NCBI GenBank assembly: GCA_022827345.1
Contig: JAJDTB010000073.1
Location: forward strand, 1-64,000
Reading direction: 5' to 3'
Length of the DNA stretch: 64,000 nucleotides
DNA from: Gemmatimonadota bacterium
GTDB lineage: Bacteria > Gemmatimonadota > Gemmatimonadetes > Longimicrobiales > Gaopeijiaceae
Under the pieces are notes generated by a model that did not search any database, was not told the DNA's origin, and saw only the letters and a program-made list of their open reading frames with translations. The translations under genes and the position numbers were made by a program. This document shows, one piece after another, positions 1-64,000 of this stretch. Each line of letters opens with the position of its first letter. The first letter of the stretch is position 1.

Positions 1-624
1 GAGCACCGGCAGGAGCCGGTCGCACGGGTTGTCCGTTCTGAAGTCCATGGCGATAGCCCATTCCAGCACGGCCCCGATGCGCCGGCGGACGGCACGGGCG
101 ACCTTCGGCGTTGTGTGCCAGATGGGGGACAGCGTCTCCAGTACGTCGCCGCTCGTGATCTCCGAGACCGGCAGGTTGCCGAGGCGCGGGAAGGCGTACA
201 TTTCCAGCTTGCGAGTCCAGAGCCTCGCGGTCTTCGGGCTGCGCCACCCGGCGCGCTTCTGCTCGATGACGCGCCCGGCGGCCTCGGCGAAGGTCGGAAC
301 GCCGAGGGACCGGCGCTTCTCGGCCAGCGGATCTCCGCCCGCGCGGGCCAGCTTCCGGTTCGCCAGCGCCTGCTCGCGCGCCTCGGCCAGCGAGACGAGG
401 ACGACGCTGCCGAGGCCGATCTCGCGTTTGCGGCCCCGCACGACGAGCCGCTGGATCCAACTGCGGGTTCCGGTCTTCTTGACGTAGAGGTAGAGGCCGT
501 TCCCGTCGCAGTGTCTTCCGGGCGGAGCCGAGCGCACGAAGGCGGCGGACAGCCGATTGTGGGGATGGCGGCCCTTCGGCTTGCCTCGTCGGTGCCGGGT
601 GCGGGAAGTGGTAACATTATTCAT
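1..624 (-). CDS. Tyrosine recombinase/integrase, P4 type, 3' part off the left edge
   Basis: Reading leftward from ATG at 624, the frame stays open for 208 codons to the window edge, so the gene is partial. After a basic start (MNNVTTSRTRHRRGKPKGR) comes an Arm DNA-binding domain (DUF4102 type, roughly residues 30-95) with the signature DGNGLYLYVKKTG, RSWIQRLVVRGRKREIGLG and SLAEAREQALANRKLARAG. It is followed by a SAM-like core-binding domain (about 105-205) with TFAEAAGRVIEQKRAGWRSPK, FPRLGNLPVSEITSGDVLE and a helix ending AVLEWAIAMDFRTDNP. The C-terminal catalytic domain (R..HxxR..Y) lies outside. The family integrates prophages and genomic islands, usually into tRNA genes. I see no tRNA in the 350 bp upstream, so the attachment site is not located. 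The residue pattern leaves little doubt about the family. Confidence 0.9.
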   Translation of the reverse strand, partial: MNNVTTSRTRHRRGKPKGRHPHNRLSAAFVRSAPPGRHCDGNGLYLYVKKTGTRSWIQRLVVRGRKREIGLGSVVLVSLAEAREQALANRKLARAGGDPLAEKRRSLGVPTFAEAAGRVIEQKRAGWRSPKTARLWTRKLEMYAFPRLGNLPVSEITSGDVLETLSPIWHTTPKVARAVRRRIGAVLEWAIAMDFRTDNPCDRLLPVL

Positions 625-977
625 TCCCTAATCGTAGGCGGGATGGCAGTGGATCGCAAGGGGCGTAGCCGGTCGAAGGGAGTAGGCGACACAGTGCCTA
701 ACGTGTTGATAAGCAGGATGTTACGGAACTCTATGGACACCCTTGGACGACACTAGATTTCAACTGTCCGCCTCAATGGCCGGATGGGACTATCGGCTGT
801 CGTCTGGACCGAACCGGGAACAAGGGAACCCTGGAACCCCCGCCGGGTAGGAATTGCCAGCTGCTTGCCACACCTTGGCACCTGCGAGCTCCAGGGGTTG
901 CGCGGCGTATGTGACTTTGACGTCCAAGGCCAATTGCCCGCAGCGCCAATCCTCTCAGCACATCACCCGAGACCTCG
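625..977. other. Intergenic region between integrase and first chromosomal-type gene
   Basis: This 353-bp stretch separates the divergent integrase and the gene at 978. I find no convincing ORF, tRNA or tmRNA in it. A small perfect stem (TGCCA, 5-nt loop, TGGCA) lies near 870-885. If the integrase marks one end of an island, an attachment site could be here, but no direct repeat is visible within the window to prove it. Confidence 0.4.
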
Positions 978-2048
978 ATGCTTCAAACCCAATCCCACCG
1001 AACCTGCTCGATCCACAAGACCCTCGGTCTCACCCTGTTGCTGGCGCTCGCCGGTGCCCTGCCCGCGCCGTCCGCGCGCGCCCAGTCGGCTCTGGAACCC
1101 GCGACCGTAACCGTGACGGGCAACGTGCTGGACGAGTTGAGCGCCGAGCCGATTGCCGGGGCCGTGGTCCTGGTTGAAACCCTGGGCCTCACGCTCGTCA
1201 CCGACGTCAACGGCCAGTTCCTGCTGGACCGCGTGCCGCGTGGCGTGTACGACATCAACATCCTGCACGACGACTACCGACGGCTCGAGGGCAATCTCAC
1301 GCTCGACCAGTCAGGCGAGTTCTTTCTGGCAATGACGGCTTCCGCCGACCCGGACGAGGGACTCGCAACCGGAGTCGCCGGCCTGGTCACCGATCAGGCC
1401 ACCGGCGCGCCCGTCGCCGACGTGGTCGTCAACGTTGCCGTCCAGGGCCGGGTGGCGACGACGAGCACGTCGGGCCGATTCACGCTGCCAGGTCTTCTTC
1501 CCGGACGGTATCAAGTCGCTTTTTCCCACCTCGGCTACCAGCAGCGCACCGACTCGGTCGACATCAACGTGGGTCGCGTCAGCGTCATGGAGGTGGCGCT
1601 TTCCGCCGAAGCCATCGAATTGGACCCGATCGAGGTGTCGGTCGAACGGCGGGATGTCACCCTGCAGGGGGTCGGGTTCTACGAGCGGGAAACCGACGGC
1701 TGGGGCAAATTCGTCGACCGGGAGGAGCTCGAGCGCTGGTCGCCGATGGAGCTGTCGGATGCGTTGATCCGATTCCCGGGTGTCAGGGTGGTCACCGATC
1801 CCGATATGCCCACCCGCCGATACGTCCTGTTTCGAAGGGCGGGCGAGCAATGCTACCCTTCCGTTTACATCGACGGCATGCTGATCGAGAGGGGGGGTGA
1901 CACGCGCGTCGTACTGGACGACCTCGTAGATCCGATAGCAGTAGCCGGAGTCGAGATCTACAGGGGCCAGGCGGGACTACCGGCTCAGTACTGGGGCATG
2001 AATTCCTCGTGCGGGGTGGTCCTCATCTGGATTCGAAGGACAAAATGA
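978..2048 (+). CDS. Exported protein: two carboxypeptidase-regulatory-like domains plus TonB plug, no barrel
   Basis: 356 aa with a Sec signal peptide ending near SARAQ (residue 36). Two CarboxypepD_reg-like beta-sandwich repeats follow, about 43-110 (TVTGNVLDELSAEPIAGAVV...DVNGQFLLDRVPRGVYDI) and 125-210 (GVAGLVTDQATGAPVADVVV...SGRFTLPGLLPGRYQVAF). The last part resembles a TonB-dependent receptor plug: LDPIEVSVERR, ALIRFPGVRV, then PSVYIDGMLIE, a block like VAGVEIYRGQAGLPAQYWG and a closing CGVVLIWIRR. The protein then stops, where a receptor would continue for 500 or more residues as a barrel. It therefore cannot be a channel by itself. It may sit in the periplasm or at the outer membrane as an accessory to a separate barrel. 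No obvious partner lies next to it. The family is recognised; the function is unknown. Confidence 0.75.
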   Translation: MLQTQSHRTCSIHKTLGLTLLLALAGALPAPSARAQSALEPATVTVTGNVLDELSAEPIAGAVVLVETLGLTLVTDVNGQFLLDRVPRGVYDINILHDDYRRLEGNLTLDQSGEFFLAMTASADPDEGLATGVAGLVTDQATGAPVADVVVNVAVQGRVATTSTSGRFTLPGLLPGRYQVAFSHLGYQQRTDSVDINVGRVSVMEVALSAEAIELDPIEVSVERRDVTLQGVGFYERETDGWGKFVDREELERWSPMELSDALIRFPGVRVVTDPDMPTRRYVLFRRAGEQCYPSVYIDGMLIERGGDTRVVLDDLVDPIAVAGVEIYRGQAGLPAQYWGMNSSCGVVLIWIRRTK

Positions 2049-2184
2049 TCGGATGAATGCGAATCGGCGGCGGTCTGGCGCCGATGCGCTCTTTCACGCA
2101 CCTTGTCGGGACTCGGCGCGCCCGCATCCCCGGGGTTCAGCGCCACGGAACCACGAGCCTTCGGAGTGCGAGGAGCGGCGAGCA

Positions 2185-2640
2185 ATGCGTGTAACGGTCG
2201 GAATGGGAATCGCGATGCTGGTGCTGGGTTGCGGCGGCGACACGGGAGACACGGGCGAGGGCTCGGAGGCCGACGCCGGGACGGCCGAAGAAGCGGCGAT
2301 GCCCGCCAGGGTGATGATCACCGAACCGGCGGATGGCGCCGAGCTGGATGCCGGCCCGGTCCGGGTCGTCATGGAAGTCGAGGGCCTCCAGATCGTGATG
2401 GCCGGCAACATGGACCCGGGAACCGGCCATCACCACCTGGTCGTGAACGGCGACGTGGACTGGGCGATCCCCATTCCCAACGATCCCGGCGTGCACTATC
2501 ACATGGGTCAGGCCGAAACCGAGTTCACCCTGGAGGATCTCGCGCCGGGCGAGCACCGCATCATCGCGGTCGTCGCCGACGGCGTGCACATTCCGCTCGA
2601 TCCGCCAGTTGCCGATACGATCACGGTCACCGTCCGGTAG
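2185..2640 (+). CDS. DUF4399 lipoprotein
   Basis: 151 aa from ATG 2185. The frame is open further upstream to 2053, but this start gives a clean lipoprotein signal (MRVTVGMGIAMLVLGC, lipobox LVLGC). After an acidic linker the DUF4399 core occupies about 45-150: ITEPADGAELDAGPVRVVM, GTGHHHLVVNGD, a conserved HYHMGQAETEFTLEDLAPGEHRI and DGVHIPLDPPVADTITV. The histidine-rich GHHH and HYH positions suggest metal contact, but no function has been established for the family to my knowledge. The gene follows the plug protein and precedes the PPIase, all on the plus strand with short gaps. Confidence 0.8.
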   Translation: MRVTVGMGIAMLVLGCGGDTGDTGEGSEADAGTAEEAAMPARVMITEPADGAELDAGPVRVVMEVEGLQIVMAGNMDPGTGHHHLVVNGDVDWAIPIPNDPGVHYHMGQAETEFTLEDLAPGEHRIIAVVADGVHIPLDPPVADTITVTVR

Positions 2641-2647
2641 AAAATCG

Positions 2648-4036
2648 GTGGGGACACGACCGCGACGTCCCCAATGGGCCGATGACCGTGTCCGGGGCAA
2701 CCGCGCGACTTGGCGAGCCCCGCTGTCGCTGGCGGCGGTGCTGTGGCTGGCGCCGTGCAGCAACCTCTCCGACCGTGGCCTGGCCGCCCGGGCCGGTGAC
2801 TGGACCCTGACCGAGGAACGGCTCGCCGAACTCCTCGTCCTCGCCCAGCCCTTTCCGCTGGACTCCGCAGCAGTCGCGCCGCTGGTCGACCTCTGGGTCG
2901 CCTCGGCCGCGCTTTCGCAGCGTGCCGCCGCGGGCGATTCCCTGCAGGGCACCGAGGCCCGCGAAGCATCGACGTGGCTGGAGCGCCGGGAGGGGATTCT
3001 CAACGCCGATCGCAGGGAGCGACTGAGCGCCAGCGTCATCCCGCGGGTGACCGAGGCGGAGACGGTCTTCAGCGAGGGCTCGCTGCGCCTGATCGCCCAT
3101 GTGCTCAGGCGGGTCGGGCCCGAGACGTCTTCGAGCGAGAGGCTCCTTCAGCAGCGTACCGCGGATCGGCTTCTGGCCACGATCGCGGAAGGGGGCGGCT
3201 GGGCCACAATCGTGGCCGAGAGCGAGGACATCGATTCACGGTCGATGGGCGGACTGCTCGGGCTGTTCGGTCCGGGTGAGCTTCCCACTACGCTTGAACG
3301 CGCTGCCTTCCGGCTGGAGCCCGGCCAGGTGTCGGCAGTCACCCAGAGCGCGCAGGGGTTCCATATCCTGTATCGGCCCCGGTACGCCGAGGTGGAGACG
3401 ATCTTCCGCGAACGCCTCTTCGACCGGCTGCTGATGGAGGCGGACGCGGGGGCTGCCGCGGGCGTGCGGGGCGCGCGCAATTTCACGGTGTCGCCCGGGG
3501 CGGAGGTGGTGGTTGCCCGGATCGCGGAAGACCCGGCTGAATGGCTCGATTCGAGACAGGTGCTCGCATCCTGGGACGGAGGGAGCTATGCCGCCGGCAC
3601 CACGGCGCGCGACTTCTTCTTCTTTCCGCGGGAGACGCTGACCGAGATCAGCGGGGCAGACCCCGAGGCCCGCACCGGTCTGATCAACGACCTCGGCACC
3701 CGCGAGCTGCGCCTGGTGGACGCGGCCGAGAGCGGCATGACGCTCGATCCCCTGATCGAGGACATGCTCGCGCTTGGACACGACGAGGAGCTCGAGTACT
3801 GGTCGCGCGTGCTCGATCTGAACGCGGACGATTCGCCTTCCAGGACGGCGCTCGCCCGCTACATGGAATCGGTGGTGGCGCGCAGGGAGGAGGCCCGGAC
3901 GATGCCGCCGCTCTTCGAAGCGTGGCTGCTGGACCGAACCGACACGCGGGTGAGGCACCGCGGCATCCTCGCGGCGATCGTCACCGCACAGGGGATGCTG
4001 CGGGATGCCGGGACCACAGGGGGAGCCGGGACGTGA
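2648..4036 (+). CDS. Parvulin-type peptidyl-prolyl isomerase, probable lipoprotein
   Basis: About 462 aa. The frame extends to a TTG at 2609 inside the DUF4399 gene; GTG 2648 is preferred because it avoids that overlap, though neither start has a strong Shine-Dalgarno. A hydrophobic stretch APLSLAAVLWLAPC gives a plausible lipobox. The middle carries a PpiC/SurA-like rotamase domain (about 150-245): LIAHVLRRV at the start, GGWATIVAESEDIDSRSMGGLLG, then LEPGQVSAVTQSAQGFHILY, which is the diagnostic GP-phi-S-phi-V...G-phi-H-phi pattern. N- and C-terminal helical regions flank it as in SurA-type chaperones. It would assist folding of envelope proteins. The stop overlaps the start of the next gene by GTGA, implying translational coupling with the di-haem protein. 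Confidence 0.75.
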   Translation: MGTRPRRPQWADDRVRGNRATWRAPLSLAAVLWLAPCSNLSDRGLAARAGDWTLTEERLAELLVLAQPFPLDSAAVAPLVDLWVASAALSQRAAAGDSLQGTEAREASTWLERREGILNADRRERLSASVIPRVTEAETVFSEGSLRLIAHVLRRVGPETSSSERLLQQRTADRLLATIAEGGGWATIVAESEDIDSRSMGGLLGLFGPGELPTTLERAAFRLEPGQVSAVTQSAQGFHILYRPRYAEVETIFRERLFDRLLMEADAGAAAGVRGARNFTVSPGAEVVVARIAEDPAEWLDSRQVLASWDGGSYAAGTTARDFFFFPRETLTEISGADPEARTGLINDLGTRELRLVDAAESGMTLDPLIEDMLALGHDEELEYWSRVLDLNADDSPSRTALARYMESVVARREEARTMPPLFEAWLLDRTDTRVRHRGILAAIVTAQGMLRDAGTTGGAGT

Positions 4037-5301
4037 CCGAGGTGTGCGGCCGGAGCGGGCGACCGGCCGCTCTCGGTGCGCGGGCGGTGTTGTCCGATGC
4101 CCGGGCGGTTTCGTCCACGGGTCGCCGGGCGGTGCTCCTGGCGTGCGCGGTTCTGGGCGGCGGACTGACCGGTTGCGGCGACGCGGGGCCCGCGGAACAG
4201 CCCCCGCCGCTCGGTGCACCGGTCGCGGGACTCGACAGCGGGGAGCGGGGTCGGTTCCTCCTCGGCCGCGCCCTCTTCGAACGGCTCGCCACCGCCGACG
4301 AGGGACTCGGCCCGCTGTACAACGCCGAGCGCTGCAGCGACTGCCACGACCAGCCGGTGGTCGGCGGCGGCGGCACGCGGGTGCGAGTGGTCAAGGCGAC
4401 CCGGTTCGCGGACGGCCGCTGCGACCTCCTCGTCGCCGCCGGGGGCGACAACATCCAGCGCCGCGCGACCGACCTCCTCCTCGCGCACGGGATGGGGCCC
4501 GAAAAGGTGCCCGCCGCGGCCACGGCCACCTCCCGCGTCACCGCTCCGCCGCTTCTCGGCCTCGGCCTGCTCGAAGCCGTGCCCGACAATGTCCTCCTCG
4601 AGTGGGCCGACCCCGGCGACGGCGACGGCGACGGCATCTCGGGGCGCCTGCCGCGCCATGGCGACGGCCGCACGGCGCGCTTCGGGCGCAAGGGCGACGC
4701 CTCGACCGTCCGCGACTTCGTGATGACCGCCCTGCGCTTCGAACTCGGCTTCACCGTCCCGGGCCACACCACCGAAGAACCCGTCAACGGTGTCCCCATC
4801 CCCCCCGACGCCGATCCCATGCCCGATCCCGAGATCGACGCCCCCACCCTCGCGCAGCTCACCGACTACGTCCGCTTCCTCGCGCCCCCGGCCCCCGAGC
4901 GGGACCTCCCCCCGGCCGCGCGGGACACGGTCGCGCAGGGCTCCGCCCTCTTCGGGCAGATCGGCTGCACATCCTGTCACCGCGCGCAGCTGCGCACCGG
5001 CGCGTCCGACACCCCGGCGCTGGCCGGCCAGACCATCGCGCCCTACTCCGACATGCTCCTGCACGACCTCGGCGCGGAGATGGCCGACGTGTGCGGGGTC
5101 GATGCCGCCCCGGGCGAACTGCGCACGGCGCCGCTATGGGGTCTGCGCCACCGCACCCTGCTGCTCCACGACGGCAGGGCGGACGATATTCCGGCCGCGA
5201 TCGCGGCCCACGGCGGCGAGGCGGCCGCCGCGCGAGACGCCTTCAGCGCGCTGCCGGACGAAGCACGCCGGGCAGTCGTGCGTTTCCTGAGATCACTGTG
5301 A
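4033..5301 (+). CDS. Di-haem oxidoreductase-like lipoprotein (DUF1111/DHOR)
   Basis: 422 aa from GTG 4033, which overlaps the upstream TGA. A signal ends in the lipobox LTGC near residue 49. Two c-type haem motifs are visible: CSDCH (about residue 101) in GLGPLYNAERCSDCHDQPVVGG, and CTSCH (about residue 317) in a second cytochrome domain. Between them are PPLLGLGLLEAVPD, GDGDGDGISGR and GRFGRKGD-like segments typical of DUF1111, which is distantly related to MauG and di-haem peroxidases. The C-terminal LWGLRHRTLLLHDGRADDI is also characteristic. It likely transfers electrons or acts as a peroxidase-like enzyme at the outer leaflet of the periplasm. Substrate unknown. Cytochrome c maturation elsewhere in the genome is required. 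A paralogue is at 17359-18567. Confidence 0.88.
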   Translation: MTEVCGRSGRPAALGARAVLSDARAVSSTGRRAVLLACAVLGGGLTGCGDAGPAEQPPPLGAPVAGLDSGERGRFLLGRALFERLATADEGLGPLYNAERCSDCHDQPVVGGGGTRVRVVKATRFADGRCDLLVAAGGDNIQRRATDLLLAHGMGPEKVPAAATATSRVTAPPLLGLGLLEAVPDNVLLEWADPGDGDGDGISGRLPRHGDGRTARFGRKGDASTVRDFVMTALRFELGFTVPGHTTEEPVNGVPIPPDADPMPDPEIDAPTLAQLTDYVRFLAPPAPERDLPPAARDTVAQGSALFGQIGCTSCHRAQLRTGASDTPALAGQTIAPYSDMLLHDLGAEMADVCGVDAAPGELRTAPLWGLRHRTLLLHDGRADDIPAAIAAHGGEAAAARDAFSALPDEARRAVVRFLRSL

Positions 5302-5309
5302 GGACCATC

Positions 5310-6782
5310 ATGCAGGCGCAATGGAATGTAAAGCGTACTTTACATAATGTAATCTTTACCTTACTGAGCACGTCGCTCTTCATCCCCCAAACCGCCCTGG
5401 GCCAGCAACTGACACCCGAAGTCCGGGAGCGGATCGACGCGGTCTTCGCCGAGTACGACCGGACGGACGGGCCTGGGTGCGCGGTCGGGGTCGCCGAAGC
5501 GGGGACGCTCGTGTACGGGCGCGGCTACGGGATGGGCCAGCTGGATCACGGGATCCCGCTGAGCGAGCGGTCGGTCTTCTATCTCGCGTCGGTGTCGAAG
5601 CAGTTTGCGGCGGCGGCGATCGTCATTGCGGCGCACGAGGGACATCTGTCGCTGGACGACGAGGTGCGGCGGCACATTCCCGAGTTTCCGGACTACGAGC
5701 AGGGCGCGGTCACGGTGCGCCACCTCGTGCACCACACGGGCGGCGTGCGCGACTACCTCACCCTGATGTCGCTGGCGGGAACGCCGTACGAGAACATCCT
5801 GACCGACGAGGCCATGCTGGGGCTCATCACCCGGCAGAGGGAGCTCAACTTTGCGCCCGGGTCGGAGCATCTGTACAGCAATTCGGGGTATGTGCTGATG
5901 GCCGAGATCGTGAAGCGGGCGACGGGGCGGTCGCTGCGCGAGTACGCCGACGAGAAGATCTTCCGGCCGCTGGGGATGACGAGCACGCACTTTCACGACG
6001 ATCGCCAGCAGGTCGTGCGGGACCGTGTGTTCAGCTACGACGCGGGCCCGGACGGGGACTGGCGCACCAACTACCTGATGGCGTTCGACAAGGTGGGAGA
6101 CGGCGGACTGTACTCGTCGGTCGAGGATCTGGCGCGTTGGGACGGGGCGTTCTACGGCGACGTGCTGGGCGTGCCCGGCTTTGCGGAGCGGATGTATGAG
6201 CGGGGGGTGCTGACGAGCGGCGAGGAGATCCGCTACGCCCGCGGGCTCTCGGTGGAGCGGCGGCGGGGGCTCGCCCGGGTGTCGCACGCGGGCGGGTTCA
6301 TGGCGTTTCGCACGATGATCGCGCGTTATCCGGAGCAGCGGACGACCGTGATCGCGCTCTGCAACGCGGGGATGGCCAACCCGGTGCAGATGAGCCTCGC
6401 CGTCGAGGACATTCTGCTGGAGGATGCGTTCACCGAGGAGGCCGAGGTGGCGGCGGCTCCGCCCGCGGCACCGGGACCGGATACTGCCGGGGCCGAGGTG
6501 CCGGCCGACGTGCTCGCGGCCCTGACCGGCTCCTACCACTCCGACGAGATCGGGGCGACGTGGGTGATTGCGGCCGAGGAGGGGCGCCTGGTGCTCCGCC
6601 ATCCGAGCGGGGTCGACCGGGTGCTTGAGCATCGTGGCGACACTGCGGACGACCGGGCGGGCGACAAGGTATTCGGCGTCGGGGGGTTCGAACTGGCCTT
6701 CGAGGTCGAGGGTGGACGAGCGGCCGCGTTCGTGCTGGCGGCCGGGCGCGTTCGCAACGTCCGTTTCGACCTGGCGCGCTGA
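5310..6782 (+). CDS. Beta-lactamase-related serine hydrolase (class C/PBP4* type)
   Basis: 490 aa. ATG 5310 has a good Shine-Dalgarno (GAGGA, 5-nt spacing) and lies 8 bp after the di-haem gene. A signal peptide spans residues 1-32 (basic KR, then VIFTLLSTSLFIP, QTALG). The class C catalytic motifs are present: SVSK at 94-97 (nucleophile Ser94), YSN at 189-191, and HAGG near 328 in place of KTG. HHTGG near 142 is also typical. A C-terminal domain (about 400-490) follows, as in many peptidase-like members. Family members are D-aminopeptidases, esterases or DD-peptidases, so the substrate cannot be stated. Codons 6-19 are strikingly AT-rich because a 41-bp dyad element lies inside the signal-peptide coding region. 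Confidence 0.85.
   Translation: MQAQWNVKRTLHNVIFTLLSTSLFIPQTALGQQLTPEVRERIDAVFAEYDRTDGPGCAVGVAEAGTLVYGRGYGMGQLDHGIPLSERSVFYLASVSKQFAAAAIVIAAHEGHLSLDDEVRRHIPEFPDYEQGAVTVRHLVHHTGGVRDYLTLMSLAGTPYENILTDEAMLGLITRQRELNFAPGSEHLYSNSGYVLMAEIVKRATGRSLREYADEKIFRPLGMTSTHFHDDRQQVVRDRVFSYDAGPDGDWRTNYLMAFDKVGDGGLYSSVEDLARWDGAFYGDVLGVPGFAERMYERGVLTSGEEIRYARGLSVERRRGLARVSHAGGFMAFRTMIARYPEQRTTVIALCNAGMANPVQMSLAVEDILLEDAFTEEAEVAAAPPAAPGPDTAGAEVPADVLAALTGSYHSDEIGATWVIAAEEGRLVLRHPSGVDRVLEHRGDTADDRAGDKVFGVGGFELAFEVEGGRAAAFVLAAGRVRNVRFDLAR
5326..5366. promoter_or_regulatory. Tandem dyad element, copy 1
   Basis: First dyad 5326-5345 is perfect in its outer arms (ATGTAAAG...CTTTACAT, 12 bp between ATGT and ACAT). 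One base later, 5347-5366 begins a second (ATGT...ACTG, with inner GTAA and TTAC). The junction reads TTACATAATGTAA, itself a 13-bp palindrome. This copy lies inside the coding sequence, 16 bp after the ATG of the serine hydrolase, unlike the other promoter-proximal copies. Confidence 0.6.
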
Positions 6783-6916
6783 GGGGGGCACCGCGCGAGG
6801 GCGCCCCACGAGCGTGCCGCACGGGAACGTACAACCTTGACCCTTCCCCGTCTCCGTCTAGGTTTTTTTCCGGCAGATGTTTGCCGCGCGAATCGTTTCA
6901 GCGCTTGCGGGTGCGA

Positions 6917-7879
6917 ATGGTCCAGCTGACCGACGTCACAAAGTACTACGGCAGGAAGCGTGCCCTCGGCCCGGTTTCCTTCGAGATCGACCGGGGCGAC
7001 ACGGTGGGTTTCCTGGGGCTCAACGGGGTCGGGAAAACGACCCTGCTGCGCATCCTTGCATGCGGGCTGCGCCCGTCCTCCGGGACCGTCACGATCGACG
7101 GGCTCGACGTGCTGCGCGACCCCCACGAAGTGAGGAAGCGCGTGGGCTACCTCCCGGAGCTGCCTCCCGTCTACGGCGACATGCCGGTCAGCGACTACCT
7201 GACCTTCGTCGGGCTGCTCAAGGGGATGTCGCGGGAGCAGGTGGCCAGGCGGGTCCCGGAGGTCGAGGAGTACGCGCGCATCAGCGAGGTGCGCGACATG
7301 CCCACCCGGACGCTCTCGCAGGGGTACCGGCAGCGGGTCGGCGTGGCGCAGGCGATCATCCACGAGCCCGACCTCCTGATTCTCGACGAGCCGACCCACG
7401 ACCTCGACCCCGTGCAGATCATGGAGATGCGCGGGATGATCCGGGCGCTGAAGGACCACCACACCATCCTCATCTCGAGCCACATCCTGCCCGAGATCAG
7501 CGAGACCTGCGACCGGCTGCTGATCCTCAACGACGGCGAGATCGTCGCGTCGGGGAGCGAGGCCGAGCTGAGCGAGCGGCTGATGATGTCGCGCCGCATG
7601 GCGGTGACGGTGCGGGCGGGTGCGGGCGCGGCGCAGACGCCCGAGGCGGTGATCACCGGCGTGGAGGGGGTGACGAGGGTGGAGCGGGCGGGCGCGGCCG
7701 GCCGGGGCGATGGCGATGACGCCGGCCCCGCGACCTATCGCGTCGAGGGCGCCGCCGACCTGCGCGCGACAGTGTGCCGGGCGCTGGTCGAGGCCGGGCA
7801 CGATGTGATCGCGCTGAACCGTGCCGAGCGCGAGCTGGAGCGCGTCTTCGTCGGCCTGGTAGGAGGCGCGAAGTCATGA
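6917..7879 (+). CDS. ABC transporter ATP-binding protein, Gld/CcmA type
   Basis: 320 aa from ATG 6917; the open frame begins at 6881 but the ABC fold starts right at MVQLTDVTKYYG. Walker A is GLNGVGKTT (about 38-46), the signature is LSQGYRQRVGVAQ (about 136), Walker B LLILDEP (about 159), D-loop LDP and H-loop SSH. The usual DEPTNGLDP reads DEPTHDLDP. The C-terminal 90 residues are a variable domain as in GldA/CcmA-type exporters. It heads a four-gene operon: its stop overlaps the permease start by ATGA. The ATPase drives the permease and GldG-like subunit encoded downstream. In Bacteroidota the equivalent complex is required for gliding; whether it has that role here is unknown. Confidence 0.85.
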   Translation: MVQLTDVTKYYGRKRALGPVSFEIDRGDTVGFLGLNGVGKTTLLRILACGLRPSSGTVTIDGLDVLRDPHEVRKRVGYLPELPPVYGDMPVSDYLTFVGLLKGMSREQVARRVPEVEEYARISEVRDMPTRTLSQGYRQRVGVAQAIIHEPDLLILDEPTHDLDPVQIMEMRGMIRALKDHHTILISSHILPEISETCDRLLILNDGEIVASGSEAELSERLMMSRRMAVTVRAGAGAAQTPEAVITGVEGVTRVERAGAAGRGDGDDAGPATYRVEGAADLRATVCRALVEAGHDVIALNRAERELERVFVGLVGGAKS

Positions 7880-8613
7880 ACCTGCGAGCCACCGGGATCA
7901 TCTTCCGGCGCGAACTTCAGACCTACGTCCGCTCGCCGATGGGGTACATCGTGGCCGCGGTCGTACTGCTGCTCGACGGCGTGTTCTTCTACGCTACCGC
8001 GCTGGGGCCCGAGGCCGGCGAACGTCTGTCCGGGCTGGTTCTGGCGGGGTTCTTCTACAACGCCAGCGGACTGACGGCGGTCGCGGCGGTGGCGCTCTCC
8101 ATCCGCCTCATCGCCGAAGAGCGCCAGACCGGCACCCAGCTGCTCCTCGACACCTCGCCGGTGCGGGACTGGGAGATCGTGCTCGGCAAGTTCCTCTCGG
8201 CGCTGGCGTTCCTGTCGGCAATCACCGTCGCGACGCTCTACATCCCGCTGCTCATCCTGGTCAACGGCAAGATTGCGGTCGGCCACATCCTGATCGGCTA
8301 CCTCGGCCTGGTCCTGCTCGGCTCCGCGGTCCTCTCGATCGGCGTCTTCGCGACCTCCGTGACCCGCCACCAGCTCGTGGCGGCCGCCATCGCCGCAGTC
8401 ATCACCGGCGTGATGTTCCTCTTCTGGGAGCTGTCGCAGATCGTCGGGCCGCCTCTTTCGCGGGTCTTCGCGGCATTCGCGATCCACGGGCGGCACTTCG
8501 CGGGCTTTTTGTCGGGCCTGCTCCACCTGCGCGATGTCGTGTACTACCTGGCGGTGACGTACTTCTTCCTCTTCGCGGCGACGAAGGTCATGGAGGCCAA
8601 GCGATGGGAATGA
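7876..8613 (+). CDS. ABC transporter permease, GldF type
   Basis: 245 aa from ATG 7876, overlapping the ATPase stop by 4 bp. An N-terminal amphipathic RRELQTYVRSP leads into six predicted membrane segments (about 22-42, 58-80, 105-125, 137-160, 170-195, 220-240). The cytoplasmic loop EERQTGTQLLLDTSPVRDWEIVLGKFL is the coupling segment typical of ABC-2 permeases that pair with GldA-like ATPases. The gene overlaps the GldG-like gene by 10 bp. It forms the membrane channel of the complex. Confidence 0.85.
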   Translation: MNLRATGIIFRRELQTYVRSPMGYIVAAVVLLLDGVFFYATALGPEAGERLSGLVLAGFFYNASGLTAVAAVALSIRLIAEERQTGTQLLLDTSPVRDWEIVLGKFLSALAFLSAITVATLYIPLLILVNGKIAVGHILIGYLGLVLLGSAVLSIGVFATSVTRHQLVAAAIAAVITGVMFLFWELSQIVGPPLSRVFAAFAIHGRHFAGFLSGLLHLRDVVYYLAVTYFFLFAATKVMEAKRWE

Positions 8614-10607
8614 AGCAAGGGGGGCTGACCTGGCTGCTGCTGGCGGGCCTTGTCGTGGTCTTCACGGCGGTCCGCGTGCTCGACGGGATCGCCTGGCTGC
8701 ACCTGCCCCTCATCATCCTCGGCAGCGGCGCCGTCGTCGCGGCCACGGTCTGGCGCTTCGCGATCTGGCGGGGTGCCGAAGGCGACAGGCGGTCGGTCGA
8801 GGCGGTGTTTGCGTTCGGATACGCGGGGTGCGCGCTGGCGCTGGCGGGCTACGTTCCCGGCACCGAAGGCGGCATGGAGCTGCTCGGCATCGAGTTCGAA
8901 GAGATCCGGACCGAAATCCGCTTCCGGCGCTTCTTCCTGGTGGCCTGCCCCATGCTGCTGGCCGGATCGCTGCTGCCCGTGCTGGGCGCGCAGTGGGCGC
9001 TGGCGAGAGGGGGCAGCGCGGGCGCGGCGCAAGTCGATGCCATGCGGGTGCGCGAAACCGTCACGAACGGACTGAGCCTTGCGATGGGCGGATCGGCGCT
9101 GGTGTTCGTTGGATACATCACGTCGGCGCTCAACCAGACCGCCGACTTCAGCTACTTCAAGACGGCCACGCCGGGCGAGTCGGTGCAGGAGATCGTGCGT
9201 AACATGGACGGCACGCTCGAAACGGCGCTCTTCTTCCCGGAGGTCAATGCCGTCAAGGACCAGGTGCGCAACTACCTGGACGAGCTGGCGCGAACCACGG
9301 GCAAGGTCACGATCGCCGAGTACGACCGATACTCGAACCCGGACGCGGCCGAGGACTTCAACGCCCGCAGCGACGGCGAACTGTTCCTGCGCCTGAACGG
9401 CCGGACCGAGAGCGTCGGCTTCCTGCTCGATCTCGACGAGGCGCGCGGCAGGCTGCGCATTCTCGACAGCCATGTCCAGCAGGCGCTGCTCCAGCTGAAC
9501 CGCTCGCGCCGCTTCGTCTACATGACCAAGGGCCACGGCGAGTTCAACGATCCGGTCTCCGCGGACGAGCCGGAACCCGATCAGCCACCGTCGCTGCGCG
9601 ACTGGCGTCCGGGGATGGAATCGGAGATCGATCAGGGTCCGCCGCCGCGAGCGCTGCGGGAGATGCTCGGAATCCTCAACTACGAGGTGCGGGACATCGG
9701 GATCGGCGAGGGCCTGGGCGACCGGATCCCTGACGATGCCGCGATGGTGATGATCCTGGGGCCGCAGAGCGCCTTCCTCGATGCCGAGATGAACGCGGTG
9801 CGGGAGTATCTCGACCGGGGCGGCGCACTCCTCCTGGCGATGGAATCCCGCTCCGACTTCCAGATCGACGAGCTTCGCGACTACCTGGGCGTGGACTACA
9901 GCCCGCCGATGGTCATCGACGATCAGCGCTTCATGCCCGGCACCCCGCCGACGGTGGCCGACCGGCGCTTCATCGTCACGAACCGCTTCTCGACCCACCC
10001 TTCCGTGACCACCGTCGGCCGCGCCGGCGGCGACATCGTGATGATCGGCTCCGGCAGCTTCACGATCCCGGACACCGTCCCCGGCCGCCGCACCAGCCTC
10101 GTCGTCAATTCGCTCCCCTCCAGCTACGCCGACCTCAACGGCGACTTCCGGTTCGACGAGGAGACCGAGGTGAAGGAGAGCTACGGACTGGTGGCCGCGG
10201 TGGAGTGGACCGGGGATGGCAGCGCGGAGCAGTCCGCCGCTGACGCCGCGGAGGATCCGGAGGGTGGTGCGGAGGCCGAACAGGAGGAGGTGTTGCCCTC
10301 TTCCCGCGCCGGGTTGCGGGCCCTCGTGTTCGGCGACGCGGAGGTCTTCACCGACCAGGTCCTGGTCTCCATTCGCGCGAACCAGTTCGTCGTCGCCGAC
10401 GGCATCCGGTGGCTGGGAGGCGAGGAAGAGTTCGCCGGCGAGGTGGTGTCGGAAGAGGATGTGCCGATCATGCACACCCAGGCCGAGAACGTGACGTGGT
10501 TCTACGCGATCATCTTCGGGGCCCCGGCGCTGGTGCTTGCGGTGGGTGTCGCCACGCTCTACGGCCGGCGCAGGTCTCCGGCTGCCGTGGAAGGGGATGA
10601 AGAGTGA
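8604..10607 (+). CDS. GldG-like ABC transporter auxiliary protein
   Basis: 667 aa. Two N-terminal hydrophobic helices (about 8-28 and 33-52) and further segments (about 72-85, 110-130, 150-172) precede a large soluble domain with the Gld-family pattern: TALFFPEVNAVKDQVRNYLDEL, VTIAEYDRY, a SRRFVYMTKGHGEF block and MVMILGPQSAFLDAEMNAVREYLDRGGALLLAM, an IFT/GATase-like fold. A final transmembrane helix (about 632-652) anchors the C-terminus. The acidic linker around 540-565 is low complexity. It shares a GTGA overlap with the downstream DUF4340 gene. In gliding bacteria GldG partners GldA and GldF; the substrate is not known. Confidence 0.82.
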   Translation: MGMKQGGLTWLLLAGLVVVFTAVRVLDGIAWLHLPLIILGSGAVVAATVWRFAIWRGAEGDRRSVEAVFAFGYAGCALALAGYVPGTEGGMELLGIEFEEIRTEIRFRRFFLVACPMLLAGSLLPVLGAQWALARGGSAGAAQVDAMRVRETVTNGLSLAMGGSALVFVGYITSALNQTADFSYFKTATPGESVQEIVRNMDGTLETALFFPEVNAVKDQVRNYLDELARTTGKVTIAEYDRYSNPDAAEDFNARSDGELFLRLNGRTESVGFLLDLDEARGRLRILDSHVQQALLQLNRSRRFVYMTKGHGEFNDPVSADEPEPDQPPSLRDWRPGMESEIDQGPPPRALREMLGILNYEVRDIGIGEGLGDRIPDDAAMVMILGPQSAFLDAEMNAVREYLDRGGALLLAMESRSDFQIDELRDYLGVDYSPPMVIDDQRFMPGTPPTVADRRFIVTNRFSTHPSVTTVGRAGGDIVMIGSGSFTIPDTVPGRRTSLVVNSLPSSYADLNGDFRFDEETEVKESYGLVAAVEWTGDGSAEQSAADAAEDPEGGAEAEQEEVLPSSRAGLRALVFGDAEVFTDQVLVSIRANQFVVADGIRWLGGEEEFAGEVVSEEDVPIMHTQAENVTWFYAIIFGAPALVLAVGVATLYGRRRSPAAVEGDEE

Positions 10608-11542
10608 AGACGTTGAAGATGCACGGCGTCTTCCTGGTTCTCGCGGTGATCGGGGCGCTGCTGACGTGGATGCGCGACACGAGCTACGTGGAGGAGGATG
10701 CGCTGATCCTGATCTGGGAGCGCGACACCACCGACGTGGTTTCCGTGCACTACACCGCGCCCGAAAAGACCGTCGAACTGCAGCCTCGCAGCGACGACGG
10801 CGACGATTTCCTCTGGACGATCGAGGTCGACGGCGAGGCGCGGTCCGACACGCTCGAGTACCCGGCCGGAGCGCCGGGGCGCACCCTCCTGGGCCGACTC
10901 GCCGAGTTGAGAGTGATCCGCGACCTCGGCGAATTGTCGCCCGAATCGGTGGCGCGCTTCGGGCTTGACGAGGCCGCCGAGCGGATCGAAGTGCGGTTCG
11001 TCGACGAGGAGCGCCTGCTGCTGGTGGGGGATTCGGCGTTCGGCGGACAGGATCGCTACGCCATCGAACCCGCAACGGGGGAGGGTTACGTCATCGGTGG
11101 CGACCTCACACGGCCCTTTGGGATCGGCGAGGGCGCGCTTCGCGAGCGCTGGCTCCACCATTTCCTCGACGACGATATCGCGACCGTCGGGATCACGGTC
11201 CCGGGCGGCGGCACTCGCGAGATGGCGCGCACCGAGGCCGGGGAGTGGACCGACACGGATTCGGATACCCCCGACGCCGGATTCGCCAATTTCATGGAGC
11301 GGGTGGACCAGCTTGCCATCGGGGGATACGGCGCCGAGCCGGCCATGGCCACCACGAGACCGCTGGTGCGCGTCGACTATCTCGACGACTCGGGCGAGCC
11401 TCTCGGGTTCGTGGAGTTGTTGCGCGACGACGCGGCTGAACGCGATCCCTACTACATCCGGAGCGAGACGACCCGCATCGTCGCATTCGCCGTCACCTCG
11501 CTGGCGGAACGGGTCGAACAGGGGCTGGGCGAGATCTTCTGA
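10604..11542 (+). CDS. DUF4340 family protein, last gene of the Gld-type operon
   Basis: 312 aa starting at GTG 10604, which overlaps the preceding TGA. One N-terminal membrane helix (about 7-22, GVFLVLAVIGALLTWM) is followed by a periplasmic region with repeated DUF4340 units: IEVDGEARSDTLEYP, LLGRLAELRVIRDLGE, ARFGLDEAAERIEVRF and LLVGDSAFGGQDRYAI. DUF4340 proteins commonly follow gldG-like genes and are thought to be structural partners of the transporter. That role comes from gene neighbourhood, not biochemistry. No terminator is obvious after the stop. Confidence 0.82.
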   Translation: MKTLKMHGVFLVLAVIGALLTWMRDTSYVEEDALILIWERDTTDVVSVHYTAPEKTVELQPRSDDGDDFLWTIEVDGEARSDTLEYPAGAPGRTLLGRLAELRVIRDLGELSPESVARFGLDEAAERIEVRFVDEERLLLVGDSAFGGQDRYAIEPATGEGYVIGGDLTRPFGIGEGALRERWLHHFLDDDIATVGITVPGGGTREMARTEAGEWTDTDSDTPDAGFANFMERVDQLAIGGYGAEPAMATTRPLVRVDYLDDSGEPLGFVELLRDDAAERDPYYIRSETTRIVAFAVTSLAERVEQGLGEIF

Positions 11543-11563
11543 CGCACCCCGGCGCAGACATTA

Positions 11564-11592
11564 TTGCGTGTCGCGCGCGCGACCCATACTAT
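11564..11592 (+). promoter_or_regulatory. Candidate promoter for the SusC/SusD cluster
   Basis: TTGCGT (11564-11569) and TACTAT (11587-11592) are separated by 17 bp and lie in the only AT-richer stretch between the DUF4340 stop and SusC start. This would give a leader of roughly 100 nt. The match to sigma-70 boxes is partial, so this is tentative. A strong Shine-Dalgarno (AAAAGGAGAGG) precedes ATG 11705. Confidence 0.3.
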
Positions 11593-11704
11593 GTCATGGT
11601 TATGGATTGGACATTGCCGCAGTGGCTCTGCGGTAACGATAGCGGCGAATAGCACGAGGCTTTCGACCGCGAATTAGTCACTCACCTCCAAAAGGAGAGG
11701 CGAC

Positions 11705-14677
11705 ATGACCCAACGCTACCACCTTACGAAGGGAGGGAGGCTCTCCTCTCTCCTGGCTGTGGCGGCCGCGGCGGCATTCCTCCTGCCGGCTCAGGCGGCC
11801 GCGCAGGACGGGACGGTCACCGGCCAGATCGTTGCAGCAACAACCGGACAGCCGATCAACGGCGTCCAGGTCTCGATCATGGAGACTTCGCTCGGCGGAC
11901 TTTCAAACGTCAACGGCCGTTTCCTGATCAACGGCGTGCCGGCCGGCACCTACACGGTGCAGGCCACCTACGTCGGCTACGGCACACAGACGCAGGAAGT
12001 CACGGTAGCCCCAGGAGGGGCCGCGACCGTGCAGTTCGAGATGGAAGTCTCGGCTGTGGCCATGGACGAGCTCATCGTCACGGGCACTGCGGGTGCCGTG
12101 GAGCGGCGGAAGCTGGGTACATCCGCGGCGTCGCTCGACGTGAGCAGCGTCTCCGAAGTGACTCCGCTGTCCAGCTTCGGTCAGGCCCTCGAGGGCCGGA
12201 TCCCCGGCGTACGCTCGATCGGAACGGTCGGCGGCGTGGGCGCGGGACGTGAGCTGCGGATTCGGGGCACCGACTCGTTCAGCCTCGGCCAGCGTCCCGT
12301 CATCTACATCGATGGCGTGCGTGTGGACGCGCGACAGCAGGAGTGGGGAAGCTCGGCCGGTGGCTCGACCACCTGTTGCGCCTTCAGCGGCGGTGCCGGC
12401 GAGGACCGGCTCTCCGACCTGAACCCCGACGAGATCGACCGCGTCGAGGTCCTCAAGGGCCCCGCGGCGGCCACGCTCTACGGCTCCGAAGCCTCCGGCG
12501 GCGTGATTCAGATCTTCACCAAGCGCGGCCGCAGCAACAGCCCGGCCAACTTCTCGCTGAACGTCACGACCGGATTCAACCGGCACAGGGAGAACTTTCC
12601 GACCAGTCTGCGGGACAACTTCCGCGGTCCGGACGGAACCGTTGCATGGGATCCGAATGAGACGCTGATCGAAAACGGCCTCATCAACTCCTACGACCTG
12701 ACCGTCGACGGCGGTGGGGAAGAGGTGACCTACTTCGTGTCCGGCGGCTTCGCCTACGAGGAAGGCTCGATCAAGCCGAACGATCAGAAGAAGGCCAACC
12801 TGCGCGTCAACCTTAACTGGACGGCGGGCGAAAACCTGACCATCGGCGTCACCTCCGGATACGTCAGAAACCGCATCTGGGCGGTGCAGTCGGGGAACAA
12901 CTGGCTCGGGATCTACACCAACGCGCTCCTGACGAACCCGCTGCACGCGACGGCCGACGAGCCCTACGGCGGCGGCCTCGACGTGAACGTGGCCGATGCC
13001 CAGGCCCTCGAAACGTTTTCGGACGCCGACAGGTGGACCGGGTCGATCAACCTGAACTACAACCCGCTTCCCAACTTCACCCACCGGGCCACCTTCGGTC
13101 TCGACGCGGTCGCCGACCAGAAGACCCGGTGGATGCCTTTCGGCCGCCACTACACCTACATCGGCAGGAACGGCGAGCGGAACATCGGGTACCGGCAGGC
13201 ACGGAAGTTCACGGCCGAGTACATCGGCAACCTCGACTGGAACCTGCCCTTCCTGGGTGGCCTGGCTGGAACGGTCGCCTTCGGCTCCCAGGGATACTGG
13301 GACATTATCTCGACATCCATGGCGACCGGTAAGGACTATGCCGGTGAGGGCGTGACGACGGTCTCCGGCGCCGCGCGGACGTTCGCTGGTGAGACCTTCT
13401 TCGAGGAAGTCAACATCGGTGCGTTCGTGCAGAACCGGTTCGATTTCGACAACCTCTTCGTGACGGCCGCGGTGCGGGTGGACGGGAACAGCGCCTTCGG
13501 CGTGAACTACGGTTTCCAGGTCTACCCCAAGGTCGACGCGGCCTACAATCTTCCCGCGGGCCTGTTGCCAGGCGTCAGCAGCGCGAAGGTTCGCGCTGCG
13601 GTGGGCATGGCCGGCAAGGCGCCGGGCGCTTTCGACCAGTTCCAGACCTATGTCCCGAACACCGTTCTGAACGACTTGGCTGGCGTAGCTCCCAGCAACC
13701 CCGGGAACGCCGACTTGGAGCCCGAGAACAAGATCGAGTACGAAGCGGGCTTGGAAATGGGTGTCTGGAACGACCGGATCGGCCTCGACGCGACGTACTG
13801 GCACGCCAACACGCAGAACGCCCTTCTCGCGATTGCGTTGCCCCCGAGTGAAGGGTTCGGCTCCAGCCGCCTGGAGAACGTCGGCGAGATCCTCAACAGA
13901 GGCGTTGAGCTCGCTGTCAACTCCACGATCATCGACCAGAGCAACTTCCGCTGGTCTGCCGGCATGAACTTCGAGTGGATTCACAACGAGATTCTGGATC
14001 TCGGAGAGACCGCCGTCGAGGATTCCCTCCCGGTATACGACGCCGATGGTCAGTTGACCCACTGGAACTACCACCGGAGCCTCGGTGGACACTACGTGGG
14101 CCTTCCGATCTTCGAAGTGCGTAGCCGTGTGATCACCGGCTGGGATCCGACCACGCGCAGCCACAGCCGCTCGGCCTACAACACCTACGTCGGCAACGGA
14201 CAGCCGGAACAACTGGCTTCCATCTTCAACGATTTTGCGATCGGCCAGTCGTTGAGAGTCGCCGTGCAGTTCCGTGGCGAGTGGGGTGCCGTGATGAGCA
14301 ACTCCGACCGGGGTTACGGCGTACGGCAGCTGGCTTACGACGAATACCTCGAGCTGCTTGGGCCCGGTGGCGAGCGGACACCTGCCAGCGACTCGCTGCT
14401 CGACATGTTCAGGCTCCTCTACCCGATCGACAAGCGGGACCACATCCGACTGCAGGAGCTGTCCGTATCCTACGTGTTGCCACAGGATCTGATGGGCTCC
14501 ATCGGGCTGGGCCGCTCCTCGCTCACACTGTCGGGCTACAACCTCCACTGGTGGGACGACTGCCACTGCCCCGACCCGAATCAGCAGTACAGAGGTGGCG
14601 ACGACTTCAGCACGTCTCCGTTCCTCGGGATGCCACAACCGAGGCGGTTCCAACTGTCGTTCAAGACAAGATTCTAA
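11705..14677 (+). CDS. SusC/RagA-type TonB-linked outer membrane protein
   Basis: 990 aa. A signal peptide ends near AQAAAQ (residue 34). A CarboxypepD_reg domain (about 38-115: TVTGQIVAATTGQPINGVQV, NGRFLINGVPAGTYTV) is followed by a TonB-box-like VAMDELIVTG, and a plug domain (about 130-270) with ALEGRIPGVRS, RELRIRGTDSFS, PVIYIDGVRVD and DEIDRVEVLKGPAAATLYGSEASGGVIQIFTKRG. The remaining 700 residues are aromatic-rich beta-barrel strands, ending in SFKTRF, a proper C-terminal aromatic for barrel insertion. It imports an oligomeric substrate too large for porins, together with the SusD lipoprotein 12 bp downstream. The substrate cannot be told from sequence; no glycosidase is adjacent. Confidence 0.92.
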   Translation: MTQRYHLTKGGRLSSLLAVAAAAAFLLPAQAAAQDGTVTGQIVAATTGQPINGVQVSIMETSLGGLSNVNGRFLINGVPAGTYTVQATYVGYGTQTQEVTVAPGGAATVQFEMEVSAVAMDELIVTGTAGAVERRKLGTSAASLDVSSVSEVTPLSSFGQALEGRIPGVRSIGTVGGVGAGRELRIRGTDSFSLGQRPVIYIDGVRVDARQQEWGSSAGGSTTCCAFSGGAGEDRLSDLNPDEIDRVEVLKGPAAATLYGSEASGGVIQIFTKRGRSNSPANFSLNVTTGFNRHRENFPTSLRDNFRGPDGTVAWDPNETLIENGLINSYDLTVDGGGEEVTYFVSGGFAYEEGSIKPNDQKKANLRVNLNWTAGENLTIGVTSGYVRNRIWAVQSGNNWLGIYTNALLTNPLHATADEPYGGGLDVNVADAQALETFSDADRWTGSINLNYNPLPNFTHRATFGLDAVADQKTRWMPFGRHYTYIGRNGERNIGYRQARKFTAEYIGNLDWNLPFLGGLAGTVAFGSQGYWDIISTSMATGKDYAGEGVTTVSGAARTFAGETFFEEVNIGAFVQNRFDFDNLFVTAAVRVDGNSAFGVNYGFQVYPKVDAAYNLPAGLLPGVSSAKVRAAVGMAGKAPGAFDQFQTYVPNTVLNDLAGVAPSNPGNADLEPENKIEYEAGLEMGVWNDRIGLDATYWHANTQNALLAIALPPSEGFGSSRLENVGEILNRGVELAVNSTIIDQSNFRWSAGMNFEWIHNEILDLGETAVEDSLPVYDADGQLTHWNYHRSLGGHYVGLPIFEVRSRVITGWDPTTRSHSRSAYNTYVGNGQPEQLASIFNDFAIGQSLRVAVQFRGEWGAVMSNSDRGYGVRQLAYDEYLELLGPGGERTPASDSLLDMFRLLYPIDKRDHIRLQELSVSYVLPQDLMGSIGLGRSSLTLSGYNLHWWDDCHCPDPNQQYRGGDDFSTSPFLGMPQPRRFQLSFKTRF

Positions 14678-14689
14678 AGGAGGCCGACC

Positions 14690-15985
14690 ATGAATACGTC
14701 AAAGCTTAGAGGTTTGACAGCGGCTGCCGTCGGCGTCCTGGCTCTCGGAGCCTGCGACATCCTGACCGTGTCCGACCCTGAGCGCTACACGGCTGACGAC
14801 CTTGACAGCGCGTTGCCCGCCGTAGCGAACGGTGTAGAGGGTGCCATGCACGAGGTCATGGACAACTGGGTGGTCTACCAGGCGCTTCTGGCCGATGTGT
14901 ACCAGCACACCGGCACCTGGTCCGGCTACGACGATACCGACCACGGGCGGATGGACTACACCCGCAATACCCTCGCCGGTAGCCAGAACTCGTGGCTGAG
15001 GACGCAGTGGTTCGCGGTCGATGCCGAGGCACGGTTCAGGAGAGTGATGGGCGACGCCGAGGCCGGGTCCAGCCCGCTCACGGCGCAGGTACAGATGAGC
15101 GGAGGCATGGCGGACATGCTGAACGGCATGACGTTCTGCGAGTCCGTGGCCGAGCCCACCGGCAATGTTGTCACCGACATGCAGTTGCTTGCGCAGGCAG
15201 AGGGCAAGCTCACCACTGCTATCGCGACCGCGCAGTCTGCGGGGCGGCCCGACTATGCTATGGCTTCGACCGCCGCGAGGGCTCAGACCCGCATGATGCT
15301 CGGCGACTGGGCGGGAGCCGTTGCGGACGCATCCTCCATTCCCGCCGGCTTCTCCTACGACGCGATCTTCAACCAGGAGAGCATCAACTGGATCGTGTTG
15401 GTAACCACCAAGAACTACAACGAGGCCGCAGGCCTGATGCACAAGTGGTGGCCGCTGATCACCAAGAGCGACGAGCCGGGCTTCATGGCGGATCCGCTCA
15501 GCGGAATGCCCGACATGCGGCTTCCGGTGTACTTCGACGGCGAGGTGGCGACGGACAACGAGACGCCCCACTACAGCCAGTGGAAGTACAACGCCGAAAC
15601 CGACGATATTCCGATGCTGCACTCCGACGGAATGCAGTTGATCATCGCCGAGGCGATGGCCAGGAATGGTGACTTCCCGGGTGCCACGGGGATCCTCAAT
15701 CAGTTGCGTGCAGCTGTTGGCCTGCCTGGCCACGAGGTCCCAGCCGATCCGAACACGATGGCCGAGATCATCCTGTGGGAGCGGTTTGCCGAGCACTTCA
15801 TGGAAGGCCAGCGCATGATCGACCTGCACCGGGCCGGCATCGTGCGCGATGTCTTCGAGGCGCTGAACGATCCGGAGCGCGTTGGGGTGGGACGTCCCAC
15901 GAAATTCCCGATGTCTTCCACCGAAGCGCTTTACAATCCGAACATCGAAAACGATCTACTCCAGAGGTGTCTGCCCACGGCGTAG
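14690..15985 (+). CDS. SusD/RagB-type surface lipoprotein, first paralogue
   Basis: 431 aa, lipobox LALGAC (Cys near residue 22), with an AGGAGG Shine-Dalgarno overlapping the end of the SusC gene region. The TPR-rich helical core is evident: ALPAVANGVEGAMHEVMDNWVVYQALLADVY, a middle with AEGKLTTAIATAQSAG, MLGDWAGAVADASSIP, and the C-terminal SusD signature DGMQLIIAEAMARNGDFPGATGILNQLRAAVGLPG then ILWERFAEHFMEGQRMIDLHRAG. It caps the SusC barrel and captures substrate. It ends in a conserved style (NPNIENDLLQRC). A 14-bp-stem hairpin follows 37 bp after the stop. Confidence 0.9.
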   Translation: MNTSKLRGLTAAAVGVLALGACDILTVSDPERYTADDLDSALPAVANGVEGAMHEVMDNWVVYQALLADVYQHTGTWSGYDDTDHGRMDYTRNTLAGSQNSWLRTQWFAVDAEARFRRVMGDAEAGSSPLTAQVQMSGGMADMLNGMTFCESVAEPTGNVVTDMQLLAQAEGKLTTAIATAQSAGRPDYAMASTAARAQTRMMLGDWAGAVADASSIPAGFSYDAIFNQESINWIVLVTTKNYNEAAGLMHKWWPLITKSDEPGFMADPLSGMPDMRLPVYFDGEVATDNETPHYSQWKYNAETDDIPMLHSDGMQLIIAEAMARNGDFPGATGILNQLRAAVGLPGHEVPADPNTMAEIILWERFAEHFMEGQRMIDLHRAGIVRDVFEALNDPERVGVGRPTKFPMSSTEALYNPNIENDLLQRCLPTA

Positions 15986-16022
15986 AGTCGTCAACCGCGG
16001 GAATGTTCTCGCGGTGACAGTG

Positions 16023-16060
16023 GATGGGCGCGACCCGCCGGGACGGGGGTCGCGCCCATC
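16023..16060 (+). terminator. Strong GC stem-loop between the two SusD genes
   Basis: A perfect 14-bp inverted repeat (GATGGGCGCGACCC and its complement) with a 10-nt loop. There is no T-run after it, so it may be a processing or attenuation hairpin or a factor-dependent terminator. It would lower expression of the downstream SusD paralogue, whose ATG lies 24 bp on. Confidence 0.6.
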
Positions 16061-16083
16061 GCGTTCCTGCAACAGGGTGCGGT

Positions 16084-17328
16084 ATGGCCAGGCTTGAAGG
16101 GGCAATTCGATTCGGTTGGCTGGTGACCGTAATGCTGCACCTTGGTGCCTGCGGCGATGGGCTGACCGTTTCCGACCCCAATCGCCTGACCTCCGACGAC
16201 CTGGACAACGATCTGGCCGCCGTAGCCAACGGTGTCGAGGGCGCGGTCTACGAGGAGGTCGACTACTGGGTTGTCCTGCAGGCCCTGCTTGCGGATGTGC
16301 TGCAGAGCACCGACACCTCGTCAGTATTCAACGCCGTCGACCTGGGCCGGATCGATGAGACCCGGGGAATGGCGATGGACCGGATCGGCTCCCGCTGGGC
16401 GAGAGCGAGCGGCGCTGCCAGGCTCGCCGAGGAGCGGTTCAAGCGTGTGCTGGGAGACTCCGAGGCAGAGGCCAGTGCACTGACGGCGCAGGTACTCCTG
16501 TCCTCTGGCCTGGTCAATCTGTACAGGGGCATGACGTTTTGCAGCGTGGCCGAAAACGGCAGACTGTTGAGTGATCGGGATGTGCTCGACGCCGCCGAGC
16601 AGACACTGACAAGGGCGATCGCTGTGGCTCGGGCGGCGCAGCGGTCGGACTACGAGACGGCGGCCGTGGCTGCACGGGCCCAGACCCGAGCCATGCTCCT
16701 GGAGTGGGCGGGCGCGGCGTCGGATGCGGCTGTGATTCCGCAGGGGTTCTCACACGACGCCGTTTTCCCTTCTTCGCATGTCAACGCGGTCTACGAACGA
16801 ATGTCCGTCGACAGGAGCGTGGGCCTCATGTACCAATGGTGGGAGGGAATTGTTGAAGCCGGAGGTTCGAGCTTTCTGACCGATCCATCAAGCGGGCTCG
16901 CGGATCCGCGCCTTCCGGTATTTCATTCCGGCGCGCTGGGACGCGACGAGCAGACTCCCCACTACGATCAGCGGAAATATGTAGTAGCTTCCGATCGCGT
17001 TCCGCTGGTGCACTACGATCTCATGCGTCTGATCGTTGCCGAAGCCCTCGTGAACCGGGAGGAATACGCCGGTGCGACCGCCATTCTCAATGAGTTGCGT
17101 GGTGCCGTGGGCTTACCGGGCTACGCTGTGCCCGGGGACTCCTTCGAGATGCAGGAAATCCTCGTCCACGAGCGCTTTGCCGAACTCTTTCTTGAAGGAC
17201 ATCGCCTGGTCGATCTCCACCGCAAGGGGCTGATGCGCGTTGTGTTCGACGAACTGATGGACCCTCAACGGCCCGGGTGGGGACGTCCATCCAAGTGGGG
17301 TGGTCATTGTCCCGCACGGGTGGGGTGA
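16084..17328 (+). CDS. SusD/RagB-type lipoprotein, second paralogue
   Basis: 414 aa from ATG 16084 (frame open from 16024, but this start gives the lipoprotein signal with lipobox LGAC). It is clearly a tandem duplicate of the preceding gene: shared GLTVSDPNRLTSDDLDNDLAAV, NGVEGAVYEEVDYWVVLQALLADVL, LTAQVLLSSGLVNLYRGMTFC, MLLEWAGAASDAAVIPQGFSHDAVF, LMRLIVAEALVNREEYAGATAILNELRGAVGLPGY and ERFAELFLEGHRLVDLHRKG. Conservation is lost after GRPSK: where paralogue 1 continues for about 25 residues, this one ends in an unrelated 10-residue tail. There is no second SusC, so either both lipoproteins serve one SusC or this copy is drifting. Confidence 0.85.
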   Translation: MARLEGAIRFGWLVTVMLHLGACGDGLTVSDPNRLTSDDLDNDLAAVANGVEGAVYEEVDYWVVLQALLADVLQSTDTSSVFNAVDLGRIDETRGMAMDRIGSRWARASGAARLAEERFKRVLGDSEAEASALTAQVLLSSGLVNLYRGMTFCSVAENGRLLSDRDVLDAAEQTLTRAIAVARAAQRSDYETAAVAARAQTRAMLLEWAGAASDAAVIPQGFSHDAVFPSSHVNAVYERMSVDRSVGLMYQWWEGIVEAGGSSFLTDPSSGLADPRLPVFHSGALGRDEQTPHYDQRKYVVASDRVPLVHYDLMRLIVAEALVNREEYAGATAILNELRGAVGLPGYAVPGDSFEMQEILVHERFAELFLEGHRLVDLHRKGLMRVVFDELMDPQRPGWGRPSKWGGHCPARVG

Positions 17329-17358
17329 GTCGATCCCAGGCGCGGCCGACGCATGCCG

Positions 17359-18567
17359 TTACAACGAGCGCAGAAAAGCGAGAACCTGGGCGCGTGCCTG
17401 CGAATTGAGCCGACGAAAGACCTCGCGCGACGCGGCCCCTTCGCCGCCGTGCAGCTCTATCGCGTCCTGGATTCGCTGGACGCGTCCGTCGTGCAGGAAC
17501 TCCGAGCGGTAGCCAAGGCCGACGAGACGGGCGGTCTTCCACTCCGAGGGCGTTGTTCCGGGCGTACAGGTGCTGGCCAACTCGGGTCCCATGTCGTGGA
17601 GGAGGAGGTCGGAGTAGAGGCGGAAGCGCCTGTTGGCGAACACCGGTGATTCGGCGGAGCCAACGGTGAAGGAAGGGGTGTGGCAGGCGTCGCATCCCAT
17701 GAAAGCGAAGATGCGTTCGCCTTCTTCGATGTCAGCCAGGGCTTCGGGGTCCTCCGGAAGCCGGCGCCGGGGTGGCCCGAGCAGATCGATGTAGTCCACC
17801 AGGAGGCGCAATTGCTCTTCGGTAGCCTCGGGATCGGGAGCGATGTCGGCTCCCGCGGGCAAATCGAGTCCCTGTCGGCGCTCCTCTGCCGGGTTTTCCG
17901 GGGTCGTAATCCCCATCTCGAGGCGCAGCGCTTCCTCGATGAAGCCGTGTAGCGTGGCGTGTTGGGCCTTGCGTCCGAACCGGCCGACCCTGCCGGCCGA
18001 GTCAAGGTTGGGACGGCCGGAGACTCCGTCGCCGTCATCGTCGTCCGGGTCGGCGCGCCGCAGGATCTCGTTCTCACCGATGCGTGCCACAAGCCCCAGC
18101 CCGTACACGGCGGGAGCACGGATCTCGGCAACCGCCGTCGCCCCCTCCGGGATCGTCTCGATCGTCAACCCGGCCGCGCGTCCGGACTGGGTTACCACCT
18201 GCTGCAGGAGATCGCCCCCGTGTTCGCTGAGCGTGCTGCATCCCTGGACCGGATCGAAGCGGCTGACCTTGACGACCGGTTCGGCCCCGTGTCCGCCACT
18301 GGTGGGCAGGTCATGGCAGGAGCCGCAGCGGTCCTGATTGAACAGGGGGCCGAGCCCTTCTTCGGGCGAGAAGGGCCGGTTGAACAAAGCCTGGCCCCGT
18401 GCGAACACATCCAGTTCCGCTTCGCTCAAGCCGGGCAACGGCAGTCCCGGTTCGGTTTCGGTGAACGGCGGCTGAGATTGGCAGGCCCAGGCAAACAGGA
18501 GCCAGTGCGGCGATGCAACCAGTCGCCAGCGGACAGGAGTACGCGTCGAGCGTCGCTCTTCGATCAA
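17359..18567 (-). CDS. Di-haem oxidoreductase-like lipoprotein, second DUF1111 copy
   Basis: 402 aa, starting at a TTG (18567) six bases after the stop of the upstream lipoprotein gene; no ATG or GTG gives a better signal. Lipobox FAWAC near residue 29. Haem motifs CGSCH (about 80) and CDACH (about 295). Other DUF1111 landmarks match the copy at 4033: FSPEEGLGPLFNQDRC, PAVYGLGLVARI, DDDGDGVSGR, GRFGRKAQ, and LVGLGYRSEFLHDGRVQRIQDAIELHGGE. The gene is convergent with the SusD paralogue, 30 bp away. Probably a surface or periplasmic electron-transfer or peroxidase-like protein, perhaps working on the same substrate route as the neighbouring SusCD; that link is only positional. Confidence 0.87.
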   Translation of the reverse strand: MIEERRSTRTPVRWRLVASPHWLLFAWACQSQPPFTETEPGLPLPGLSEAELDVFARGQALFNRPFSPEEGLGPLFNQDRCGSCHDLPTSGGHGAEPVVKVSRFDPVQGCSTLSEHGGDLLQQVVTQSGRAAGLTIETIPEGATAVAEIRAPAVYGLGLVARIGENEILRRADPDDDDGDGVSGRPNLDSAGRVGRFGRKAQHATLHGFIEEALRLEMGITTPENPAEERRQGLDLPAGADIAPDPEATEEQLRLLVDYIDLLGPPRRRLPEDPEALADIEEGERIFAFMGCDACHTPSFTVGSAESPVFANRRFRLYSDLLLHDMGPELASTCTPGTTPSEWKTARLVGLGYRSEFLHDGRVQRIQDAIELHGGEGAASREVFRRLNSQARAQVLAFLRSL

Positions 18568-18572
18568 CCGCC

Positions 18573-19061
18573 TTAGAACCGGGGCAGGTGGTACTGATAC
18601 TGGAACGTCATCTTCTCCTGCTCACCGTCGGAGTTCATGGTCACCAGGAGGCGGGAGTCGTTGTACCATTCCTCGTCGTCCAGGTGCACCTTCATGGCAA
18701 CGTTGGCCTCTTCGGGAGGGTTGGTAAAGGCCTCGGCATAGAATTGGAGCCGGAAGGTGAAGGGATACGATTCCATGAACGGGAGTGACACGGTGTTTGT
18801 GTCAGCTTCCACGAGCTGGATCCGGCGGGGGCACCCGGGGTCCCCAGGATTCTCACATTCCGGATCCTCGGTCTCGATGAACCACTGTGAAGTAACCAGC
18901 GTGAGGCGGCTCACATCGGGGCTGGCGAGTTCCACGTGGGCGACTTCGGGTTCCCTGTCCAGCGTCAGAGCTTCACATCCGGCGAGCAGCAGTGCGGCTC
19001 CGGTCAGGAGGCTCAGCCGCAGGATGGGGTAACAGACGGATTTGTTGGCCATTGTATTCAT
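18573..19061 (-). CDS. Small lipoprotein of unknown function, upstream of DUF1111 gene
   Basis: 162 aa. Signal MNTMANKSVCYPILRLSLLTGAALLLAGC ends in a canonical lipobox (LLAGC). The mature part is acidic and beta-rich with no repeats: AHVELASPDVSRLTLVTSQWFIE, a Cys pair in ECENPGDPGC, and FTFRLQFYAEAFTNPPEEANVAMKVHLDDEEWYNDSR. It looks like a single beta-sandwich domain. Its stop is 5 bp from the start of the DUF1111 gene, so the two are co-transcribed and probably co-functional. I do not recognise a family. Confidence 0.7.
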   Translation of the reverse strand: MNTMANKSVCYPILRLSLLTGAALLLAGCEALTLDREPEVAHVELASPDVSRLTLVTSQWFIETEDPECENPGDPGCPRRIQLVEADTNTVSLPFMESYPFTFRLQFYAEAFTNPPEEANVAMKVHLDDEEWYNDSRLLVTMNSDGEQEKMTFQYQYHLPRF

Positions 19062-19196
19062 GGTCCCTGCCTTGATGTCAGTCGGTCTTGTAAACGGCGC
19101 GTCAGCATGCCTCTAATCATACCCGACGCTTGTGCATGATGTTACCGGGAGCGGACCGGACGCAAGTAGCGGAAAACACCGCCTTTGACGATGCCC

Positions 19197-20654
19197 CTAC
19201 CGGAAGTTCCCGAAGTTCACCTCGGCCGTCATCATGCCCCCGCTCCAGTCCACAACCACCGATCCCGACAACTCGGGGGGGATCACGCCGGTCGGGTAGT
19301 CCACGAGCGACGACACGCGCGCGAAGGCCGTCGGCTGATAACAGACGTTCGTGCCGAAGCTGGTGATTCCGACCTGCATCCAGCGGCCGCGATAGGGGAC
19401 CATCAGCGGCCCGCCGGAGTCGCCGTTGCAGATCGATTCGCTGGAACCGAGCTTCCCCGCGCAGATCGTGCTGTCCAGGATGTTGTCGCCCAGGTGCGTC
19501 TTGCATTCGTCGTTGGAGATGATTTCCGCATCGAGCTTCTTGAGAACATCGGACGACGCTCCCCCGTCGGAGGTCAGGCCCCAGCCGATGGTGGTCGCGG
19601 TCGTGCCGGGTTTCGACAGGTCGAGGCGCTCGGGCGTCAGCAGCTCGATGCGGGGATACATGTGCTCGCCGCTCAGCTTGAGGAGGGCGACATCGCTGGA
19701 GATCGAGGCCTGGGAGGCATACGCCGGGTGGATGTAGACGCGCTCGACATCGATGACCATCCCATCCGTGAGCTTGTTGTGGGCCCCGGCGAGCACCTTG
19801 ATGCTCTCCGGATCCGTCCCGCCGTCGACGCAGTGGGCCGCCGTCATCACCCAGTCGCCGTCGACGAAGGTGCCGCCGCAGAACTGGCGTCGGCTCAAGG
19901 CCGTGACGATAGCGACCTGGAATGGGAACTCGCCTGGGGTCGCCTCCTCGCCGCCGATGATCGCGGCTGCGGTCAGCTCCGTCGGTTCGGCCATGTCCGG
20001 CACGCGGGCCTCTGCGGCGGCTTGCCCCGGCGCGGTGTTGGTCCAGCCAATGCCGAGCTCCTGCGTAACCGTGTAGGAGCGGTTCGCGTCCAGCCCCTCG
20101 AAGCTGTACTCGCCATTGTCGTTGGTGACGGCCGTGACCTCGGTGGAATCGCGCACGCCGTCGCCGTTCTCGTCGAGGAAGACGACCATGGCCGGGATTG
20201 TCTCCTCATTGTCGTCGCGCACGCCGTCGGCATCGGCATCGTGCCAGACCACTCCCGCGATCTCGTTCTCGCCGGTGCCGGGAGGGCTGTTGACCGTTAT
20301 GGGAGCGCCGTTCTGCGAGTGGGACGCCCCGCGCTCGTCGGTCACGGTGAGGCGGGGGGTGTAGGATCCGGCGTCGGCATAGGTGTGCGTTGTGGTCTGG
20401 CCGGCGGCGGAGTTGCCGTCGCCGAACGCCCACTCGTAGCTGACGATGGTGCCGTCGGGGTCGCTCGAGGCGCTGGCGTCGAAGCGGACCTCGAGGGGCG
20501 CGGAGCCCTCGGTCACATCGGCGCTGAAGGCGGCGGTGGGGCGGAGGTTGGGGGTGCCGGTGGGTTGCGTGGGCGTGGAATCACCGCCGCAGGCGAGCGC
20601 GACCAACGCAGCGACGGCGCCACTTGAAATAGAAGCGCGGCGATTTCCGTGCAT
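19197..20654 (-). CDS. Trypsin-like (S1) serine protease lipoprotein with PKD and SdrD-B-like domains
   Basis: 485 aa. Lipobox ALACGG (Cys22) after a short signal, preceded by a GGAGAA Shine-Dalgarno. A PKD domain (about 37-123) shows the VSYEWAFGDG core and HTYADAGSY. An SdrD B-like Ca-binding repeat (about 131-200) has GVVWHDADADGVRDDNEE and FLDENGDGVRD loops. The protease domain begins at IIGGEE (232) and carries the full triad: TAAHC (His274), SSDVALLKL (Asp321), GDSGGP (Ser413), with paired cysteines around each. Mature trypsins need a free IIGG end, so proteolytic activation after residue 231 is expected, which would release the catalytic domain from its lipid anchor unless held by a disulphide. 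Secreted or surface proteolysis is the likely role. Confidence 0.88.
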   Translation of the reverse strand: MHGNRRASISSGAVAALVALACGGDSTPTQPTGTPNLRPTAAFSADVTEGSAPLEVRFDASASSDPDGTIVSYEWAFGDGNSAAGQTTTHTYADAGSYTPRLTVTDERGASHSQNGAPITVNSPPGTGENEIAGVVWHDADADGVRDDNEETIPAMVVFLDENGDGVRDSTEVTAVTNDNGEYSFEGLDANRSYTVTQELGIGWTNTAPGQAAAEARVPDMAEPTELTAAAIIGGEEATPGEFPFQVAIVTALSRRQFCGGTFVDGDWVMTAAHCVDGGTDPESIKVLAGAHNKLTDGMVIDVERVYIHPAYASQASISSDVALLKLSGEHMYPRIELLTPERLDLSKPGTTATTIGWGLTSDGGASSDVLKKLDAEIISNDECKTHLGDNILDSTICAGKLGSSESICNGDSGGPLMVPYRGRWMQVGITSFGTNVCYQPTAFARVSSLVDYPTGVIPPELSGSVVVDWSGGMMTAEVNFGNFR

Positions 20655-20751
20655 TCCGTCTTCTCCAGATTGCGAACCGTTGGGGCTGAAGAGTCAAGAT
20701 ACAGCATTCCTGCCTGGTCTTCGTTACCCCTGCGTCCCGCCTTGGGTCCGC

Positions 20752-21825
20752 TCAGGCGGAGTTGGAGCCTCGCGTAGCTGTTGTCAGCACTTCCACTGCC
20801 CCCGCCAGCTTCGCCGTGTCCGACTTCAGGTCACCGATCTTCGTCCGAAGAGCCGTGGACTCCTGGGTAATGTGGAGCTGAAGTCCATTGATTCGCTCTC
20901 CGATCGCTTCATGGGCCTGGTGATTCTCGTTGCGCATTTCGGCAAGGAGGTCTCGTGTTTCGACGCGGGCAGTGGAGACCAGGTCACGCGCAGCCGTGAT
21001 CGAATCGCGGTTGCCGGCGATTTCCTGGGAGAGGTCGTGGCGGAGGGTGTCGATCGAATCGCGATTGCGGCCGATCTCCTGGGAGAGGTTGTGGCGGAGG
21101 GTGTCGATCGAGTCACGATTGCGGCCGATCTCCTGGGAGAGGTCGTGGCGGAGGGTGTCGATCGAGTCACGATTGCCGGCGATTTCCTGGGAGAGGTCCC
21201 GGCGGAGGGTGTCGATCGAATCGCGATTCCGGGCGATGGAATTCCGGTTGGCAGCAATATCCTCGGACAGTTCCCTTCGGGTTTCGTGGAGCTGTTCCGT
21301 AAGGTCCGTTCGGGTTACATGGAGCTGCTCCGTGATGTCCGTTCGGGTTACGTGGAGCTGTTCCGTGAGGTCCTTGCGGGTCTCGGCGATTTCCCGTGAC
21401 AGCTCCTTGCGGAATCTGGCAACCTCCTTCCGGTTCTCGTCCATAGCTTCGGCGAGTGCCTTTCGGTTCTCGTCCATGGCTTCGGCAAGTGCCTTTCCGT
21501 TCTCGCCCAGGGCCTCGGCGAACTCCTTCCTGTTCCCGTCGATGGCCTCGGCGAATTCCTTCCTGTTCCCGTCGACGGCCTCGGCGAATTCCTTCCTGTT
21601 CCCGTCGATGGCCTCGGCGAACTCCTTCCTGTTCCCGTCGATGGCCTCGGCGAACTCCTTCCTGTTCCCGTCGACGGCCTCGGCGAATTCCTTCCGGCTC
21701 TCGCCGACGGCTTCGGCAAGTATGCCCACGATCCGGGGGCGTACGAACCACGTCCATCCGGCACCTGAGATGGCGGTGAAACCCGCGAGAACCTGTATCG
21801 AGGTCGGGATCGATTCCAGAATCAC
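20752..21825 (-). CDS. Membrane-anchored long coiled-coil protein of hendecad repeats
   Basis: 357 aa from GTG 21825 with a good AGGAG 7 bp upstream. One membrane helix (about 10-29) is followed by a rod: nine 11-residue units of FAEAxDGNRKE type (36-134), six more divergent hendecads (VARFRKELSRE through LHVTRTDLTEQ to IAANRNSIARN, 135-200), then four 18-residue units of RDSIDTLRHDLSQEIGRN type (201-272, each 11+7), and a tail with further heptads to the C-terminus. Hendecads form slightly right-handed coiled coils. Similar membrane-anchored rods occur in bacterial apolipoprotein-like or DUF1640-like proteins, but no family is certain. It is probably a periplasmic or cytoplasmic spacer or tether. 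It is monocistronic. Confidence 0.75.
   Translation of the reverse strand: MILESIPTSIQVLAGFTAISGAGWTWFVRPRIVGILAEAVGESRKEFAEAVDGNRKEFAEAIDGNRKEFAEAIDGNRKEFAEAVDGNRKEFAEAIDGNRKEFAEALGENGKALAEAMDENRKALAEAMDENRKEVARFRKELSREIAETRKDLTEQLHVTRTDITEQLHVTRTDLTEQLHETRRELSEDIAANRNSIARNRDSIDTLRRDLSQEIAGNRDSIDTLRHDLSQEIGRNRDSIDTLRHNLSQEIGRNRDSIDTLRHDLSQEIAGNRDSITAARDLVSTARVETRDLLAEMRNENHQAHEAIGERINGLQLHITQESTALRTKIGDLKSDTAKLAGAVEVLTTATRGSNSA
21010..21225 (-). repeat. Four 54-bp tandem repeats in the coiled-coil gene
   Basis: Four consecutive 54-bp units encode the 18-residue RDSIDTL... motif. The units are nearly identical at the DNA level, so they probably expand and contract by recombination or slippage. 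Confidence 0.85.
21424..21720 (-). repeat. Nine 33-bp tandem repeats in the coiled-coil gene
   Basis: Nine consecutive 33-bp units encode 11-residue hendecads. The central five are almost identical (differences mainly at GTCGACG/GTCGATG, giving Val or Ile), indicating recent amplification. Confidence 0.85.
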
Positions 21826-22151
21826 GTGCCCACTCCTATTCCCTTCTGGACAGGATGTCCAGGGCTCCGACTATATCGTACCGTCACGCCGTGCCAAACG
21901 CGAGTGGGCGGGTCCACCGACGCCGAGGCGGTTCGAGCGTAGACGAAAGATTAGGATCATGCGGGGCATTTCCATGGCTGGATGGGTCATCTTGCGCGCA
22001 GGCAGTGGCAAGGACAGCGTGCCAGATGAACCGAAATGTACGGAGAACTTTACATTTCGTAATGTGCGCATTACAGTGCGATTCGCGAGCGCGCTACGGG
22101 CGCGTTCCAGGCAGCGCGGTTCCCCAATCCAGACCGAAAGACGGCTACACC
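21826..22151. other. Divergent intergenic region with dyad element
   Basis: 326 bp between the divergent coiled-coil and cyclophilin genes. It holds the Shine-Dalgarno of the minus gene, an AT-rich patch near 21945-21965, and the tandem dyad element at 22036-22076. The plus frame is open through here, but codon quality is poor and the cyclophilin signal peptide only starts at 22152. Confidence 0.5.
22036..22076. promoter_or_regulatory. Tandem dyad element, copy 2
   Basis: First dyad 22036-22055 (ATGT, 12 bp, ACAT). The second, 22057-22076, contains a perfect inner GTAATG-TGCG-CATTAC. Start-to-start distance is 21 bp. It lies 75 bp upstream of the cyclophilin ATG at 22152, a normal operator position. 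Confidence 0.6.
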
Positions 22152-22856
22152 ATGACAAGAACGACACGGGTCCCGTTCGGCGCGATGCTCATCCCCGGCG
22201 CGCTCATCCTCCTGGCAAGCTGCGGTGGAGACAGCGGACAGACCACCGACGACGCCGACTTGCCCGCCAACCGGGCGCTGTACTTCCCGGAACAGCTCGT
22301 GGAGACCGCCCCGGAGTCGTTCCAGGCGCGCTTTGAGACGACCAGGGGCGATTTCGTCGTCGCGGTGACGCGATCGCAGGCTCCCAACGGCGCCGACCGC
22401 CTCTACAACCTGGTCAGGAACGGATTCTACGACGGGGTCCGCTTCTATCGGGTCATGGAGGGCTTCATGGCGCAGTTCGGCATGCACGGCGAGCCGCAGG
22501 TTCAGGTGAGGTGGACGAATGCGCCCATCCGGGACGATCCGGTCATGGCGTCCAATACCCGGGGCGCGGTCACCTTTGCGATGGCCGGCCGCAACAGTCG
22601 CACGACCCAGCTCTTCATCAACCTCGTGGACAACACCCTTCTGGACATGGACGGGTTCGCGCCGGTCGGCACGGTGATCGAGGGGATGGATGTGGTCGAC
22701 CAACTCCATTCCGGATACGGCGAGATCGCGGACCGGGGAGGCGACGGCCCCATCTCGCAGAACATCGCGGCCAGGGGCAACGCCTACCTCGAGGAGAGCT
22801 TCCCCGAGATGGACTACATCGTCACGGCGACGCTGGTGGATCCGACTGGAGGATAG
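22152..22856 (+). CDS. Cyclophilin-type peptidyl-prolyl isomerase, lipoprotein
   Basis: 234 aa from ATG 22152; upstream in-frame codons are ignored because this start gives a lipoprotein signal with lipobox LLASC. The cyclophilin domain (about 60-230) shows FETTRGDFVVAV, FYDGVRFYRVMEGFMAQFG, RGAVTFAMAGRNSRTTQLFINLVDN and GFAPVGTVIEGMDVVDQL. The catalytic arginine region (YRVMEGFMAQFG) and QLFIN motif are intact. Unlike cytoplasmic PpiB, it is exported and lipid-anchored, so it helps envelope protein folding, alongside the parvulin at 2648. The tandem dyad element upstream suggests regulated expression. Confidence 0.88.
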   Translation: MTRTTRVPFGAMLIPGALILLASCGGDSGQTTDDADLPANRALYFPEQLVETAPESFQARFETTRGDFVVAVTRSQAPNGADRLYNLVRNGFYDGVRFYRVMEGFMAQFGMHGEPQVQVRWTNAPIRDDPVMASNTRGAVTFAMAGRNSRTTQLFINLVDNTLLDMDGFAPVGTVIEGMDVVDQLHSGYGEIADRGGDGPISQNIAARGNAYLEESFPEMDYIVTATLVDPTGG

Positions 22857-22873
22857 CGGGCCGCCCCCACCCC

Positions 22874-23560
22874 TCAGTACGGCACCCCGGTCGCCCTGCA
22901 CAGCCATCGCTGGAAGGGCGCCGCCGTCCGGCACAGCTCGGCGAACCGGTCCAGAAAGCCGTCCGATATCACGTCCTCCTCGGCCAGCTGCACGACCGCG
23001 ATGAAATCCTTCCGCCGCAGGTCCTCGATCAGAGGATGATCCACGCTGAAGCCCTTCGGCGCCCGGATCAGCGAATCGCCAGAAAGCTCGAAGGTCTTGC
23101 GAAAACGTGCACCGCGCGACGCCCGCTTCCAGGCATCGGGATCTTCGTCGATCGACTCCCGGATCTGCCGCAGCGCCGGCCCGCCGGGGCGCCACGAGCC
23201 GCAACCCATGAAGCACTGCCCTGGCTGGATGTGCAGGTAGAAGCCGGGCGCATGGGCGTCGCGGCCCGCCTCGTGCCTGAACTGGATGCCGGTGGCGGTC
23301 TTGTACGGAGTCTTGTCCTTCGAGAAGCGGGTGTCGCGGTAGATCCTGAAGAGCGAGCCGCCGTTGGCCCTGGGGTCGGCGCGGAAGTGCCGGCTAATTC
23401 CCTTGAGGGGCGTGGAAAAGTCGCTGATGAAGCGGAGCGCGGGTTCTTTGACATCCGCTTCATACCTCGGCTTGTTGGCAAGAAACCACTCGCGGTTGTT
23501 GTTGGCGGCCAGTTCGCTGAGGAAGCTGAAGGTGCGAGGCGTGAAAAGGGGTCCGGGCAT
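22874..23560 (-). CDS. DUF2461 family protein (TIGR02453)
   Basis: 228 aa, full family length. Landmarks in order: FTPRTFSFLSELAANNNREWFLANKPRYE at the N-terminus, LFRIYRDTRFSKDKTPYKTATGIQFRH, GFYLHIQPGQCFMGCGSWRP, and KGFSVDHPLIEDLRRKDF near the end. The DTRFSKDKTPYKT block is diagnostic. The family is cytosolic, common across bacteria, and of unknown biochemical function. The gene is convergent with the cyclophilin (17 bp apart) and divergent from the SRPBCC gene. Confidence 0.9.
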   Translation of the reverse strand: MPGPLFTPRTFSFLSELAANNNREWFLANKPRYEADVKEPALRFISDFSTPLKGISRHFRADPRANGGSLFRIYRDTRFSKDKTPYKTATGIQFRHEAGRDAHAPGFYLHIQPGQCFMGCGSWRPGGPALRQIRESIDEDPDAWKRASRGARFRKTFELSGDSLIRAPKGFSVDHPLIEDLRRKDFIAVVQLAEEDVISDGFLDRFAELCRTAAPFQRWLCRATGVPY

Positions 23561-23679
23561 GTGAAGGTGGCTTGGCGGCTGGGTCGGCGGGTATGATGAG
23601 CGGGCCGATATCTACCGAGCCGGCCCGACCAGCGCAAGCAGCGCCAGCCACCACCGACCAGGAAAGACACCCGCGCTCC

Positions 23680-24126
23680 ATGACACGCACCGAACTCAGC
23701 CGGACCATCGACGCTCCGCTCGGCGTGGTTTTCTCGACGATTGCCGACATCTCCAACTTTTCCCGGGCGGTGCCGCACATCGAGAAGGTGGAGTTCCTGT
23801 CGGAGGTGAGGACGGGGGTGGGGGCCCGATTCCGGGAAACGCGGATCATGGGGGGCAGGAAGGCGAGCACGGTGTTGGAGGTGACCGAATACGTGCCGGA
23901 CGAGCACGTGCGCATGGTGTCGGATCAGGGCGGCACGATCTGGGATACGACGTTCACGGTCGTGCCGGACGCGAATGGCCGGGGGACGCGGCTGGACCTG
24001 GTGATGGAAGCGCGGCCTCACAAGCTCCTCGCGAGATTCGTCACGCCGCTGATGAAGGGGGTGATTGCGAAGGCGATCGCCGCGGACCTCGATGCCGTGA
24101 AGGCCTACGCCGAGGCCGCGGGGTAG
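23680..24126 (+). CDS. SRPBCC/polyketide-cyclase-like ligand-binding protein
   Basis: 148 aa from ATG 23680. It shows the START-like pattern: ELSRTIDAPLGVVFSTIADISNFSRAVPHIEKVEFL, a central RFRETRIMGGRK strand pair, and a C-terminal long helix (MKGVIAKAIAADLDAVKAYAEA). This fold forms a hydrophobic pocket, but the ligand is not predictable. It is followed 12 bp later by udgB and probably co-transcribed. The frame is open upstream to 23572, but that part overlaps the DUF2461 promoter and lacks family similarity. Confidence 0.8.
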   Translation: MTRTELSRTIDAPLGVVFSTIADISNFSRAVPHIEKVEFLSEVRTGVGARFRETRIMGGRKASTVLEVTEYVPDEHVRMVSDQGGTIWDTTFTVVPDANGRGTRLDLVMEARPHKLLARFVTPLMKGVIAKAIAADLDAVKAYAEAAG

Positions 24127-24138
24127 GGGACGCGCAGC

Positions 24139-24837
24139 GTGGACCGGAAGGCGGGGTTGCGTGCGATGCGCGAGGAGGTTGTCGCGTGCCGCCGGTGCCC
24201 GCGCCTGGTCGCCTGGCGAGAGAAGACCGCCGCCGAGAAGCGGGCCGCCTTTCGGGACGATGACTACTGGGGCAGGCCGGTACCGGGGTTCGGAGATCCG
24301 GCGGCGTCGGTGCTGGTGGTCGGTCTTGCGCCCGCCGCCCATGGGGCCAATCGGACCGGGCGGATGTTCACCGGAGACCGTTCGGGCGACTGGTTGTACC
24401 GGGCGATGCACAAGGCCGGATTCGCGAATCAGGCGCTCAGCCGGGACCGGGGTGACGGGCTGGCGCTGACGGGCGCGTACGTGACCGCCGGAGTCCGGTG
24501 CGCGCCCCCCCGCAATCGGCCGACGACAGGCGAACGGGATCGATGCGCCCCTTTTCTTCGCCGCGAAATCGACCTGCTCTGGCCTGGCCTGCGCACGATC
24601 GTTGCGCTCGGTGGCTTTGCCTTCAGCGTGGTGCTCGGCATGCTCGCCGACCGGGGCGTGGTCATTCCTCGTCCGCGTCCGAAGTTCGGTCACGGGGTCG
24701 AGGTCGATCTGGGGAGCGTCGCGGTGCTCGCCTCGTATCATCCCAGCCAGCAGAACACGTTTACCGGCCGGCTCAACGAACCTATGTTCGACGCGATCTG
24801 GCAGCGCGCGGCCGAGCGGAAAGAGGAGGCACCGTGA
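24139..24837 (+). CDS. udgB: Uracil-DNA glycosylase family 5 (UdgB)
   Basis: 232 aa from GTG 24139. The four iron-sulfur ligands are visible: Cys17 and Cys20 (CRRC), Cys121 (VRCAPP) and Cys136 (DRCAPF). Motif A is VGLAPAAHGANRTGRMFTGD (about 61-80), where family 5 enzymes have GLAPA in place of a catalytic acid. Motif B is ASYHPSQQNTFTG near 198-210. It excises uracil and other deaminated bases from DNA. The N-terminal YWGRPVPGFGDP is typical of UdgB. The stop overlaps the next start by GTGA, yet the downstream dipeptidase is functionally unrelated. Confidence 0.92.
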   Translation: MDRKAGLRAMREEVVACRRCPRLVAWREKTAAEKRAAFRDDDYWGRPVPGFGDPAASVLVVGLAPAAHGANRTGRMFTGDRSGDWLYRAMHKAGFANQALSRDRGDGLALTGAYVTAGVRCAPPRNRPTTGERDRCAPFLRREIDLLWPGLRTIVALGGFAFSVVLGMLADRGVVIPRPRPKFGHGVEVDLGSVAVLASYHPSQQNTFTGRLNEPMFDAIWQRAAERKEEAP

Positions 24838-25952
24838 AGCGACGTGATTTCGTGAAGGGGCTGGCGGCGGCTGGGGTGATGCCGGGGGTTGCGGGCCTGG
24901 GCGGTGCATTTCGGACGGATGCGGCCGGCGCCGAGGCTGCAGCCTGCCCACCGGCAGGACCCTTGGCCCAGGACGACATCGTGGTCGACGGGCTCTTCGC
25001 CGGCGCAATGCGCCTGTCGCACCTGCGCGGCATGCAGGAGGGCGGCGTCCACTGCGGCGTCGCCGGCGGACCGTCGGACATGGCCAGCTTTTCGGCGCTG
25101 CTGCACTTCTTCGACGAGTACGCGGACGAGGTGGTCCTGGCCAAATCCGTGGCCGACATCCGGGCCGCGCATGCGGCGGGGCTCATCTCCAACGTCTTCT
25201 GCTGGCAATCGGCCACCGTGCTGGGCGATTCCTTCAACAGCCCCATCGGCAGTCCGGCGACCGCCCTGCGCGCCTTCCACGAAATCGGGCTCCGTCAGGT
25301 CGGGCTCTGCTACAACGTCACCAACGCGTTCGGATCGGGATGTCTGGAGCCGGAGGGATCGCTGACGCGGGCCGGCCGGCGGCTGGTCGAGGAGATGCAT
25401 TCGCTGGGGATCATACTCGACGTGGGCGGTCACACCGGTGAGCAGACAACCCTCGACGCGATCGCGATCTCGGACGGCGTGCCGGTCATCTGCAGCCATA
25501 CCAACGTGGCCGCCATCGCTGACAACTACCGCTGCATCAGCGACCGGGTGATCGACGCCATCGCCGGCACAGGCGGCGTCATCGGCATCACGGCCGTCAA
25601 CGACTTCCATGTGCGGGAGCGAGGGAATACCGGGGCAACGCCGCATGTGGGCATCGAGGAGCACGTGGACCAGTACGATTACATCAAGCACCGGGTGGGC
25701 GTGGACCACGTCGGTCTCGGCACGGATTTCGTCACCGGGATGGCGATCCCGTACGGCGGCGGGATCAACGCCGAGATCATTCCGCCCGACATGGTGAGCG
25801 AGCCGTGGCGCTTCATTCGCGGCTTCGAGAGCATCGCCGAGGCGCCGAACCTCATCGACGGACTCCGCCGGCGGGGGTGGACCGACGAGGAGGTGCGCAA
25901 GGCAATGGGAGCCAACTGGCTCCGAGTCTACCAGCAGGTATGGGGAGGTTGA
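24834..25952 (+). CDS. Tat-exported membrane dipeptidase homologue (M19) with altered metal site
   Basis: 372 aa from GTG 24834. The N-terminus (RRDFVKGLAAAG) is a twin-arginine-like signal. The M19 TIM barrel is recognisable by LDVGGHTGEQTTLDAI, PVICSHTNVAAI, the region DNYRCISDRVIDAIAGTGGVIG and HVGLGTDF. These keep the two histidines, the arginine and the barrel aspartate of renal dipeptidase. The N-terminal metal motif expected as DGHND reads DGLFAG, and the bridging glutamate region reads CWQSA, so two first-metal ligands and the bridging acid seem lost. It may be a one-metal enzyme of a divergent M19 subfamily, or inactive on dipeptides. It is followed 2 bp later by a CocE-like hydrolase. 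Confidence 0.75.
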   Translation: MKRRDFVKGLAAAGVMPGVAGLGGAFRTDAAGAEAAACPPAGPLAQDDIVVDGLFAGAMRLSHLRGMQEGGVHCGVAGGPSDMASFSALLHFFDEYADEVVLAKSVADIRAAHAAGLISNVFCWQSATVLGDSFNSPIGSPATALRAFHEIGLRQVGLCYNVTNAFGSGCLEPEGSLTRAGRRLVEEMHSLGIILDVGGHTGEQTTLDAIAISDGVPVICSHTNVAAIADNYRCISDRVIDAIAGTGGVIGITAVNDFHVRERGNTGATPHVGIEEHVDQYDYIKHRVGVDHVGLGTDFVTGMAIPYGGGINAEIIPPDMVSEPWRFIRGFESIAEAPNLIDGLRRRGWTDEEVRKAMGANWLRVYQQVWGG

Positions 25953-25954
25953 TC

Positions 25955-27844
25955 ATGTATGTGCGAGCCAGGCGTCGTGGGTTGAGCGGGATTCTCCCGG
26001 TGGCGGCAATCGCCGCGCTGGCGGCGTGCGATTCGGGTGGAGGAGCGCCCGACGCGGATGTCCCCGCAACGGAAGCGTCGCCTGTGGTCGGCGGCGGGGG
26101 CATGGCCGAGATCGTCTCCGCCGAGGCGCTTCAGGTCGAGGGGATGGACGGGGTATTCCGCGAGATCGGATACGCACCGATGCCCGACGGCGTGCGTCTG
26201 GCCTACATCGCCTATCGGCCGGCAGAGGAAGGGCAGTACCCGGTCATCCTCGACTACGACGCCTACGAGAGCAGCGGTGCCGACATCGCCACGAACATCT
26301 GGTTCCGGACTGCGGTGCGCAACGGCTATGCCGTGGTCGGAGCGAACGTGCGCGGGAGCGGATGTTCGGAGGGCGCCACCTTCAGCCTCTTCCACCCGCA
26401 GCAGGGGCCGGACGGCGCCGCGCTGGTCGAATGGCTGGCCGCGCGCCCCTGGAGCGACGGCAATGTGGGGATGTACGGCGTCTCGTACCCCGGCCACACC
26501 CAGTTCTTCGTGGCGGCGCAGCGCCCGGAGCACCTGAAGGCACTGGCGGCGGGAGGACTGACCGCGTCCATCTACCGCGAAGCGTTCAGGCCCGGCGGGA
26601 TCTTCAACGTGGGCTTCTCCGCCTGGTGGGGCGAGATGGCCCAGCCGTGGATCGAGGAGGCGGGGGTGGCGCTCCGGGTCGGAGCCGGCGACACCCACTG
26701 CGAGGCGGTCCAGGCGGCCCAGCCGCGGAACGACGCCTTCCCGGAGGCCATGGAGCACGAGTACCACGGCCAGTACTGGAACGAGCGGTCGCCGGAGAGC
26801 TACGCGGACCAGGTCGAGGTCCCGATGATGATCATCCAGGGTTACCAGGACCAGCAGACCGCGATGGGCGGGCCGAGGCTCTACGAGCAACTGCGGGGGC
26901 CGCGCAAGCTGATCCTGCAGAACGGCGGACACGGGGTGGGCGGCAACGCACTGGCGCACGAGCAGGTGCTGAGGTGGATGAACCGCTGGCTCAAGGGCGA
27001 GGAGAACGGAATCGAGGATGAGCCTGATGTGACGGTGTTCTTCGAGACGGGTGTGGCCGATGGCGAGCTGAAGCCCAACTGGGTGGAGACCTTCGCCGAC
27101 TGGCCCATCGCCGGGACCGAGCGCCGCACCTTCAACCTCGGGTCCGACGGATCGCTGAGCACCGCCGCGCTGGGAGAGGGACAGACCGGCGAGCTCACCT
27201 ACGTGTACCCGATGGGCACCGAACTGGTGGGCAACAACGACATGTTCGCGATCCCGCCGGCGCCGCTCGGGTCGCTGATCTACCGCACCGCGCCGTTCGA
27301 TGAGGACGTGCCGATCCTGGGGTCGGTCCGCCTGGTCCTTCACGCCAGCGCGCAGGCGGAAGACACCGACTTCATGGTGGTGCTGCACGATGTCGGCCCC
27401 GACGGCGAGACGCTGTACCTGCAGCGCGCCTTCCTGCGGGCGTCGCACCGGGCGATCGACCCGGAGCTGTCGTCCGAACACTGGACGCATCACCCGCACG
27501 AGGGGTCCGAACCGCTGGTGCCGGGTGAAGTGTACGAATTCGTGATTTCGCTGCCCGAGGTGGGCCATGTGTTCCGGGCCGGCCACGCGGCCGAGCTGGC
27601 GATCCTGGCGCCGAGCCCGACGCCGGCGACCGACTGGGGCCCGTTGCCGATCAGCCTGCCGGGGATCAACACGGTGTACCATTCGGCCGACCATCCGTCC
27701 CGCCTGGAGCTGCCGGTCGTGCCGAGCATAACCGCGACCGCGCCGCCGCCCGAGTGCGGGTCGCTCGAGTATCAGCCGTGCCGTCCCCGCGTCGAGCCGA
27801 CCTTCACGGCGGCGGGGATGGCGCGGGACCTCATGCGCCGGTGA
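25955..27844 (+). CDS. CocE/NonD family alpha/beta hydrolase, lipoprotein (copy 1)
   Basis: 629 aa from ATG 25955. Lipobox ALAACD near residue 24. The X-Pro dipeptidyl-peptidase-like (S15) hydrolase domain has the oxyanion/nucleophile elbow GVSYPG (Ser about 176), preceded by VGANVRGSGCSEG. The acid is probably in IQGYQDQQT and the histidine in QNGGHGVGG. A C-terminal jelly-roll domain (about 410-600) contains VRLVLHASAQAEDTDFMVVLHDVGPDG and GHAAELAI, the classic PepX C-terminal domain. Family enzymes hydrolyse acyl esters (cocaine esterase), glutaryl-amides or X-Pro peptides. Two paralogues are in this window. It lies between the M19 gene and a cupin-like gene in one transcription unit. Confidence 0.87.
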   Translation: MYVRARRRGLSGILPVAAIAALAACDSGGGAPDADVPATEASPVVGGGGMAEIVSAEALQVEGMDGVFREIGYAPMPDGVRLAYIAYRPAEEGQYPVILDYDAYESSGADIATNIWFRTAVRNGYAVVGANVRGSGCSEGATFSLFHPQQGPDGAALVEWLAARPWSDGNVGMYGVSYPGHTQFFVAAQRPEHLKALAAGGLTASIYREAFRPGGIFNVGFSAWWGEMAQPWIEEAGVALRVGAGDTHCEAVQAAQPRNDAFPEAMEHEYHGQYWNERSPESYADQVEVPMMIIQGYQDQQTAMGGPRLYEQLRGPRKLILQNGGHGVGGNALAHEQVLRWMNRWLKGEENGIEDEPDVTVFFETGVADGELKPNWVETFADWPIAGTERRTFNLGSDGSLSTAALGEGQTGELTYVYPMGTELVGNNDMFAIPPAPLGSLIYRTAPFDEDVPILGSVRLVLHASAQAEDTDFMVVLHDVGPDGETLYLQRAFLRASHRAIDPELSSEHWTHHPHEGSEPLVPGEVYEFVISLPEVGHVFRAGHAAELAILAPSPTPATDWGPLPISLPGINTVYHSADHPSRLELPVVPSITATAPPPECGSLEYQPCRPRVEPTFTAAGMARDLMRR

Positions 27845-27845
27845 C

Positions 27846-28439
27846 GTGAAGCCCGACCGGCAATCCCTCCCCCTGCTGCGACGATTGCACGAGCGCGTCT
27901 TCGCGGACCCGGCCGTGCGCGCCGTGTTGGACGCGGGCTTCGCGCAGCTGGCCGCGGCGTTGCAGAAGCGGCCCGATCCGCCGCACGCCACCTGCACGGT
28001 CCCGATCGAGCTCTTCGCGGACGACGCGCGTCACGACGAGGTCAGACTATGCCGGGTCTTCCTGTTGCGACGCGGCAAGCGAATGGCCGTACCGGAGCGG
28101 CACTGCAACAGTGTGCAGCGCCTGGTTTCGTATCGCGGCAGGGGCGCCATTCACCAGGGAGTGCCCGGCGGTGGCCCGGAGGGGTTGCGGGCGAGGGCGA
28201 TCGGCAGTCCGGGCGCGAAGCGATCCGCGCACCGCGATGGCCAGGTCGCCGACACCACCGATCTTGCCCGCCACTGGGACATTGTCCCCGAAGGCAGCTG
28301 GCACTTTCCGGAAGCTGCGGAGACCAGCGACTGGGCGACCGTTACCTTCCACAGCGCCGCCGAGGACGAGATCGTTGATGAGCTTTGGCTCGGTGACGCA
28401 ATCGTGCGGTCATTGAATCAATATGTAAAGAAAACATGA
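27846..28439 (+). CDS. Cupin-like hypothetical protein
   Basis: 197 aa from GTG 27846, one base after the CocE stop. No signal peptide. The N-terminal third is helical (LHERVFADPAVRAVLDAGFAQLAAALQ). The remainder suggests a cupin: PERHCNSVQRLVSYRGRGAIHQ could be the first metal motif and WDIVPEGSWHFPEA the second (PxGxWHxP), followed by an acidic end. I do not recognise a defined family. Its last codons (QYVKKT, stop) lie within the tandem dyad element that precedes the next gene. Confidence 0.5.
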   Translation: MKPDRQSLPLLRRLHERVFADPAVRAVLDAGFAQLAAALQKRPDPPHATCTVPIELFADDARHDEVRLCRVFLLRRGKRMAVPERHCNSVQRLVSYRGRGAIHQGVPGGGPEGLRARAIGSPGAKRSAHRDGQVADTTDLARHWDIVPEGSWHFPEAAETSDWATVTFHSAAEDEIVDELWLGDAIVRSLNQYVKKT

Positions 28440-28463
28440 CATAATGTCGTGTATACTATACTT
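28423..28463. promoter_or_regulatory. Tandem dyad element, copy 3, with overlapping -10 box
   Basis: First dyad 28423-28442 (ATGTAAAG...CATGACAT), second 28444-28463 (ATGT...ACTT), 21 bp apart. Two overlapping TATACT hexamers (28452-28457, 28457-28462) sit in the second dyad, so bound protein would occlude the promoter. The ATG of the 100-aa gene is 21 bp downstream, which would make the leader very short. Confidence 0.65.
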
Positions 28464-28484
28464 TCCGGTGAACAAGGAGGAACG

Positions 28485-28787
28485 ATGCGCCAACCAACTG
28501 AAGACGAGCAGGTAGTAATCGACCTGATCCTGTCCGGTGTCAACGAATACCTGGTGCCGGAGCGAATCGGCATTACGTGGGGCGAGTACGCAGCCTGGTA
28601 CGGCGACCCGACGGGTACACGAGCGAGCCTCATCAGGCAGGCCAAGAAGGACTACATGGACACCCAGGAACGCCTGCCGCCCGAAGACCGGGCCGGACAT
28701 GCGGCGGACGCCATTCTCCGGTTCAAGCAGAAGATCATCGACGACGAAGTTGAGAGGATTATCCGGCAGAGCCAGAATGACCGATAG
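28485..28787 (+). CDS. Small acidic protein of unknown function (100 aa)
   Basis: ATG 28485 follows a near-perfect Shine-Dalgarno (AAGGAGG, 4-nt spacing); the frame is open 12 codons earlier, but that part is promoter DNA. The protein is soluble, charged and mostly helical: EDEQVVIDLILSGVNEYLVP, then a WGEYAAWYGDPTGTR block, and a C-terminal helix FKQKIIDDEVERIIRQSQNDR. No cysteine, membrane segment or known motif. It overlaps the BNR protein gene by 11 bp, so the two are translated from one message. The strong ribosome site and dedicated regulated promoter argue that it is a real gene, perhaps a regulator or partner of the downstream exported protein. No family recognised. Confidence 0.65.
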   Translation: MRQPTEDEQVVIDLILSGVNEYLVPERIGITWGEYAAWYGDPTGTRASLIRQAKKDYMDTQERLPPEDRAGHAADAILRFKQKIIDDEVERIIRQSQNDR

Positions 28788-31700
28788 CATATCCAGGCTG
28801 GCCCGGCGACTCGCATGGGGCGCGCTCGCCCTCTGCCACCTCCCCGGCGCGGCCGCCGCGCAAACCGCGCCGCAAGCCCCCCTCGATCCCTCCGACCCCG
28901 CCCAATGGCAGGTCCCCCCGACCGAACTCCAGGCCCTTCGCTTCCGCGAACTGGGCCCGTTCCGGGGCGGACGCGTCACCACCGTCACCGGCGTCCGCAG
29001 CAAACCGCACACCTTCTACTTCGGCGCCACCGGCGGCGGCGTCTGGAAGACCGAGAGCGCGGGCCAGGCCTGGGAGAACATCTCCGACCACGGCATCCCC
29101 ATCGGCTCGATCGGCGCGGTCGCCGTCGCGCCCTCCAACCCCGACATCCTCTACGTCGGCACCGGCTCCGACGCCATCCGCGGCAACGTCTCGACCGGCC
29201 GCGGCATCTACCGCTCCGACGACGACGGCGCCACCTGGCGCTACCTCGGCCTCCGCGAAGCGGGCCAGATCGGGCGCATCCGCATCCACCCCGCCAACCC
29301 CGACGTCGCCTACCTCGCCGCCACCGGCCACCCCTTCGGCCCGAACCCGGAGCGCGGCGTCTACCGCACCCGCGACGGCGGCGAATCGTGGGAGAATGTC
29401 CTCTTCGTGTCGGACTCCACCGGCGCGATCGAACTGCTGATGAACGAGCACGATCCGAACGAGCTCTTCGCCGCAATGTGGCGCGCCGAGCGCAAGCCCT
29501 GGACAATGATCTCGGGCGCCCGCGAAGGCGGCATCTACCGCAGCCGCGACGGGGGAGACAGCTGGGAGAAGCTCGCCGGGGGCCTCCCGTCGGAGCTGAT
29601 CGGCAAGATCGGCATCGCTCAGGGCCGATCCGACCCGTCCCGGCTCTACGCGATCATCGAAGCCGCGCCGGGATCGGGGATCTATCGCACGCTCAACGGC
29701 GGGGACAGCTGGACTCTGGTCAGCGACGACCCGCGCCTGCTCGGCCGCCCCTGGTACTTCTACAACATCTTCGCCGATCCGACCGACGCGGACGTCGTGT
29801 ATGTGGCGGGCGGCGGGTTCTTCCGGTCCACCGACGGTGCGGAGACCTTCGAGCGGATCGCCATGCCGCATTCGGACCACCACGACCTGTGGATTTCACC
29901 CGACAACCCGGCGGTCATGGTGCAGGGGAACGACGGCGGCGTGGTGGTGACCGTCGACGGCGGGCGGACGTGGTCGTCGCAGTTCAACCAGCCGACGGCG
30001 GAGATGTACTCGGTCACCGTCGACAACCAGTTCCCCTACCGCGTCTACGGTTCGCAGCAGGACAATTCGACTCTCTCGCTGCCGAGCTCGGCGACCGGCA
30101 CCGGGATCCACATCCAGCACTGGCAGTCGCACGGCGGGTGCGAGACGGGACCGGTCACGGTTCATCCGCTGGACCCCGCCATCGTCGTTTCGGGGTGCTT
30201 CGGCGGCCGCCTCGCGCGGTACAACCGCCGCACCGAGCAGTTCCGCCAGATCCGCCCCTACCCCGAGCGGCAGGACGGCGCGCCCGAGCGCGAACTCCGC
30301 TACCGGATCCAGTGGAACGCGCCGGTGCTCTTCTCGCGCCACGACCCGGACGTCCTCTATCACGGCTCGCAGTACGTGGCGGTGAGCCGCGACCAGGGCG
30401 GCAGCTGGGCGGTCATTTCGCCCGACCTCACCGGCAACGACACGAGCAAGTTCGGCCAGGCCGGCGGCCCCATCACCCCCGACGTCACGGGCGTCGAGAT
30501 CTATTCGTCGCTGCTGCAGATCGCCGAATCGCCCCACGACGCGGGCGTCCTCTGGACCGGCTCCAACGACGGACGCGTGCACATCACCCGCGACGGCGGC
30601 ACGACCTGGACCGACATCACGCCGCCCGACATGCCGCAGCCCGCGACCGTCAACCGCATCGACGCCTCCGCGCACGCCCCGGGCACTGCGTTCCTCGCCG
30701 CCTACCGCTACCGCCTCGACGACTTCCGCCCCTTCATCTACGCCACGGCCGACTTCGGCGCGACCTGGACCCTCCTCACCGACGGCGCCAACGGCCTGCC
30801 GCCCGATCGCCCCACCCGCGTGGTCCGCGAAGACCCCGAGCGCGCCGGGCTCCTTTACGCCGGCACCGAGTTCGGCCTCTTCGCCTCGTTCGACGCGGGC
30901 GCCCACTGGCAGCCGCTTCAGCTCAATCTGCCGCCCTCGCCCGTGACCGACCTTGTGTTGCACCGGGGGGATCTGGTGGTAGCGACTCAAGGGCGGGGAT
31001 TCTGGATCCTGGACGACATCACGCCGCTCCGGCATGTGGCAGCAGGTGCGCCTGCGGGAGATCTCGTCCTCTACCCGGTGCGCCCCGCGTACCGCACCGC
31101 CGCCCAGGAACGGGACGGACACTACGTGCGCGATCACGTCTACGGCGCGATGATCCCTCGCTACATGAAGGCGATGAACCCGCCCGAGGGCGCGACGATC
31201 TGGTTCAGCCGGCCGCCGGGTGCGGCCGGGACGGTCGCGGTGGAGATCCTCGAGGGGGACGGCGACCCCGTGCGCACCTTCGCGGATGTCACCGCCGGCC
31301 CCGGCCTCAATCGCTTCAACTGGAACCTGGACTACCCGGCGGGCAGCGCGGGGGTGGCGGCGAGGGCCGTGCCGCGGATGTACGCGGTGCGGATCGAGGC
31401 ACCGGAGGGCGATGCCGGCGCCGAATTCGAAGTCCGCATGGACCCGCGGCTGGAAGAGGAGATCACGGTCGCGGATCTGCAGGAGCAGTTCGACTACCTG
31501 ATCCGCGCGCGCGACCGGCTCGGGGAGCTGGAAGAGGCGCTGGACGGACTTCGGCAGGTGAGGGGCGAGGCGGAGGGCGCCAGCGGCGGGCCCGACGCGA
31601 CCGATGCGATCCGGGGCGCTGCCGAGCGGGCGTCGTCTGCCCTGACCGCCGTCGAAGAGGTCCTCGTGCAGCCGCGCGGAGCCGGCTTCGCGAACCCGTC

Positions 31701-31950
31701 GCGGATCCGCAGCCACCTGCGCTTCGTGATGACGGCGGCGAGTTCGCAGCGTGGCGAGGATCTGGACGCGCGCCCCACCGAGCAGCTGCTGGAACGCCTC
31801 GTCGATCTGGAGACCGAGTTGGAGGGTGCGCTCACACAACTGCGCGGGGTGTACGCGGAGGAGGTCGGCGAGCTGAACGCGGAGCTGGAGTCAGCCGGGC
31901 TGACCCCGATCCGGATTCCGGCGGTGCCGGGAAGGCGGGCCGTCAGTTGA
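28777..31950 (+). CDS. Exported BNR/VPS10-type beta-propeller protein (glycosyl hydrolase-like)
   Basis: 1057 aa from ATG 28777; a signal peptide ends near AAAAQ. The first 700 residues are sortilin-like BNR repeats: GRVTTVTGVRSKPHTFYFGATGGGVWKTESAGQ, then repeated GIYRSDDDGATW, GVYRTRDGGESWENV, GIYRSRDGGDSWEKL and HITRDGGTTWTDI Asp-box motifs (SxDxGxTW). The end of the propeller carries LVVATQGRGFWILDDITPL, the family signature. A beta-sandwich and a helical coiled region follow (about 850-1050). Members are widespread in Gemmatimonadota and Bacteroidota and annotated as glycosyl hydrolases, without proven activity. Its stop overlaps the thioesterase start by TTGA. Confidence 0.85.
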   Translation: MTDSISRLARRLAWGALALCHLPGAAAAQTAPQAPLDPSDPAQWQVPPTELQALRFRELGPFRGGRVTTVTGVRSKPHTFYFGATGGGVWKTESAGQAWENISDHGIPIGSIGAVAVAPSNPDILYVGTGSDAIRGNVSTGRGIYRSDDDGATWRYLGLREAGQIGRIRIHPANPDVAYLAATGHPFGPNPERGVYRTRDGGESWENVLFVSDSTGAIELLMNEHDPNELFAAMWRAERKPWTMISGAREGGIYRSRDGGDSWEKLAGGLPSELIGKIGIAQGRSDPSRLYAIIEAAPGSGIYRTLNGGDSWTLVSDDPRLLGRPWYFYNIFADPTDADVVYVAGGGFFRSTDGAETFERIAMPHSDHHDLWISPDNPAVMVQGNDGGVVVTVDGGRTWSSQFNQPTAEMYSVTVDNQFPYRVYGSQQDNSTLSLPSSATGTGIHIQHWQSHGGCETGPVTVHPLDPAIVVSGCFGGRLARYNRRTEQFRQIRPYPERQDGAPERELRYRIQWNAPVLFSRHDPDVLYHGSQYVAVSRDQGGSWAVISPDLTGNDTSKFGQAGGPITPDVTGVEIYSSLLQIAESPHDAGVLWTGSNDGRVHITRDGGTTWTDITPPDMPQPATVNRIDASAHAPGTAFLAAYRYRLDDFRPFIYATADFGATWTLLTDGANGLPPDRPTRVVREDPERAGLLYAGTEFGLFASFDAGAHWQPLQLNLPPSPVTDLVLHRGDLVVATQGRGFWILDDITPLRHVAAGAPAGDLVLYPVRPAYRTAAQERDGHYVRDHVYGAMIPRYMKAMNPPEGATIWFSRPPGAAGTVAVEILEGDGDPVRTFADVTAGPGLNRFNWNLDYPAGSAGVAARAVPRMYAVRIEAPEGDAGAEFEVRMDPRLEEEITVADLQEQFDYLIRARDRLGELEEALDGLRQVRGEAEGASGGPDATDAIRGAAERASSALTAVEEVLVQPRGAGFANPSRIRSHLRFVMTAASSQRGEDLDARPTEQLLERLVDLETELEGALTQLRGVYAEEVGELNAELESAGLTPIRIPAVPGRRAVS

Positions 31951-32387
31951 GCAGTTCGTCCGGCCCCCGCGTCGCCAACCGCTGCTTCGTCTGCGGTCCC
32001 GACAACCCGATCGGCCTGCACCTCACCTTCCGGCTCGAGGACGGGGCCTGCCTCTCCGAATTCACGCCGGGCGAGAATCACCAGGGCTATCCCGGGGTGA
32101 TCCACGGGGGGATGCTCTACAGCGCTCTCGACGACGTCATGGCCAACTGGCTGTATCTGCGCGGCGCCCGCGCCTACACCGCGCGGTGCGAGATCCGTTA
32201 CCGGCAGCCCGCGCGGGAGGGCGAGAAGCTGCTCCTGGAGGGTCGGCAGACGGGGCGCAAGCGGAAGCTGGTCGAGATGGAGGGCACGGCCAGGCGGGCG
32301 TCGGACGGGACATTGGTGGCAACGGCGACGGCTACGTTCGTGGTGGTCGACGAGCAGGAGCTTGCAGGGGTGGTGGGCGGCGGTTAA
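31947..32387 (+). CDS. PaaI/hotdog-fold thioesterase
   Basis: 146 aa starting at TTG 31947, overlapping the upstream TGA. The hotdog signature is clear: NRCFVCGPDNPIGLHLTF near the N-terminus, HQGYPGVIHGGMLYSALDDVM (central helix with HGG) at about 46-66, TARCEIRYRQPAREGEKLLLEG, and a C-terminal strand VATATATFVVVD. These enzymes hydrolyse acyl-CoA or acyl-ACP thioesters in the cytoplasm. The CxxC pair (Cys13, Cys16) is common in this subgroup. The substrate is not predictable. It has no evident link to the propeller gene other than coupling. Confidence 0.85.
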   Translation: MSSSSGPRVANRCFVCGPDNPIGLHLTFRLEDGACLSEFTPGENHQGYPGVIHGGMLYSALDDVMANWLYLRGARAYTARCEIRYRQPAREGEKLLLEGRQTGRKRKLVEMEGTARRASDGTLVATATATFVVVDEQELAGVVGGG

Positions 32388-32615
32388 CGCTGCTGCGCCG
32401 ACGCGCGTTCCGGCCTACCGCAAGCTTCAGGTGTGCCCTTCAACGGCCGACTCGGCTGGTACCCGTCTTGCGCCCTGCGCAACTGTAACGGCATACTGAA
32501 GTCACCAACAGTTTGGTATACGATATTGGATATTTGGACCGTGCGCTGATTTCGCCGCGAGCCCACGAGCCCTTTCAGCGGGCGCAGGGCAGTCATTCGT
32601 ACCTGGAGGTGTTCC

Positions 32616-35600
32616 ATGCGAAGAGTTCAACCCTTCTTCCTCGGCCGAGAGGCGCCCAACCGCAGGAGGTGGTCCCGGGCCACGCTCGCAACAGTACTCT
32701 CCCTCCTTATCCTGCCTGCATCCGCCGCCGCCCAGCAGCCCGTGGGCGGCATGGTAGTGGATGCGGCGACCCAGCGCCCGATCGCCGGTGCCCAGGTCGC
32801 GGTTCAGGGCACCGAACTCGGCACGCTCACCGACAACCGGGGCCGCTTCCTGATCCTGAACGTGCCGGGTCAGGCGATCACCCTCGAAGTGGTGATGATC
32901 GGGTACCGGGCGTTCAGCCAGACCACCCAGGCGGGACAGCTCGACCTGACGCTCGCACTCACGGAGGCGGCCATCTCGCTCGACGAGATCGTCGTTACGG
33001 GTACCGCCGGCGGCCAGCAGACGCGGGCCATCGGCAACGCGGTGGGCAAGGTTTCCGCCGAGACGCTGGAAGAGATCGCCCCGGCCATGACCATCCAGAA
33101 CATGCTGGGGTCGCAGGTCACGGGCGTGCGCATCATGAGCTCCGGGGGCGAGATCGGCGCCGGCGGCGTGATGCGGATTCGGGGTGCAAGTTCCATCTCC
33201 CTCGCCGGAACCCCGCTGGTCTACGTAGACGGCGTGCGGGTCAACGGGGAGGACAACATCTCTCTCTTCGGTGGCATCGGCTTCGACGGCGGCGGCCAGC
33301 CTTCGCGGATTAACGATTTCAACCCCGACGACATCGAGTCGATCGAGATCATCAAGGGGCCCGCCGCTGCCACCCTGTACGGCACGGAGGCCACGAACGG
33401 GGTCATCCAGATCATCACGAAGCGGGGCAACCGGGGCGCGCCCCGGGTCAACGTGACCATGAAGCAGGGCGCGAACTGGATGCCCGACCCCGAGCAGACG
33501 TTCCCCAGCACCTTCTACACCTGCTCGGGCACCTCGCAGACAGCCGCGGTTCCCGCAGGCGCGGACCCCGCCGCCTTCGACAGGTACCGCTGCAACCCCG
33601 GCGAGATCACCGAGTTCAACGTCCTGCAATACGACCGGGAAGTGTTCGGAAACGAGTGGTTCTCCACGGGGCATGCCCAGTCCTACGGTGCAGACGTGAG
33701 CGGCGGGTCCGACCAGGTCACCTACTACATGTCGGCGGACTGGGACCGCGACGAAGGGTTCCTCCCATACAACTGGAGAAACCACCTCTCGGGCCGGGCC
33801 AACCTCAGCTATACGCCGAACGACACCTACGACTTCGCCTTCAGCCTCGCCCAGAACCGGATCAGGGCCCAGTCCGCCTCGGCGCAGCAACCGCTGAGCA
33901 CGGCGGTGATCTGGGCGTGTCCGGATCCGGGGTGCGAGGCGGGGAGCGGCACCGGGTCGGACATAGCCGGGCCGTACCGCGGCTACATCGCGTACCTGCC
34001 GGAGGCCTACGCCAACGAGATCGAGGGCTTCCAGGACGTGGACCGCACCACGTTCAGCCTCCGGGGTCGGCACGATCCCTTCGACTGGTTCAGTCACAGC
34101 CTCACCGTGGGCGGGGACTTCTCCAACATCCGGAACTCGGAGCTCTACAAGGCCACCGGGAATATCGGACAGTTCCAGGCGCACGGCCGGAAGTGGATCA
34201 TCAATCTCCGCAGCAGCTTCGTCTCGATCGACTACGGGGCGAACGTGGACTACGCGCTGAGTGACGATTTCAGCTTCACCACCTCCGGCGGGGTCCAGTT
34301 CTACCGCCGGCAGGAGGAGTCGAACCAGTCCGTCGGCGAGTTCTTTCCCATCGAGGCGCTCACGACGGTGAGTTCCGGCTCGGTGCGCCGCGGCGAGGAG
34401 GACTTCCTGGAAAACCGGACGTTCGGCGTCTTCGTGCAGGAACAGATCAACTGGCGCGACCGGGTCTACCTCACGGGAGCCATCCGTGGCGACGACAACA
34501 GCGCGTTCGGAAAGAACTTCGATTTCGTCGTATACCCGAAGTTCTCCCTGTCATGGGTGCCCACCGACGAGGACTTTCTGAACGACGTGGGTTGGCTGAG
34601 CACCCTGAAGTTCCGCGGGGCGTGGGGGAGGGCCGGCAAGCAGCCCGACGTTTTCGACGCGCTGCGCACGTACGAGCCCGTCGTCGGGGCGAACTCGGAA
34701 GGCGTGCTCACGCCGGAGAACATCGGGAACCCCGACCTCAAGCCGGAAGTGGGCGCGGAGCTTGAGCTCGGCTTTGACGCGGGCCTTCTGGACGAACGGG
34801 TCGCCGTCGAGTTCACCTACTACAACCAGCGGACCAAGGATGCCATCATCCGCGTTCCGGCGCTTCCTTCGCTGGGATTTCCCGGCGTCCAGTTCCGGAA
34901 CCTCGGCGAGGTCAGGAACTCCGGTATCGAAATGGGCGTGGACGTGTCGGCCTACAGGAGCAACGACCTCGGCCTGGACTTCCGCTTCACCCTCTCGAAG
35001 AACAACAACGAGATCATGAGTCTGGGCGGGGAGCCGTTCATCGACCACAACTCCAGGTTCGGCCAGTACCACGTGGCGGGCTTTCCGCTGGCGAGCGTGT
35101 TCAGAAAGCGCGTCGTGAGCGCCGACCTGGTCAATGTGGATGGACGGAACGAGCCGATGAACGTGATGTGCGAGAGCGGCCCGCTGGTACCCGGAGGCAA
35201 CTTCTCCGAAGGCGGAGGCCCTCCGGTGCCCTGTGCCGAAGCACCCGAAGTGTACTGGGGCCAGCCGCTACCCGTCTGGGAGGGCGGCGTCAGCGCCAAC
35301 GTGACGCTATTTCGCAATCTGCAGGTCTATGCCCTGGTCGATTTTGTCGGCGGACGCACCTTCGAGAACGGCGACGTCATGCACTCGCACCTGACGTTCC
35401 GCCAGACCCGAGCCATGCAGGAGCGGGTCGATCCGATCCTCCTGGGCTACCAGAGCCTGGGCACGGCGGGCCGGAGGCAGGCCGGGATCATCGATGGCGA
35501 CTTCGCCAAGCTCAGGACGATCTCCGCCAACTACACGCTGCCGCAGAGGTTCGCCGAAATGATGCGGGCGTCGCGGGTCACCCTGACCGTCACGGGCCAG

Positions 35601-35771
35601 AACCTCTGGACGATCTGGACGGCGGCCGGGGACGAGTGGTTCGGTCACAAGCTCATGGACCCCGAGAGGACGAACCAGGCGGGAGGGGCCACGCCTGGGC
35701 TGGAGGTGTTCCTCCAGGAAAGCTGGCCGCAGGCGAAGCGGATCATATCGACTCTGCGATTCTCCTTCTGA
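32616..35771 (+). CDS. SusC/RagA-type TonB-linked outer membrane protein, second locus
   Basis: 1051 aa from ATG 32616 with GGAGG 9 bp upstream. A signal peptide ends near SAAAQ. A CarboxypepD_reg domain (about 42-115: GGMVVDAATQRPIAGAQV, NRGRFLILNVPGQ), a TonB-box-like LDEIVVTGTAGGQ, and a plug with MLGSQVTGVRIM, MRIRGASSISLAGTPLVYVDGVRV and DIESIEIIKGPAAATLYGTEATNGVIQIITKRG precede the barrel, which ends in ISTLRFSF. Two cysteine-containing extracellular loops (FYTCSG...RYRCNPG and VIWACPDPGC) may be disulphide-bonded. The 228-bp upstream gap has an extended -10-like TGGTATACG near 32513. It pairs with the SusD lipoprotein 15 bp downstream. Substrate unknown, but adjacent genes suggest acylated amino acids or peptides. 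Confidence 0.92.
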   Translation: MRRVQPFFLGREAPNRRRWSRATLATVLSLLILPASAAAQQPVGGMVVDAATQRPIAGAQVAVQGTELGTLTDNRGRFLILNVPGQAITLEVVMIGYRAFSQTTQAGQLDLTLALTEAAISLDEIVVTGTAGGQQTRAIGNAVGKVSAETLEEIAPAMTIQNMLGSQVTGVRIMSSGGEIGAGGVMRIRGASSISLAGTPLVYVDGVRVNGEDNISLFGGIGFDGGGQPSRINDFNPDDIESIEIIKGPAAATLYGTEATNGVIQIITKRGNRGAPRVNVTMKQGANWMPDPEQTFPSTFYTCSGTSQTAAVPAGADPAAFDRYRCNPGEITEFNVLQYDREVFGNEWFSTGHAQSYGADVSGGSDQVTYYMSADWDRDEGFLPYNWRNHLSGRANLSYTPNDTYDFAFSLAQNRIRAQSASAQQPLSTAVIWACPDPGCEAGSGTGSDIAGPYRGYIAYLPEAYANEIEGFQDVDRTTFSLRGRHDPFDWFSHSLTVGGDFSNIRNSELYKATGNIGQFQAHGRKWIINLRSSFVSIDYGANVDYALSDDFSFTTSGGVQFYRRQEESNQSVGEFFPIEALTTVSSGSVRRGEEDFLENRTFGVFVQEQINWRDRVYLTGAIRGDDNSAFGKNFDFVVYPKFSLSWVPTDEDFLNDVGWLSTLKFRGAWGRAGKQPDVFDALRTYEPVVGANSEGVLTPENIGNPDLKPEVGAELELGFDAGLLDERVAVEFTYYNQRTKDAIIRVPALPSLGFPGVQFRNLGEVRNSGIEMGVDVSAYRSNDLGLDFRFTLSKNNNEIMSLGGEPFIDHNSRFGQYHVAGFPLASVFRKRVVSADLVNVDGRNEPMNVMCESGPLVPGGNFSEGGGPPVPCAEAPEVYWGQPLPVWEGGVSANVTLFRNLQVYALVDFVGGRTFENGDVMHSHLTFRQTRAMQERVDPILLGYQSLGTAGRRQAGIIDGDFAKLRTISANYTLPQRFAEMMRASRVTLTVTGQNLWTIWTAAGDEWFGHKLMDPERTNQAGGATPGLEVFLQESWPQAKRIISTLRFSF

Positions 35772-35786
35772 CCAACGAGGTGTGAG

Positions 35787-37139
35787 ATGCGATACATGAC
35801 TCGAATGACATGGCCACTGGCGCTGTCTCTGCCCCTGCTCGCCGCGTGCGACATCCAGGAGATACTCGAGGTCGAAATCCCGGGGCGGGTGGAGGAGGGC
35901 GCTTTGGAAAACCCGAAGCTGGCGTCGACCCTGGTGACGGGAGTGATCTCCGACGTTGAGTGCTCCTGGAACCAGTACACCGCCGGGATGGCTCACCACT
36001 CCGACGAGTACATCCCAACATCCGGGAATCTCGACCTGATCCGGTGGGGAGAGCGGAGGATCGAGGACGTCGACGTCCAGTTCAGCCAGGGGTTGTGCGG
36101 CGGGGGGACCTACCCGACCTACACGCCGCTCCAGACCGCCCGCTTCCAGGGCGAGGACGTGCTGTCGCGCCTCGACGGCGAAGCGTTTGCGGGCGTGGCC
36201 GACCTTGCTGGCCTGAAGGCCGTTACCCGGACGTGGGGCACCTTTCCCCTGATCGCTCTGGGGGAAGCCTTCTGCGACATGACGATTCCGACCGTGGAAG
36301 GCGAGCCGGGGCCGCTGATGACCAGGCAGGAAGTGCTGGCGGTCGCCGAGACCAAGTTCACCGAGGCGATCGGCATGGCTCAGGGGGTCGGAAATACGGC
36401 GCTGGCCAATACGGCACTGGTCGGCCGAGCCCGAGTGCGGATCGGGCTGGAGGATTTCCCGGGCGCCATGGCCGACGCGGCCCAGGTCCCCGCGGGGTTC
36501 GAGACCCTTGTAACCCGGGATGCGTCGGAATCGCGACGCTGGAACTACTACTACGAGCGGCTGAACGCATTGACCGGATTCCGCAACCACGGTTCGGTCT
36601 CGGACCACTACCGGCACCTGACGATCGACGCGGAAGGCCGGCCGACCCGGGACGACGGCGTTCCGGACACGCGCGTGAACGTCATGACCAAAGGGGAGGC
36701 AGCTTCGGACTTCGTCACCCAGAACTGGTTCCACGACAAGTACAACTCCCGGGCCGACCCGCTGCCGCTGGTCACGTACAGGGAAGCGCGCATGTACATG
36801 GCGGAGGCGGCGGCGCGGACCGGCGACATCGCCATGGCGACGGAAGTCATCAACGAGCGCCGGATGGCGGCGGGCCTGCCAACGATGACGGCCCCGGCGA
36901 CCGCCAACGAGATGATCGAGCTGGTGATCGAGGAGCGGCGGCGGGAGCTGTTCGTCGAAGGTGCCCACCGCTTCAACGACATGATCCGCTTCCGTGGCAC
37001 GCAGTTCGAGATCCCGTTCCTGGGTGAGCCCGGCTCGATCCATCCCAACGGAATCAGCCAGAAGGGGGACGTGTACGGCACGACCACATGCCTGCCGTTG
37101 CCGCTGGTGGAGAGGAACGGCAACCCGAATATCCCATGA
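35787..37139 (+). CDS. SusD/RagB-type surface lipoprotein, second locus
   Basis: 450 aa. Lipobox LLAACD (Cys near residue 21). A weakly conserved N-terminal part is followed by SusD helices (ETKFTEAIGMAQGVGNTALANTALVGRARVRI, FPGAMADAAQVPAGF) and the C-terminal signature LVTYREARMYMAEAAARTGDIAMATEVINERRMAAGLP, then IELVIEERRRELFVEGAHRFNDMIRFRGT and the terminal TTTCLPLPLVERNGNPNIP. That ending (PLPxxERxxNPN) is diagnostic. It covers the SusC barrel and binds substrate. It is more distant from the 14690/16084 pair than those are from each other. A 15-bp stem-loop follows. Confidence 0.9.
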   Translation: MRYMTRMTWPLALSLPLLAACDIQEILEVEIPGRVEEGALENPKLASTLVTGVISDVECSWNQYTAGMAHHSDEYIPTSGNLDLIRWGERRIEDVDVQFSQGLCGGGTYPTYTPLQTARFQGEDVLSRLDGEAFAGVADLAGLKAVTRTWGTFPLIALGEAFCDMTIPTVEGEPGPLMTRQEVLAVAETKFTEAIGMAQGVGNTALANTALVGRARVRIGLEDFPGAMADAAQVPAGFETLVTRDASESRRWNYYYERLNALTGFRNHGSVSDHYRHLTIDAEGRPTRDDGVPDTRVNVMTKGEAASDFVTQNWFHDKYNSRADPLPLVTYREARMYMAEAAARTGDIAMATEVINERRMAAGLPTMTAPATANEMIELVIEERRRELFVEGAHRFNDMIRFRGTQFEIPFLGEPGSIHPNGISQKGDVYGTTTCLPLPLVERNGNPNIP

Positions 37140-37148
37140 GGAATCAAC

Positions 37149-37185
37149 GGAGGCCGGTCGCCCTTGACTGGGGCGGCCGACCTCC
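37149..37185 (+). terminator. Intercistronic stem-loop after SusD
   Basis: A 15-pair stem (one mismatch, one G-T pair) around a 7-nt loop, GGAGGCCGGTCGCCC pairing with the complementary arm at 37171-37185. No T-run follows and the CocE start is only 13 bp downstream, so partial termination or mRNA stabilisation of the SusCD part seems likelier than full termination. Confidence 0.5.
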
Positions 37186-37197
37186 CTGGGAGGTGTG

Positions 37198-39036
37198 ATG
37201 GGACGATCAAGCCGGACGTTCGTTCTCGCAGTCGTCATTGGACTCTCCGCGCCGATGTCGGTAGACGCACAGCGGCCGGATCCCGGCGACTATTCCGACG
37301 CCCGATACGGTCTGGAGGAACTCCGCGGCGTCATGGTTCCCATGCGGGACGGCGTTCGGCTCTCCGTGGACATCTATCGGCCCGACGCACCCGGGCCCTT
37401 TCCCGGCATCCTTGCCCTCACTCCGTACGACAACACACGGATCGGGCAGCGCGAGGCGGCCCGCTGGTACGGCAGCCGCGGCTACGTCGTGGTCCTGGCC
37501 GATGATCGCGGCCGCTTCGACTCGGAGGGGGCGTGGGATCCCTTCGGCCAACTCCACCAGGAGGATGGCTACGACCTGGTGGAGTGGATCGCCGCGCAGC
37601 CCTGGTGCAACGGAAGGGTCGGTATGATCGGTGGGTCCTATCTGGGCTGGACCCAGTGGTGGACGGCCAGCGCCGCACCGCCGTCCCTCAAGGCCATCGC
37701 GCCGGAGGTGGCCCCGCCGGACCACTTCGAGAACGCCCCCTACCAGAACGGGGTGCTGGCCGGATGGATCATGGACTGGGGCGCCCGCATGTCGGGACGC
37801 ACCTTCCAGACGGTGGACGAAGGGCCCTACACCGGGTGGACCAACACCCGGGCCGAGGACTTCAAGCACACACCCTACGTCACGCTCAACGAGTCGCGGG
37901 GCCTTCGCAGCGCCCCCTGGTTCGAGACCTGGATCCGGCAGAACCGATCGAGCGATCCCTACTGGCGGGGGATCGCCTATCAAGGGCAGGAACACTGGTC
38001 GCGGATGACGGTTCCGGCCGTGGCCATCACGGGCTGGTTCGACGCGAACTACCCGGGCTCGCCCATGAACTACATGGGGATGAAGGAGTACGGTGCGACT
38101 CCCGAGGCTCGGCGGCCGACGCTGATCATCGGCCCCTGGACCCATGGGCGCTACGTGAGAGAGGCAGCGGGGATCGACTACGGTCCCGAAGCCAACTTCG
38201 ACTTCAAGGAGTACGCCGCCCGCTGGTTCGACCACTTTCTGAAGGGGGTGGAAAACGGGGTCCGGGGCGACCCGCCGGTCTACGTATTCGTGATGGGAGA
38301 GAACGCGTGGCACGCGGAAGACGACTGGCCACTTCCCCAAACTCGCTGGACCCGTTACTACCTCCGTTCCGGGGGGAACGCCAATTCCCTCAAGGGCGAC
38401 GGGGTGCTTGGCAGGTCGGCGCCGGTGTCCGAGGGTCATGACACGTACGCGTATGATCCCTTGAGTCCCACGCGAGATCCCTTCTTCGCCCGTCCCGGCC
38501 ACAACGGCCACATCGACGGGGCCGTCGACGCACGGCTGCCGGCTCTGGGCGACGAGGTCCTCGTTTACGAGACGCCGCCCCTGGAGGAGGCGGTGGAGGT
38601 GACCGGCCCCATCGAGGCCAGACTGTACGCCTCGACCTCTGCCGAAGACACCGACTGGATGGTTCGCCTGGTCGATGTCCACCCCGATGGTCATGCCGCG
38701 TTCCTCGCAGACGGCGTGATGCGCGCCCGCAACCGGGATCCGGATGCGGAGGGCCGCTTTAGCGCTGCCGAACTCAGCACCATCGAACCCGGCAGGGTCT
38801 ACGAATACACGATCCGGTTCTGGCGTGGGACGGGGAACCTGTTCCGGGTCGGCCACCGGATCCGGATCGAGATCTCGTCGAGCTACTATCCCTACTACCT
38901 GCCGAACCTGAACACCGGACACGACAACGTGGGGCTGGCGTTGGCTGACGAGGCCGTGGTGGCCGAGCAACGAGTGTACCACGGGGGCAGTTATCCGTCC
39001 CATGTGGTGCTGCCGGTGATTCCGCCGAGGCGCTGA
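37198..39036 (+). CDS. CocE/NonD family hydrolase, secreted (copy 2)
   Basis: 612 aa from ATG 37198 (a GTG lies one codon earlier). A cleavable Sec signal ends near SVDAQ, with no lipobox, so it is periplasmic or secreted. Hydrolase motifs: VVVLADDRGRFDSEG, nucleophile elbow GGSYLG (Ser147), acid in ITGWFDANYPG (about 277) and histidine in GPWTHGRYV (about 315). The C-terminal PepX-like jelly roll contains IEARLYASTSAEDTDWMVRLVDVHPDG and GNLFRVGHRIRIEISSSYYPYY. It is 55-60 bp after SusD and probably belongs to the SusCD unit, acting on the imported compound (acyl ester or acyl amide). Confidence 0.88.
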   Translation: MGRSSRTFVLAVVIGLSAPMSVDAQRPDPGDYSDARYGLEELRGVMVPMRDGVRLSVDIYRPDAPGPFPGILALTPYDNTRIGQREAARWYGSRGYVVVLADDRGRFDSEGAWDPFGQLHQEDGYDLVEWIAAQPWCNGRVGMIGGSYLGWTQWWTASAAPPSLKAIAPEVAPPDHFENAPYQNGVLAGWIMDWGARMSGRTFQTVDEGPYTGWTNTRAEDFKHTPYVTLNESRGLRSAPWFETWIRQNRSSDPYWRGIAYQGQEHWSRMTVPAVAITGWFDANYPGSPMNYMGMKEYGATPEARRPTLIIGPWTHGRYVREAAGIDYGPEANFDFKEYAARWFDHFLKGVENGVRGDPPVYVFVMGENAWHAEDDWPLPQTRWTRYYLRSGGNANSLKGDGVLGRSAPVSEGHDTYAYDPLSPTRDPFFARPGHNGHIDGAVDARLPALGDEVLVYETPPLEEAVEVTGPIEARLYASTSAEDTDWMVRLVDVHPDGHAAFLADGVMRARNRDPDAEGRFSAAELSTIEPGRVYEYTIRFWRGTGNLFRVGHRIRIEISSSYYPYYLPNLNTGHDNVGLALADEAVVAEQRVYHGGSYPSHVVLPVIPPRR

Positions 39037-39088
39037 GTTGCAGCCTGTGGAACAAGCTTCTTCCGCGTTTGGCCGCCGCAGGTTTCGT

Positions 39089-39129
39089 ATGTAATGACAA
39101 CATTACATCATGTCATGTAAACATTACAT
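39089..39129. promoter_or_regulatory. Tandem dyad element, copy 4 (best match)
   Basis: Dyads 39089-39108 (ATGTAATG...CATTACAT) and 39110-39129 (ATGT...ACAT), both with 12 bp between half-sites and start-to-start 21 bp. All four half-sites are perfect. The element ends 40 bp upstream of the amidohydrolase ATG at 39170, implying that this gene is controlled separately from the SusCD-CocE unit. Confidence 0.7.
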
Positions 39130-39169
39130 GAGCGTGGTGTGACGCACGCCCTGAAGAGAGGAAGTCCTC

Positions 39170-40669
39170 ATGCGAGCTTTCAGCGTGATCCCGATCCTGG
39201 CCGTTGTCGGGTGCCAGGCAGACCCCCCCGATGGGAGTGCAGGGTTCCCGGAGCAGTCGGCGGCCGAGGTGGGAGCCTTCGACCTGGTGATCTCGGGCGG
39301 CCGGGTAATGGATCCCGGGACCGGCCTCGATGCCGTCAAGAACGTGGGGATCGCGGACGGCCGGATTGTCGCCGTTACGGAGGACCCCCTGGAGGGCTCC
39401 GAATCCCTCGAGGCGGATGGCTTGGTGGTGGCCCCCGGATTCATCGACCTTCACGCCCACGGCCAGGATCCGGTGAGCGCACGTTTGCAGGCCGCCGATG
39501 GGGTCACCACGGCCCTGGAGATGGAGATCGGCGTCTTCCCGGTATCGGAGTGGATCGCGACGAGGGAAGGACAGGCGATCATTAACTTTGGCGCGACCGT
39601 CAGCCATGCGGGGGCCCGCTTCATGGTGGTGGACGGCATCAAGGCACTGCACTGGCCCACCCTGACCGAAGAGGAGTCGGCCGCACTCGACGCCGGCATG
39701 GGCGCATACGCCGAAATCACCGAACAGCAGATCGGCGAGGTCATCGAACTGCTGGAGGACGGCTTGACGGAGGGCGGCCTGGGCATCGGCTTTGGAATCA
39801 CGTATACGCCGGGAGCGTCGCGCCTGGAGATCCTGCGCACTTTCGAGATGGCGGCCACGCGAGGTGTGCCGGCCTATGTGCACCTGCGCGGCCGTGACTC
39901 GGGCGGCACCCTGGGAGCCTTCCAGGAGGCCATCGCCGACGCGGCGATTACCGGTGCGTCCCTGCACATCGTGCACATGAACAGCAGTTCCGGCGAACTT
40001 GCTCCGGTCACACTTGGAATGATCCGGGGCGCACGGGATCAGGGACTCGACATCACTACGGAGGCCTATCCCTACACTGCGGGATCCACGCGCATCGAGT
40101 CAGCGGCCTACGACAGCTGGGAGGACAACCCGGATGCCGATTTCGGCCGGCTCCAGTGGGCGGTCACCGGTGAGCGTCTGACGGCCGAGACCTTCCGCCA
40201 GTACCGGGCCACCGGAGGGTGGGTAATCGCCCATGGGCGCACCGAAGAGATGAACGAGTGGGTTACCGTCCAGCCGGACGTGATGGTGGCAAGCGATGGC
40301 ATTCCCTTCCTTTACGGGCCCGCGCATCCCCGTGGGGCTGGCACCTACGCGCGTGTGCTGGGGCGCTATGTGCGTGAGCGCGAGTCCCTGTCCCTTATGG
40401 ATGCTCTGGCCAAGATGACAATCCAGCCAGCCAGGCGGGTCGAGGATGTGGCCCCCGTGATGGCGCGGAAGGGTAGGGTGCAGGTCGGCTCGGACGCGGA
40501 CCTCACGCTGTTCGATCCGGAGACAGTGATCGACCGGTCCACCTATTCGGACGGGGACCAGCCCTCGGCCGGGATCGTGCATGTGATGGTGGAGGGCCAG
40601 TTCGTGGTGCGAGATGGGGAAGTAGTGGACGGAGTGTTCCCGGGCAAGGTGATTCGCGGGACGAGGTAG
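39170..40669 (+). CDS. Amidohydrolase, N-acyl-D-amino-acid deacylase-like, lipoprotein
   Basis: 499 aa. Signal ending in lipobox AVVGC (Cys15). The amidohydrolase fold shows an N-terminal beta-sandwich (LVISGGRVMDPGTGLDAVKNVGI), metal motif APGFIDLHAHG (HxH, about 92-98), YVHLRGRD, LHIVHMNS and VMVASDGIP (metal Asp). D-aminoacylases usually have a cysteine as extra metal ligand in the second strand; here the segment is ALEMEIG, so a glutamate probably replaces it. The C-terminal KGRVQVGSDADLTLFDPETVIDR closes the sandwich. Family enzymes release D- (or L-) amino acids from N-acyl derivatives. An exported lipoprotein form next to SusCD and CocE suggests extracytoplasmic processing of acyl-amino acids. 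Confidence 0.85.
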   Translation: MRAFSVIPILAVVGCQADPPDGSAGFPEQSAAEVGAFDLVISGGRVMDPGTGLDAVKNVGIADGRIVAVTEDPLEGSESLEADGLVVAPGFIDLHAHGQDPVSARLQAADGVTTALEMEIGVFPVSEWIATREGQAIINFGATVSHAGARFMVVDGIKALHWPTLTEEESAALDAGMGAYAEITEQQIGEVIELLEDGLTEGGLGIGFGITYTPGASRLEILRTFEMAATRGVPAYVHLRGRDSGGTLGAFQEAIADAAITGASLHIVHMNSSSGELAPVTLGMIRGARDQGLDITTEAYPYTAGSTRIESAAYDSWEDNPDADFGRLQWAVTGERLTAETFRQYRATGGWVIAHGRTEEMNEWVTVQPDVMVASDGIPFLYGPAHPRGAGTYARVLGRYVRERESLSLMDALAKMTIQPARRVEDVAPVMARKGRVQVGSDADLTLFDPETVIDRSTYSDGDQPSAGIVHVMVEGQFVVRDGEVVDGVFPGKVIRGTR

Positions 40670-40763
40670 GACCATGTCGCGCGCCCAGCATCACCGCTGT
40701 CACCCCCGGCCCGTGCAGCCTACTATGAGCGAAACGGGATCCACTCGCGCAGGAGCTTGAACT

Positions 40764-43217
40764 ATGACGATCCGTCCCTTCGCCGCCGCAATCCTCACGC
40801 TCAATTTCCTGCTTGCGCAGCCATCCGACCGGTTGGCCGCGCAGGACGCCTACCGCACCCCTCCCCCCGATGTCGTCGGCATCCTGGACGCCGCCCCCTT
40901 CCCCCAGGCGGTGGTGAGTCCATCCGGCGACTGGATGATCCTCGCGCACGGCGAGAGCATGCCCGGGATCGAGGATCTGGCGGCGCCGATGTTGCGGCTC
41001 GCCGGGCGCCGGATCAGTCCGGTGACCAACGGCATGCACGCCGCGCCGCCCTTCGTGCGCTTCTCGGTCGTCGACCTGGACGGTGGTGACGCGCGGGATG
41101 TGACCGGTGCCGAGGACGGCCTGGGTGTGCCCATGTGGTCGCCCTCCGGCGGCACCTTCGCCTTCACGCGAACGACCACCGACGGCGTCGCCCTGTGGCT
41201 GGCCGACACAGAGACGGGCGCCGCCCGCGCGCTGACGGGCCCCTCGCTCAATGGCGCCCGGGGCGAGCCCTGCTCCTGGATGCCCGGCGGCGGCTCCCTG
41301 CTCTGCCACTTCGTGCCCGACGACCGCGGCGCCGCACCCGAACCGGGGGCGATCCCCATCGGGCCCGTCATCCAGGAGTCCGGCGGCGAGGCTGCCCCGT
41401 CCTGGACCTTCCAGGATCTGCTTGAAGATGCCCACGACGAGGCGCTGTTCGACTACTACCTGACGTCGCAGCCGGCCATCGTCGACGCAGGCTCCGGAGC
41501 CACACGGCCCATCGGCGCACCGGCCGTCTACGAATCCCTGGAGCCGTCACCCAGCGGCGAGTACTTCCTCTCGGTCCGCACGGTGCGTCCCTACTCGTAC
41601 CTGGTGCCCGACTCCCGCTTCGCCAAGGAGGTGGAGGTCCTCGGCGGCGACGGCGCGCCCCTCCGCACCCTCGCCACCCTGCCCCTGGACGAAGGCGGCC
41701 CGGAACACCTCGGCTTTCGCCGCGCCGGCCTCCGCCAGTTCTCGTGGCGCCCCGGGGTGCCCGCCACCCTGGCCTACGTGGAAGCTCTCGACGGCGGCAA
41801 TCCATCGCGCGACGTGCCCCACCGCGACCGCGTGCTGACCCTCGCGGCGCCCTTCGAGGGGGACGGCACCGAACTCATCCGCACCGAACACCGCCTGGGT
41901 TCGGGAGCCTTCGGGTTTGGCTACCCGGTCCTGTGGGGCGAGGACGGCCAGACCGCCCTGGTCTACGAATTCGACTGGCCGACAAGGCGGACCCGTGCCT
42001 GGACCGTTCAGGCCTCCGCCGCCGGCACCGAGCCCGCACTTCTCTGGGACCGGAGCACCGACGACTGGTACGGCAATCCCGGCGACCCGGTCATGACTCA
42101 GGACGGGGCGGGCAAGCCCGTGGTCCGAATGGCCGGCACCAGCATCTTCCTGGCCGGCCCCGGCGGATCTCCCGAAGGCGACCGGCCCTTCCTGGACCGC
42201 CTGGACCTCGCAGCCGCTCAGCTGCAGCGGCTCTTCCACTCGGGCGCGGACGCCTACGAGACGGTCGTCGGCCTGGCGGACGCACGGGCCGGACGCATCG
42301 TCATCCGCCGCGAGACCAGCGAGGAGCCCCCCAACTACCACCTCGTCACCACCAGCGACGGCGGCCGCACCGCCCTCACGTCATTCCCCAACCCCCAGCC
42401 CCAGCTCGCGGGCATCACCAAGAGCAAGATCTACTACGAGCGCGACGACGGCATCCCCCTCTCGGGCGAGCTGTATCTGCCCGCCGGCTACGAACCCGGC
42501 ACGCGTCTCCCGGTGCTGGTGTGGGCCTACCCGCGCGAGTTCGCGGACGAGGACGGGGCGGGGCAGGTCCGGGGTTCGGCCCACCGCTTCACGACTATCT
42601 CCGGCGCTTCGCACCTCCTGCTCCTCACGCAGGGTTATGCGGTGCTGAACGACGCCGCGATGCCGATCGTCGGCGGCTTCACGGCGAACGACACCTACGT
42701 GGAGCAGCTGGTGGCCAACGGCAGGGCCGCGGTGGACAAGCTCGTCGAGATGGGCGTCGCCGACCGCGACCGGATCGGGATCGCCGGCCACAGCTACGGC
42801 GCCTTCATGACTGCCAACATGCTGGCCCACTCCGACGATTTCGCCGCCGGGATCGCGCGCAGCGGCGCCTTCAACCGGAGCCTCACGCCCTTCGGCTTCC
42901 AGTACGAGCGCCGCACCTTCTGGGAGGCGCCCGAGGTCTACTTCCGCATGTCGGCCTTCATGCACGCCGAGAAGATCAACGAGCCTCTGCTCCTCACCCA
43001 CGGCGTCATCGACAACAACTCCGGGACCTTCCCCGTGCAGTCCGAGCGGATGTACCACGCGGTGAAGGGCCTGGGCGGCACCGTCCGCCTGGTGATGCTG
43101 CCGCACGAGAGCCACGGCTACCGCGCCCGCGAATCGGTCCTGCACACCGTATGGGAGATGTTCGACTGGATGCGGCGTCATGTGGAGGAGCGGCAGCGGG
43201 AGTTGATTCCCGAATGA
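40764..43217 (+). CDS. S9 prolyl-oligopeptidase family, glutamyl-endopeptidase-like
   Basis: 817 aa with a Sec signal ending near RLAAQ and AGGAG 9 bp before the ATG. The first 560 residues form a beta-propeller with GIEDLAAPMLRLAGRRI near the N-terminus, typical of the S9D group that includes plastid glutamyl endopeptidase. The catalytic domain has the triad Ser677 (GHSYGAF), Asp750 (GVIDNNSG) and His784 (HESHGY), with VLVWAYPREFADEDGAGQVRGS before it. It is predicted to cut peptides in the periplasm or outside. Its stop overlaps the next gene by ATGA, coupling it to the class A hydrolase. Confidence 0.88.
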   Translation: MTIRPFAAAILTLNFLLAQPSDRLAAQDAYRTPPPDVVGILDAAPFPQAVVSPSGDWMILAHGESMPGIEDLAAPMLRLAGRRISPVTNGMHAAPPFVRFSVVDLDGGDARDVTGAEDGLGVPMWSPSGGTFAFTRTTTDGVALWLADTETGAARALTGPSLNGARGEPCSWMPGGGSLLCHFVPDDRGAAPEPGAIPIGPVIQESGGEAAPSWTFQDLLEDAHDEALFDYYLTSQPAIVDAGSGATRPIGAPAVYESLEPSPSGEYFLSVRTVRPYSYLVPDSRFAKEVEVLGGDGAPLRTLATLPLDEGGPEHLGFRRAGLRQFSWRPGVPATLAYVEALDGGNPSRDVPHRDRVLTLAAPFEGDGTELIRTEHRLGSGAFGFGYPVLWGEDGQTALVYEFDWPTRRTRAWTVQASAAGTEPALLWDRSTDDWYGNPGDPVMTQDGAGKPVVRMAGTSIFLAGPGGSPEGDRPFLDRLDLAAAQLQRLFHSGADAYETVVGLADARAGRIVIRRETSEEPPNYHLVTTSDGGRTALTSFPNPQPQLAGITKSKIYYERDDGIPLSGELYLPAGYEPGTRLPVLVWAYPREFADEDGAGQVRGSAHRFTTISGASHLLLLTQGYAVLNDAAMPIVGGFTANDTYVEQLVANGRAAVDKLVEMGVADRDRIGIAGHSYGAFMTANMLAHSDDFAAGIARSGAFNRSLTPFGFQYERRTFWEAPEVYFRMSAFMHAEKINEPLLLTHGVIDNNSGTFPVQSERMYHAVKGLGGTVRLVMLPHESHGYRARESVLHTVWEMFDWMRRHVEERQRELIPE

Positions 43218-44212
43218 ACCGGTTATCAACCTCAGGCAGGCGCCCCGGGAGAACCGCCATGTTCCGTGCGGAGATTGCCGCCGTGCTCCTTACCGCCGCC
43301 CTCATCCCCCCCACCACCCAACCCGCGCTCGCCCAGGAGGCCCACCGGGAGATCCTGGCGGCCAAGTACCAGGAGGCGCTGGACGAAATCGCGTGGGAGC
43401 TTCCCGGCGTCATGGGAATCGCCGTCATCGATCTTGCGGGCGAGCGCGTGTTCGGCGTGAACGAGGCGCTCGTCTTTCCCCAGGGGAGCGCCATCAAGGT
43501 CTCGGTTCTGGTCGCGATGTACGTGCGGCAGGCGCGCGGCGAGATGGACGTCGACCGGCCGGTCGCGATCCGGGCCGAGGAGCGGGTGGGCGGCAGCGGT
43601 TACATCCGGCACTTCGGCGACGGCACCTCGTCGCTCTCGCTGCACGACCTGGCCGTCATGATGATCACCGTCTCCGACAACATGGCGACGAACATGCTGA
43701 TCGACCGGGTGGGGATGGAGAACGTCACCGCCATCATGGCCGAGCTGGGCCTGCCCGGCACCCGCCTGCAGCGCAAGATGATCCGACAGGAACAGAGTGC
43801 CCGGGGCAACGAGAACCTCTCCACCCCGCTCGAGGCCGCGACCCTCATGCGGCGCATCCTCGAATGCGACCTGCCGATGCCCACCGAAGATTGCCGCGAA
43901 ATGCAGGCCGTCCTCGCCATTCCGCACGCCGGCCCGATCCAGGACGGCACCGGTCCGGGCGTGCGCGTGCTCCAGAAGACCGGTTCGATCGCCGGCGTCC
44001 GCACCTCGTGGGGCGTGGTCGACCTCGAGGGGCGCCCGTACGCGCTCGCGGTCATGGGCAACTACGGCGAGACGCCCGAGATCTCGGCCGAGATCGAAAC
44101 CGTCGCTGCCCTCAGCTACTGGTATTTCACCCGGCTTGCCGGCGCGACCGAGTACGGTACTCGCGTGCCCGTGGACCTGCTCGAGAGGATCAGGCGCCGC
44201 CAGCCTCGCTGA
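43214..44212 (+). CDS. Class A beta-lactamase-fold serine hydrolase
   Basis: 332 aa from ATG 43214, overlapping the S9 stop; an internal ATG at 43259 would give a shorter signal. The signal peptide ends near PALAQ. Class A motifs: SAIK (S-x-x-K, about residues 91-94, in FPQGSAIKVSVL), SDN (about 155, VSDNMATNMLIDRVG) and KTG (about 258, LQKTGSIAGVRT). The omega-loop region reads ARGNENLSTPLEAATL rather than the strict ExxLN, as in the broad Beta-lactamase2 family. It could be a beta-lactamase or a peptidoglycan/peptide hydrolase. Genetic linkage with S9 and zinc peptidases favours the latter, by context only. Confidence 0.85.
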   Translation: MNRLSTSGRRPGRTAMFRAEIAAVLLTAALIPPTTQPALAQEAHREILAAKYQEALDEIAWELPGVMGIAVIDLAGERVFGVNEALVFPQGSAIKVSVLVAMYVRQARGEMDVDRPVAIRAEERVGGSGYIRHFGDGTSSLSLHDLAVMMITVSDNMATNMLIDRVGMENVTAIMAELGLPGTRLQRKMIRQEQSARGNENLSTPLEAATLMRRILECDLPMPTEDCREMQAVLAIPHAGPIQDGTGPGVRVLQKTGSIAGVRTSWGVVDLEGRPYALAVMGNYGETPEISAEIETVAALSYWYFTRLAGATEYGTRVPVDLLERIRRRQPR

Positions 44213-44314
44213 CAGGCCGGCCACCTTGTCCATTACGAAGTACGCAGGTTGGGACAACAAGCCTTGAGCCCCTGTGCCTGCCACCTCCTCAGCCCCGAAA
44301 AGGACTGTCCGACA

Positions 44315-46840
44315 ATGCGCCCAGTGAACACCGCCATCCCGCATCTGCCCCCTCGGTCTCCCGTGGCGGCCGCAGCCGCGCTCTTCCTCGCCGCGGCCCT
44401 CCTCTTCCCGCCAATCCCCGCGGCCACCCAGGCACCCGCGGCCGCCGGCCCCCTCCCGACCATCGCCGACTACACGCGCGGCATGGACGCCCAGCCCGGC
44501 TACTTCCCGCTCTACTGGGACGACGCCGGAGGCCGGCTCCTCCTCGAGGTGGGCCGCTGGGACGAACAGTTCCTCTACCTGACGTCGCTTGCGACCGGGG
44601 TCGGCTCCAACGCGCTGGGACTCGACCGCGGCAACATCCAGAGCGCGTACCTGGCCCACTTCGAGCGGGTTGGGCCGAAGGTGCTGCTCGTTCTCGACAA
44701 CCCTGGCTTCCGCGCGGAGACCGATCCGACCGACGCGCTCGTGCGGTCCGTCGAGGAGTCGTTTCCGACCTCGACGGTCGGCGGCTTCACGGCGGTCGCC
44801 GAGGAGGACGGGCGGACGCTGGTCGACGCGACCTCGTTCTTCCTGCGCGATGTCGTCGGGATCGCGGCCCGGCTGCAGGCGGCGAACCAGGGCGCCTACC
44901 GGCTCGATGCGAATCGGAGCGCCATCTTCCTGCCCCGCACGAAGGCGTTCCCGGAGAACACCGAGGTGGAAGCGTCGCTCACCTTCGAGAGCGATCGTCC
45001 GGGGGGCGAGATTCAGCGCCACACACCGGACGGGCGGGCGATGACGCTGCGGCAGCATCATTCGCTGGTGATGCTCCCCGACGACGGCTACACGCCCCGC
45101 CGCTTCGACCCCAGGATCGGGGTCTTCGCCACCGGCTATTTCGACTTCGGCAAACCCTTCGACGACGACTACCAGACGGCGCTGGCGAGGCGCCACCGGC
45201 TGGTCAAGGCCGATCCGGCGGCGGAGATGAGCGAGGCGGTCGAGCCGATCGTCTACTACCTCGATCCAGCGGTGCCCGAGCCGTACCGCACGGCATTCAA
45301 GATCGGAGGCGTGTGGTGGAACCAGGTGTTCGAGGCGGCGGGGTTCATCGACGCCTTCCGCATCGAGGACATGCCGGCGGACATGGACCCGATGGACGCG
45401 CGCTACCATGTCATCCAATGGGTGCACCGGACGCAGGCGGGCTCGTCGATCGGGCCGTCGTTCACCGATCCCCGCACGGGAGAGATCATCAAGGCGGCGG
45501 TGCGGATGGACTCGTACCGGTCGCTCGCCAACTACAACACTTTTGCAGGGGCGGCCGGGGTGGACGGCGACTGGTACGCGGGCGCGCCGCCGGGCGTCGA
45601 CGGCGAGGAGTTCGTGATGATGCGCCGCCGGCAGCACTCGGCCCACGAGATCGGGCACACGCTGGGGCTCGCCCACAACTTCATCTCGATCAGCGACGGG
45701 CACGCGTCCGTGATGGACTATCCCGCGCCGGTGATCGAACTGCGCGATGGGCGCCTCGACCTGTCCGGGGCCTATCGTGCCGGCCCTGGGGCGTACGACA
45801 CGCTCGCGATCCGGTACGCCTATGCGTCGCCGCCTCCCGGCGAGAGCGAGGAGATGTTCCTGGGCGGCCTGCTCCTCGAGGCGCAGGAGCGCGGCTGGCG
45901 CTTCATCACGAACCCGGATGCCGGTGCCGACAACTCGTACCCGGATGCGACCTGGTGGATCAATGGGAGCGACGTGCTCGACGAGTTCGAACGCGTGAGC
46001 GAGGTCCGGCGCTTCATGATCGACTCCTTCGACGAGCGCGCGATCGAGCCGGGCGAGCCGATGCACAAGCTGCGGGAGCGCTTCGCGCCGGTGTACTTCA
46101 GCCACCGCGCCACGTACGAGGCCGCGATCAAGACGATCGGCGGGATGGAGTACACCTACGGGGTGCGCGGCGACATTCTGCCGGTGACGGAGCTGGTGCC
46201 GGCGGACCGGGTGCGGCGGGCGATGGGGCTGCTGAGCGATGCGCTGGCCCCCGAGCAGCTCGCGATACCGGAGTCGGTGCTGGAGATCATGGCGCCCCGG
46301 TCGTTCGGGTGGGTGACGGGCGGGCCGGCGTGGTCGAATCGGGCGGGTCCGGCCTTCGATCAGATCGGGGCTGCGACTACCGTCGCGAGCGAGATCGTCG
46401 GCGGGGTGCTGGCGCCTGGCCGCACGGCGCGTGTGGTGGCGTTCCACGCCCGTGACCCGTCGCTGCCGAGTCTTGAGGAGGTGGTGGCGCGGCTGGTGGA
46501 TGATGCGTGGGACCGGTCCGGGAATGCAGCCGAAGCTGCGCTGGTGCGCGTGGTCCAGAACGTCGTCGTGGACGAGTTGCTGGCTCTGGCGGCGAACGAG
46601 GCGGCGACCACCGAGGCACGCGCGGCGGCTGAATGGGGACTCCGGCGCGCCCAGTCTCGCGCGGCGTCCGACTCCGCCACAGGCGACTCCGCCGATCCAA
46701 CGGGTGCGACCGTGGTGGCGCACGCCGAGCGGGTCGTCAGCACGATCGATCGCTACTTCGAGCGACCGTGGGCGGCTGGTGAGCGTACCGAAGCGCCGCA
46801 GGGTCCGGGGTGGGCGCGGGATCGGCCGGTCGGCCACTGA
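44315..46840 (+). CDS. Zinc-dependent metalloprotease (DUF5117/DUF4953 type)
   Basis: 841 aa from ATG 44315; the frame runs back to a TTG at 44249, but only this start yields a proper signal (alanine-rich, ending near AATQAPA). The N-terminal DUF5118/5117-like part includes DYTRGMDAQPGYFPLYWDD and RTKAFPENTEVEASLTF. The catalytic motif HEIGHTLGLAH (His444, Glu445, His448, His454) is a metzincin-type HExxHxxGxxH, followed by SVMDYPAP as the Met-turn. The C-terminal DUF4953-like region ends with helical repeats. These large exported proteases are frequent in Bacteroidota and Gemmatimonadota, and probably degrade extracellular proteins. The gene converges with fabH across a 184-bp gap rich in palindromes. 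Confidence 0.88.
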   Translation: MRPVNTAIPHLPPRSPVAAAAALFLAAALLFPPIPAATQAPAAAGPLPTIADYTRGMDAQPGYFPLYWDDAGGRLLLEVGRWDEQFLYLTSLATGVGSNALGLDRGNIQSAYLAHFERVGPKVLLVLDNPGFRAETDPTDALVRSVEESFPTSTVGGFTAVAEEDGRTLVDATSFFLRDVVGIAARLQAANQGAYRLDANRSAIFLPRTKAFPENTEVEASLTFESDRPGGEIQRHTPDGRAMTLRQHHSLVMLPDDGYTPRRFDPRIGVFATGYFDFGKPFDDDYQTALARRHRLVKADPAAEMSEAVEPIVYYLDPAVPEPYRTAFKIGGVWWNQVFEAAGFIDAFRIEDMPADMDPMDARYHVIQWVHRTQAGSSIGPSFTDPRTGEIIKAAVRMDSYRSLANYNTFAGAAGVDGDWYAGAPPGVDGEEFVMMRRRQHSAHEIGHTLGLAHNFISISDGHASVMDYPAPVIELRDGRLDLSGAYRAGPGAYDTLAIRYAYASPPPGESEEMFLGGLLLEAQERGWRFITNPDAGADNSYPDATWWINGSDVLDEFERVSEVRRFMIDSFDERAIEPGEPMHKLRERFAPVYFSHRATYEAAIKTIGGMEYTYGVRGDILPVTELVPADRVRRAMGLLSDALAPEQLAIPESVLEIMAPRSFGWVTGGPAWSNRAGPAFDQIGAATTVASEIVGGVLAPGRTARVVAFHARDPSLPSLEEVVARLVDDAWDRSGNAAEAALVRVVQNVVVDELLALAANEAATTEARAAAEWGLRRAQSRAASDSATGDSADPTGATVVAHAERVVSTIDRYFERPWAAGERTEAPQGPGWARDRPVGH

Positions 46841-46868
46841 CGAGCATTCCTGGCTGCCGGAGACAGAA

Positions 46869-46909
46869 ATGTATACCAAACATGACATTATGTAAAGAAA
46901 ACATTACAT
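46869..46909. promoter_or_regulatory. Tandem dyad element, copy 5 (orphan, between convergent genes)
   Basis: Dyads 46869-46888 (ATGTATAC...CATGACAT) and 46890-46909 (ATGTAAAG...CATTACAT), all four ATGT/ACAT half-sites intact, 21 bp apart. It lies 28 bp after the protease stop and 115 bp before the end of fabH, so neither flanking gene is downstream of it. It could mark an unannotated transcript or the remnant promoter of a lost gene. Confidence 0.6.
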
Positions 46910-46912
46910 ATA

Positions 46913-47017
46913 GCGTTTCAGCTGAAACGTTTTGCGCTTCGCCGTGGGGAGGCTCGGCGTTTCAGACTGAAACGTTTTCGATTCGTTGCGGGTTGGCCCC
47001 GCGTTTCACCTGCAACG
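46913..47017. repeat. Three palindromes at exact 44-bp spacing, possible tandem terminators
   Basis: CGTTTCAGCTGAAACG (46914-46929, perfect), CGTTTCAGACTGAAACG (46958-46974, perfect arms) and a degenerate CGTTTCACCTGCAACG (47002-47017) start exactly 44 bp apart. The first two are followed by TTTT. Each of the first two 44-bp units also holds a small GC hairpin (CGCCG/CGGCG; GCGGG/CCCGC). Placed between convergent genes, they could act as terminators for the plus-strand protease gene, or as operator sites. Confidence 0.55.
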
Positions 47018-47024
47018 CCTTCAG

Positions 47025-48032
47025 TCAGAACCGCAACAACACCGCCGCCCAGTGAAACCCGGCCCCAAAGGCCGTCAGCAGGACCAGGTCGCCCGGCTTG
47101 ATCCGCCCCTGATCCCGAGCCTCCCACAGGGCTACGGGGACGGACGCGGAGCCCGTGTTGCCGTACTCCTGGACGTTGATGAAGACGCGCTCGTCGGATA
47201 GGCCCAGGCGCGCCGCGACCGCGTTCAGGATGCGCAGGTTCGCCTGGTGCGGTACGACGAGCGCCACGTCGTCCAGGGAAACGCCGGCCTTGGCCACCAC
47301 CTCGAGCGACGCCGCGCTCATCCGGTGAACGGCCTGGCGGAAGACCTCGCGTCCGTCCATCACGAGGTTCTTGTGAAGGCCCTGCCGCACGCGCTCCATG
47401 GTGACGGGCTGGCGGGTGCCTCCAGTCTCCAGTCCGAGGATGTCGCTCTTGGTGCCGTCCGTGCCCGCGGTGGCGGCCAGGATCTCGACCGCGCCCGGGC
47501 CTTGACCCACCACCGCCGCGCCGGCCGCGTCGCCGAAGAGCACGCAGGTGTTGCGGTCCTTCCAGTTCATGAGCCGGGTGATCAGCTCCACACCGATCAC
47601 CAGCATCCGGCGTCCGTTCGCGAGGGCCCGTGAGCGCGCGATGTCCAGCGCCAGGACGAAGCCCGCGCAGCCGCTGCCGGCGAGGTCGTAGCACGGGATG
47701 TTGCCGACGCCGAGGCGGGCCTGCACGTACGCCGCCGTGTCGGGGGCAAAGACCTCGGGCGTGTCTGTCGCCAGCACGATCTCGTCGATATCCGCAGGCT
47801 CAAAGGCGCCGTCCGCCAGAGCTGCGCGGGCAGCGGCCAGCGCCAGATCGGCCGTGCTTTCTTCATCCCCTGCAATCCGCCGCGTACGAATCCCGGTGCG
47901 GGCCACGATCCACTCGTCCGACGTGTCGACGTGCTCGGACCATTCGTCGTTCGTCATCACGCGCTCGGGGAGGTAGACGCCCAGGCCGAGGAGTCCGATG
48001 GGGTGCCGGTTGCGCGTGTCTTGCGTGTCCAT
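47025..48032 (-). CDS. fabH: Beta-ketoacyl-ACP synthase III
   Basis: 335 aa, normal family length. The catalytic triad is present: Cys122 (GSGCAGF), His262 (PHQANLRIL) and Asn292 (YGNTGSAS). Other FabH markers include TNDEWSEHVDTSDEWIVARTGIRTRRIA near the N-terminus and LLTAFGAGFHWAAVLLRF at the end. It condenses acetyl-CoA (or another acyl-CoA) with malonyl-ACP to start fatty-acid chains in the cytoplasm. The primary fabH usually sits with plsX and fabD; here its neighbours are DUF4159, CocE and an Alr-fold protein, so this may be an extra copy with a special acyl starter. The gene lies 12 bp after DUF4159. Confidence 0.9.
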   Translation of the reverse strand: MDTQDTRNRHPIGLLGLGVYLPERVMTNDEWSEHVDTSDEWIVARTGIRTRRIAGDEESTADLALAAARAALADGAFEPADIDEIVLATDTPEVFAPDTAAYVQARLGVGNIPCYDLAGSGCAGFVLALDIARSRALANGRRMLVIGVELITRLMNWKDRNTCVLFGDAAGAAVVGQGPGAVEILAATAGTDGTKSDILGLETGGTRQPVTMERVRQGLHKNLVMDGREVFRQAVHRMSAASLEVVAKAGVSLDDVALVVPHQANLRILNAVAARLGLSDERVFINVQEYGNTGSASVPVALWEARDQGRIKPGDLVLLTAFGAGFHWAAVLLRF

Positions 48033-48044
48033 GTCGTTCCGGCC

Positions 48045-48818
48045 CTAGTGCGTGACCGCGTAGATGAAGTAGTTGACCCCGATCCGGAACGCCTCGCTCG
48101 TGGGGTCGACAGGGTACCAGCCCTCGGCGGCCCACTCCCACAGATCGCCGATGTCGGCGCCGGAGTTGGCGATGGCCAGCAGCCTGCCGTTCGGGTCGTT
48201 GTTCTCAAAGAGGCCAAGGAAGTGGGGGGTGCCGTACTTTCGCGGACCCTCCAGGTAGATGGACAGCGGTTCGAGGTAGTAGAAGGAGTCCCAGATCGGG
48301 TGGGTCTCCTCGATGGGGAGAAAGCGCAGTTCAGGGAAGACTACACCCATCTGGTAGACGAGGTTCGCCATCTCGTGAGCGAAGAAGTCGTCGAAGATGA
48401 CGAGGCCGCCCTTTAACAGGTAGTCGCGAAGGCCGGCCGCCTCGCTCTCGGTGACGCGCCACTCGTCGGGCTCCGACACATAGGCGATCGGGAACTGCGG
48501 GAGGCGCGGATCGTCGAAGGTGAGGACGTTGCCGCCCGCGGGGAGTTCGCGGGTGTCGAAGTGCGTCAGTTCCCGCAGGATCGCGGACATGTTGATGTCG
48601 GCGTCCGGGTAGTCGTGGGCCCAGCCGCCCCAGCCGCGCCACCCGCCGTAGGGCGAGGCGGTCCGGATGCGCACGAAAGTGAGGGAGCCGTCGTAGGGGT
48701 AGTAGGGGCAGCACTGGCCAGCCCCCAGGGTGGCAGTGGGTTCGGGCGCGGGATGGGACACGACCGAGAGCATGGCTACGACGCCCACCATCAGCGCGGT
48801 TCCAGCTCGGGCTAGCAT
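48045..48818 (-). CDS. DUF4159 family exported protein
   Basis: 257 aa with an N-terminal hydrophobic signal (TALMVGVVAMLSVVSHPAP). The DUF4159 domain covers nearly all the rest: LTFVRIRTASPYGG, WAHDYPDADINMSAILRELTHF, FPIAYVSEPDEWRVTESEAAGLRDYLLKGGLVIFDDFFA (a glutamine-amidotransferase-like Rossmann segment) and PIWDSFYYLEPLSIY. Here the domain stands alone as a single exported protein. Function unknown. It lies in a co-directional run with CocE (58 bp upstream) and fabH (12 bp downstream). Confidence 0.85.
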   Translation of the reverse strand: MLARAGTALMVGVVAMLSVVSHPAPEPTATLGAGQCCPYYPYDGSLTFVRIRTASPYGGWRGWGGWAHDYPDADINMSAILRELTHFDTRELPAGGNVLTFDDPRLPQFPIAYVSEPDEWRVTESEAAGLRDYLLKGGLVIFDDFFAHEMANLVYQMGVVFPELRFLPIEETHPIWDSFYYLEPLSIYLEGPRKYGTPHFLGLFENNDPNGRLLAIANSGADIGDLWEWAAEGWYPVDPTSEAFRIGVNYFIYAVTH

Positions 48819-48876
48819 CTGCCTTCGTCTTCCATGGCGTACAATGCGTCCTCCATCCCGCTGTAGGTCGCCCCGG

Positions 48877-50622
48877 CTACGGAATCACGCGTCGGGGCAT
48901 CACCGGCAGGACCAAACGCGACGGTCGTCCGGCGTCGTGGAAGACCGTCTGCTGGGCAACGCGCCATTCCGTGTCAGTGGCCACCGGGTTTCCGGTGTTG
49001 GGATTGGGTGCGAAGAAGGGGTAGGCGCTGCTCGAGACTTCCAGCCGGATGCGGTGACCCGGCAGGAACGTGTGTCCGATGTGTCCGAGCTTGATTCGGT
49101 ACTCTTCCTCCTGTCCCGGGGTGAGCAGTTCCTCCGCCTCGAATCCGTTCCGGTAGCGGGCGCGAATCGCGGCGGCGTCCCACCAACCAAGCTTGAGTGC
49201 GCGGCCGTCCGGGTGGACATCCGCGAGCTTCGCGGTGAAGTCGGTGTCGAGGCCGTCGGTTGCGGCATGGATGACCGCCTCGACCGCACCGATGATCTCG
49301 ACGGGGGAATCGAGCACGTCACTCGTATACACCAGGACGTCGTGGCGTCTCTCGATTGGCCGCTGGTCGATCCCCTGGGCGGCCCCGCCGATGTCGGACG
49401 GAACCGGATTCTGCGGATCGTAGGTGTACCGATCCGGCGGCTCATCACCGGGTGCGTTCCACGAGAGTTGTCCGTCTCCGGCCAGGGAGTTGGCCGCGCC
49501 CCCGCTCGACAGGTACAAGCTCTGGGGCTCCATCTCGGCGGGCGGATACTCGTCGAACTCGCGCCATTCATTCGATCCGGTGAGATACACACGCGCCCTG
49601 GGCAGATCCGGGGTCGACCGCTTGCCGGCGAGGCAGTGGTCGAAGAAGTCCATGTGGACTGCCTGCACGTCGACGACGGACTCCGGCGTAAAGCGGAATT
49701 CACCCAGGCTCAGCGCGCCGCCGCTGATGGCTTGTCCGTGGTCCCAGGGGCCGATGATGATGTGCTGCTTGTCGGCTCCCGGAGAGTGGTCGCGCATGCC
49801 CTCCCAGTAGCGCATGGTGCCCGGCTGATCGGCGTCGAACCAACCGGTGAAGACAAGGATGGGCAGGTCGATCGACGCGAAGTCGTCGTCCTCGAAGAGA
49901 ATCCGGTCCCAGTAGGCGTCCCTGGTCGGGTGGGTAAGGAAGTCGTTGTAGAGGGGCATGTCGCGGCCCATCGCGTCGTCCACGGTGATGAGCGGGCGGT
50001 GGGCGTACACCTCGTCCCAATCGGTGACTCCCATGACGGGCCCCTGAGCCGTCCTTCCGGAGGTGCCGTTGATCCAGTCCAGCGACCACTTCATCAGCCA
50101 CGCGCCGCCAATGTACGGGAGCTCGTCGAAGTAGTTCCCGCCCGGCGCCTGGGGGATCATGCAGACCAGGTTCGAAGCGCCCTCCCGGGCCGCGAGCCAC
50201 TGCACCGTCGCCAGGTAGGAGCCGCCGACCATGCCGACCCGTCCGTTCGACCAGGGCTGGCGGGCGATCCACTCGATGGTGTCGTACCCGTCCTCCCCGT
50301 CGGCGAAGAAGAAATCGAAGCTTCCGTCCGAGTCTCCGCGTCCGCGGGCGTCCTGGACGATGAAGGCGTATCCGCGCTCGGCGTACTGCTTGCCGAGTTG
50401 CGGATATCGCTCGTTGGCCTTGATGTAGGGCGTTCGCACGAGGACGGTTGGGTGGGGCCCGGGAGCGTCGGGCAGCCAGAGGTTGGCGGACAGTTCGACG
50501 CCGTCGCGCATGGGGACCCGGAGGTCGAGCCGCTGCTGGATCTGTGCGGAGGCGGGGGCAGCGATGCCGAGCAACGGGAGTAAAGCAGCCAGCAGGGGAC
50601 GAAGGTGGGTACCTGACGACAT
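48877..50622 (-). CDS. CocE/NonD family hydrolase, secreted (copy 3)
   Basis: 581 aa, with a strong AAAGGAGG 5 bp before ATG 50622 and a cleavable signal ending near APASAQ. The S15-like domain has LRVPMRDGVELSANLWLP at the start, FIVQDARGRGDSDG, elbow GGSYLA (Ser about 148, the usual second glycine being Ala), acid in FTGWFDADQPG and histidine in GPWDHGQAI. The C-terminal jelly roll (about 370-575) contains VEAVIHAATDGLDTDFTAKLADVHPDG and GHRIRLEVSSSAYPFFAPNPNTG. Close in layout to copy 2 at 37198. Probably an exported acyl-ester or acyl-amide hydrolase. It is 35 bp downstream of the Alr-fold gene. Confidence 0.87.
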   Translation of the reverse strand: MSSGTHLRPLLAALLPLLGIAAPASAQIQQRLDLRVPMRDGVELSANLWLPDAPGPHPTVLVRTPYIKANERYPQLGKQYAERGYAFIVQDARGRGDSDGSFDFFFADGEDGYDTIEWIARQPWSNGRVGMVGGSYLATVQWLAAREGASNLVCMIPQAPGGNYFDELPYIGGAWLMKWSLDWINGTSGRTAQGPVMGVTDWDEVYAHRPLITVDDAMGRDMPLYNDFLTHPTRDAYWDRILFEDDDFASIDLPILVFTGWFDADQPGTMRYWEGMRDHSPGADKQHIIIGPWDHGQAISGGALSLGEFRFTPESVVDVQAVHMDFFDHCLAGKRSTPDLPRARVYLTGSNEWREFDEYPPAEMEPQSLYLSSGGAANSLAGDGQLSWNAPGDEPPDRYTYDPQNPVPSDIGGAAQGIDQRPIERRHDVLVYTSDVLDSPVEIIGAVEAVIHAATDGLDTDFTAKLADVHPDGRALKLGWWDAAAIRARYRNGFEAEELLTPGQEEEYRIKLGHIGHTFLPGHRIRLEVSSSAYPFFAPNPNTGNPVATDTEWRVAQQTVFHDAGRPSRLVLPVMPRRVIP

Positions 50623-50657
50623 CGATGCCTCCTTTTTGTCGTTGTTCGTTCTGTCGG

Positions 50658-51920
50658 CTACACCACCCGCCTCGGGAGCCGCGGATTCATGCTCTGGATG
50701 ATGCGCAGAAAGCCCAACTCTGTGCGCTCGGCCACCGCGTGCGGCAGCACGGCCGGATGATCCGGCCCGATCAGCGTGGCGACATCGCCCACCTCGACCG
50801 TCTTCTCCTCACCGATGTCGAGGATCGTGTGCGCGGAGTTGACCCCGCCCGCCACCGGGTACAGACGGCCGTTGATCAGCACCTCGCAGGTCCCGTTCGC
50901 GGCGGATGGGTAGCCGTCCGTGCGACCGATCGGGAGCAGCGCCACCCAGGTGGCCCGGTCGGGCATGAAGGTGCGGTTGAATCCCGCGCTGTCGCCCGGT
51001 TCGAGGTGCTCGACGCGCACGACCCGCGTCTTCAGGCTGAACACGGGCCTGAGGTCGGCCATGTCCCTGGCCTTCTCGTCCCCCGGGGGATTGCCGAACA
51101 GGCCGTTTCCGGGCCGAACCATGTCGTAGTGCGCTTCGGGCAGGTGGAATAGCTCGTAGGTGGGCGCGGCATGGAGGGTGCCGAGCGGCAGGTTCCTCTC
51201 GCGCGCCCAGGCGAGCAATTCCTCGAAGCGGGCGTGCTGTTCCCGGTCGAAGTCCAGGTCGTGGGTGAACATGGTGTAGGTGCCGTTGACGTCGACGTAC
51301 TCGCTCCGGACCAGCTCCTCGATCCAACGGCGCGCGCGCGTGTACGGCATGCCCTCGCGGTTCATCCCGGTGTCGATGAAGAGCTGTACGGGCACGGGCC
51401 GGCCGATCCGCCGGGACACGCGCTGCAGCCGCCCGGGCGCGTCGTCCAGCCACACGGACGGGAGCACGTCGTTCCTCGCCATCTCCTCGATCTCGTCCTC
51501 GTCCGCCTCGGCCATGACCACGATCGGCTTGGTGACACCTTCTTCCCGCATGGCCAGGGCTTCCTCGACGCGCACGGCGGCGAGACCCCCCACCTGCGGC
51601 ATGTCGGCGAGCATCGGACCGACGGCGCGATCGCCAAGGCCGTATGCGTTGTTCTTCACGACCGCGAGGATGGGGCGGCCGTCTGCCAGCCGAGCGGCCT
51701 CGCGGACGTTGTGGGCCCAGGCCGCGCGGTCGAGTTCGATCCACGGGTCGGAGCGGGTGGGAGTGTAGGCGCGGGCGGTTGCGCCGGTGGGTGCGGGGCC
51801 GGAGCCTGCGTTGACCGATACGCCCGATGATGCGCAGGCGGAGGTCGTGGCGAGGCCCATAGCTGTTCCGGTCAGGTGCAGGAAGCGGCGGCGGGGGAGC
51901 GGGGACGACGGGCGATCCAT
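50658..51920 (-). CDS. Tat-exported alanine-racemase-fold PLP protein with Tyr-to-Phe change
   Basis: 420 aa from ATG 51920; the frame continues upstream to 52490, but that part is antisense to the propeller gene. The N-terminus PRRRFLHLTGTAMG is a twin-arginine signal followed by a lipobox-like TTSAC. The PLP-binding lysine is Lys89 in AVVKNNAYGLG. The barrel continues with LFIDTGMNREGM, YTMFTHDL, HAAPTYELF and DMVRPGNGLFGNPPG. In alanine racemases the second catalytic base is a tyrosine in a VSYG motif of the C-terminal domain; here the aligned segment is DSAGFNRTF with Phe314. Loss of that tyrosine should impair two-base racemisation, so it may be a different amino-acid enzyme. Export also points to D-amino acids outside the cytoplasm. 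Confidence 0.8.
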   Translation of the reverse strand: MDRPSSPLPRRRFLHLTGTAMGLATTSACASSGVSVNAGSGPAPTGATARAYTPTRSDPWIELDRAAWAHNVREAARLADGRPILAVVKNNAYGLGDRAVGPMLADMPQVGGLAAVRVEEALAMREEGVTKPIVVMAEADEDEIEEMARNDVLPSVWLDDAPGRLQRVSRRIGRPVPVQLFIDTGMNREGMPYTRARRWIEELVRSEYVDVNGTYTMFTHDLDFDREQHARFEELLAWARERNLPLGTLHAAPTYELFHLPEAHYDMVRPGNGLFGNPPGDEKARDMADLRPVFSLKTRVVRVEHLEPGDSAGFNRTFMPDRATWVALLPIGRTDGYPSAANGTCEVLINGRLYPVAGGVNSAHTILDIGEEKTVEVGDVATLIGPDHPAVLPHAVAERTELGFLRIIQSMNPRLPRRVV

Positions 51921-52067
51921 GGGCCCTCCGGGCTTGACGGGCGGTGGACGGAATGCAGCGAATGTACCGGGCGGCAAGGCGGTGGGCCAGACGCGCTCGC
52001 GGAGGTGACGTCGATAAACGAGAGGATTAGTTTTTAGGTTCGCATCCAATGAAAGGACTCTCCGCGG

Positions 52068-53321
52068 ATGAAAACCTGGATCCCGATCCTGATCATGAGC
52101 GTGCTCGGCAGCGCCCTCGCATGCGGCGACGCCACGGACAGACCCGGTAGCGACGGTCTGCCCGGAACCCTCGAAGGCCCGGACGTCATGTTGACGGCCG
52201 TGACCGAGGACATCTACACCGTCGGGGAGTACATGGGGGACGACTGGGAGAGTTTCGGTCTGCTTTCCGACGTCGCCTTCGACGGAGCCGGCAACGCACA
52301 CATCGTCGACATGCGAGCGGACCGAGTCGTTGTGGTTGCTCCGGACGGCAGCTTCTTGCGCATGGTGGGAGGCTCCGGCGAAGGACCCGGTGAATTGCGG
52401 TCGCCTTCTTCGATCCATGTGTTCCCAAACGGCGGGTATGTCGTTGGCAGTGTCCGTGGTATTGACGTCTACGCCCCAGAAGGGAAGCACGTGCGCAGGA
52501 TGCCGAGGGACGGAATGTCCGGTAGTCCGTGGTCGAACTCAAAGGCCTTTCCGGACGGGAGCTTCGTGTCCACCGTCTTCCGATTTGATGCCGAGCGCTA
52601 CCGCCAGGGGTTGGCACAACTGGATCCGCCGGGTCGGCCCATCGAGATCTTTCCCATCGAGGATGGAAAGCCGCAAGTCCTCTACACTGCCTGGGAGTTG
52701 CCGGATGAAGAGGCCGGGAGGAGGAATACACCCAGGTCCCCTGGCGACCCCGCCCGCCTCCGCGCGGGCCGCGCCTTTGAACCACGCCTTCACTTCGACG
52801 TCACCGCCGACGGTCGTCTCGCCGTTGTGGACTCGATCGGCTACAGAATCAAGCTGATCTCCCGCGACGGCAAGGTGTTAGGGGCGGTGGAACGCCCGGT
52901 CGCGCCACTCGCAGTGACCGAACCAATGAGGGAGGCGGCGCGGGAGCGGCACCGCGCCCGGGACGTGCCGAGCAACGTGGGCATGTTCCGTATCGAGAAG
53001 GAGAGCGCGGATGAGATGACTTTCGCGGAGGAGGTTCCGGTCATCGCCGACATCGCGGTGGACTGGGACGATCGCATCTGGGTCGAGCGAACAGGCGAGG
53101 ATGGGGGCCCACCGGGACCCATCGACATCGTGACGCCGGACGGAGGCTATGTCGGAACGCTGCCCGCCGATGGAGTCAGGATCCCAAGCGCCTTCGGGCC
53201 GGACGGGCTCATGGCGTACGTCACTGCCGACGAGTTCGGGGTACAAATCGTCCGGGTGATTCGGCTGGTGTCCTTGCAGCCGCAAGGTACGGACACCCCT
53301 ACAGGGCCGGAGGATGAATGA
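52068..53321 (+). CDS. 6-bladed beta-propeller lipoprotein, paralogue 1
   Basis: 417 aa, lipobox SALAC (Cys near residue 19). The propeller is NHL-like: FGLLSDVAFDGAGNAHIVDMRADRVVVVAPDGSFLRMVGGSGEGPGELRSP is the hallmark first blade of the Gemmatimonadota/Bacteroidota 6-bladed family, and RLAVVDSIGYRIKLISRDGKVLGAVERP and VDWDDRIWVERTG are later blades. Presumably outer-leaflet or surface attached, binding an unidentified partner or ligand. Its stop overlaps the nominal start of the second paralogue (ATGA at 53318). Confidence 0.82.
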   Translation: MKTWIPILIMSVLGSALACGDATDRPGSDGLPGTLEGPDVMLTAVTEDIYTVGEYMGDDWESFGLLSDVAFDGAGNAHIVDMRADRVVVVAPDGSFLRMVGGSGEGPGELRSPSSIHVFPNGGYVVGSVRGIDVYAPEGKHVRRMPRDGMSGSPWSNSKAFPDGSFVSTVFRFDAERYRQGLAQLDPPGRPIEIFPIEDGKPQVLYTAWELPDEEAGRRNTPRSPGDPARLRAGRAFEPRLHFDVTADGRLAVVDSIGYRIKLISRDGKVLGAVERPVAPLAVTEPMREAARERHRARDVPSNVGMFRIEKESADEMTFAEEVPVIADIAVDWDDRIWVERTGEDGGPPGPIDIVTPDGGYVGTLPADGVRIPSAFGPDGLMAYVTADEFGVQIVRVIRLVSLQPQGTDTPTGPEDE

Positions 53322-53502
53322 AGGCCCGGCCGTTCCTGATGTCGACGGATGTTTCATACGCATTCGACAGCTCCCGGAACCGACCGAGGATCGAATCCGC
53401 CATGACCCCGGTCGCGACCTCCGATAGCCCCCGTCTACGAAGGAATTCCAGGCGGTCACCCGCCTCAAACAGCTCGGCGCCTTCGTTCAGGACCAGGGGC
53501 AC
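53299..53502 (-). CDS. Possible small antisense protein or gene remnant
   Basis: On the minus strand a 67-aa frame from GTG 53502 has natural-looking codon use and composition: VPLVLNEGAELFEAGDRL, FLRRRGLSEVATGVMADSIL, then RFRELSNAYETSVDIRNGRA and a final FIHPPAL. The frame is open further upstream, overlapping the second propeller gene, but its protein-like quality fades there. No family recognised. It fills the space between the conserved parts of the two propeller paralogues, so it may be a real small gene or the tail of a broken one. Confidence 0.3.
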   Translation of the reverse strand: MPLVLNEGAELFEAGDRLEFLRRRGLSEVATGVMADSILGRFRELSNAYETSVDIRNGRAFIHPPAL

Positions 53503-54721
53503 GGGGATACTGATCGCGAGTGCGCTGGCGGGCACATTGGCCTGCGGAGACTCTGCGGGCGCGCCCGGTGCCGGCGGGCTTCCGGGAACCCTGGAGGGCC
53601 CGGACGTCATGCTGAGCGCCGTGACCGAGGATGTGTACACCGTCGGGGAGTACATGGGGGACGACTGGGAGAGCTTCGGCAGGCTCGCGGACGTCGGCTT
53701 CGACGGGGCGGGCAACCTGCACATTCTCGACCGGCAGGCAGACCGGATCGTGGTGTTGGACCCGGACGGGAGCTTCGTGCGCATGGTGGGAGGGTCGGGC
53801 GACGGACCCGGGGAACTGCGGTCGCCCTCGTCGCTCAACGTGCAGCGGGACGGGGGATTCGTGGTCGCAGATCTGACGTCGATCGATGTCTTCGCTCCCG
53901 GAGGGCAGCACCTGCGCAGGATGCCGGTGAACCCGATAACCGGAAGTCCCTTCCTGTACACGAAGGCGTTCCCAGACGGCAGCCTGGTTTCGATCGTAAT
54001 CCGTAGCGACAGCACCGCAATGGCAAGATGGCGCCGCGGGTTGCCGCGGCCGGATCCCCCTGGGCGACCCATCGAGGTTTTTCCGATCGAACATGGGAAA
54101 CCGGAAGTCCTCTACACAGCCTGGGAGCTGCCGAAGGAAGAGACCAGGGGTGCCGCAAGACCCGACGGACGCCTTTCGGCTGGCCGCGCGTTCGAGCCAC
54201 GCCTCCGTTTCGACCCTGTCTCCGATGGTCGGCTCGCCGTGGTCGACTCGATCGGTTACCGGATCAAGCTGATCTCTCGCGAGGGCGAAGTGGTGGGCAC
54301 GGTGGAGCGGCCGATCGCTCCCCTCGCGGTGACGGAGGCGATGAGGGAAGCGCAACGCGACCGCTATAGTGCGCGGGAAGTGCCGAGCAACGTGGGCATC
54401 TTCCGCATCCAGCGGGAGAGCGCGGACAGGCTCAGTTTCGCGGACGAGGTCCCGGTCATCGCCGACATGGCGGTGGACTGGGAGGATCGGATCTGGGTCG
54501 CGAGGACAGGGGAGGACGGGGTCGGGCGGGGCCCCACCGACATCGTGACCACGGGCGGCGGCTACGTCGGAACGCTGCCTGCGGACGGAGTCAGGATCCC
54601 CAGCGCCTTCGGGCCGAACGGACTCATGGCGTACATCACTACCGACGAATTCGGGGTACAGGTCGTCCGGGTGATTCGGCTGACTTCGTTACAGCCGATG
54701 GGCCCGGAAGAGTCTCAATAG
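53318..54721 (+). CDS. 6-bladed beta-propeller lipoprotein, paralogue 2, with odd N-terminus
   Basis: Up to 467 aa. From GILIASALAGTLACG onward it is a close duplicate of the preceding protein (same LPGTLEGPDVML, AVTEDVYTVGEYMGDDWESFG, GSGDGPGELRSPSS, DSIGYRIKLISREG and VPVIADMAVDWEDRIWVARTGEDG). The only canonical starts in frame are ATG 53318 (coupled by ATGA to paralogue 1) and ATG 53401, which put about 62 or 34 polar, Arg/Ser-rich residues in front of the signal helix. That leader has unfamiliar composition, while the opposite strand there looks coding. Either a non-canonical start near 53500 is used, the N-terminus was disrupted, or it is an unusually long signal peptide. Confidence 0.75.
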   Translation: MKARPFLMSTDVSYAFDSSRNRPRIESAMTPVATSDSPRLRRNSRRSPASNSSAPSFRTRGTGILIASALAGTLACGDSAGAPGAGGLPGTLEGPDVMLSAVTEDVYTVGEYMGDDWESFGRLADVGFDGAGNLHILDRQADRIVVLDPDGSFVRMVGGSGDGPGELRSPSSLNVQRDGGFVVADLTSIDVFAPGGQHLRRMPVNPITGSPFLYTKAFPDGSLVSIVIRSDSTAMARWRRGLPRPDPPGRPIEVFPIEHGKPEVLYTAWELPKEETRGAARPDGRLSAGRAFEPRLRFDPVSDGRLAVVDSIGYRIKLISREGEVVGTVERPIAPLAVTEAMREAQRDRYSAREVPSNVGIFRIQRESADRLSFADEVPVIADMAVDWEDRIWVARTGEDGVGRGPTDIVTTGGGYVGTLPADGVRIPSAFGPNGLMAYITTDEFGVQVVRVIRLTSLQPMGPEESQ

Positions 54722-54750
54722 AGCGTTGCTGCGTCGGTGGCGGGCACCCC

Positions 54751-55317
54751 TCAACCCGGCGGCCCATCCGGGTGCAGCTCACAGGTCGGCGGCTGCAGCC
54801 GGGTCCACGACAGCGCGATGATCTTCCACGACTCGTCGTCGTTCCGCGTAAGCAGCAGCGCGTCGGCGCCGCAGTGGCTCAGGTCGTCGCCCACGTAGAA
54901 GTCGTAGGGCGTCCACACCATCGCCAGGTCGCCGCTCACGCGCACTTCCGCATCCCACATGCGCTCGGTCAGCACCTGCTCGCTTCCCTCCAGGCGCGCA
55001 ATCAGTTCATCCCGCGTTGAGGTAGAACTCGACCGCGCGCCATCCGCGTCGCGCTCGACCGAGTGCATGAGCACGTCCGGGTGCATGATCTCGCGGAGGA
55101 TTTCGCCGTCGCCCGTAGCCAAGGCGTCGAAGATGCCTTGCACGGCGGCGAGGATGGCGGTGCGCTCGGCTTCGGTGGGCAAGTGCCCGACCGCCGCGGC
55201 AGCGGGCGCGGCGCCCGTCGAGCCCTGGGCTTCGCCGGCGGACGAATCGTCCTCGGCGGGAGCGCAAGCGGCAAGTGTGGTGGCGGTTACGATGGCGAAT
55301 GTGGCGAAGCGATTCAC
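54751..55317 (-). CDS. NTF2/SnoaL-like (DUF4440-type) lipoprotein
   Basis: 188 aa from GTG 55317, chosen because a GGAGG lies just upstream and the signal VNRFATFAIVTATTLAAC ends in a lipobox; the frame extends to 55383. After a low-complexity Ala/Ser linker the cone-shaped NTF2-like domain (about 48-175) shows EAERTAILAAVQGIFDALATGDGEILREIMHPDVLMHS, DELIARLEGSEQVLTERMWDAEVRVSGDLAMVWTPYDFYVGDDLSHCGADALLLTR and WKIIALSWT. Such domains bind small ligands or act as isomerases or dehydratases; no activity is predictable. The gene converges with propeller paralogue 2. Confidence 0.8.
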   Translation of the reverse strand: MNRFATFAIVTATTLAACAPAEDDSSAGEAQGSTGAAPAAAAVGHLPTEAERTAILAAVQGIFDALATGDGEILREIMHPDVLMHSVERDADGARSSSTSTRDELIARLEGSEQVLTERMWDAEVRVSGDLAMVWTPYDFYVGDDLSHCGADALLLTRNDDESWKIIALSWTRLQPPTCELHPDGPPG

Positions 55318-55435
55318 GGAGGATGCCTCCAGTAGCAGGTGTCGGGTAATCGTAAGCCTGCTTGGCCCCCTACGCACGGTCATCCACCACCGCCGGGTTG
55401 AGTCGATAGCCTTCCGGCTCGAGAGTCAGCTAGCG

Positions 55436-55717
55436 CTAGAGACCCAGTTCGGCATGTGACCCGAGACGCACCAGACGCAGGATGTCGTTTCCCGACTTCT
55501 GGTAGATCAGCAACAGGTCCGGCTTCACGTGACAGTCCCGATGATCTCCCCACTCGCCACTCAATGCGTGGTCGTGGTGACGGGGCTCCAGCGGTTGATC
55601 GTTGGCCAGCGCCTCCACGACGGGGACCAGAATGGCGTCCAGATATGTCCGGTGACGCCCCCTGGCTTCCCGTTTGTAGTCTCGCTTGAACCGGCTGGTC
55701 CGCTCAATCGTCCGCAT
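55436..55717 (-). CDS. yafQ: YafQ-family mRNA interferase toxin
   Basis: 93 aa, RelE/ParE superfamily. The YafQ subfamily is set by LSGEWGDHRDCHVKPDLLLIYQK and RLVRLGSHAEL. The residues used for cleavage in E. coli YafQ have counterparts: His50, His63, Asp67 and His88. The terminal ELF of the model protein is ELGL here, so the final aromatic is missing, which might lower activity. The start overlaps the antitoxin end by 14 bp. It cleaves ribosome-bound mRNA when freed from its antitoxin. Confidence 0.88.
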   Translation of the reverse strand: MRTIERTSRFKRDYKREARGRHRTYLDAILVPVVEALANDQPLEPRHHDHALSGEWGDHRDCHVKPDLLLIYQKSGNDILRLVRLGSHAELGL

Positions 55718-55964
55718 GCAGGTCGTCGAACAGGTCCTCTACGGTGGAGAACTGCGGGAGATTGCCTCGGCGGGCTTCCCTCATCGCCTCGATGGTGGCG
55801 GCGTTCGGAACCAGCGGCGCGAACGGCAGCGCCTTCTCGTGCGCGACCTTGGTCAGCAGCAGCCGCAACGCGCCGGAGACGGTCAGGCCCATGGCCGCCA
55901 GCACTGCGGCCGCCTCCTCCTTCACAGCTTTGTCAATGCGGGCCTGGACGAGTTGATTCGGCAT
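55704..55964 (-). CDS. dinJ: DinJ/RelB-family antitoxin
   Basis: 86 aa. The N-terminal ribbon-helix-helix dimerisation and DNA-binding segment is QLVQARIDKAVKEEAAAVLAAMGLTVSGALRLLLTKVAHEKALPF, the DinJ hallmark. The C-terminal part (EAMREARRGNLPQFSTVEDLFDDLHADD) wraps the toxin. It neutralises the overlapping YafQ and represses the operon. A short AT-rich region at 55985-56005 upstream could hold the autoregulated promoter. Confidence 0.9.
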   Translation of the reverse strand: MPNQLVQARIDKAVKEEAAAVLAAMGLTVSGALRLLLTKVAHEKALPFAPLVPNAATIEAMREARRGNLPQFSTVEDLFDDLHADD

Positions 55965-56076
55965 GTACCAAGCATCCCTGTTTCTGGAGTTGACTTACAA
56001 TATCATGCAGGGGACAGACCGGCGGGTCAAGGGCGTCGCCGTCCTACGTCCCGCAAAACGAATCGGCGGTCCGTTT

Positions 56077-60160
<4,084 letters not shown>

Positions 60161-60263
60161 CAGCGGTCTCCTCCCAGCCTGTACTTCAGGATCAACTTCC
60201 GAACCTCCGATAGAGAACCCTACCAAACTCGCCAAATGGCACCATCTGGAATAGAACCCTCCC

Positions 60264-60428
60264 TCACCAGAAAATCACATACAACACCGCCGCCCCCGCG
60301 ATCACCGCCCCCGCCCACCACTTCGCCCCCGGCGCCGGCTCCAGATCCACCTGCGCCGCCCCCCTCGGCAGCGTCCGCGGCTCGTCCAAACCCTGACGTA
60401 ACGACAGAATTCTGGGGACGCGAATCAC
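60264..60428 (-). pseudogene. Fragment resembling the C-terminal tail of a membrane transporter
   Basis: A 54-codon minus frame. Residues after about 12 look like a real transporter tail: LDEPRTLPRGAAQVDLEPAP, GAKWWAGAVIAGAAVLYVIFW, stop, with one membrane helix. The style resembles the end of sodium:solute symporters, but I cannot confirm that. Upstream of it the DNA changes character at GAATTCTGGGGACG (60409-60422) and a stop follows, so the gene seems truncated there. Within 60161-60566 (406 bp) nothing else convincing is seen. Confidence 0.35.
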
Positions 60429-60566
60429 GGCAAGAGATCACGTAAGTCAAACTGGGACTGCACGATCTGCCATCCTTGCCATTGGACCACGTTCTGTCGA
60501 ATCGGGTCGCGAGAGCGGGAAAACCGGAGTCAATTGGCGAGACCCTTGGACTTGGATTGAGCCCAA

Positions 60567-61406
60567 CTATCTCACCCGGATCTCCGCAACCCGTGATGGG
60601 GCGGCGGCGGCAAAATAGCCGTACGCGCCTTCGCCTTCAATGCCGAAGTTGGGCCACGGCTCAGGCAGCGGAAAACTGCTCGTATGCGCCACGAAGTTGG
60701 TGTAGTTCCATCCCAGCGCAAGCAGTCGTAGAGAGAAACGCATCGGCCTGCCTCTGTACCGAACGGAGAGCGTGTCCGCGCCAGCGCGTTCGAGCGTTGC
60801 TGGTATAACGCCAAGCAGACCCAAGCCCACCTGCACCTCGGTTCCGTTGCTCGACGTCTCGGACGCTTCCGAGACCTCGGCTCGCACCGTGCCCACATCG
60901 GACTCGACCCGGTAACGAACCGCGACCTCGACCCTGTTCCCACCGGAGGGAGCAGGGAGCACCAGAGTGTCTCCCGGCTCCATCAGCTCGGCCGCCACGG
61001 GCACGACCACCGTGCCGGTGAACCTGCCCGGCAGCGCGGTCCCCGCAATATCGTATCGGACCCGTGACCGGATCGGTTCTGGAAGCGCTGCTTGGAGGCA
61101 GGTTGTCGGGCCTGGCCACATGTCCGGACCGGCGAGCGTGCATGACTCCAACGGCACGGTTTCTGAGAACGAGGCCATCCATCCAGGTCCTTTCAAGACC
61201 GCCTCCATCTGCGGCGGGGAACCGGTGCGGGGGCGGTGCGGGTGCGCTGCGAGCATGCGGGCGACCTCCTCGCCAGCGATGAGCACGATGCCAACCGTGA
61301 CCACGTCGGGGTCCGTCTCAAGCGGATCGGCCGGACGGGTGAGACCGTCGCAGACCGCCGAAAACACCAGGACGACCGGCAGAGCGAGAAGCGCGTACCC
61401 CCTCAA
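60567..61406 (-). CDS. Lipoprotein partner of TonB receptor (DUF4249-like by context)
   Basis: 279 aa from TTG 61406, overlapping the receptor stop by TTGA. Signal ALLALPVVLVFSAVC with a lipobox-like SAVC. The mature part is beta-rich with a Cys pair (ESCTLAG...TTCLQA), strands such as RFTGTVVVPVAAELMEPGDTLVLPAP and NRVEVAVRYRVESDVGTVRAEVSEAS, and a terminal FGIEGEGAYGYFAAAAPSRVAEIRVR. Its tight coupling to a non-SusC TonB receptor is the layout seen for DUF4249 lipoproteins in Bacteroidota, including the final GAYGYF-like motif. Family assignment is tentative. Probably a surface cap or recognition subunit for the receptor. Confidence 0.6.
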   Translation of the reverse strand: MRGYALLALPVVLVFSAVCDGLTRPADPLETDPDVVTVGIVLIAGEEVARMLAAHPHRPRTGSPPQMEAVLKGPGWMASFSETVPLESCTLAGPDMWPGPTTCLQAALPEPIRSRVRYDIAGTALPGRFTGTVVVPVAAELMEPGDTLVLPAPSGGNRVEVAVRYRVESDVGTVRAEVSEASETSSNGTEVQVGLGLLGVIPATLERAGADTLSVRYRGRPMRFSLRLLALGWNYTNFVAHTSSFPLPEPWPNFGIEGEGAYGYFAAAAPSRVAEIRVR

Positions 61407-63721
61407 AACCGAAACTCCACGCCGAAGAACGGAATCATTGGAAGCTGTGGCAGATACACTCTCTTGACTTCCTCGTCGGCACCCTGCCTCTCAACCCTCA
61501 AGCCGACGACATTGGGCAGGCTGAAGAGATTGGCGACCGACAGGTAGGGGACGATGGACCCACCGCCGAACCACGAGACTTGCTGGGGACGGCGCCACCC
61601 CACGTCGATGCGCGCATAGTAGGGCAGTGTCCCCGAATTGTACGTTCCGCCCAGAGGCACGACCTGAACCACTCCAAACGGAGACCGCTCGACGGGCACA
61701 ATCGCCTCCAGCGGTGTCGTCGGCTGGCCCGACCGCAGTGAGACACGCGCAGACCAGGAAGAGGCACCCTTATCGTATGAAATGCCCAACTCGAACTCGT
61801 GCTCCCGGTGGAAGCGTGGCGTGTAGGTAGTGGCCCCAACCGTTCGCGACACCTTCGCCCACCGGTAGCTCCCCAGCACTGACATCCCCAGGTCGGCCTT
61901 CCAGCTCCACGACGCCTCGATCCCACGCGCCGTCCCGCTTGCCACCTCCCACAACGACGGATCGCCGAGGGCGGCGGCTGTGATGGGCTTCTCGCCTAGC
62001 GCGGGCAGCCTGAGACGCTCAAGTGTCCGCGCATACGCGTCAAGACGTAGACGAAGCCCTCCCCGGGATCCCTCCCAGCCGACCGAAAGCTGGGTGTTGC
62101 GAGGAATGGGTTCCGAGTCGACGGGCACGAGCAGGTCGTACGCGAGGAAGCTCGCTCCCAGCGCTTCCTCGTTGCGCACGGAAGATAGTGCCTGATGGGA
62201 CCGGGAGGCCGACAATCGCACATCCCACCACGAAGCCGCGTAGCTCATCTCGACAAAGGGCGAAACGGCGGTCGTCAATCCCTGGAAGTGATCGACGCGC
62301 ACGCCCGTCAGCGCCGAAAGGCCTTTAGCAAGCCCCACGTTGGCGCTCGAATAGCCCGCGAACCGCCACCGGCGCTCCCGGAGGTCCAGAGGCGAGAAGA
62401 AGTAGCCATCGTCCGCCTCGAAATCTTCGTCGAGATCGTATGCGTGATCGCCCGAGAAGCTCGTCGCCTGCGCACCGGTCGTGACCGTAGCACGGCCCAA
62501 GTGCCACGTGAGCTTCAGGTCTGCGCGATCCTCGCTCATCGATCCGCTACCGGACAACAAGGTGTCGCTTGGCGGCTCGTAATCGCGCGGCACGCCGTTC
62601 AGGTACGACGCGCGGCCCCCGCCCAACCCCAGCAGGTCGCTCGCGAATCGGCTGCGACCGATGGTCACATCTAGTATCCCGGTCGCGCCCAGCCGATCGC
62701 GGTAGTGCATCGACAACGCCGCATTGCCCCACTGAAGCTCAAGCGTCTTGGCATCCCGGGAGTCGAAGTTCCGCAGCGCTTCGGAGTTGACGTACCCACT
62801 CACGGAGAGGCGGCGGAGACCCCCGAAGTCCTTCGTAACCTTGGCGTGGCCATCCTGGAAGAAATAGGGCGCGTGCTGCTCGATCACCCCAGTCTCCTCC
62901 AGCAGGCGGGTGATCCCGTCGATATAGGTGCGGCGCCCGTCGAGCAGGTAAGATACACTTTGTCCGATGGGTCCCTCCATTGAAAGCCGGGACGAGGCCA
63001 GTCCCAACGAACCCGCCACCCGCCGCCGGTCGCGGGCACCGTCCCGGGTGGCGATATCGATCGCGCCGGAGATCGATCCGACCTGTAGCGCCTCGGCACC
63101 CGAGCCCGCCAAGAGAGTCGCCCGCTCGACCACCTCCGCGTTAACCGCCGACAGGAACCCTCCGAGGTGGAAGGCGTTGAACAGCCGTACGCCGTCGAGC
63201 AGCACGGGAGTTCCTTCACTTGTCCCGCCACGGACGTAGGGGATGGAGGCGTAGTCGGAGGGTGCCGACGCGGCCGGCGAGATCGCGGTCGCCCTCAGTA
63301 CGTCCGTCTCAAGGATGGTTGGTAGCGTCCGCATCAGCGCCGAGTCCACGACGAAGGCGTCCCGCGACATCGAAAGCGGGTCGCCAGCACGACCACGGAC
63401 GTTCACTTCGACCCCTTCGAGTCTGATCGGGGCCGGTTGCAAAAGAACCCTGATGGGTGCAGCGGGAAGCTCGTCGTAGCTCCGCGTCCACGGCGCGTAA
63501 CCGAGGGCGCTCACCTCCACGCGGAACCCCCCGACTGCGCGAGTATCCGGTATGACGAACGCTCCGAAGCGGTCGGAGGTGCCTGCCATCACCTCGGCTT
63601 CCGCATCCTTGGCCATAACCGCGACGTGCGCAAACGCGACCGGCTCCAGGTCGACGCTGTCGCGGACGACGCCTGCGAGGGTGACCTGCTGGAGAGTCAC
63701 AAGCAGTAGTGCGCTGATCAC
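61403..63721 (-). CDS. TonB-dependent receptor with CarboxypepD_reg domain
   Basis: 772 aa from GTG 63721, with GGAAGG upstream. A short signal (ISALLLVTLQQVTLAG) leads directly into a CarboxypepD_reg-like domain (about 16-90, with GFRVEVSALGYAPW). The plug (about 105-235) has LEGVEVNVRGRAGD, DVLRATAISPA, SIPYVRGGTSEGTPVLLDGVRLFNAFHLGGFLSAVNAEVVERATLLAGSGAEALQVGSISGAIDIATRDG, and the barrel ends in MIPFFGVEFRF. It is shorter than the SusC proteins and lacks their insertions, so it is a classical TonB receptor, perhaps for a metal complex or small ligand. It belongs to an operon with the lipoprotein downstream and the cut gene upstream. Confidence 0.88.
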   Translation of the reverse strand: MISALLLVTLQQVTLAGVVRDSVDLEPVAFAHVAVMAKDAEAEVMAGTSDRFGAFVIPDTRAVGGFRVEVSALGYAPWTRSYDELPAAPIRVLLQPAPIRLEGVEVNVRGRAGDPLSMSRDAFVVDSALMRTLPTILETDVLRATAISPAASAPSDYASIPYVRGGTSEGTPVLLDGVRLFNAFHLGGFLSAVNAEVVERATLLAGSGAEALQVGSISGAIDIATRDGARDRRRVAGSLGLASSRLSMEGPIGQSVSYLLDGRRTYIDGITRLLEETGVIEQHAPYFFQDGHAKVTKDFGGLRRLSVSGYVNSEALRNFDSRDAKTLELQWGNAALSMHYRDRLGATGILDVTIGRSRFASDLLGLGGGRASYLNGVPRDYEPPSDTLLSGSGSMSEDRADLKLTWHLGRATVTTGAQATSFSGDHAYDLDEDFEADDGYFFSPLDLRERRWRFAGYSSANVGLAKGLSALTGVRVDHFQGLTTAVSPFVEMSYAASWWDVRLSASRSHQALSSVRNEEALGASFLAYDLLVPVDSEPIPRNTQLSVGWEGSRGGLRLRLDAYARTLERLRLPALGEKPITAAALGDPSLWEVASGTARGIEASWSWKADLGMSVLGSYRWAKVSRTVGATTYTPRFHREHEFELGISYDKGASSWSARVSLRSGQPTTPLEAIVPVERSPFGVVQVVPLGGTYNSGTLPYYARIDVGWRRPQQVSWFGGGSIVPYLSVANLFSLPNVVGLRVERQGADEEVKRVYLPQLPMIPFFGVEFRF

Positions 63722-63793
63722 GTGTGTCCACCTTCCACCACGAAGCGAGGGCCGGCACAGTCGATTGCCGAGAGGCGAATCATGGTCCCTCGC

Positions 63794-64000
63794 CTACCAG
63801 GACAGGTCGACGACGATGCGGGCGAGGACGTAACTCCCCGGGCCTGTATGGTAGTCGAACGAGTCCCAGCCGAGGTCGTCATCGAACAGGATATCCGTTT
63901 CGACCGCGCTCACCTCAAATGTCGCCCCTCCCCGGGCGGGCGAAACGGGCAATATCTCATCCCCCACCGCGTAGCCCTTGAAGGGGTCGACCCCCTCGTA
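63794..64000 (-). CDS. C-terminal end of an unidentified protein, cut by right edge
   Basis: On the minus strand, a frame open from the window edge ends at a TAG (63794-63796), giving 68 residues: YEGVDPFKGYAVGDEILPVS, ARGGATFEVSAVETDILFDD and YHTGPGSYVLARIVVDLSW in order. Composition and codon use are like a real gene, with a beta-rich, acidic C-terminus as in exported proteins. It lies 72 bp upstream of the TonB receptor start and probably belongs to the same transcript. Family not determined. Confidence 0.6.
   Translation of the reverse strand, partial: YEGVDPFKGYAVGDEILPVSPARGGATFEVSAVETDILFDDDLGWDSFDYHTGPGSYVLARIVVDLSW

Follow-up and report, generated by a model that had tools for sequence, protein, structure and literature searches.

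A 41-bp tandem dyad element of a Longimicrobiales genus: putative operator of an XRE-PBP_like regulator, carried by a MITE and frequent at gene ends

Correia elements (NEMIS) of Neisseria are MITEs of two sizes, 155 bp and 107 bp, and the longer form has an IHF site in its 50-bp internal sequence (PMC2229807). The same review of bacterial MITEs asked whether binding motifs carried by such elements turn functional at new chromosomal places after rearrangement, and proposed seeking MITE remnants that retain the motif at orthologous places (PMC2229807). Regulators of the TaoR family combine an HTH_17 domain with a PBP-like domain and regulate tungstoenzymes and Mo/W transport (PMC10102598, PMC11980592). 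The REP/BIME repeats with their RAYT transposases are high-copy palindromes of 20-40 bp (PMC3733652). Here, we describe a 41-bp tandem dyad element that, with a probability of roughly three in four, is the putative two-dimer operator of an XRE-PBP_like regulator, has been spread by a MITE and has had its core kept by selection.

The element was found in a window of 64,000 nucleotides, the whole stretch of DNA that was analysed, which belongs to a marine Gemmatimonadota, Longimicrobiales MAG (G000; 4.79 Mb, 75 contigs). Five sites, each made of two 20-bp units, had been listed in an earlier note, and their coordinates and unit sequences proved exact on recheck (Table 1). The first units match 8 of 8 end bases in all five sites and the second units 6, 5, 7, 8 and 8 of 8, which agrees with the description of full second units in two sites and partial ones in three. 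The window contains seven matches to the pattern ATGT-N12-ACAT, all of them within the five sites; other spacers give 0 or 1 matches each, except for N7, every match of which lies inside these sites. According to the comparison of orthologous loci, the sites at 5326 and 22036 are also kept in the close relative G009, and the site at 28423 has no counterpart at the orthologous place in that genome. Hairpins of the form GTTTCAG..CTGAAACGTTTT recur beside the 41-bp site (window 46909-47010 and the right flank of L064); they probably function as terminators or else belong to another family of small repeats.

Table 1. The 41-bp sites of the window and their neighbour genes
Feature	Coordinates	Strand	Remarks
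41-bp site	5326..5366		24 bp past stop of di-haem oxidoreductase gene, at beta-lactamase-like gene start
41-bp site	22036..22076		divergent gene pair; cyclophilin gene 108 bp downstream
41-bp site	28423..28463		100-aa orphan gene begins 21 bp downstream
41-bp site	39089..39129		flanked by S15 peptidase stop (52 bp) and amidohydrolase start (40 bp)
41-bp site	46869..46909		convergent gene pair; DUF4953 metalloprotease-like stop 28 bp before
Di-haem oxidoreductase (PF06537)	4132..5301	+	neighbour gene
Beta-lactamase-family hydrolase (PF00144)	5361..6782	+	neighbour gene; start codon position uncertain
Cyclophilin (PF00160)	22185..22856	+	neighbour gene
100-aa orphan	28485..28787	+	neighbour gene; no Pfam match
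X-Pro dipeptidyl-peptidase S15 family	37255..39036	+	neighbour gene
Amidohydrolase (PF07969)	39170..40669	+	neighbour gene; the "deacylase" of the earlier note
DUF4953/DUF5117 metalloprotease-like	44315..46840	+	neighbour gene
3-oxoacyl-ACP synthase III	47025..48032	-	convergent partner at site 46869

The 20-bp unit has the consensus ATGTAAWGT-NN-ACWTTACAT. Since the two units are separated by a single base, mostly A or T, the whole element is palindromic and contains four half-sites, each a helical turn from the next. The bases at positions 10, 11, 31 and 32 of the element are nearly free, conservation drops abruptly at both 41-bp edges, and in G000 the conserved stretch extends past the element by no more than a single flanking A/T. 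The genome was scanned with the pattern ATGTA-N10-TACAT-N-ATGTA-N10-TACAT, a 20-base skeleton for which <=3 mismatches were allowed, and G000 returned 87 matches, against 0 for the reversed control. Among TGTA-N10-TACA unit pairs of G000, collected with gaps of 0-30 bp, 16 of 16 have the 21-bp phase; other spacings are thus not equally common, and the repeat as first observed stands. The proposal that the element serves one regulator, as a pair of dimer-type sites that share a DNA face, is likewise supported.

In the genus of G000, site numbers range from 20 to 162 in 22 of 23 genomes (G000 included), and G008 is the one genome without any; in other genera of the same family and order, the count is 0 or 1. 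An exact-pattern scan of public genomes found many Gemmatimonadota MAGs, several of them named Longimicrobiales, plus scattered loci in other phyla. A perfect tandem copy is also present on each of two viral contigs (L075 13661 and L076 4779), and no XRE gene lies in its vicinity.

The sites coincide with a single candidate regulator. A profile built from small XRE proteins that adjoin the element in other phyla (see below) has exactly one strong match, an XRE-PBP_like protein (PF01381+PF12727), in each of the 22 site-bearing genomes of the genus, and it gave no match in G008. As the 22 genomes share ancestry, this correspondence may reflect few independent events. G008 has kept modABC, and the regulator gene is cleanly absent from its place between modA and the gene that usually precedes it; this gap lies on one contig, which makes an incomplete assembly an improbable explanation. 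The expectation that a regulator gene outside the window would carry its own copy of the site was borne out by the G000 candidate, a protein of 369 aa encoded at contig C32:212.4 kb. At intact loci, the protein has 261-370 aa and is composed of HTH_3 (E=1.3e-13; HTH_31 also matched) plus a PBP_like sensor domain (PF12727, E=2.5e-43). The operon order in G000 is regulator-modA-modB-modC, the modC match being below its equivalog cut-off. A copy of the element, with 2-6 mismatches from the skeleton, is located ~60-150 bp upstream of the start of all 22 regulator genes. The regulator gene also precedes modABC in the neighbouring genus G033, where two upstream units have a 22-bp phase and one further element match is present genome-wide. 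At L176 (G010), the regulator is shortened to 261 aa and has lost part of its PBP domain, yet site density is highest in this genome, with 162 sites in 2.8 Mb.

TaoR-like proteins are the nearest regulators, with a PBP-like sensor fused to a DNA-binding domain and a position adjoining Mo/W transport genes, and they differ in that their DNA-binding domain is an excisionase-type HTH_17 and not XRE/HTH_3. HTH_17 is not listed among the domain matches of the present protein, which is therefore classed as an XRE-PBP_like molybdate-operon regulator and not as TaoR. A further difference is the putative operator, here a tandem dyad of 41 bp that recurs throughout the genome. By analogy, the regulator may work like TaoR; a literature search for PF12727 with XRE returned mostly irrelevant matches.

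How the sites were dispersed is indicated by a short, non-coding, dispersed repeat of 249 bp. This MITE carries the 41-bp site in the distant congener G021 and has the ends GCAGCCCGTGGACA and TATCCACGGACTGC and a TIR (GCAGYCCGTGGAYA), with ~80-89% identity. Matches to it are present in all genomes of the genus. In G021, which is one complete contig, a MITE arm can be recognised at 23 of the 47 sites examined; an asymmetric site orientation exceeds the null in this genome only, because the MITE carries sites there. The aligned copies of G008 measure ~174 bp and lack exactly the 75-bp segment that bears the site, and 174-bp copies without this cassette are also present in G021. Some MITE copies have TAG or TGA on both sides, as a target-site duplication would leave, and others do not. 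The claim that the element is not a mobile repeat is therefore not supported: the interiors do vary freely, but the MITE carries the element in relatives and in a few copies in G000, where a few full MITE copies exist elsewhere in the genome. The bare G000 sites may descend from MITEs, of which an arm is detectable at only 1 of 54 examined sites. The Correia elements are the nearest parallel, both systems having two MITE sizes that differ by an internal stretch with a protein site. Here, however, the predicted protein is a specific metal-operon regulator and not IHF, and selection maintains copies throughout the genome that consist of the site alone. Two further observations concern the behaviour of the MITE. 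At L199 (G021:C1:207278-207816), three 249-bp copies with identical sites follow each other head to tail with no spacer, which suggests an unusual amplification route. At L043, compared across 23 genus genomes, MITE-end scars are found at the same gene end in several species, G004 and G019 among them, as if this gene end had been hit repeatedly.

Given this carriage, the dispersed copies could be neutral and useless to the host, left behind by a parasitic MITE that carries an operator perhaps because the regulator helps or tames it. The turnover of sites is compatible with this: between G000 and the distant G021, a site is common to 1 of 13 orthologous gene ends, so turnover is fast, and such low sharing of places between distant species is expected of mobile relics. 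The lack of a functional theme among neighbour genes points the same way. Against it stand the persistence of the site where the MITE arms are gone and the comparison with G009, which shares ~95% DNA identity with G000. At 29 orthologous loci, the site is intact in 23, absent in 6 and half decayed in 0. The core is substituted at 4.1%, compared with 14.9% for degenerate positions inside the sites (p=1.6e-8) and 11.8% for intergenic flanks (p=5e-7). In the first version of the selection test, G009 sites were picked by the same pattern, and a simulation indicated that this bias could explain much of the difference, leaving P=0.036. The test was redone because of this ascertainment bias; the later version added loci that were located through synteny and identified from flank homology only, and as many loci were still chosen from the G009 site list, some bias remains. 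The sites thus appear constrained while present, with purifying selection on the 41-bp core, and neutrality of the copies is considered unlikely.

A second alternative is a conventional global regulon, in which the regulator represses or activates the promoter beside each site, much as the earlier note had envisaged. The copy at the mod operon overlaps promoter-like hexamers in G000 and others (judged by eye), and 36% of the G000 sites lie <=100 bp upstream of a start. This is no enrichment over the 44% of the intergenic null, and the site at 46869, between convergent genes, has no promoter target. With gene calls from a simple home-made caller, 62% of the non-MITE sites of G000 are found <=30 bp after a stop codon, compared with 13% in the null (p=2.5e-16), and for G021 the values are 54% and 12% (p=6e-7); MITE-borne sites reach 13%. 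Convergent intergenic regions are enriched (23 of 53 non-MITE G000 sites, null 11%), and divergent regions are under-represented (8 of 53). The neighbour genes are diverse, with neither a molybdenum theme nor a common pathway in 20 that were sampled. Placement at gene ends therefore leaves only a minority of sites to a classical promoter regulon, and as a general explanation it is improbable. From the expectation that genome-wide hits would sit in promoters with 21-bp phasing, the phasing has been retained and the promoter placement has given way to a preference for gene ends.

The sites might also shape or tether the chromosome as a nucleoid-organising element in which one protein occupies dozens of places. 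This possibility is in line with 20-162 symmetric, intergenic sites per genome with no target theme, but the protein is of a ligand-sensing regulator type, encoded in a metabolic operon, and G008 lives without it, making such a role quite improbable. An origin-terminus pattern could not be read in G021, as the noise in GC skew was too high with samples of 12 kb. Finally, a REP-like hairpin or terminator acting at the RNA level would suit a palindromic, intergenic element close to stop codons, some copies of which are preceded by GC-rich hairpins, but covariation of base pairs within units or across the junction did not exceed shuffled controls and the exact 21-bp phase suits a DNA-bound protein, so the element looks like a protein-binding DNA site and not an RNA structure, and the hairpin reading is weakened to a very slim chance. 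The REP/BIME repeats are similar in being high-copy palindromes between convergent or co-directional genes; the 41-bp consensus differs by free interior bases and the lack of hairpin covariation. Membership in this class was rejected, as neither a GTAG nor a CGTC tag appears in the position table and covariation is lacking.

Outside the Gemmatimonadota group, the same operator accompanies small XRE proteins. A regulator gene of this XRE (HTH_3) family was found <=2 kb from exact copies of the 41-bp element at 29 of 39 loci, compared with 0 of 20 control regions; the XRE profile was built on 15 of these 29 proteins, so that the remaining 14 loci form the independent part. The typical layout in other phyla is the site followed by an operon of the small XRE gene and a short membrane protein. 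This pair was seen next to the element at L083, L086, L087, L089, L096, L099, L103, L107, L137, L139 and others; at L096 and L139, an ABC transporter gene replaces the membrane-protein neighbour. These small COG1476-like regulators with a membrane-protein partner thus have the 41-bp operator beside their gene in many phyla; in contrast to the present regulator, they are without a PBP domain, and their site is typically upstream of their own operon. Operators of BlaI/MecI/CopY and of PadR have TACA/TGTA or ATGT/ACAT arms. The arms of the 41-bp element are alike, and its spacing and cognate protein family differ. BlaI, PadR or MarR had been considered as the cognate family, and the recurrent XRE/Cro-C1 neighbours argue against such an identity.

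The reading preferred here, an operator spread by a MITE and retained by selection, can be arranged as a sequence of steps. The XRE-PBP_like regulator would originally have autoregulated its own modABC operon, upstream of which the element is seen, presumably with molybdate as its ligand. A 174-bp MITE may then have gained the 75-bp operator cassette within the genus and spread it; forms with and without the cassette both exist. After insertion, the arms would decay and the 41-bp core would be kept by purifying selection, mostly just behind stop codons. Between convergent genes, two bound dimers could halt polymerases arriving from either side. The favoured, though tentative, proposal for the orphan copies is that the regulator, when bound, would form a symmetric roadblock or insulator at gene ends, a minority of copies serving as operators of downstream promoters. 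A wider version, in which the MITE turned a molybdate-operon regulator into a genome-wide bidirectional 3'-end insulator whose roadblock strength may vary with molybdate, is doubtful.

The genus fits the pattern sought by the MITE review (PMC2229807), as it combines a MITE with and without its cassette and site-only copies under purifying selection. G008 represents a natural regulator-minus species that is also without sites. Dozens of predicted sites for a regulator of a metabolite-sensing type lie behind genes and not in front of them, and protein roadblocks at bacterial gene ends thereby become testable. To our knowledge, the widespread small XRE family has no known DNA-binding motif, and the operator common to these phyla provides it with a predicted one.
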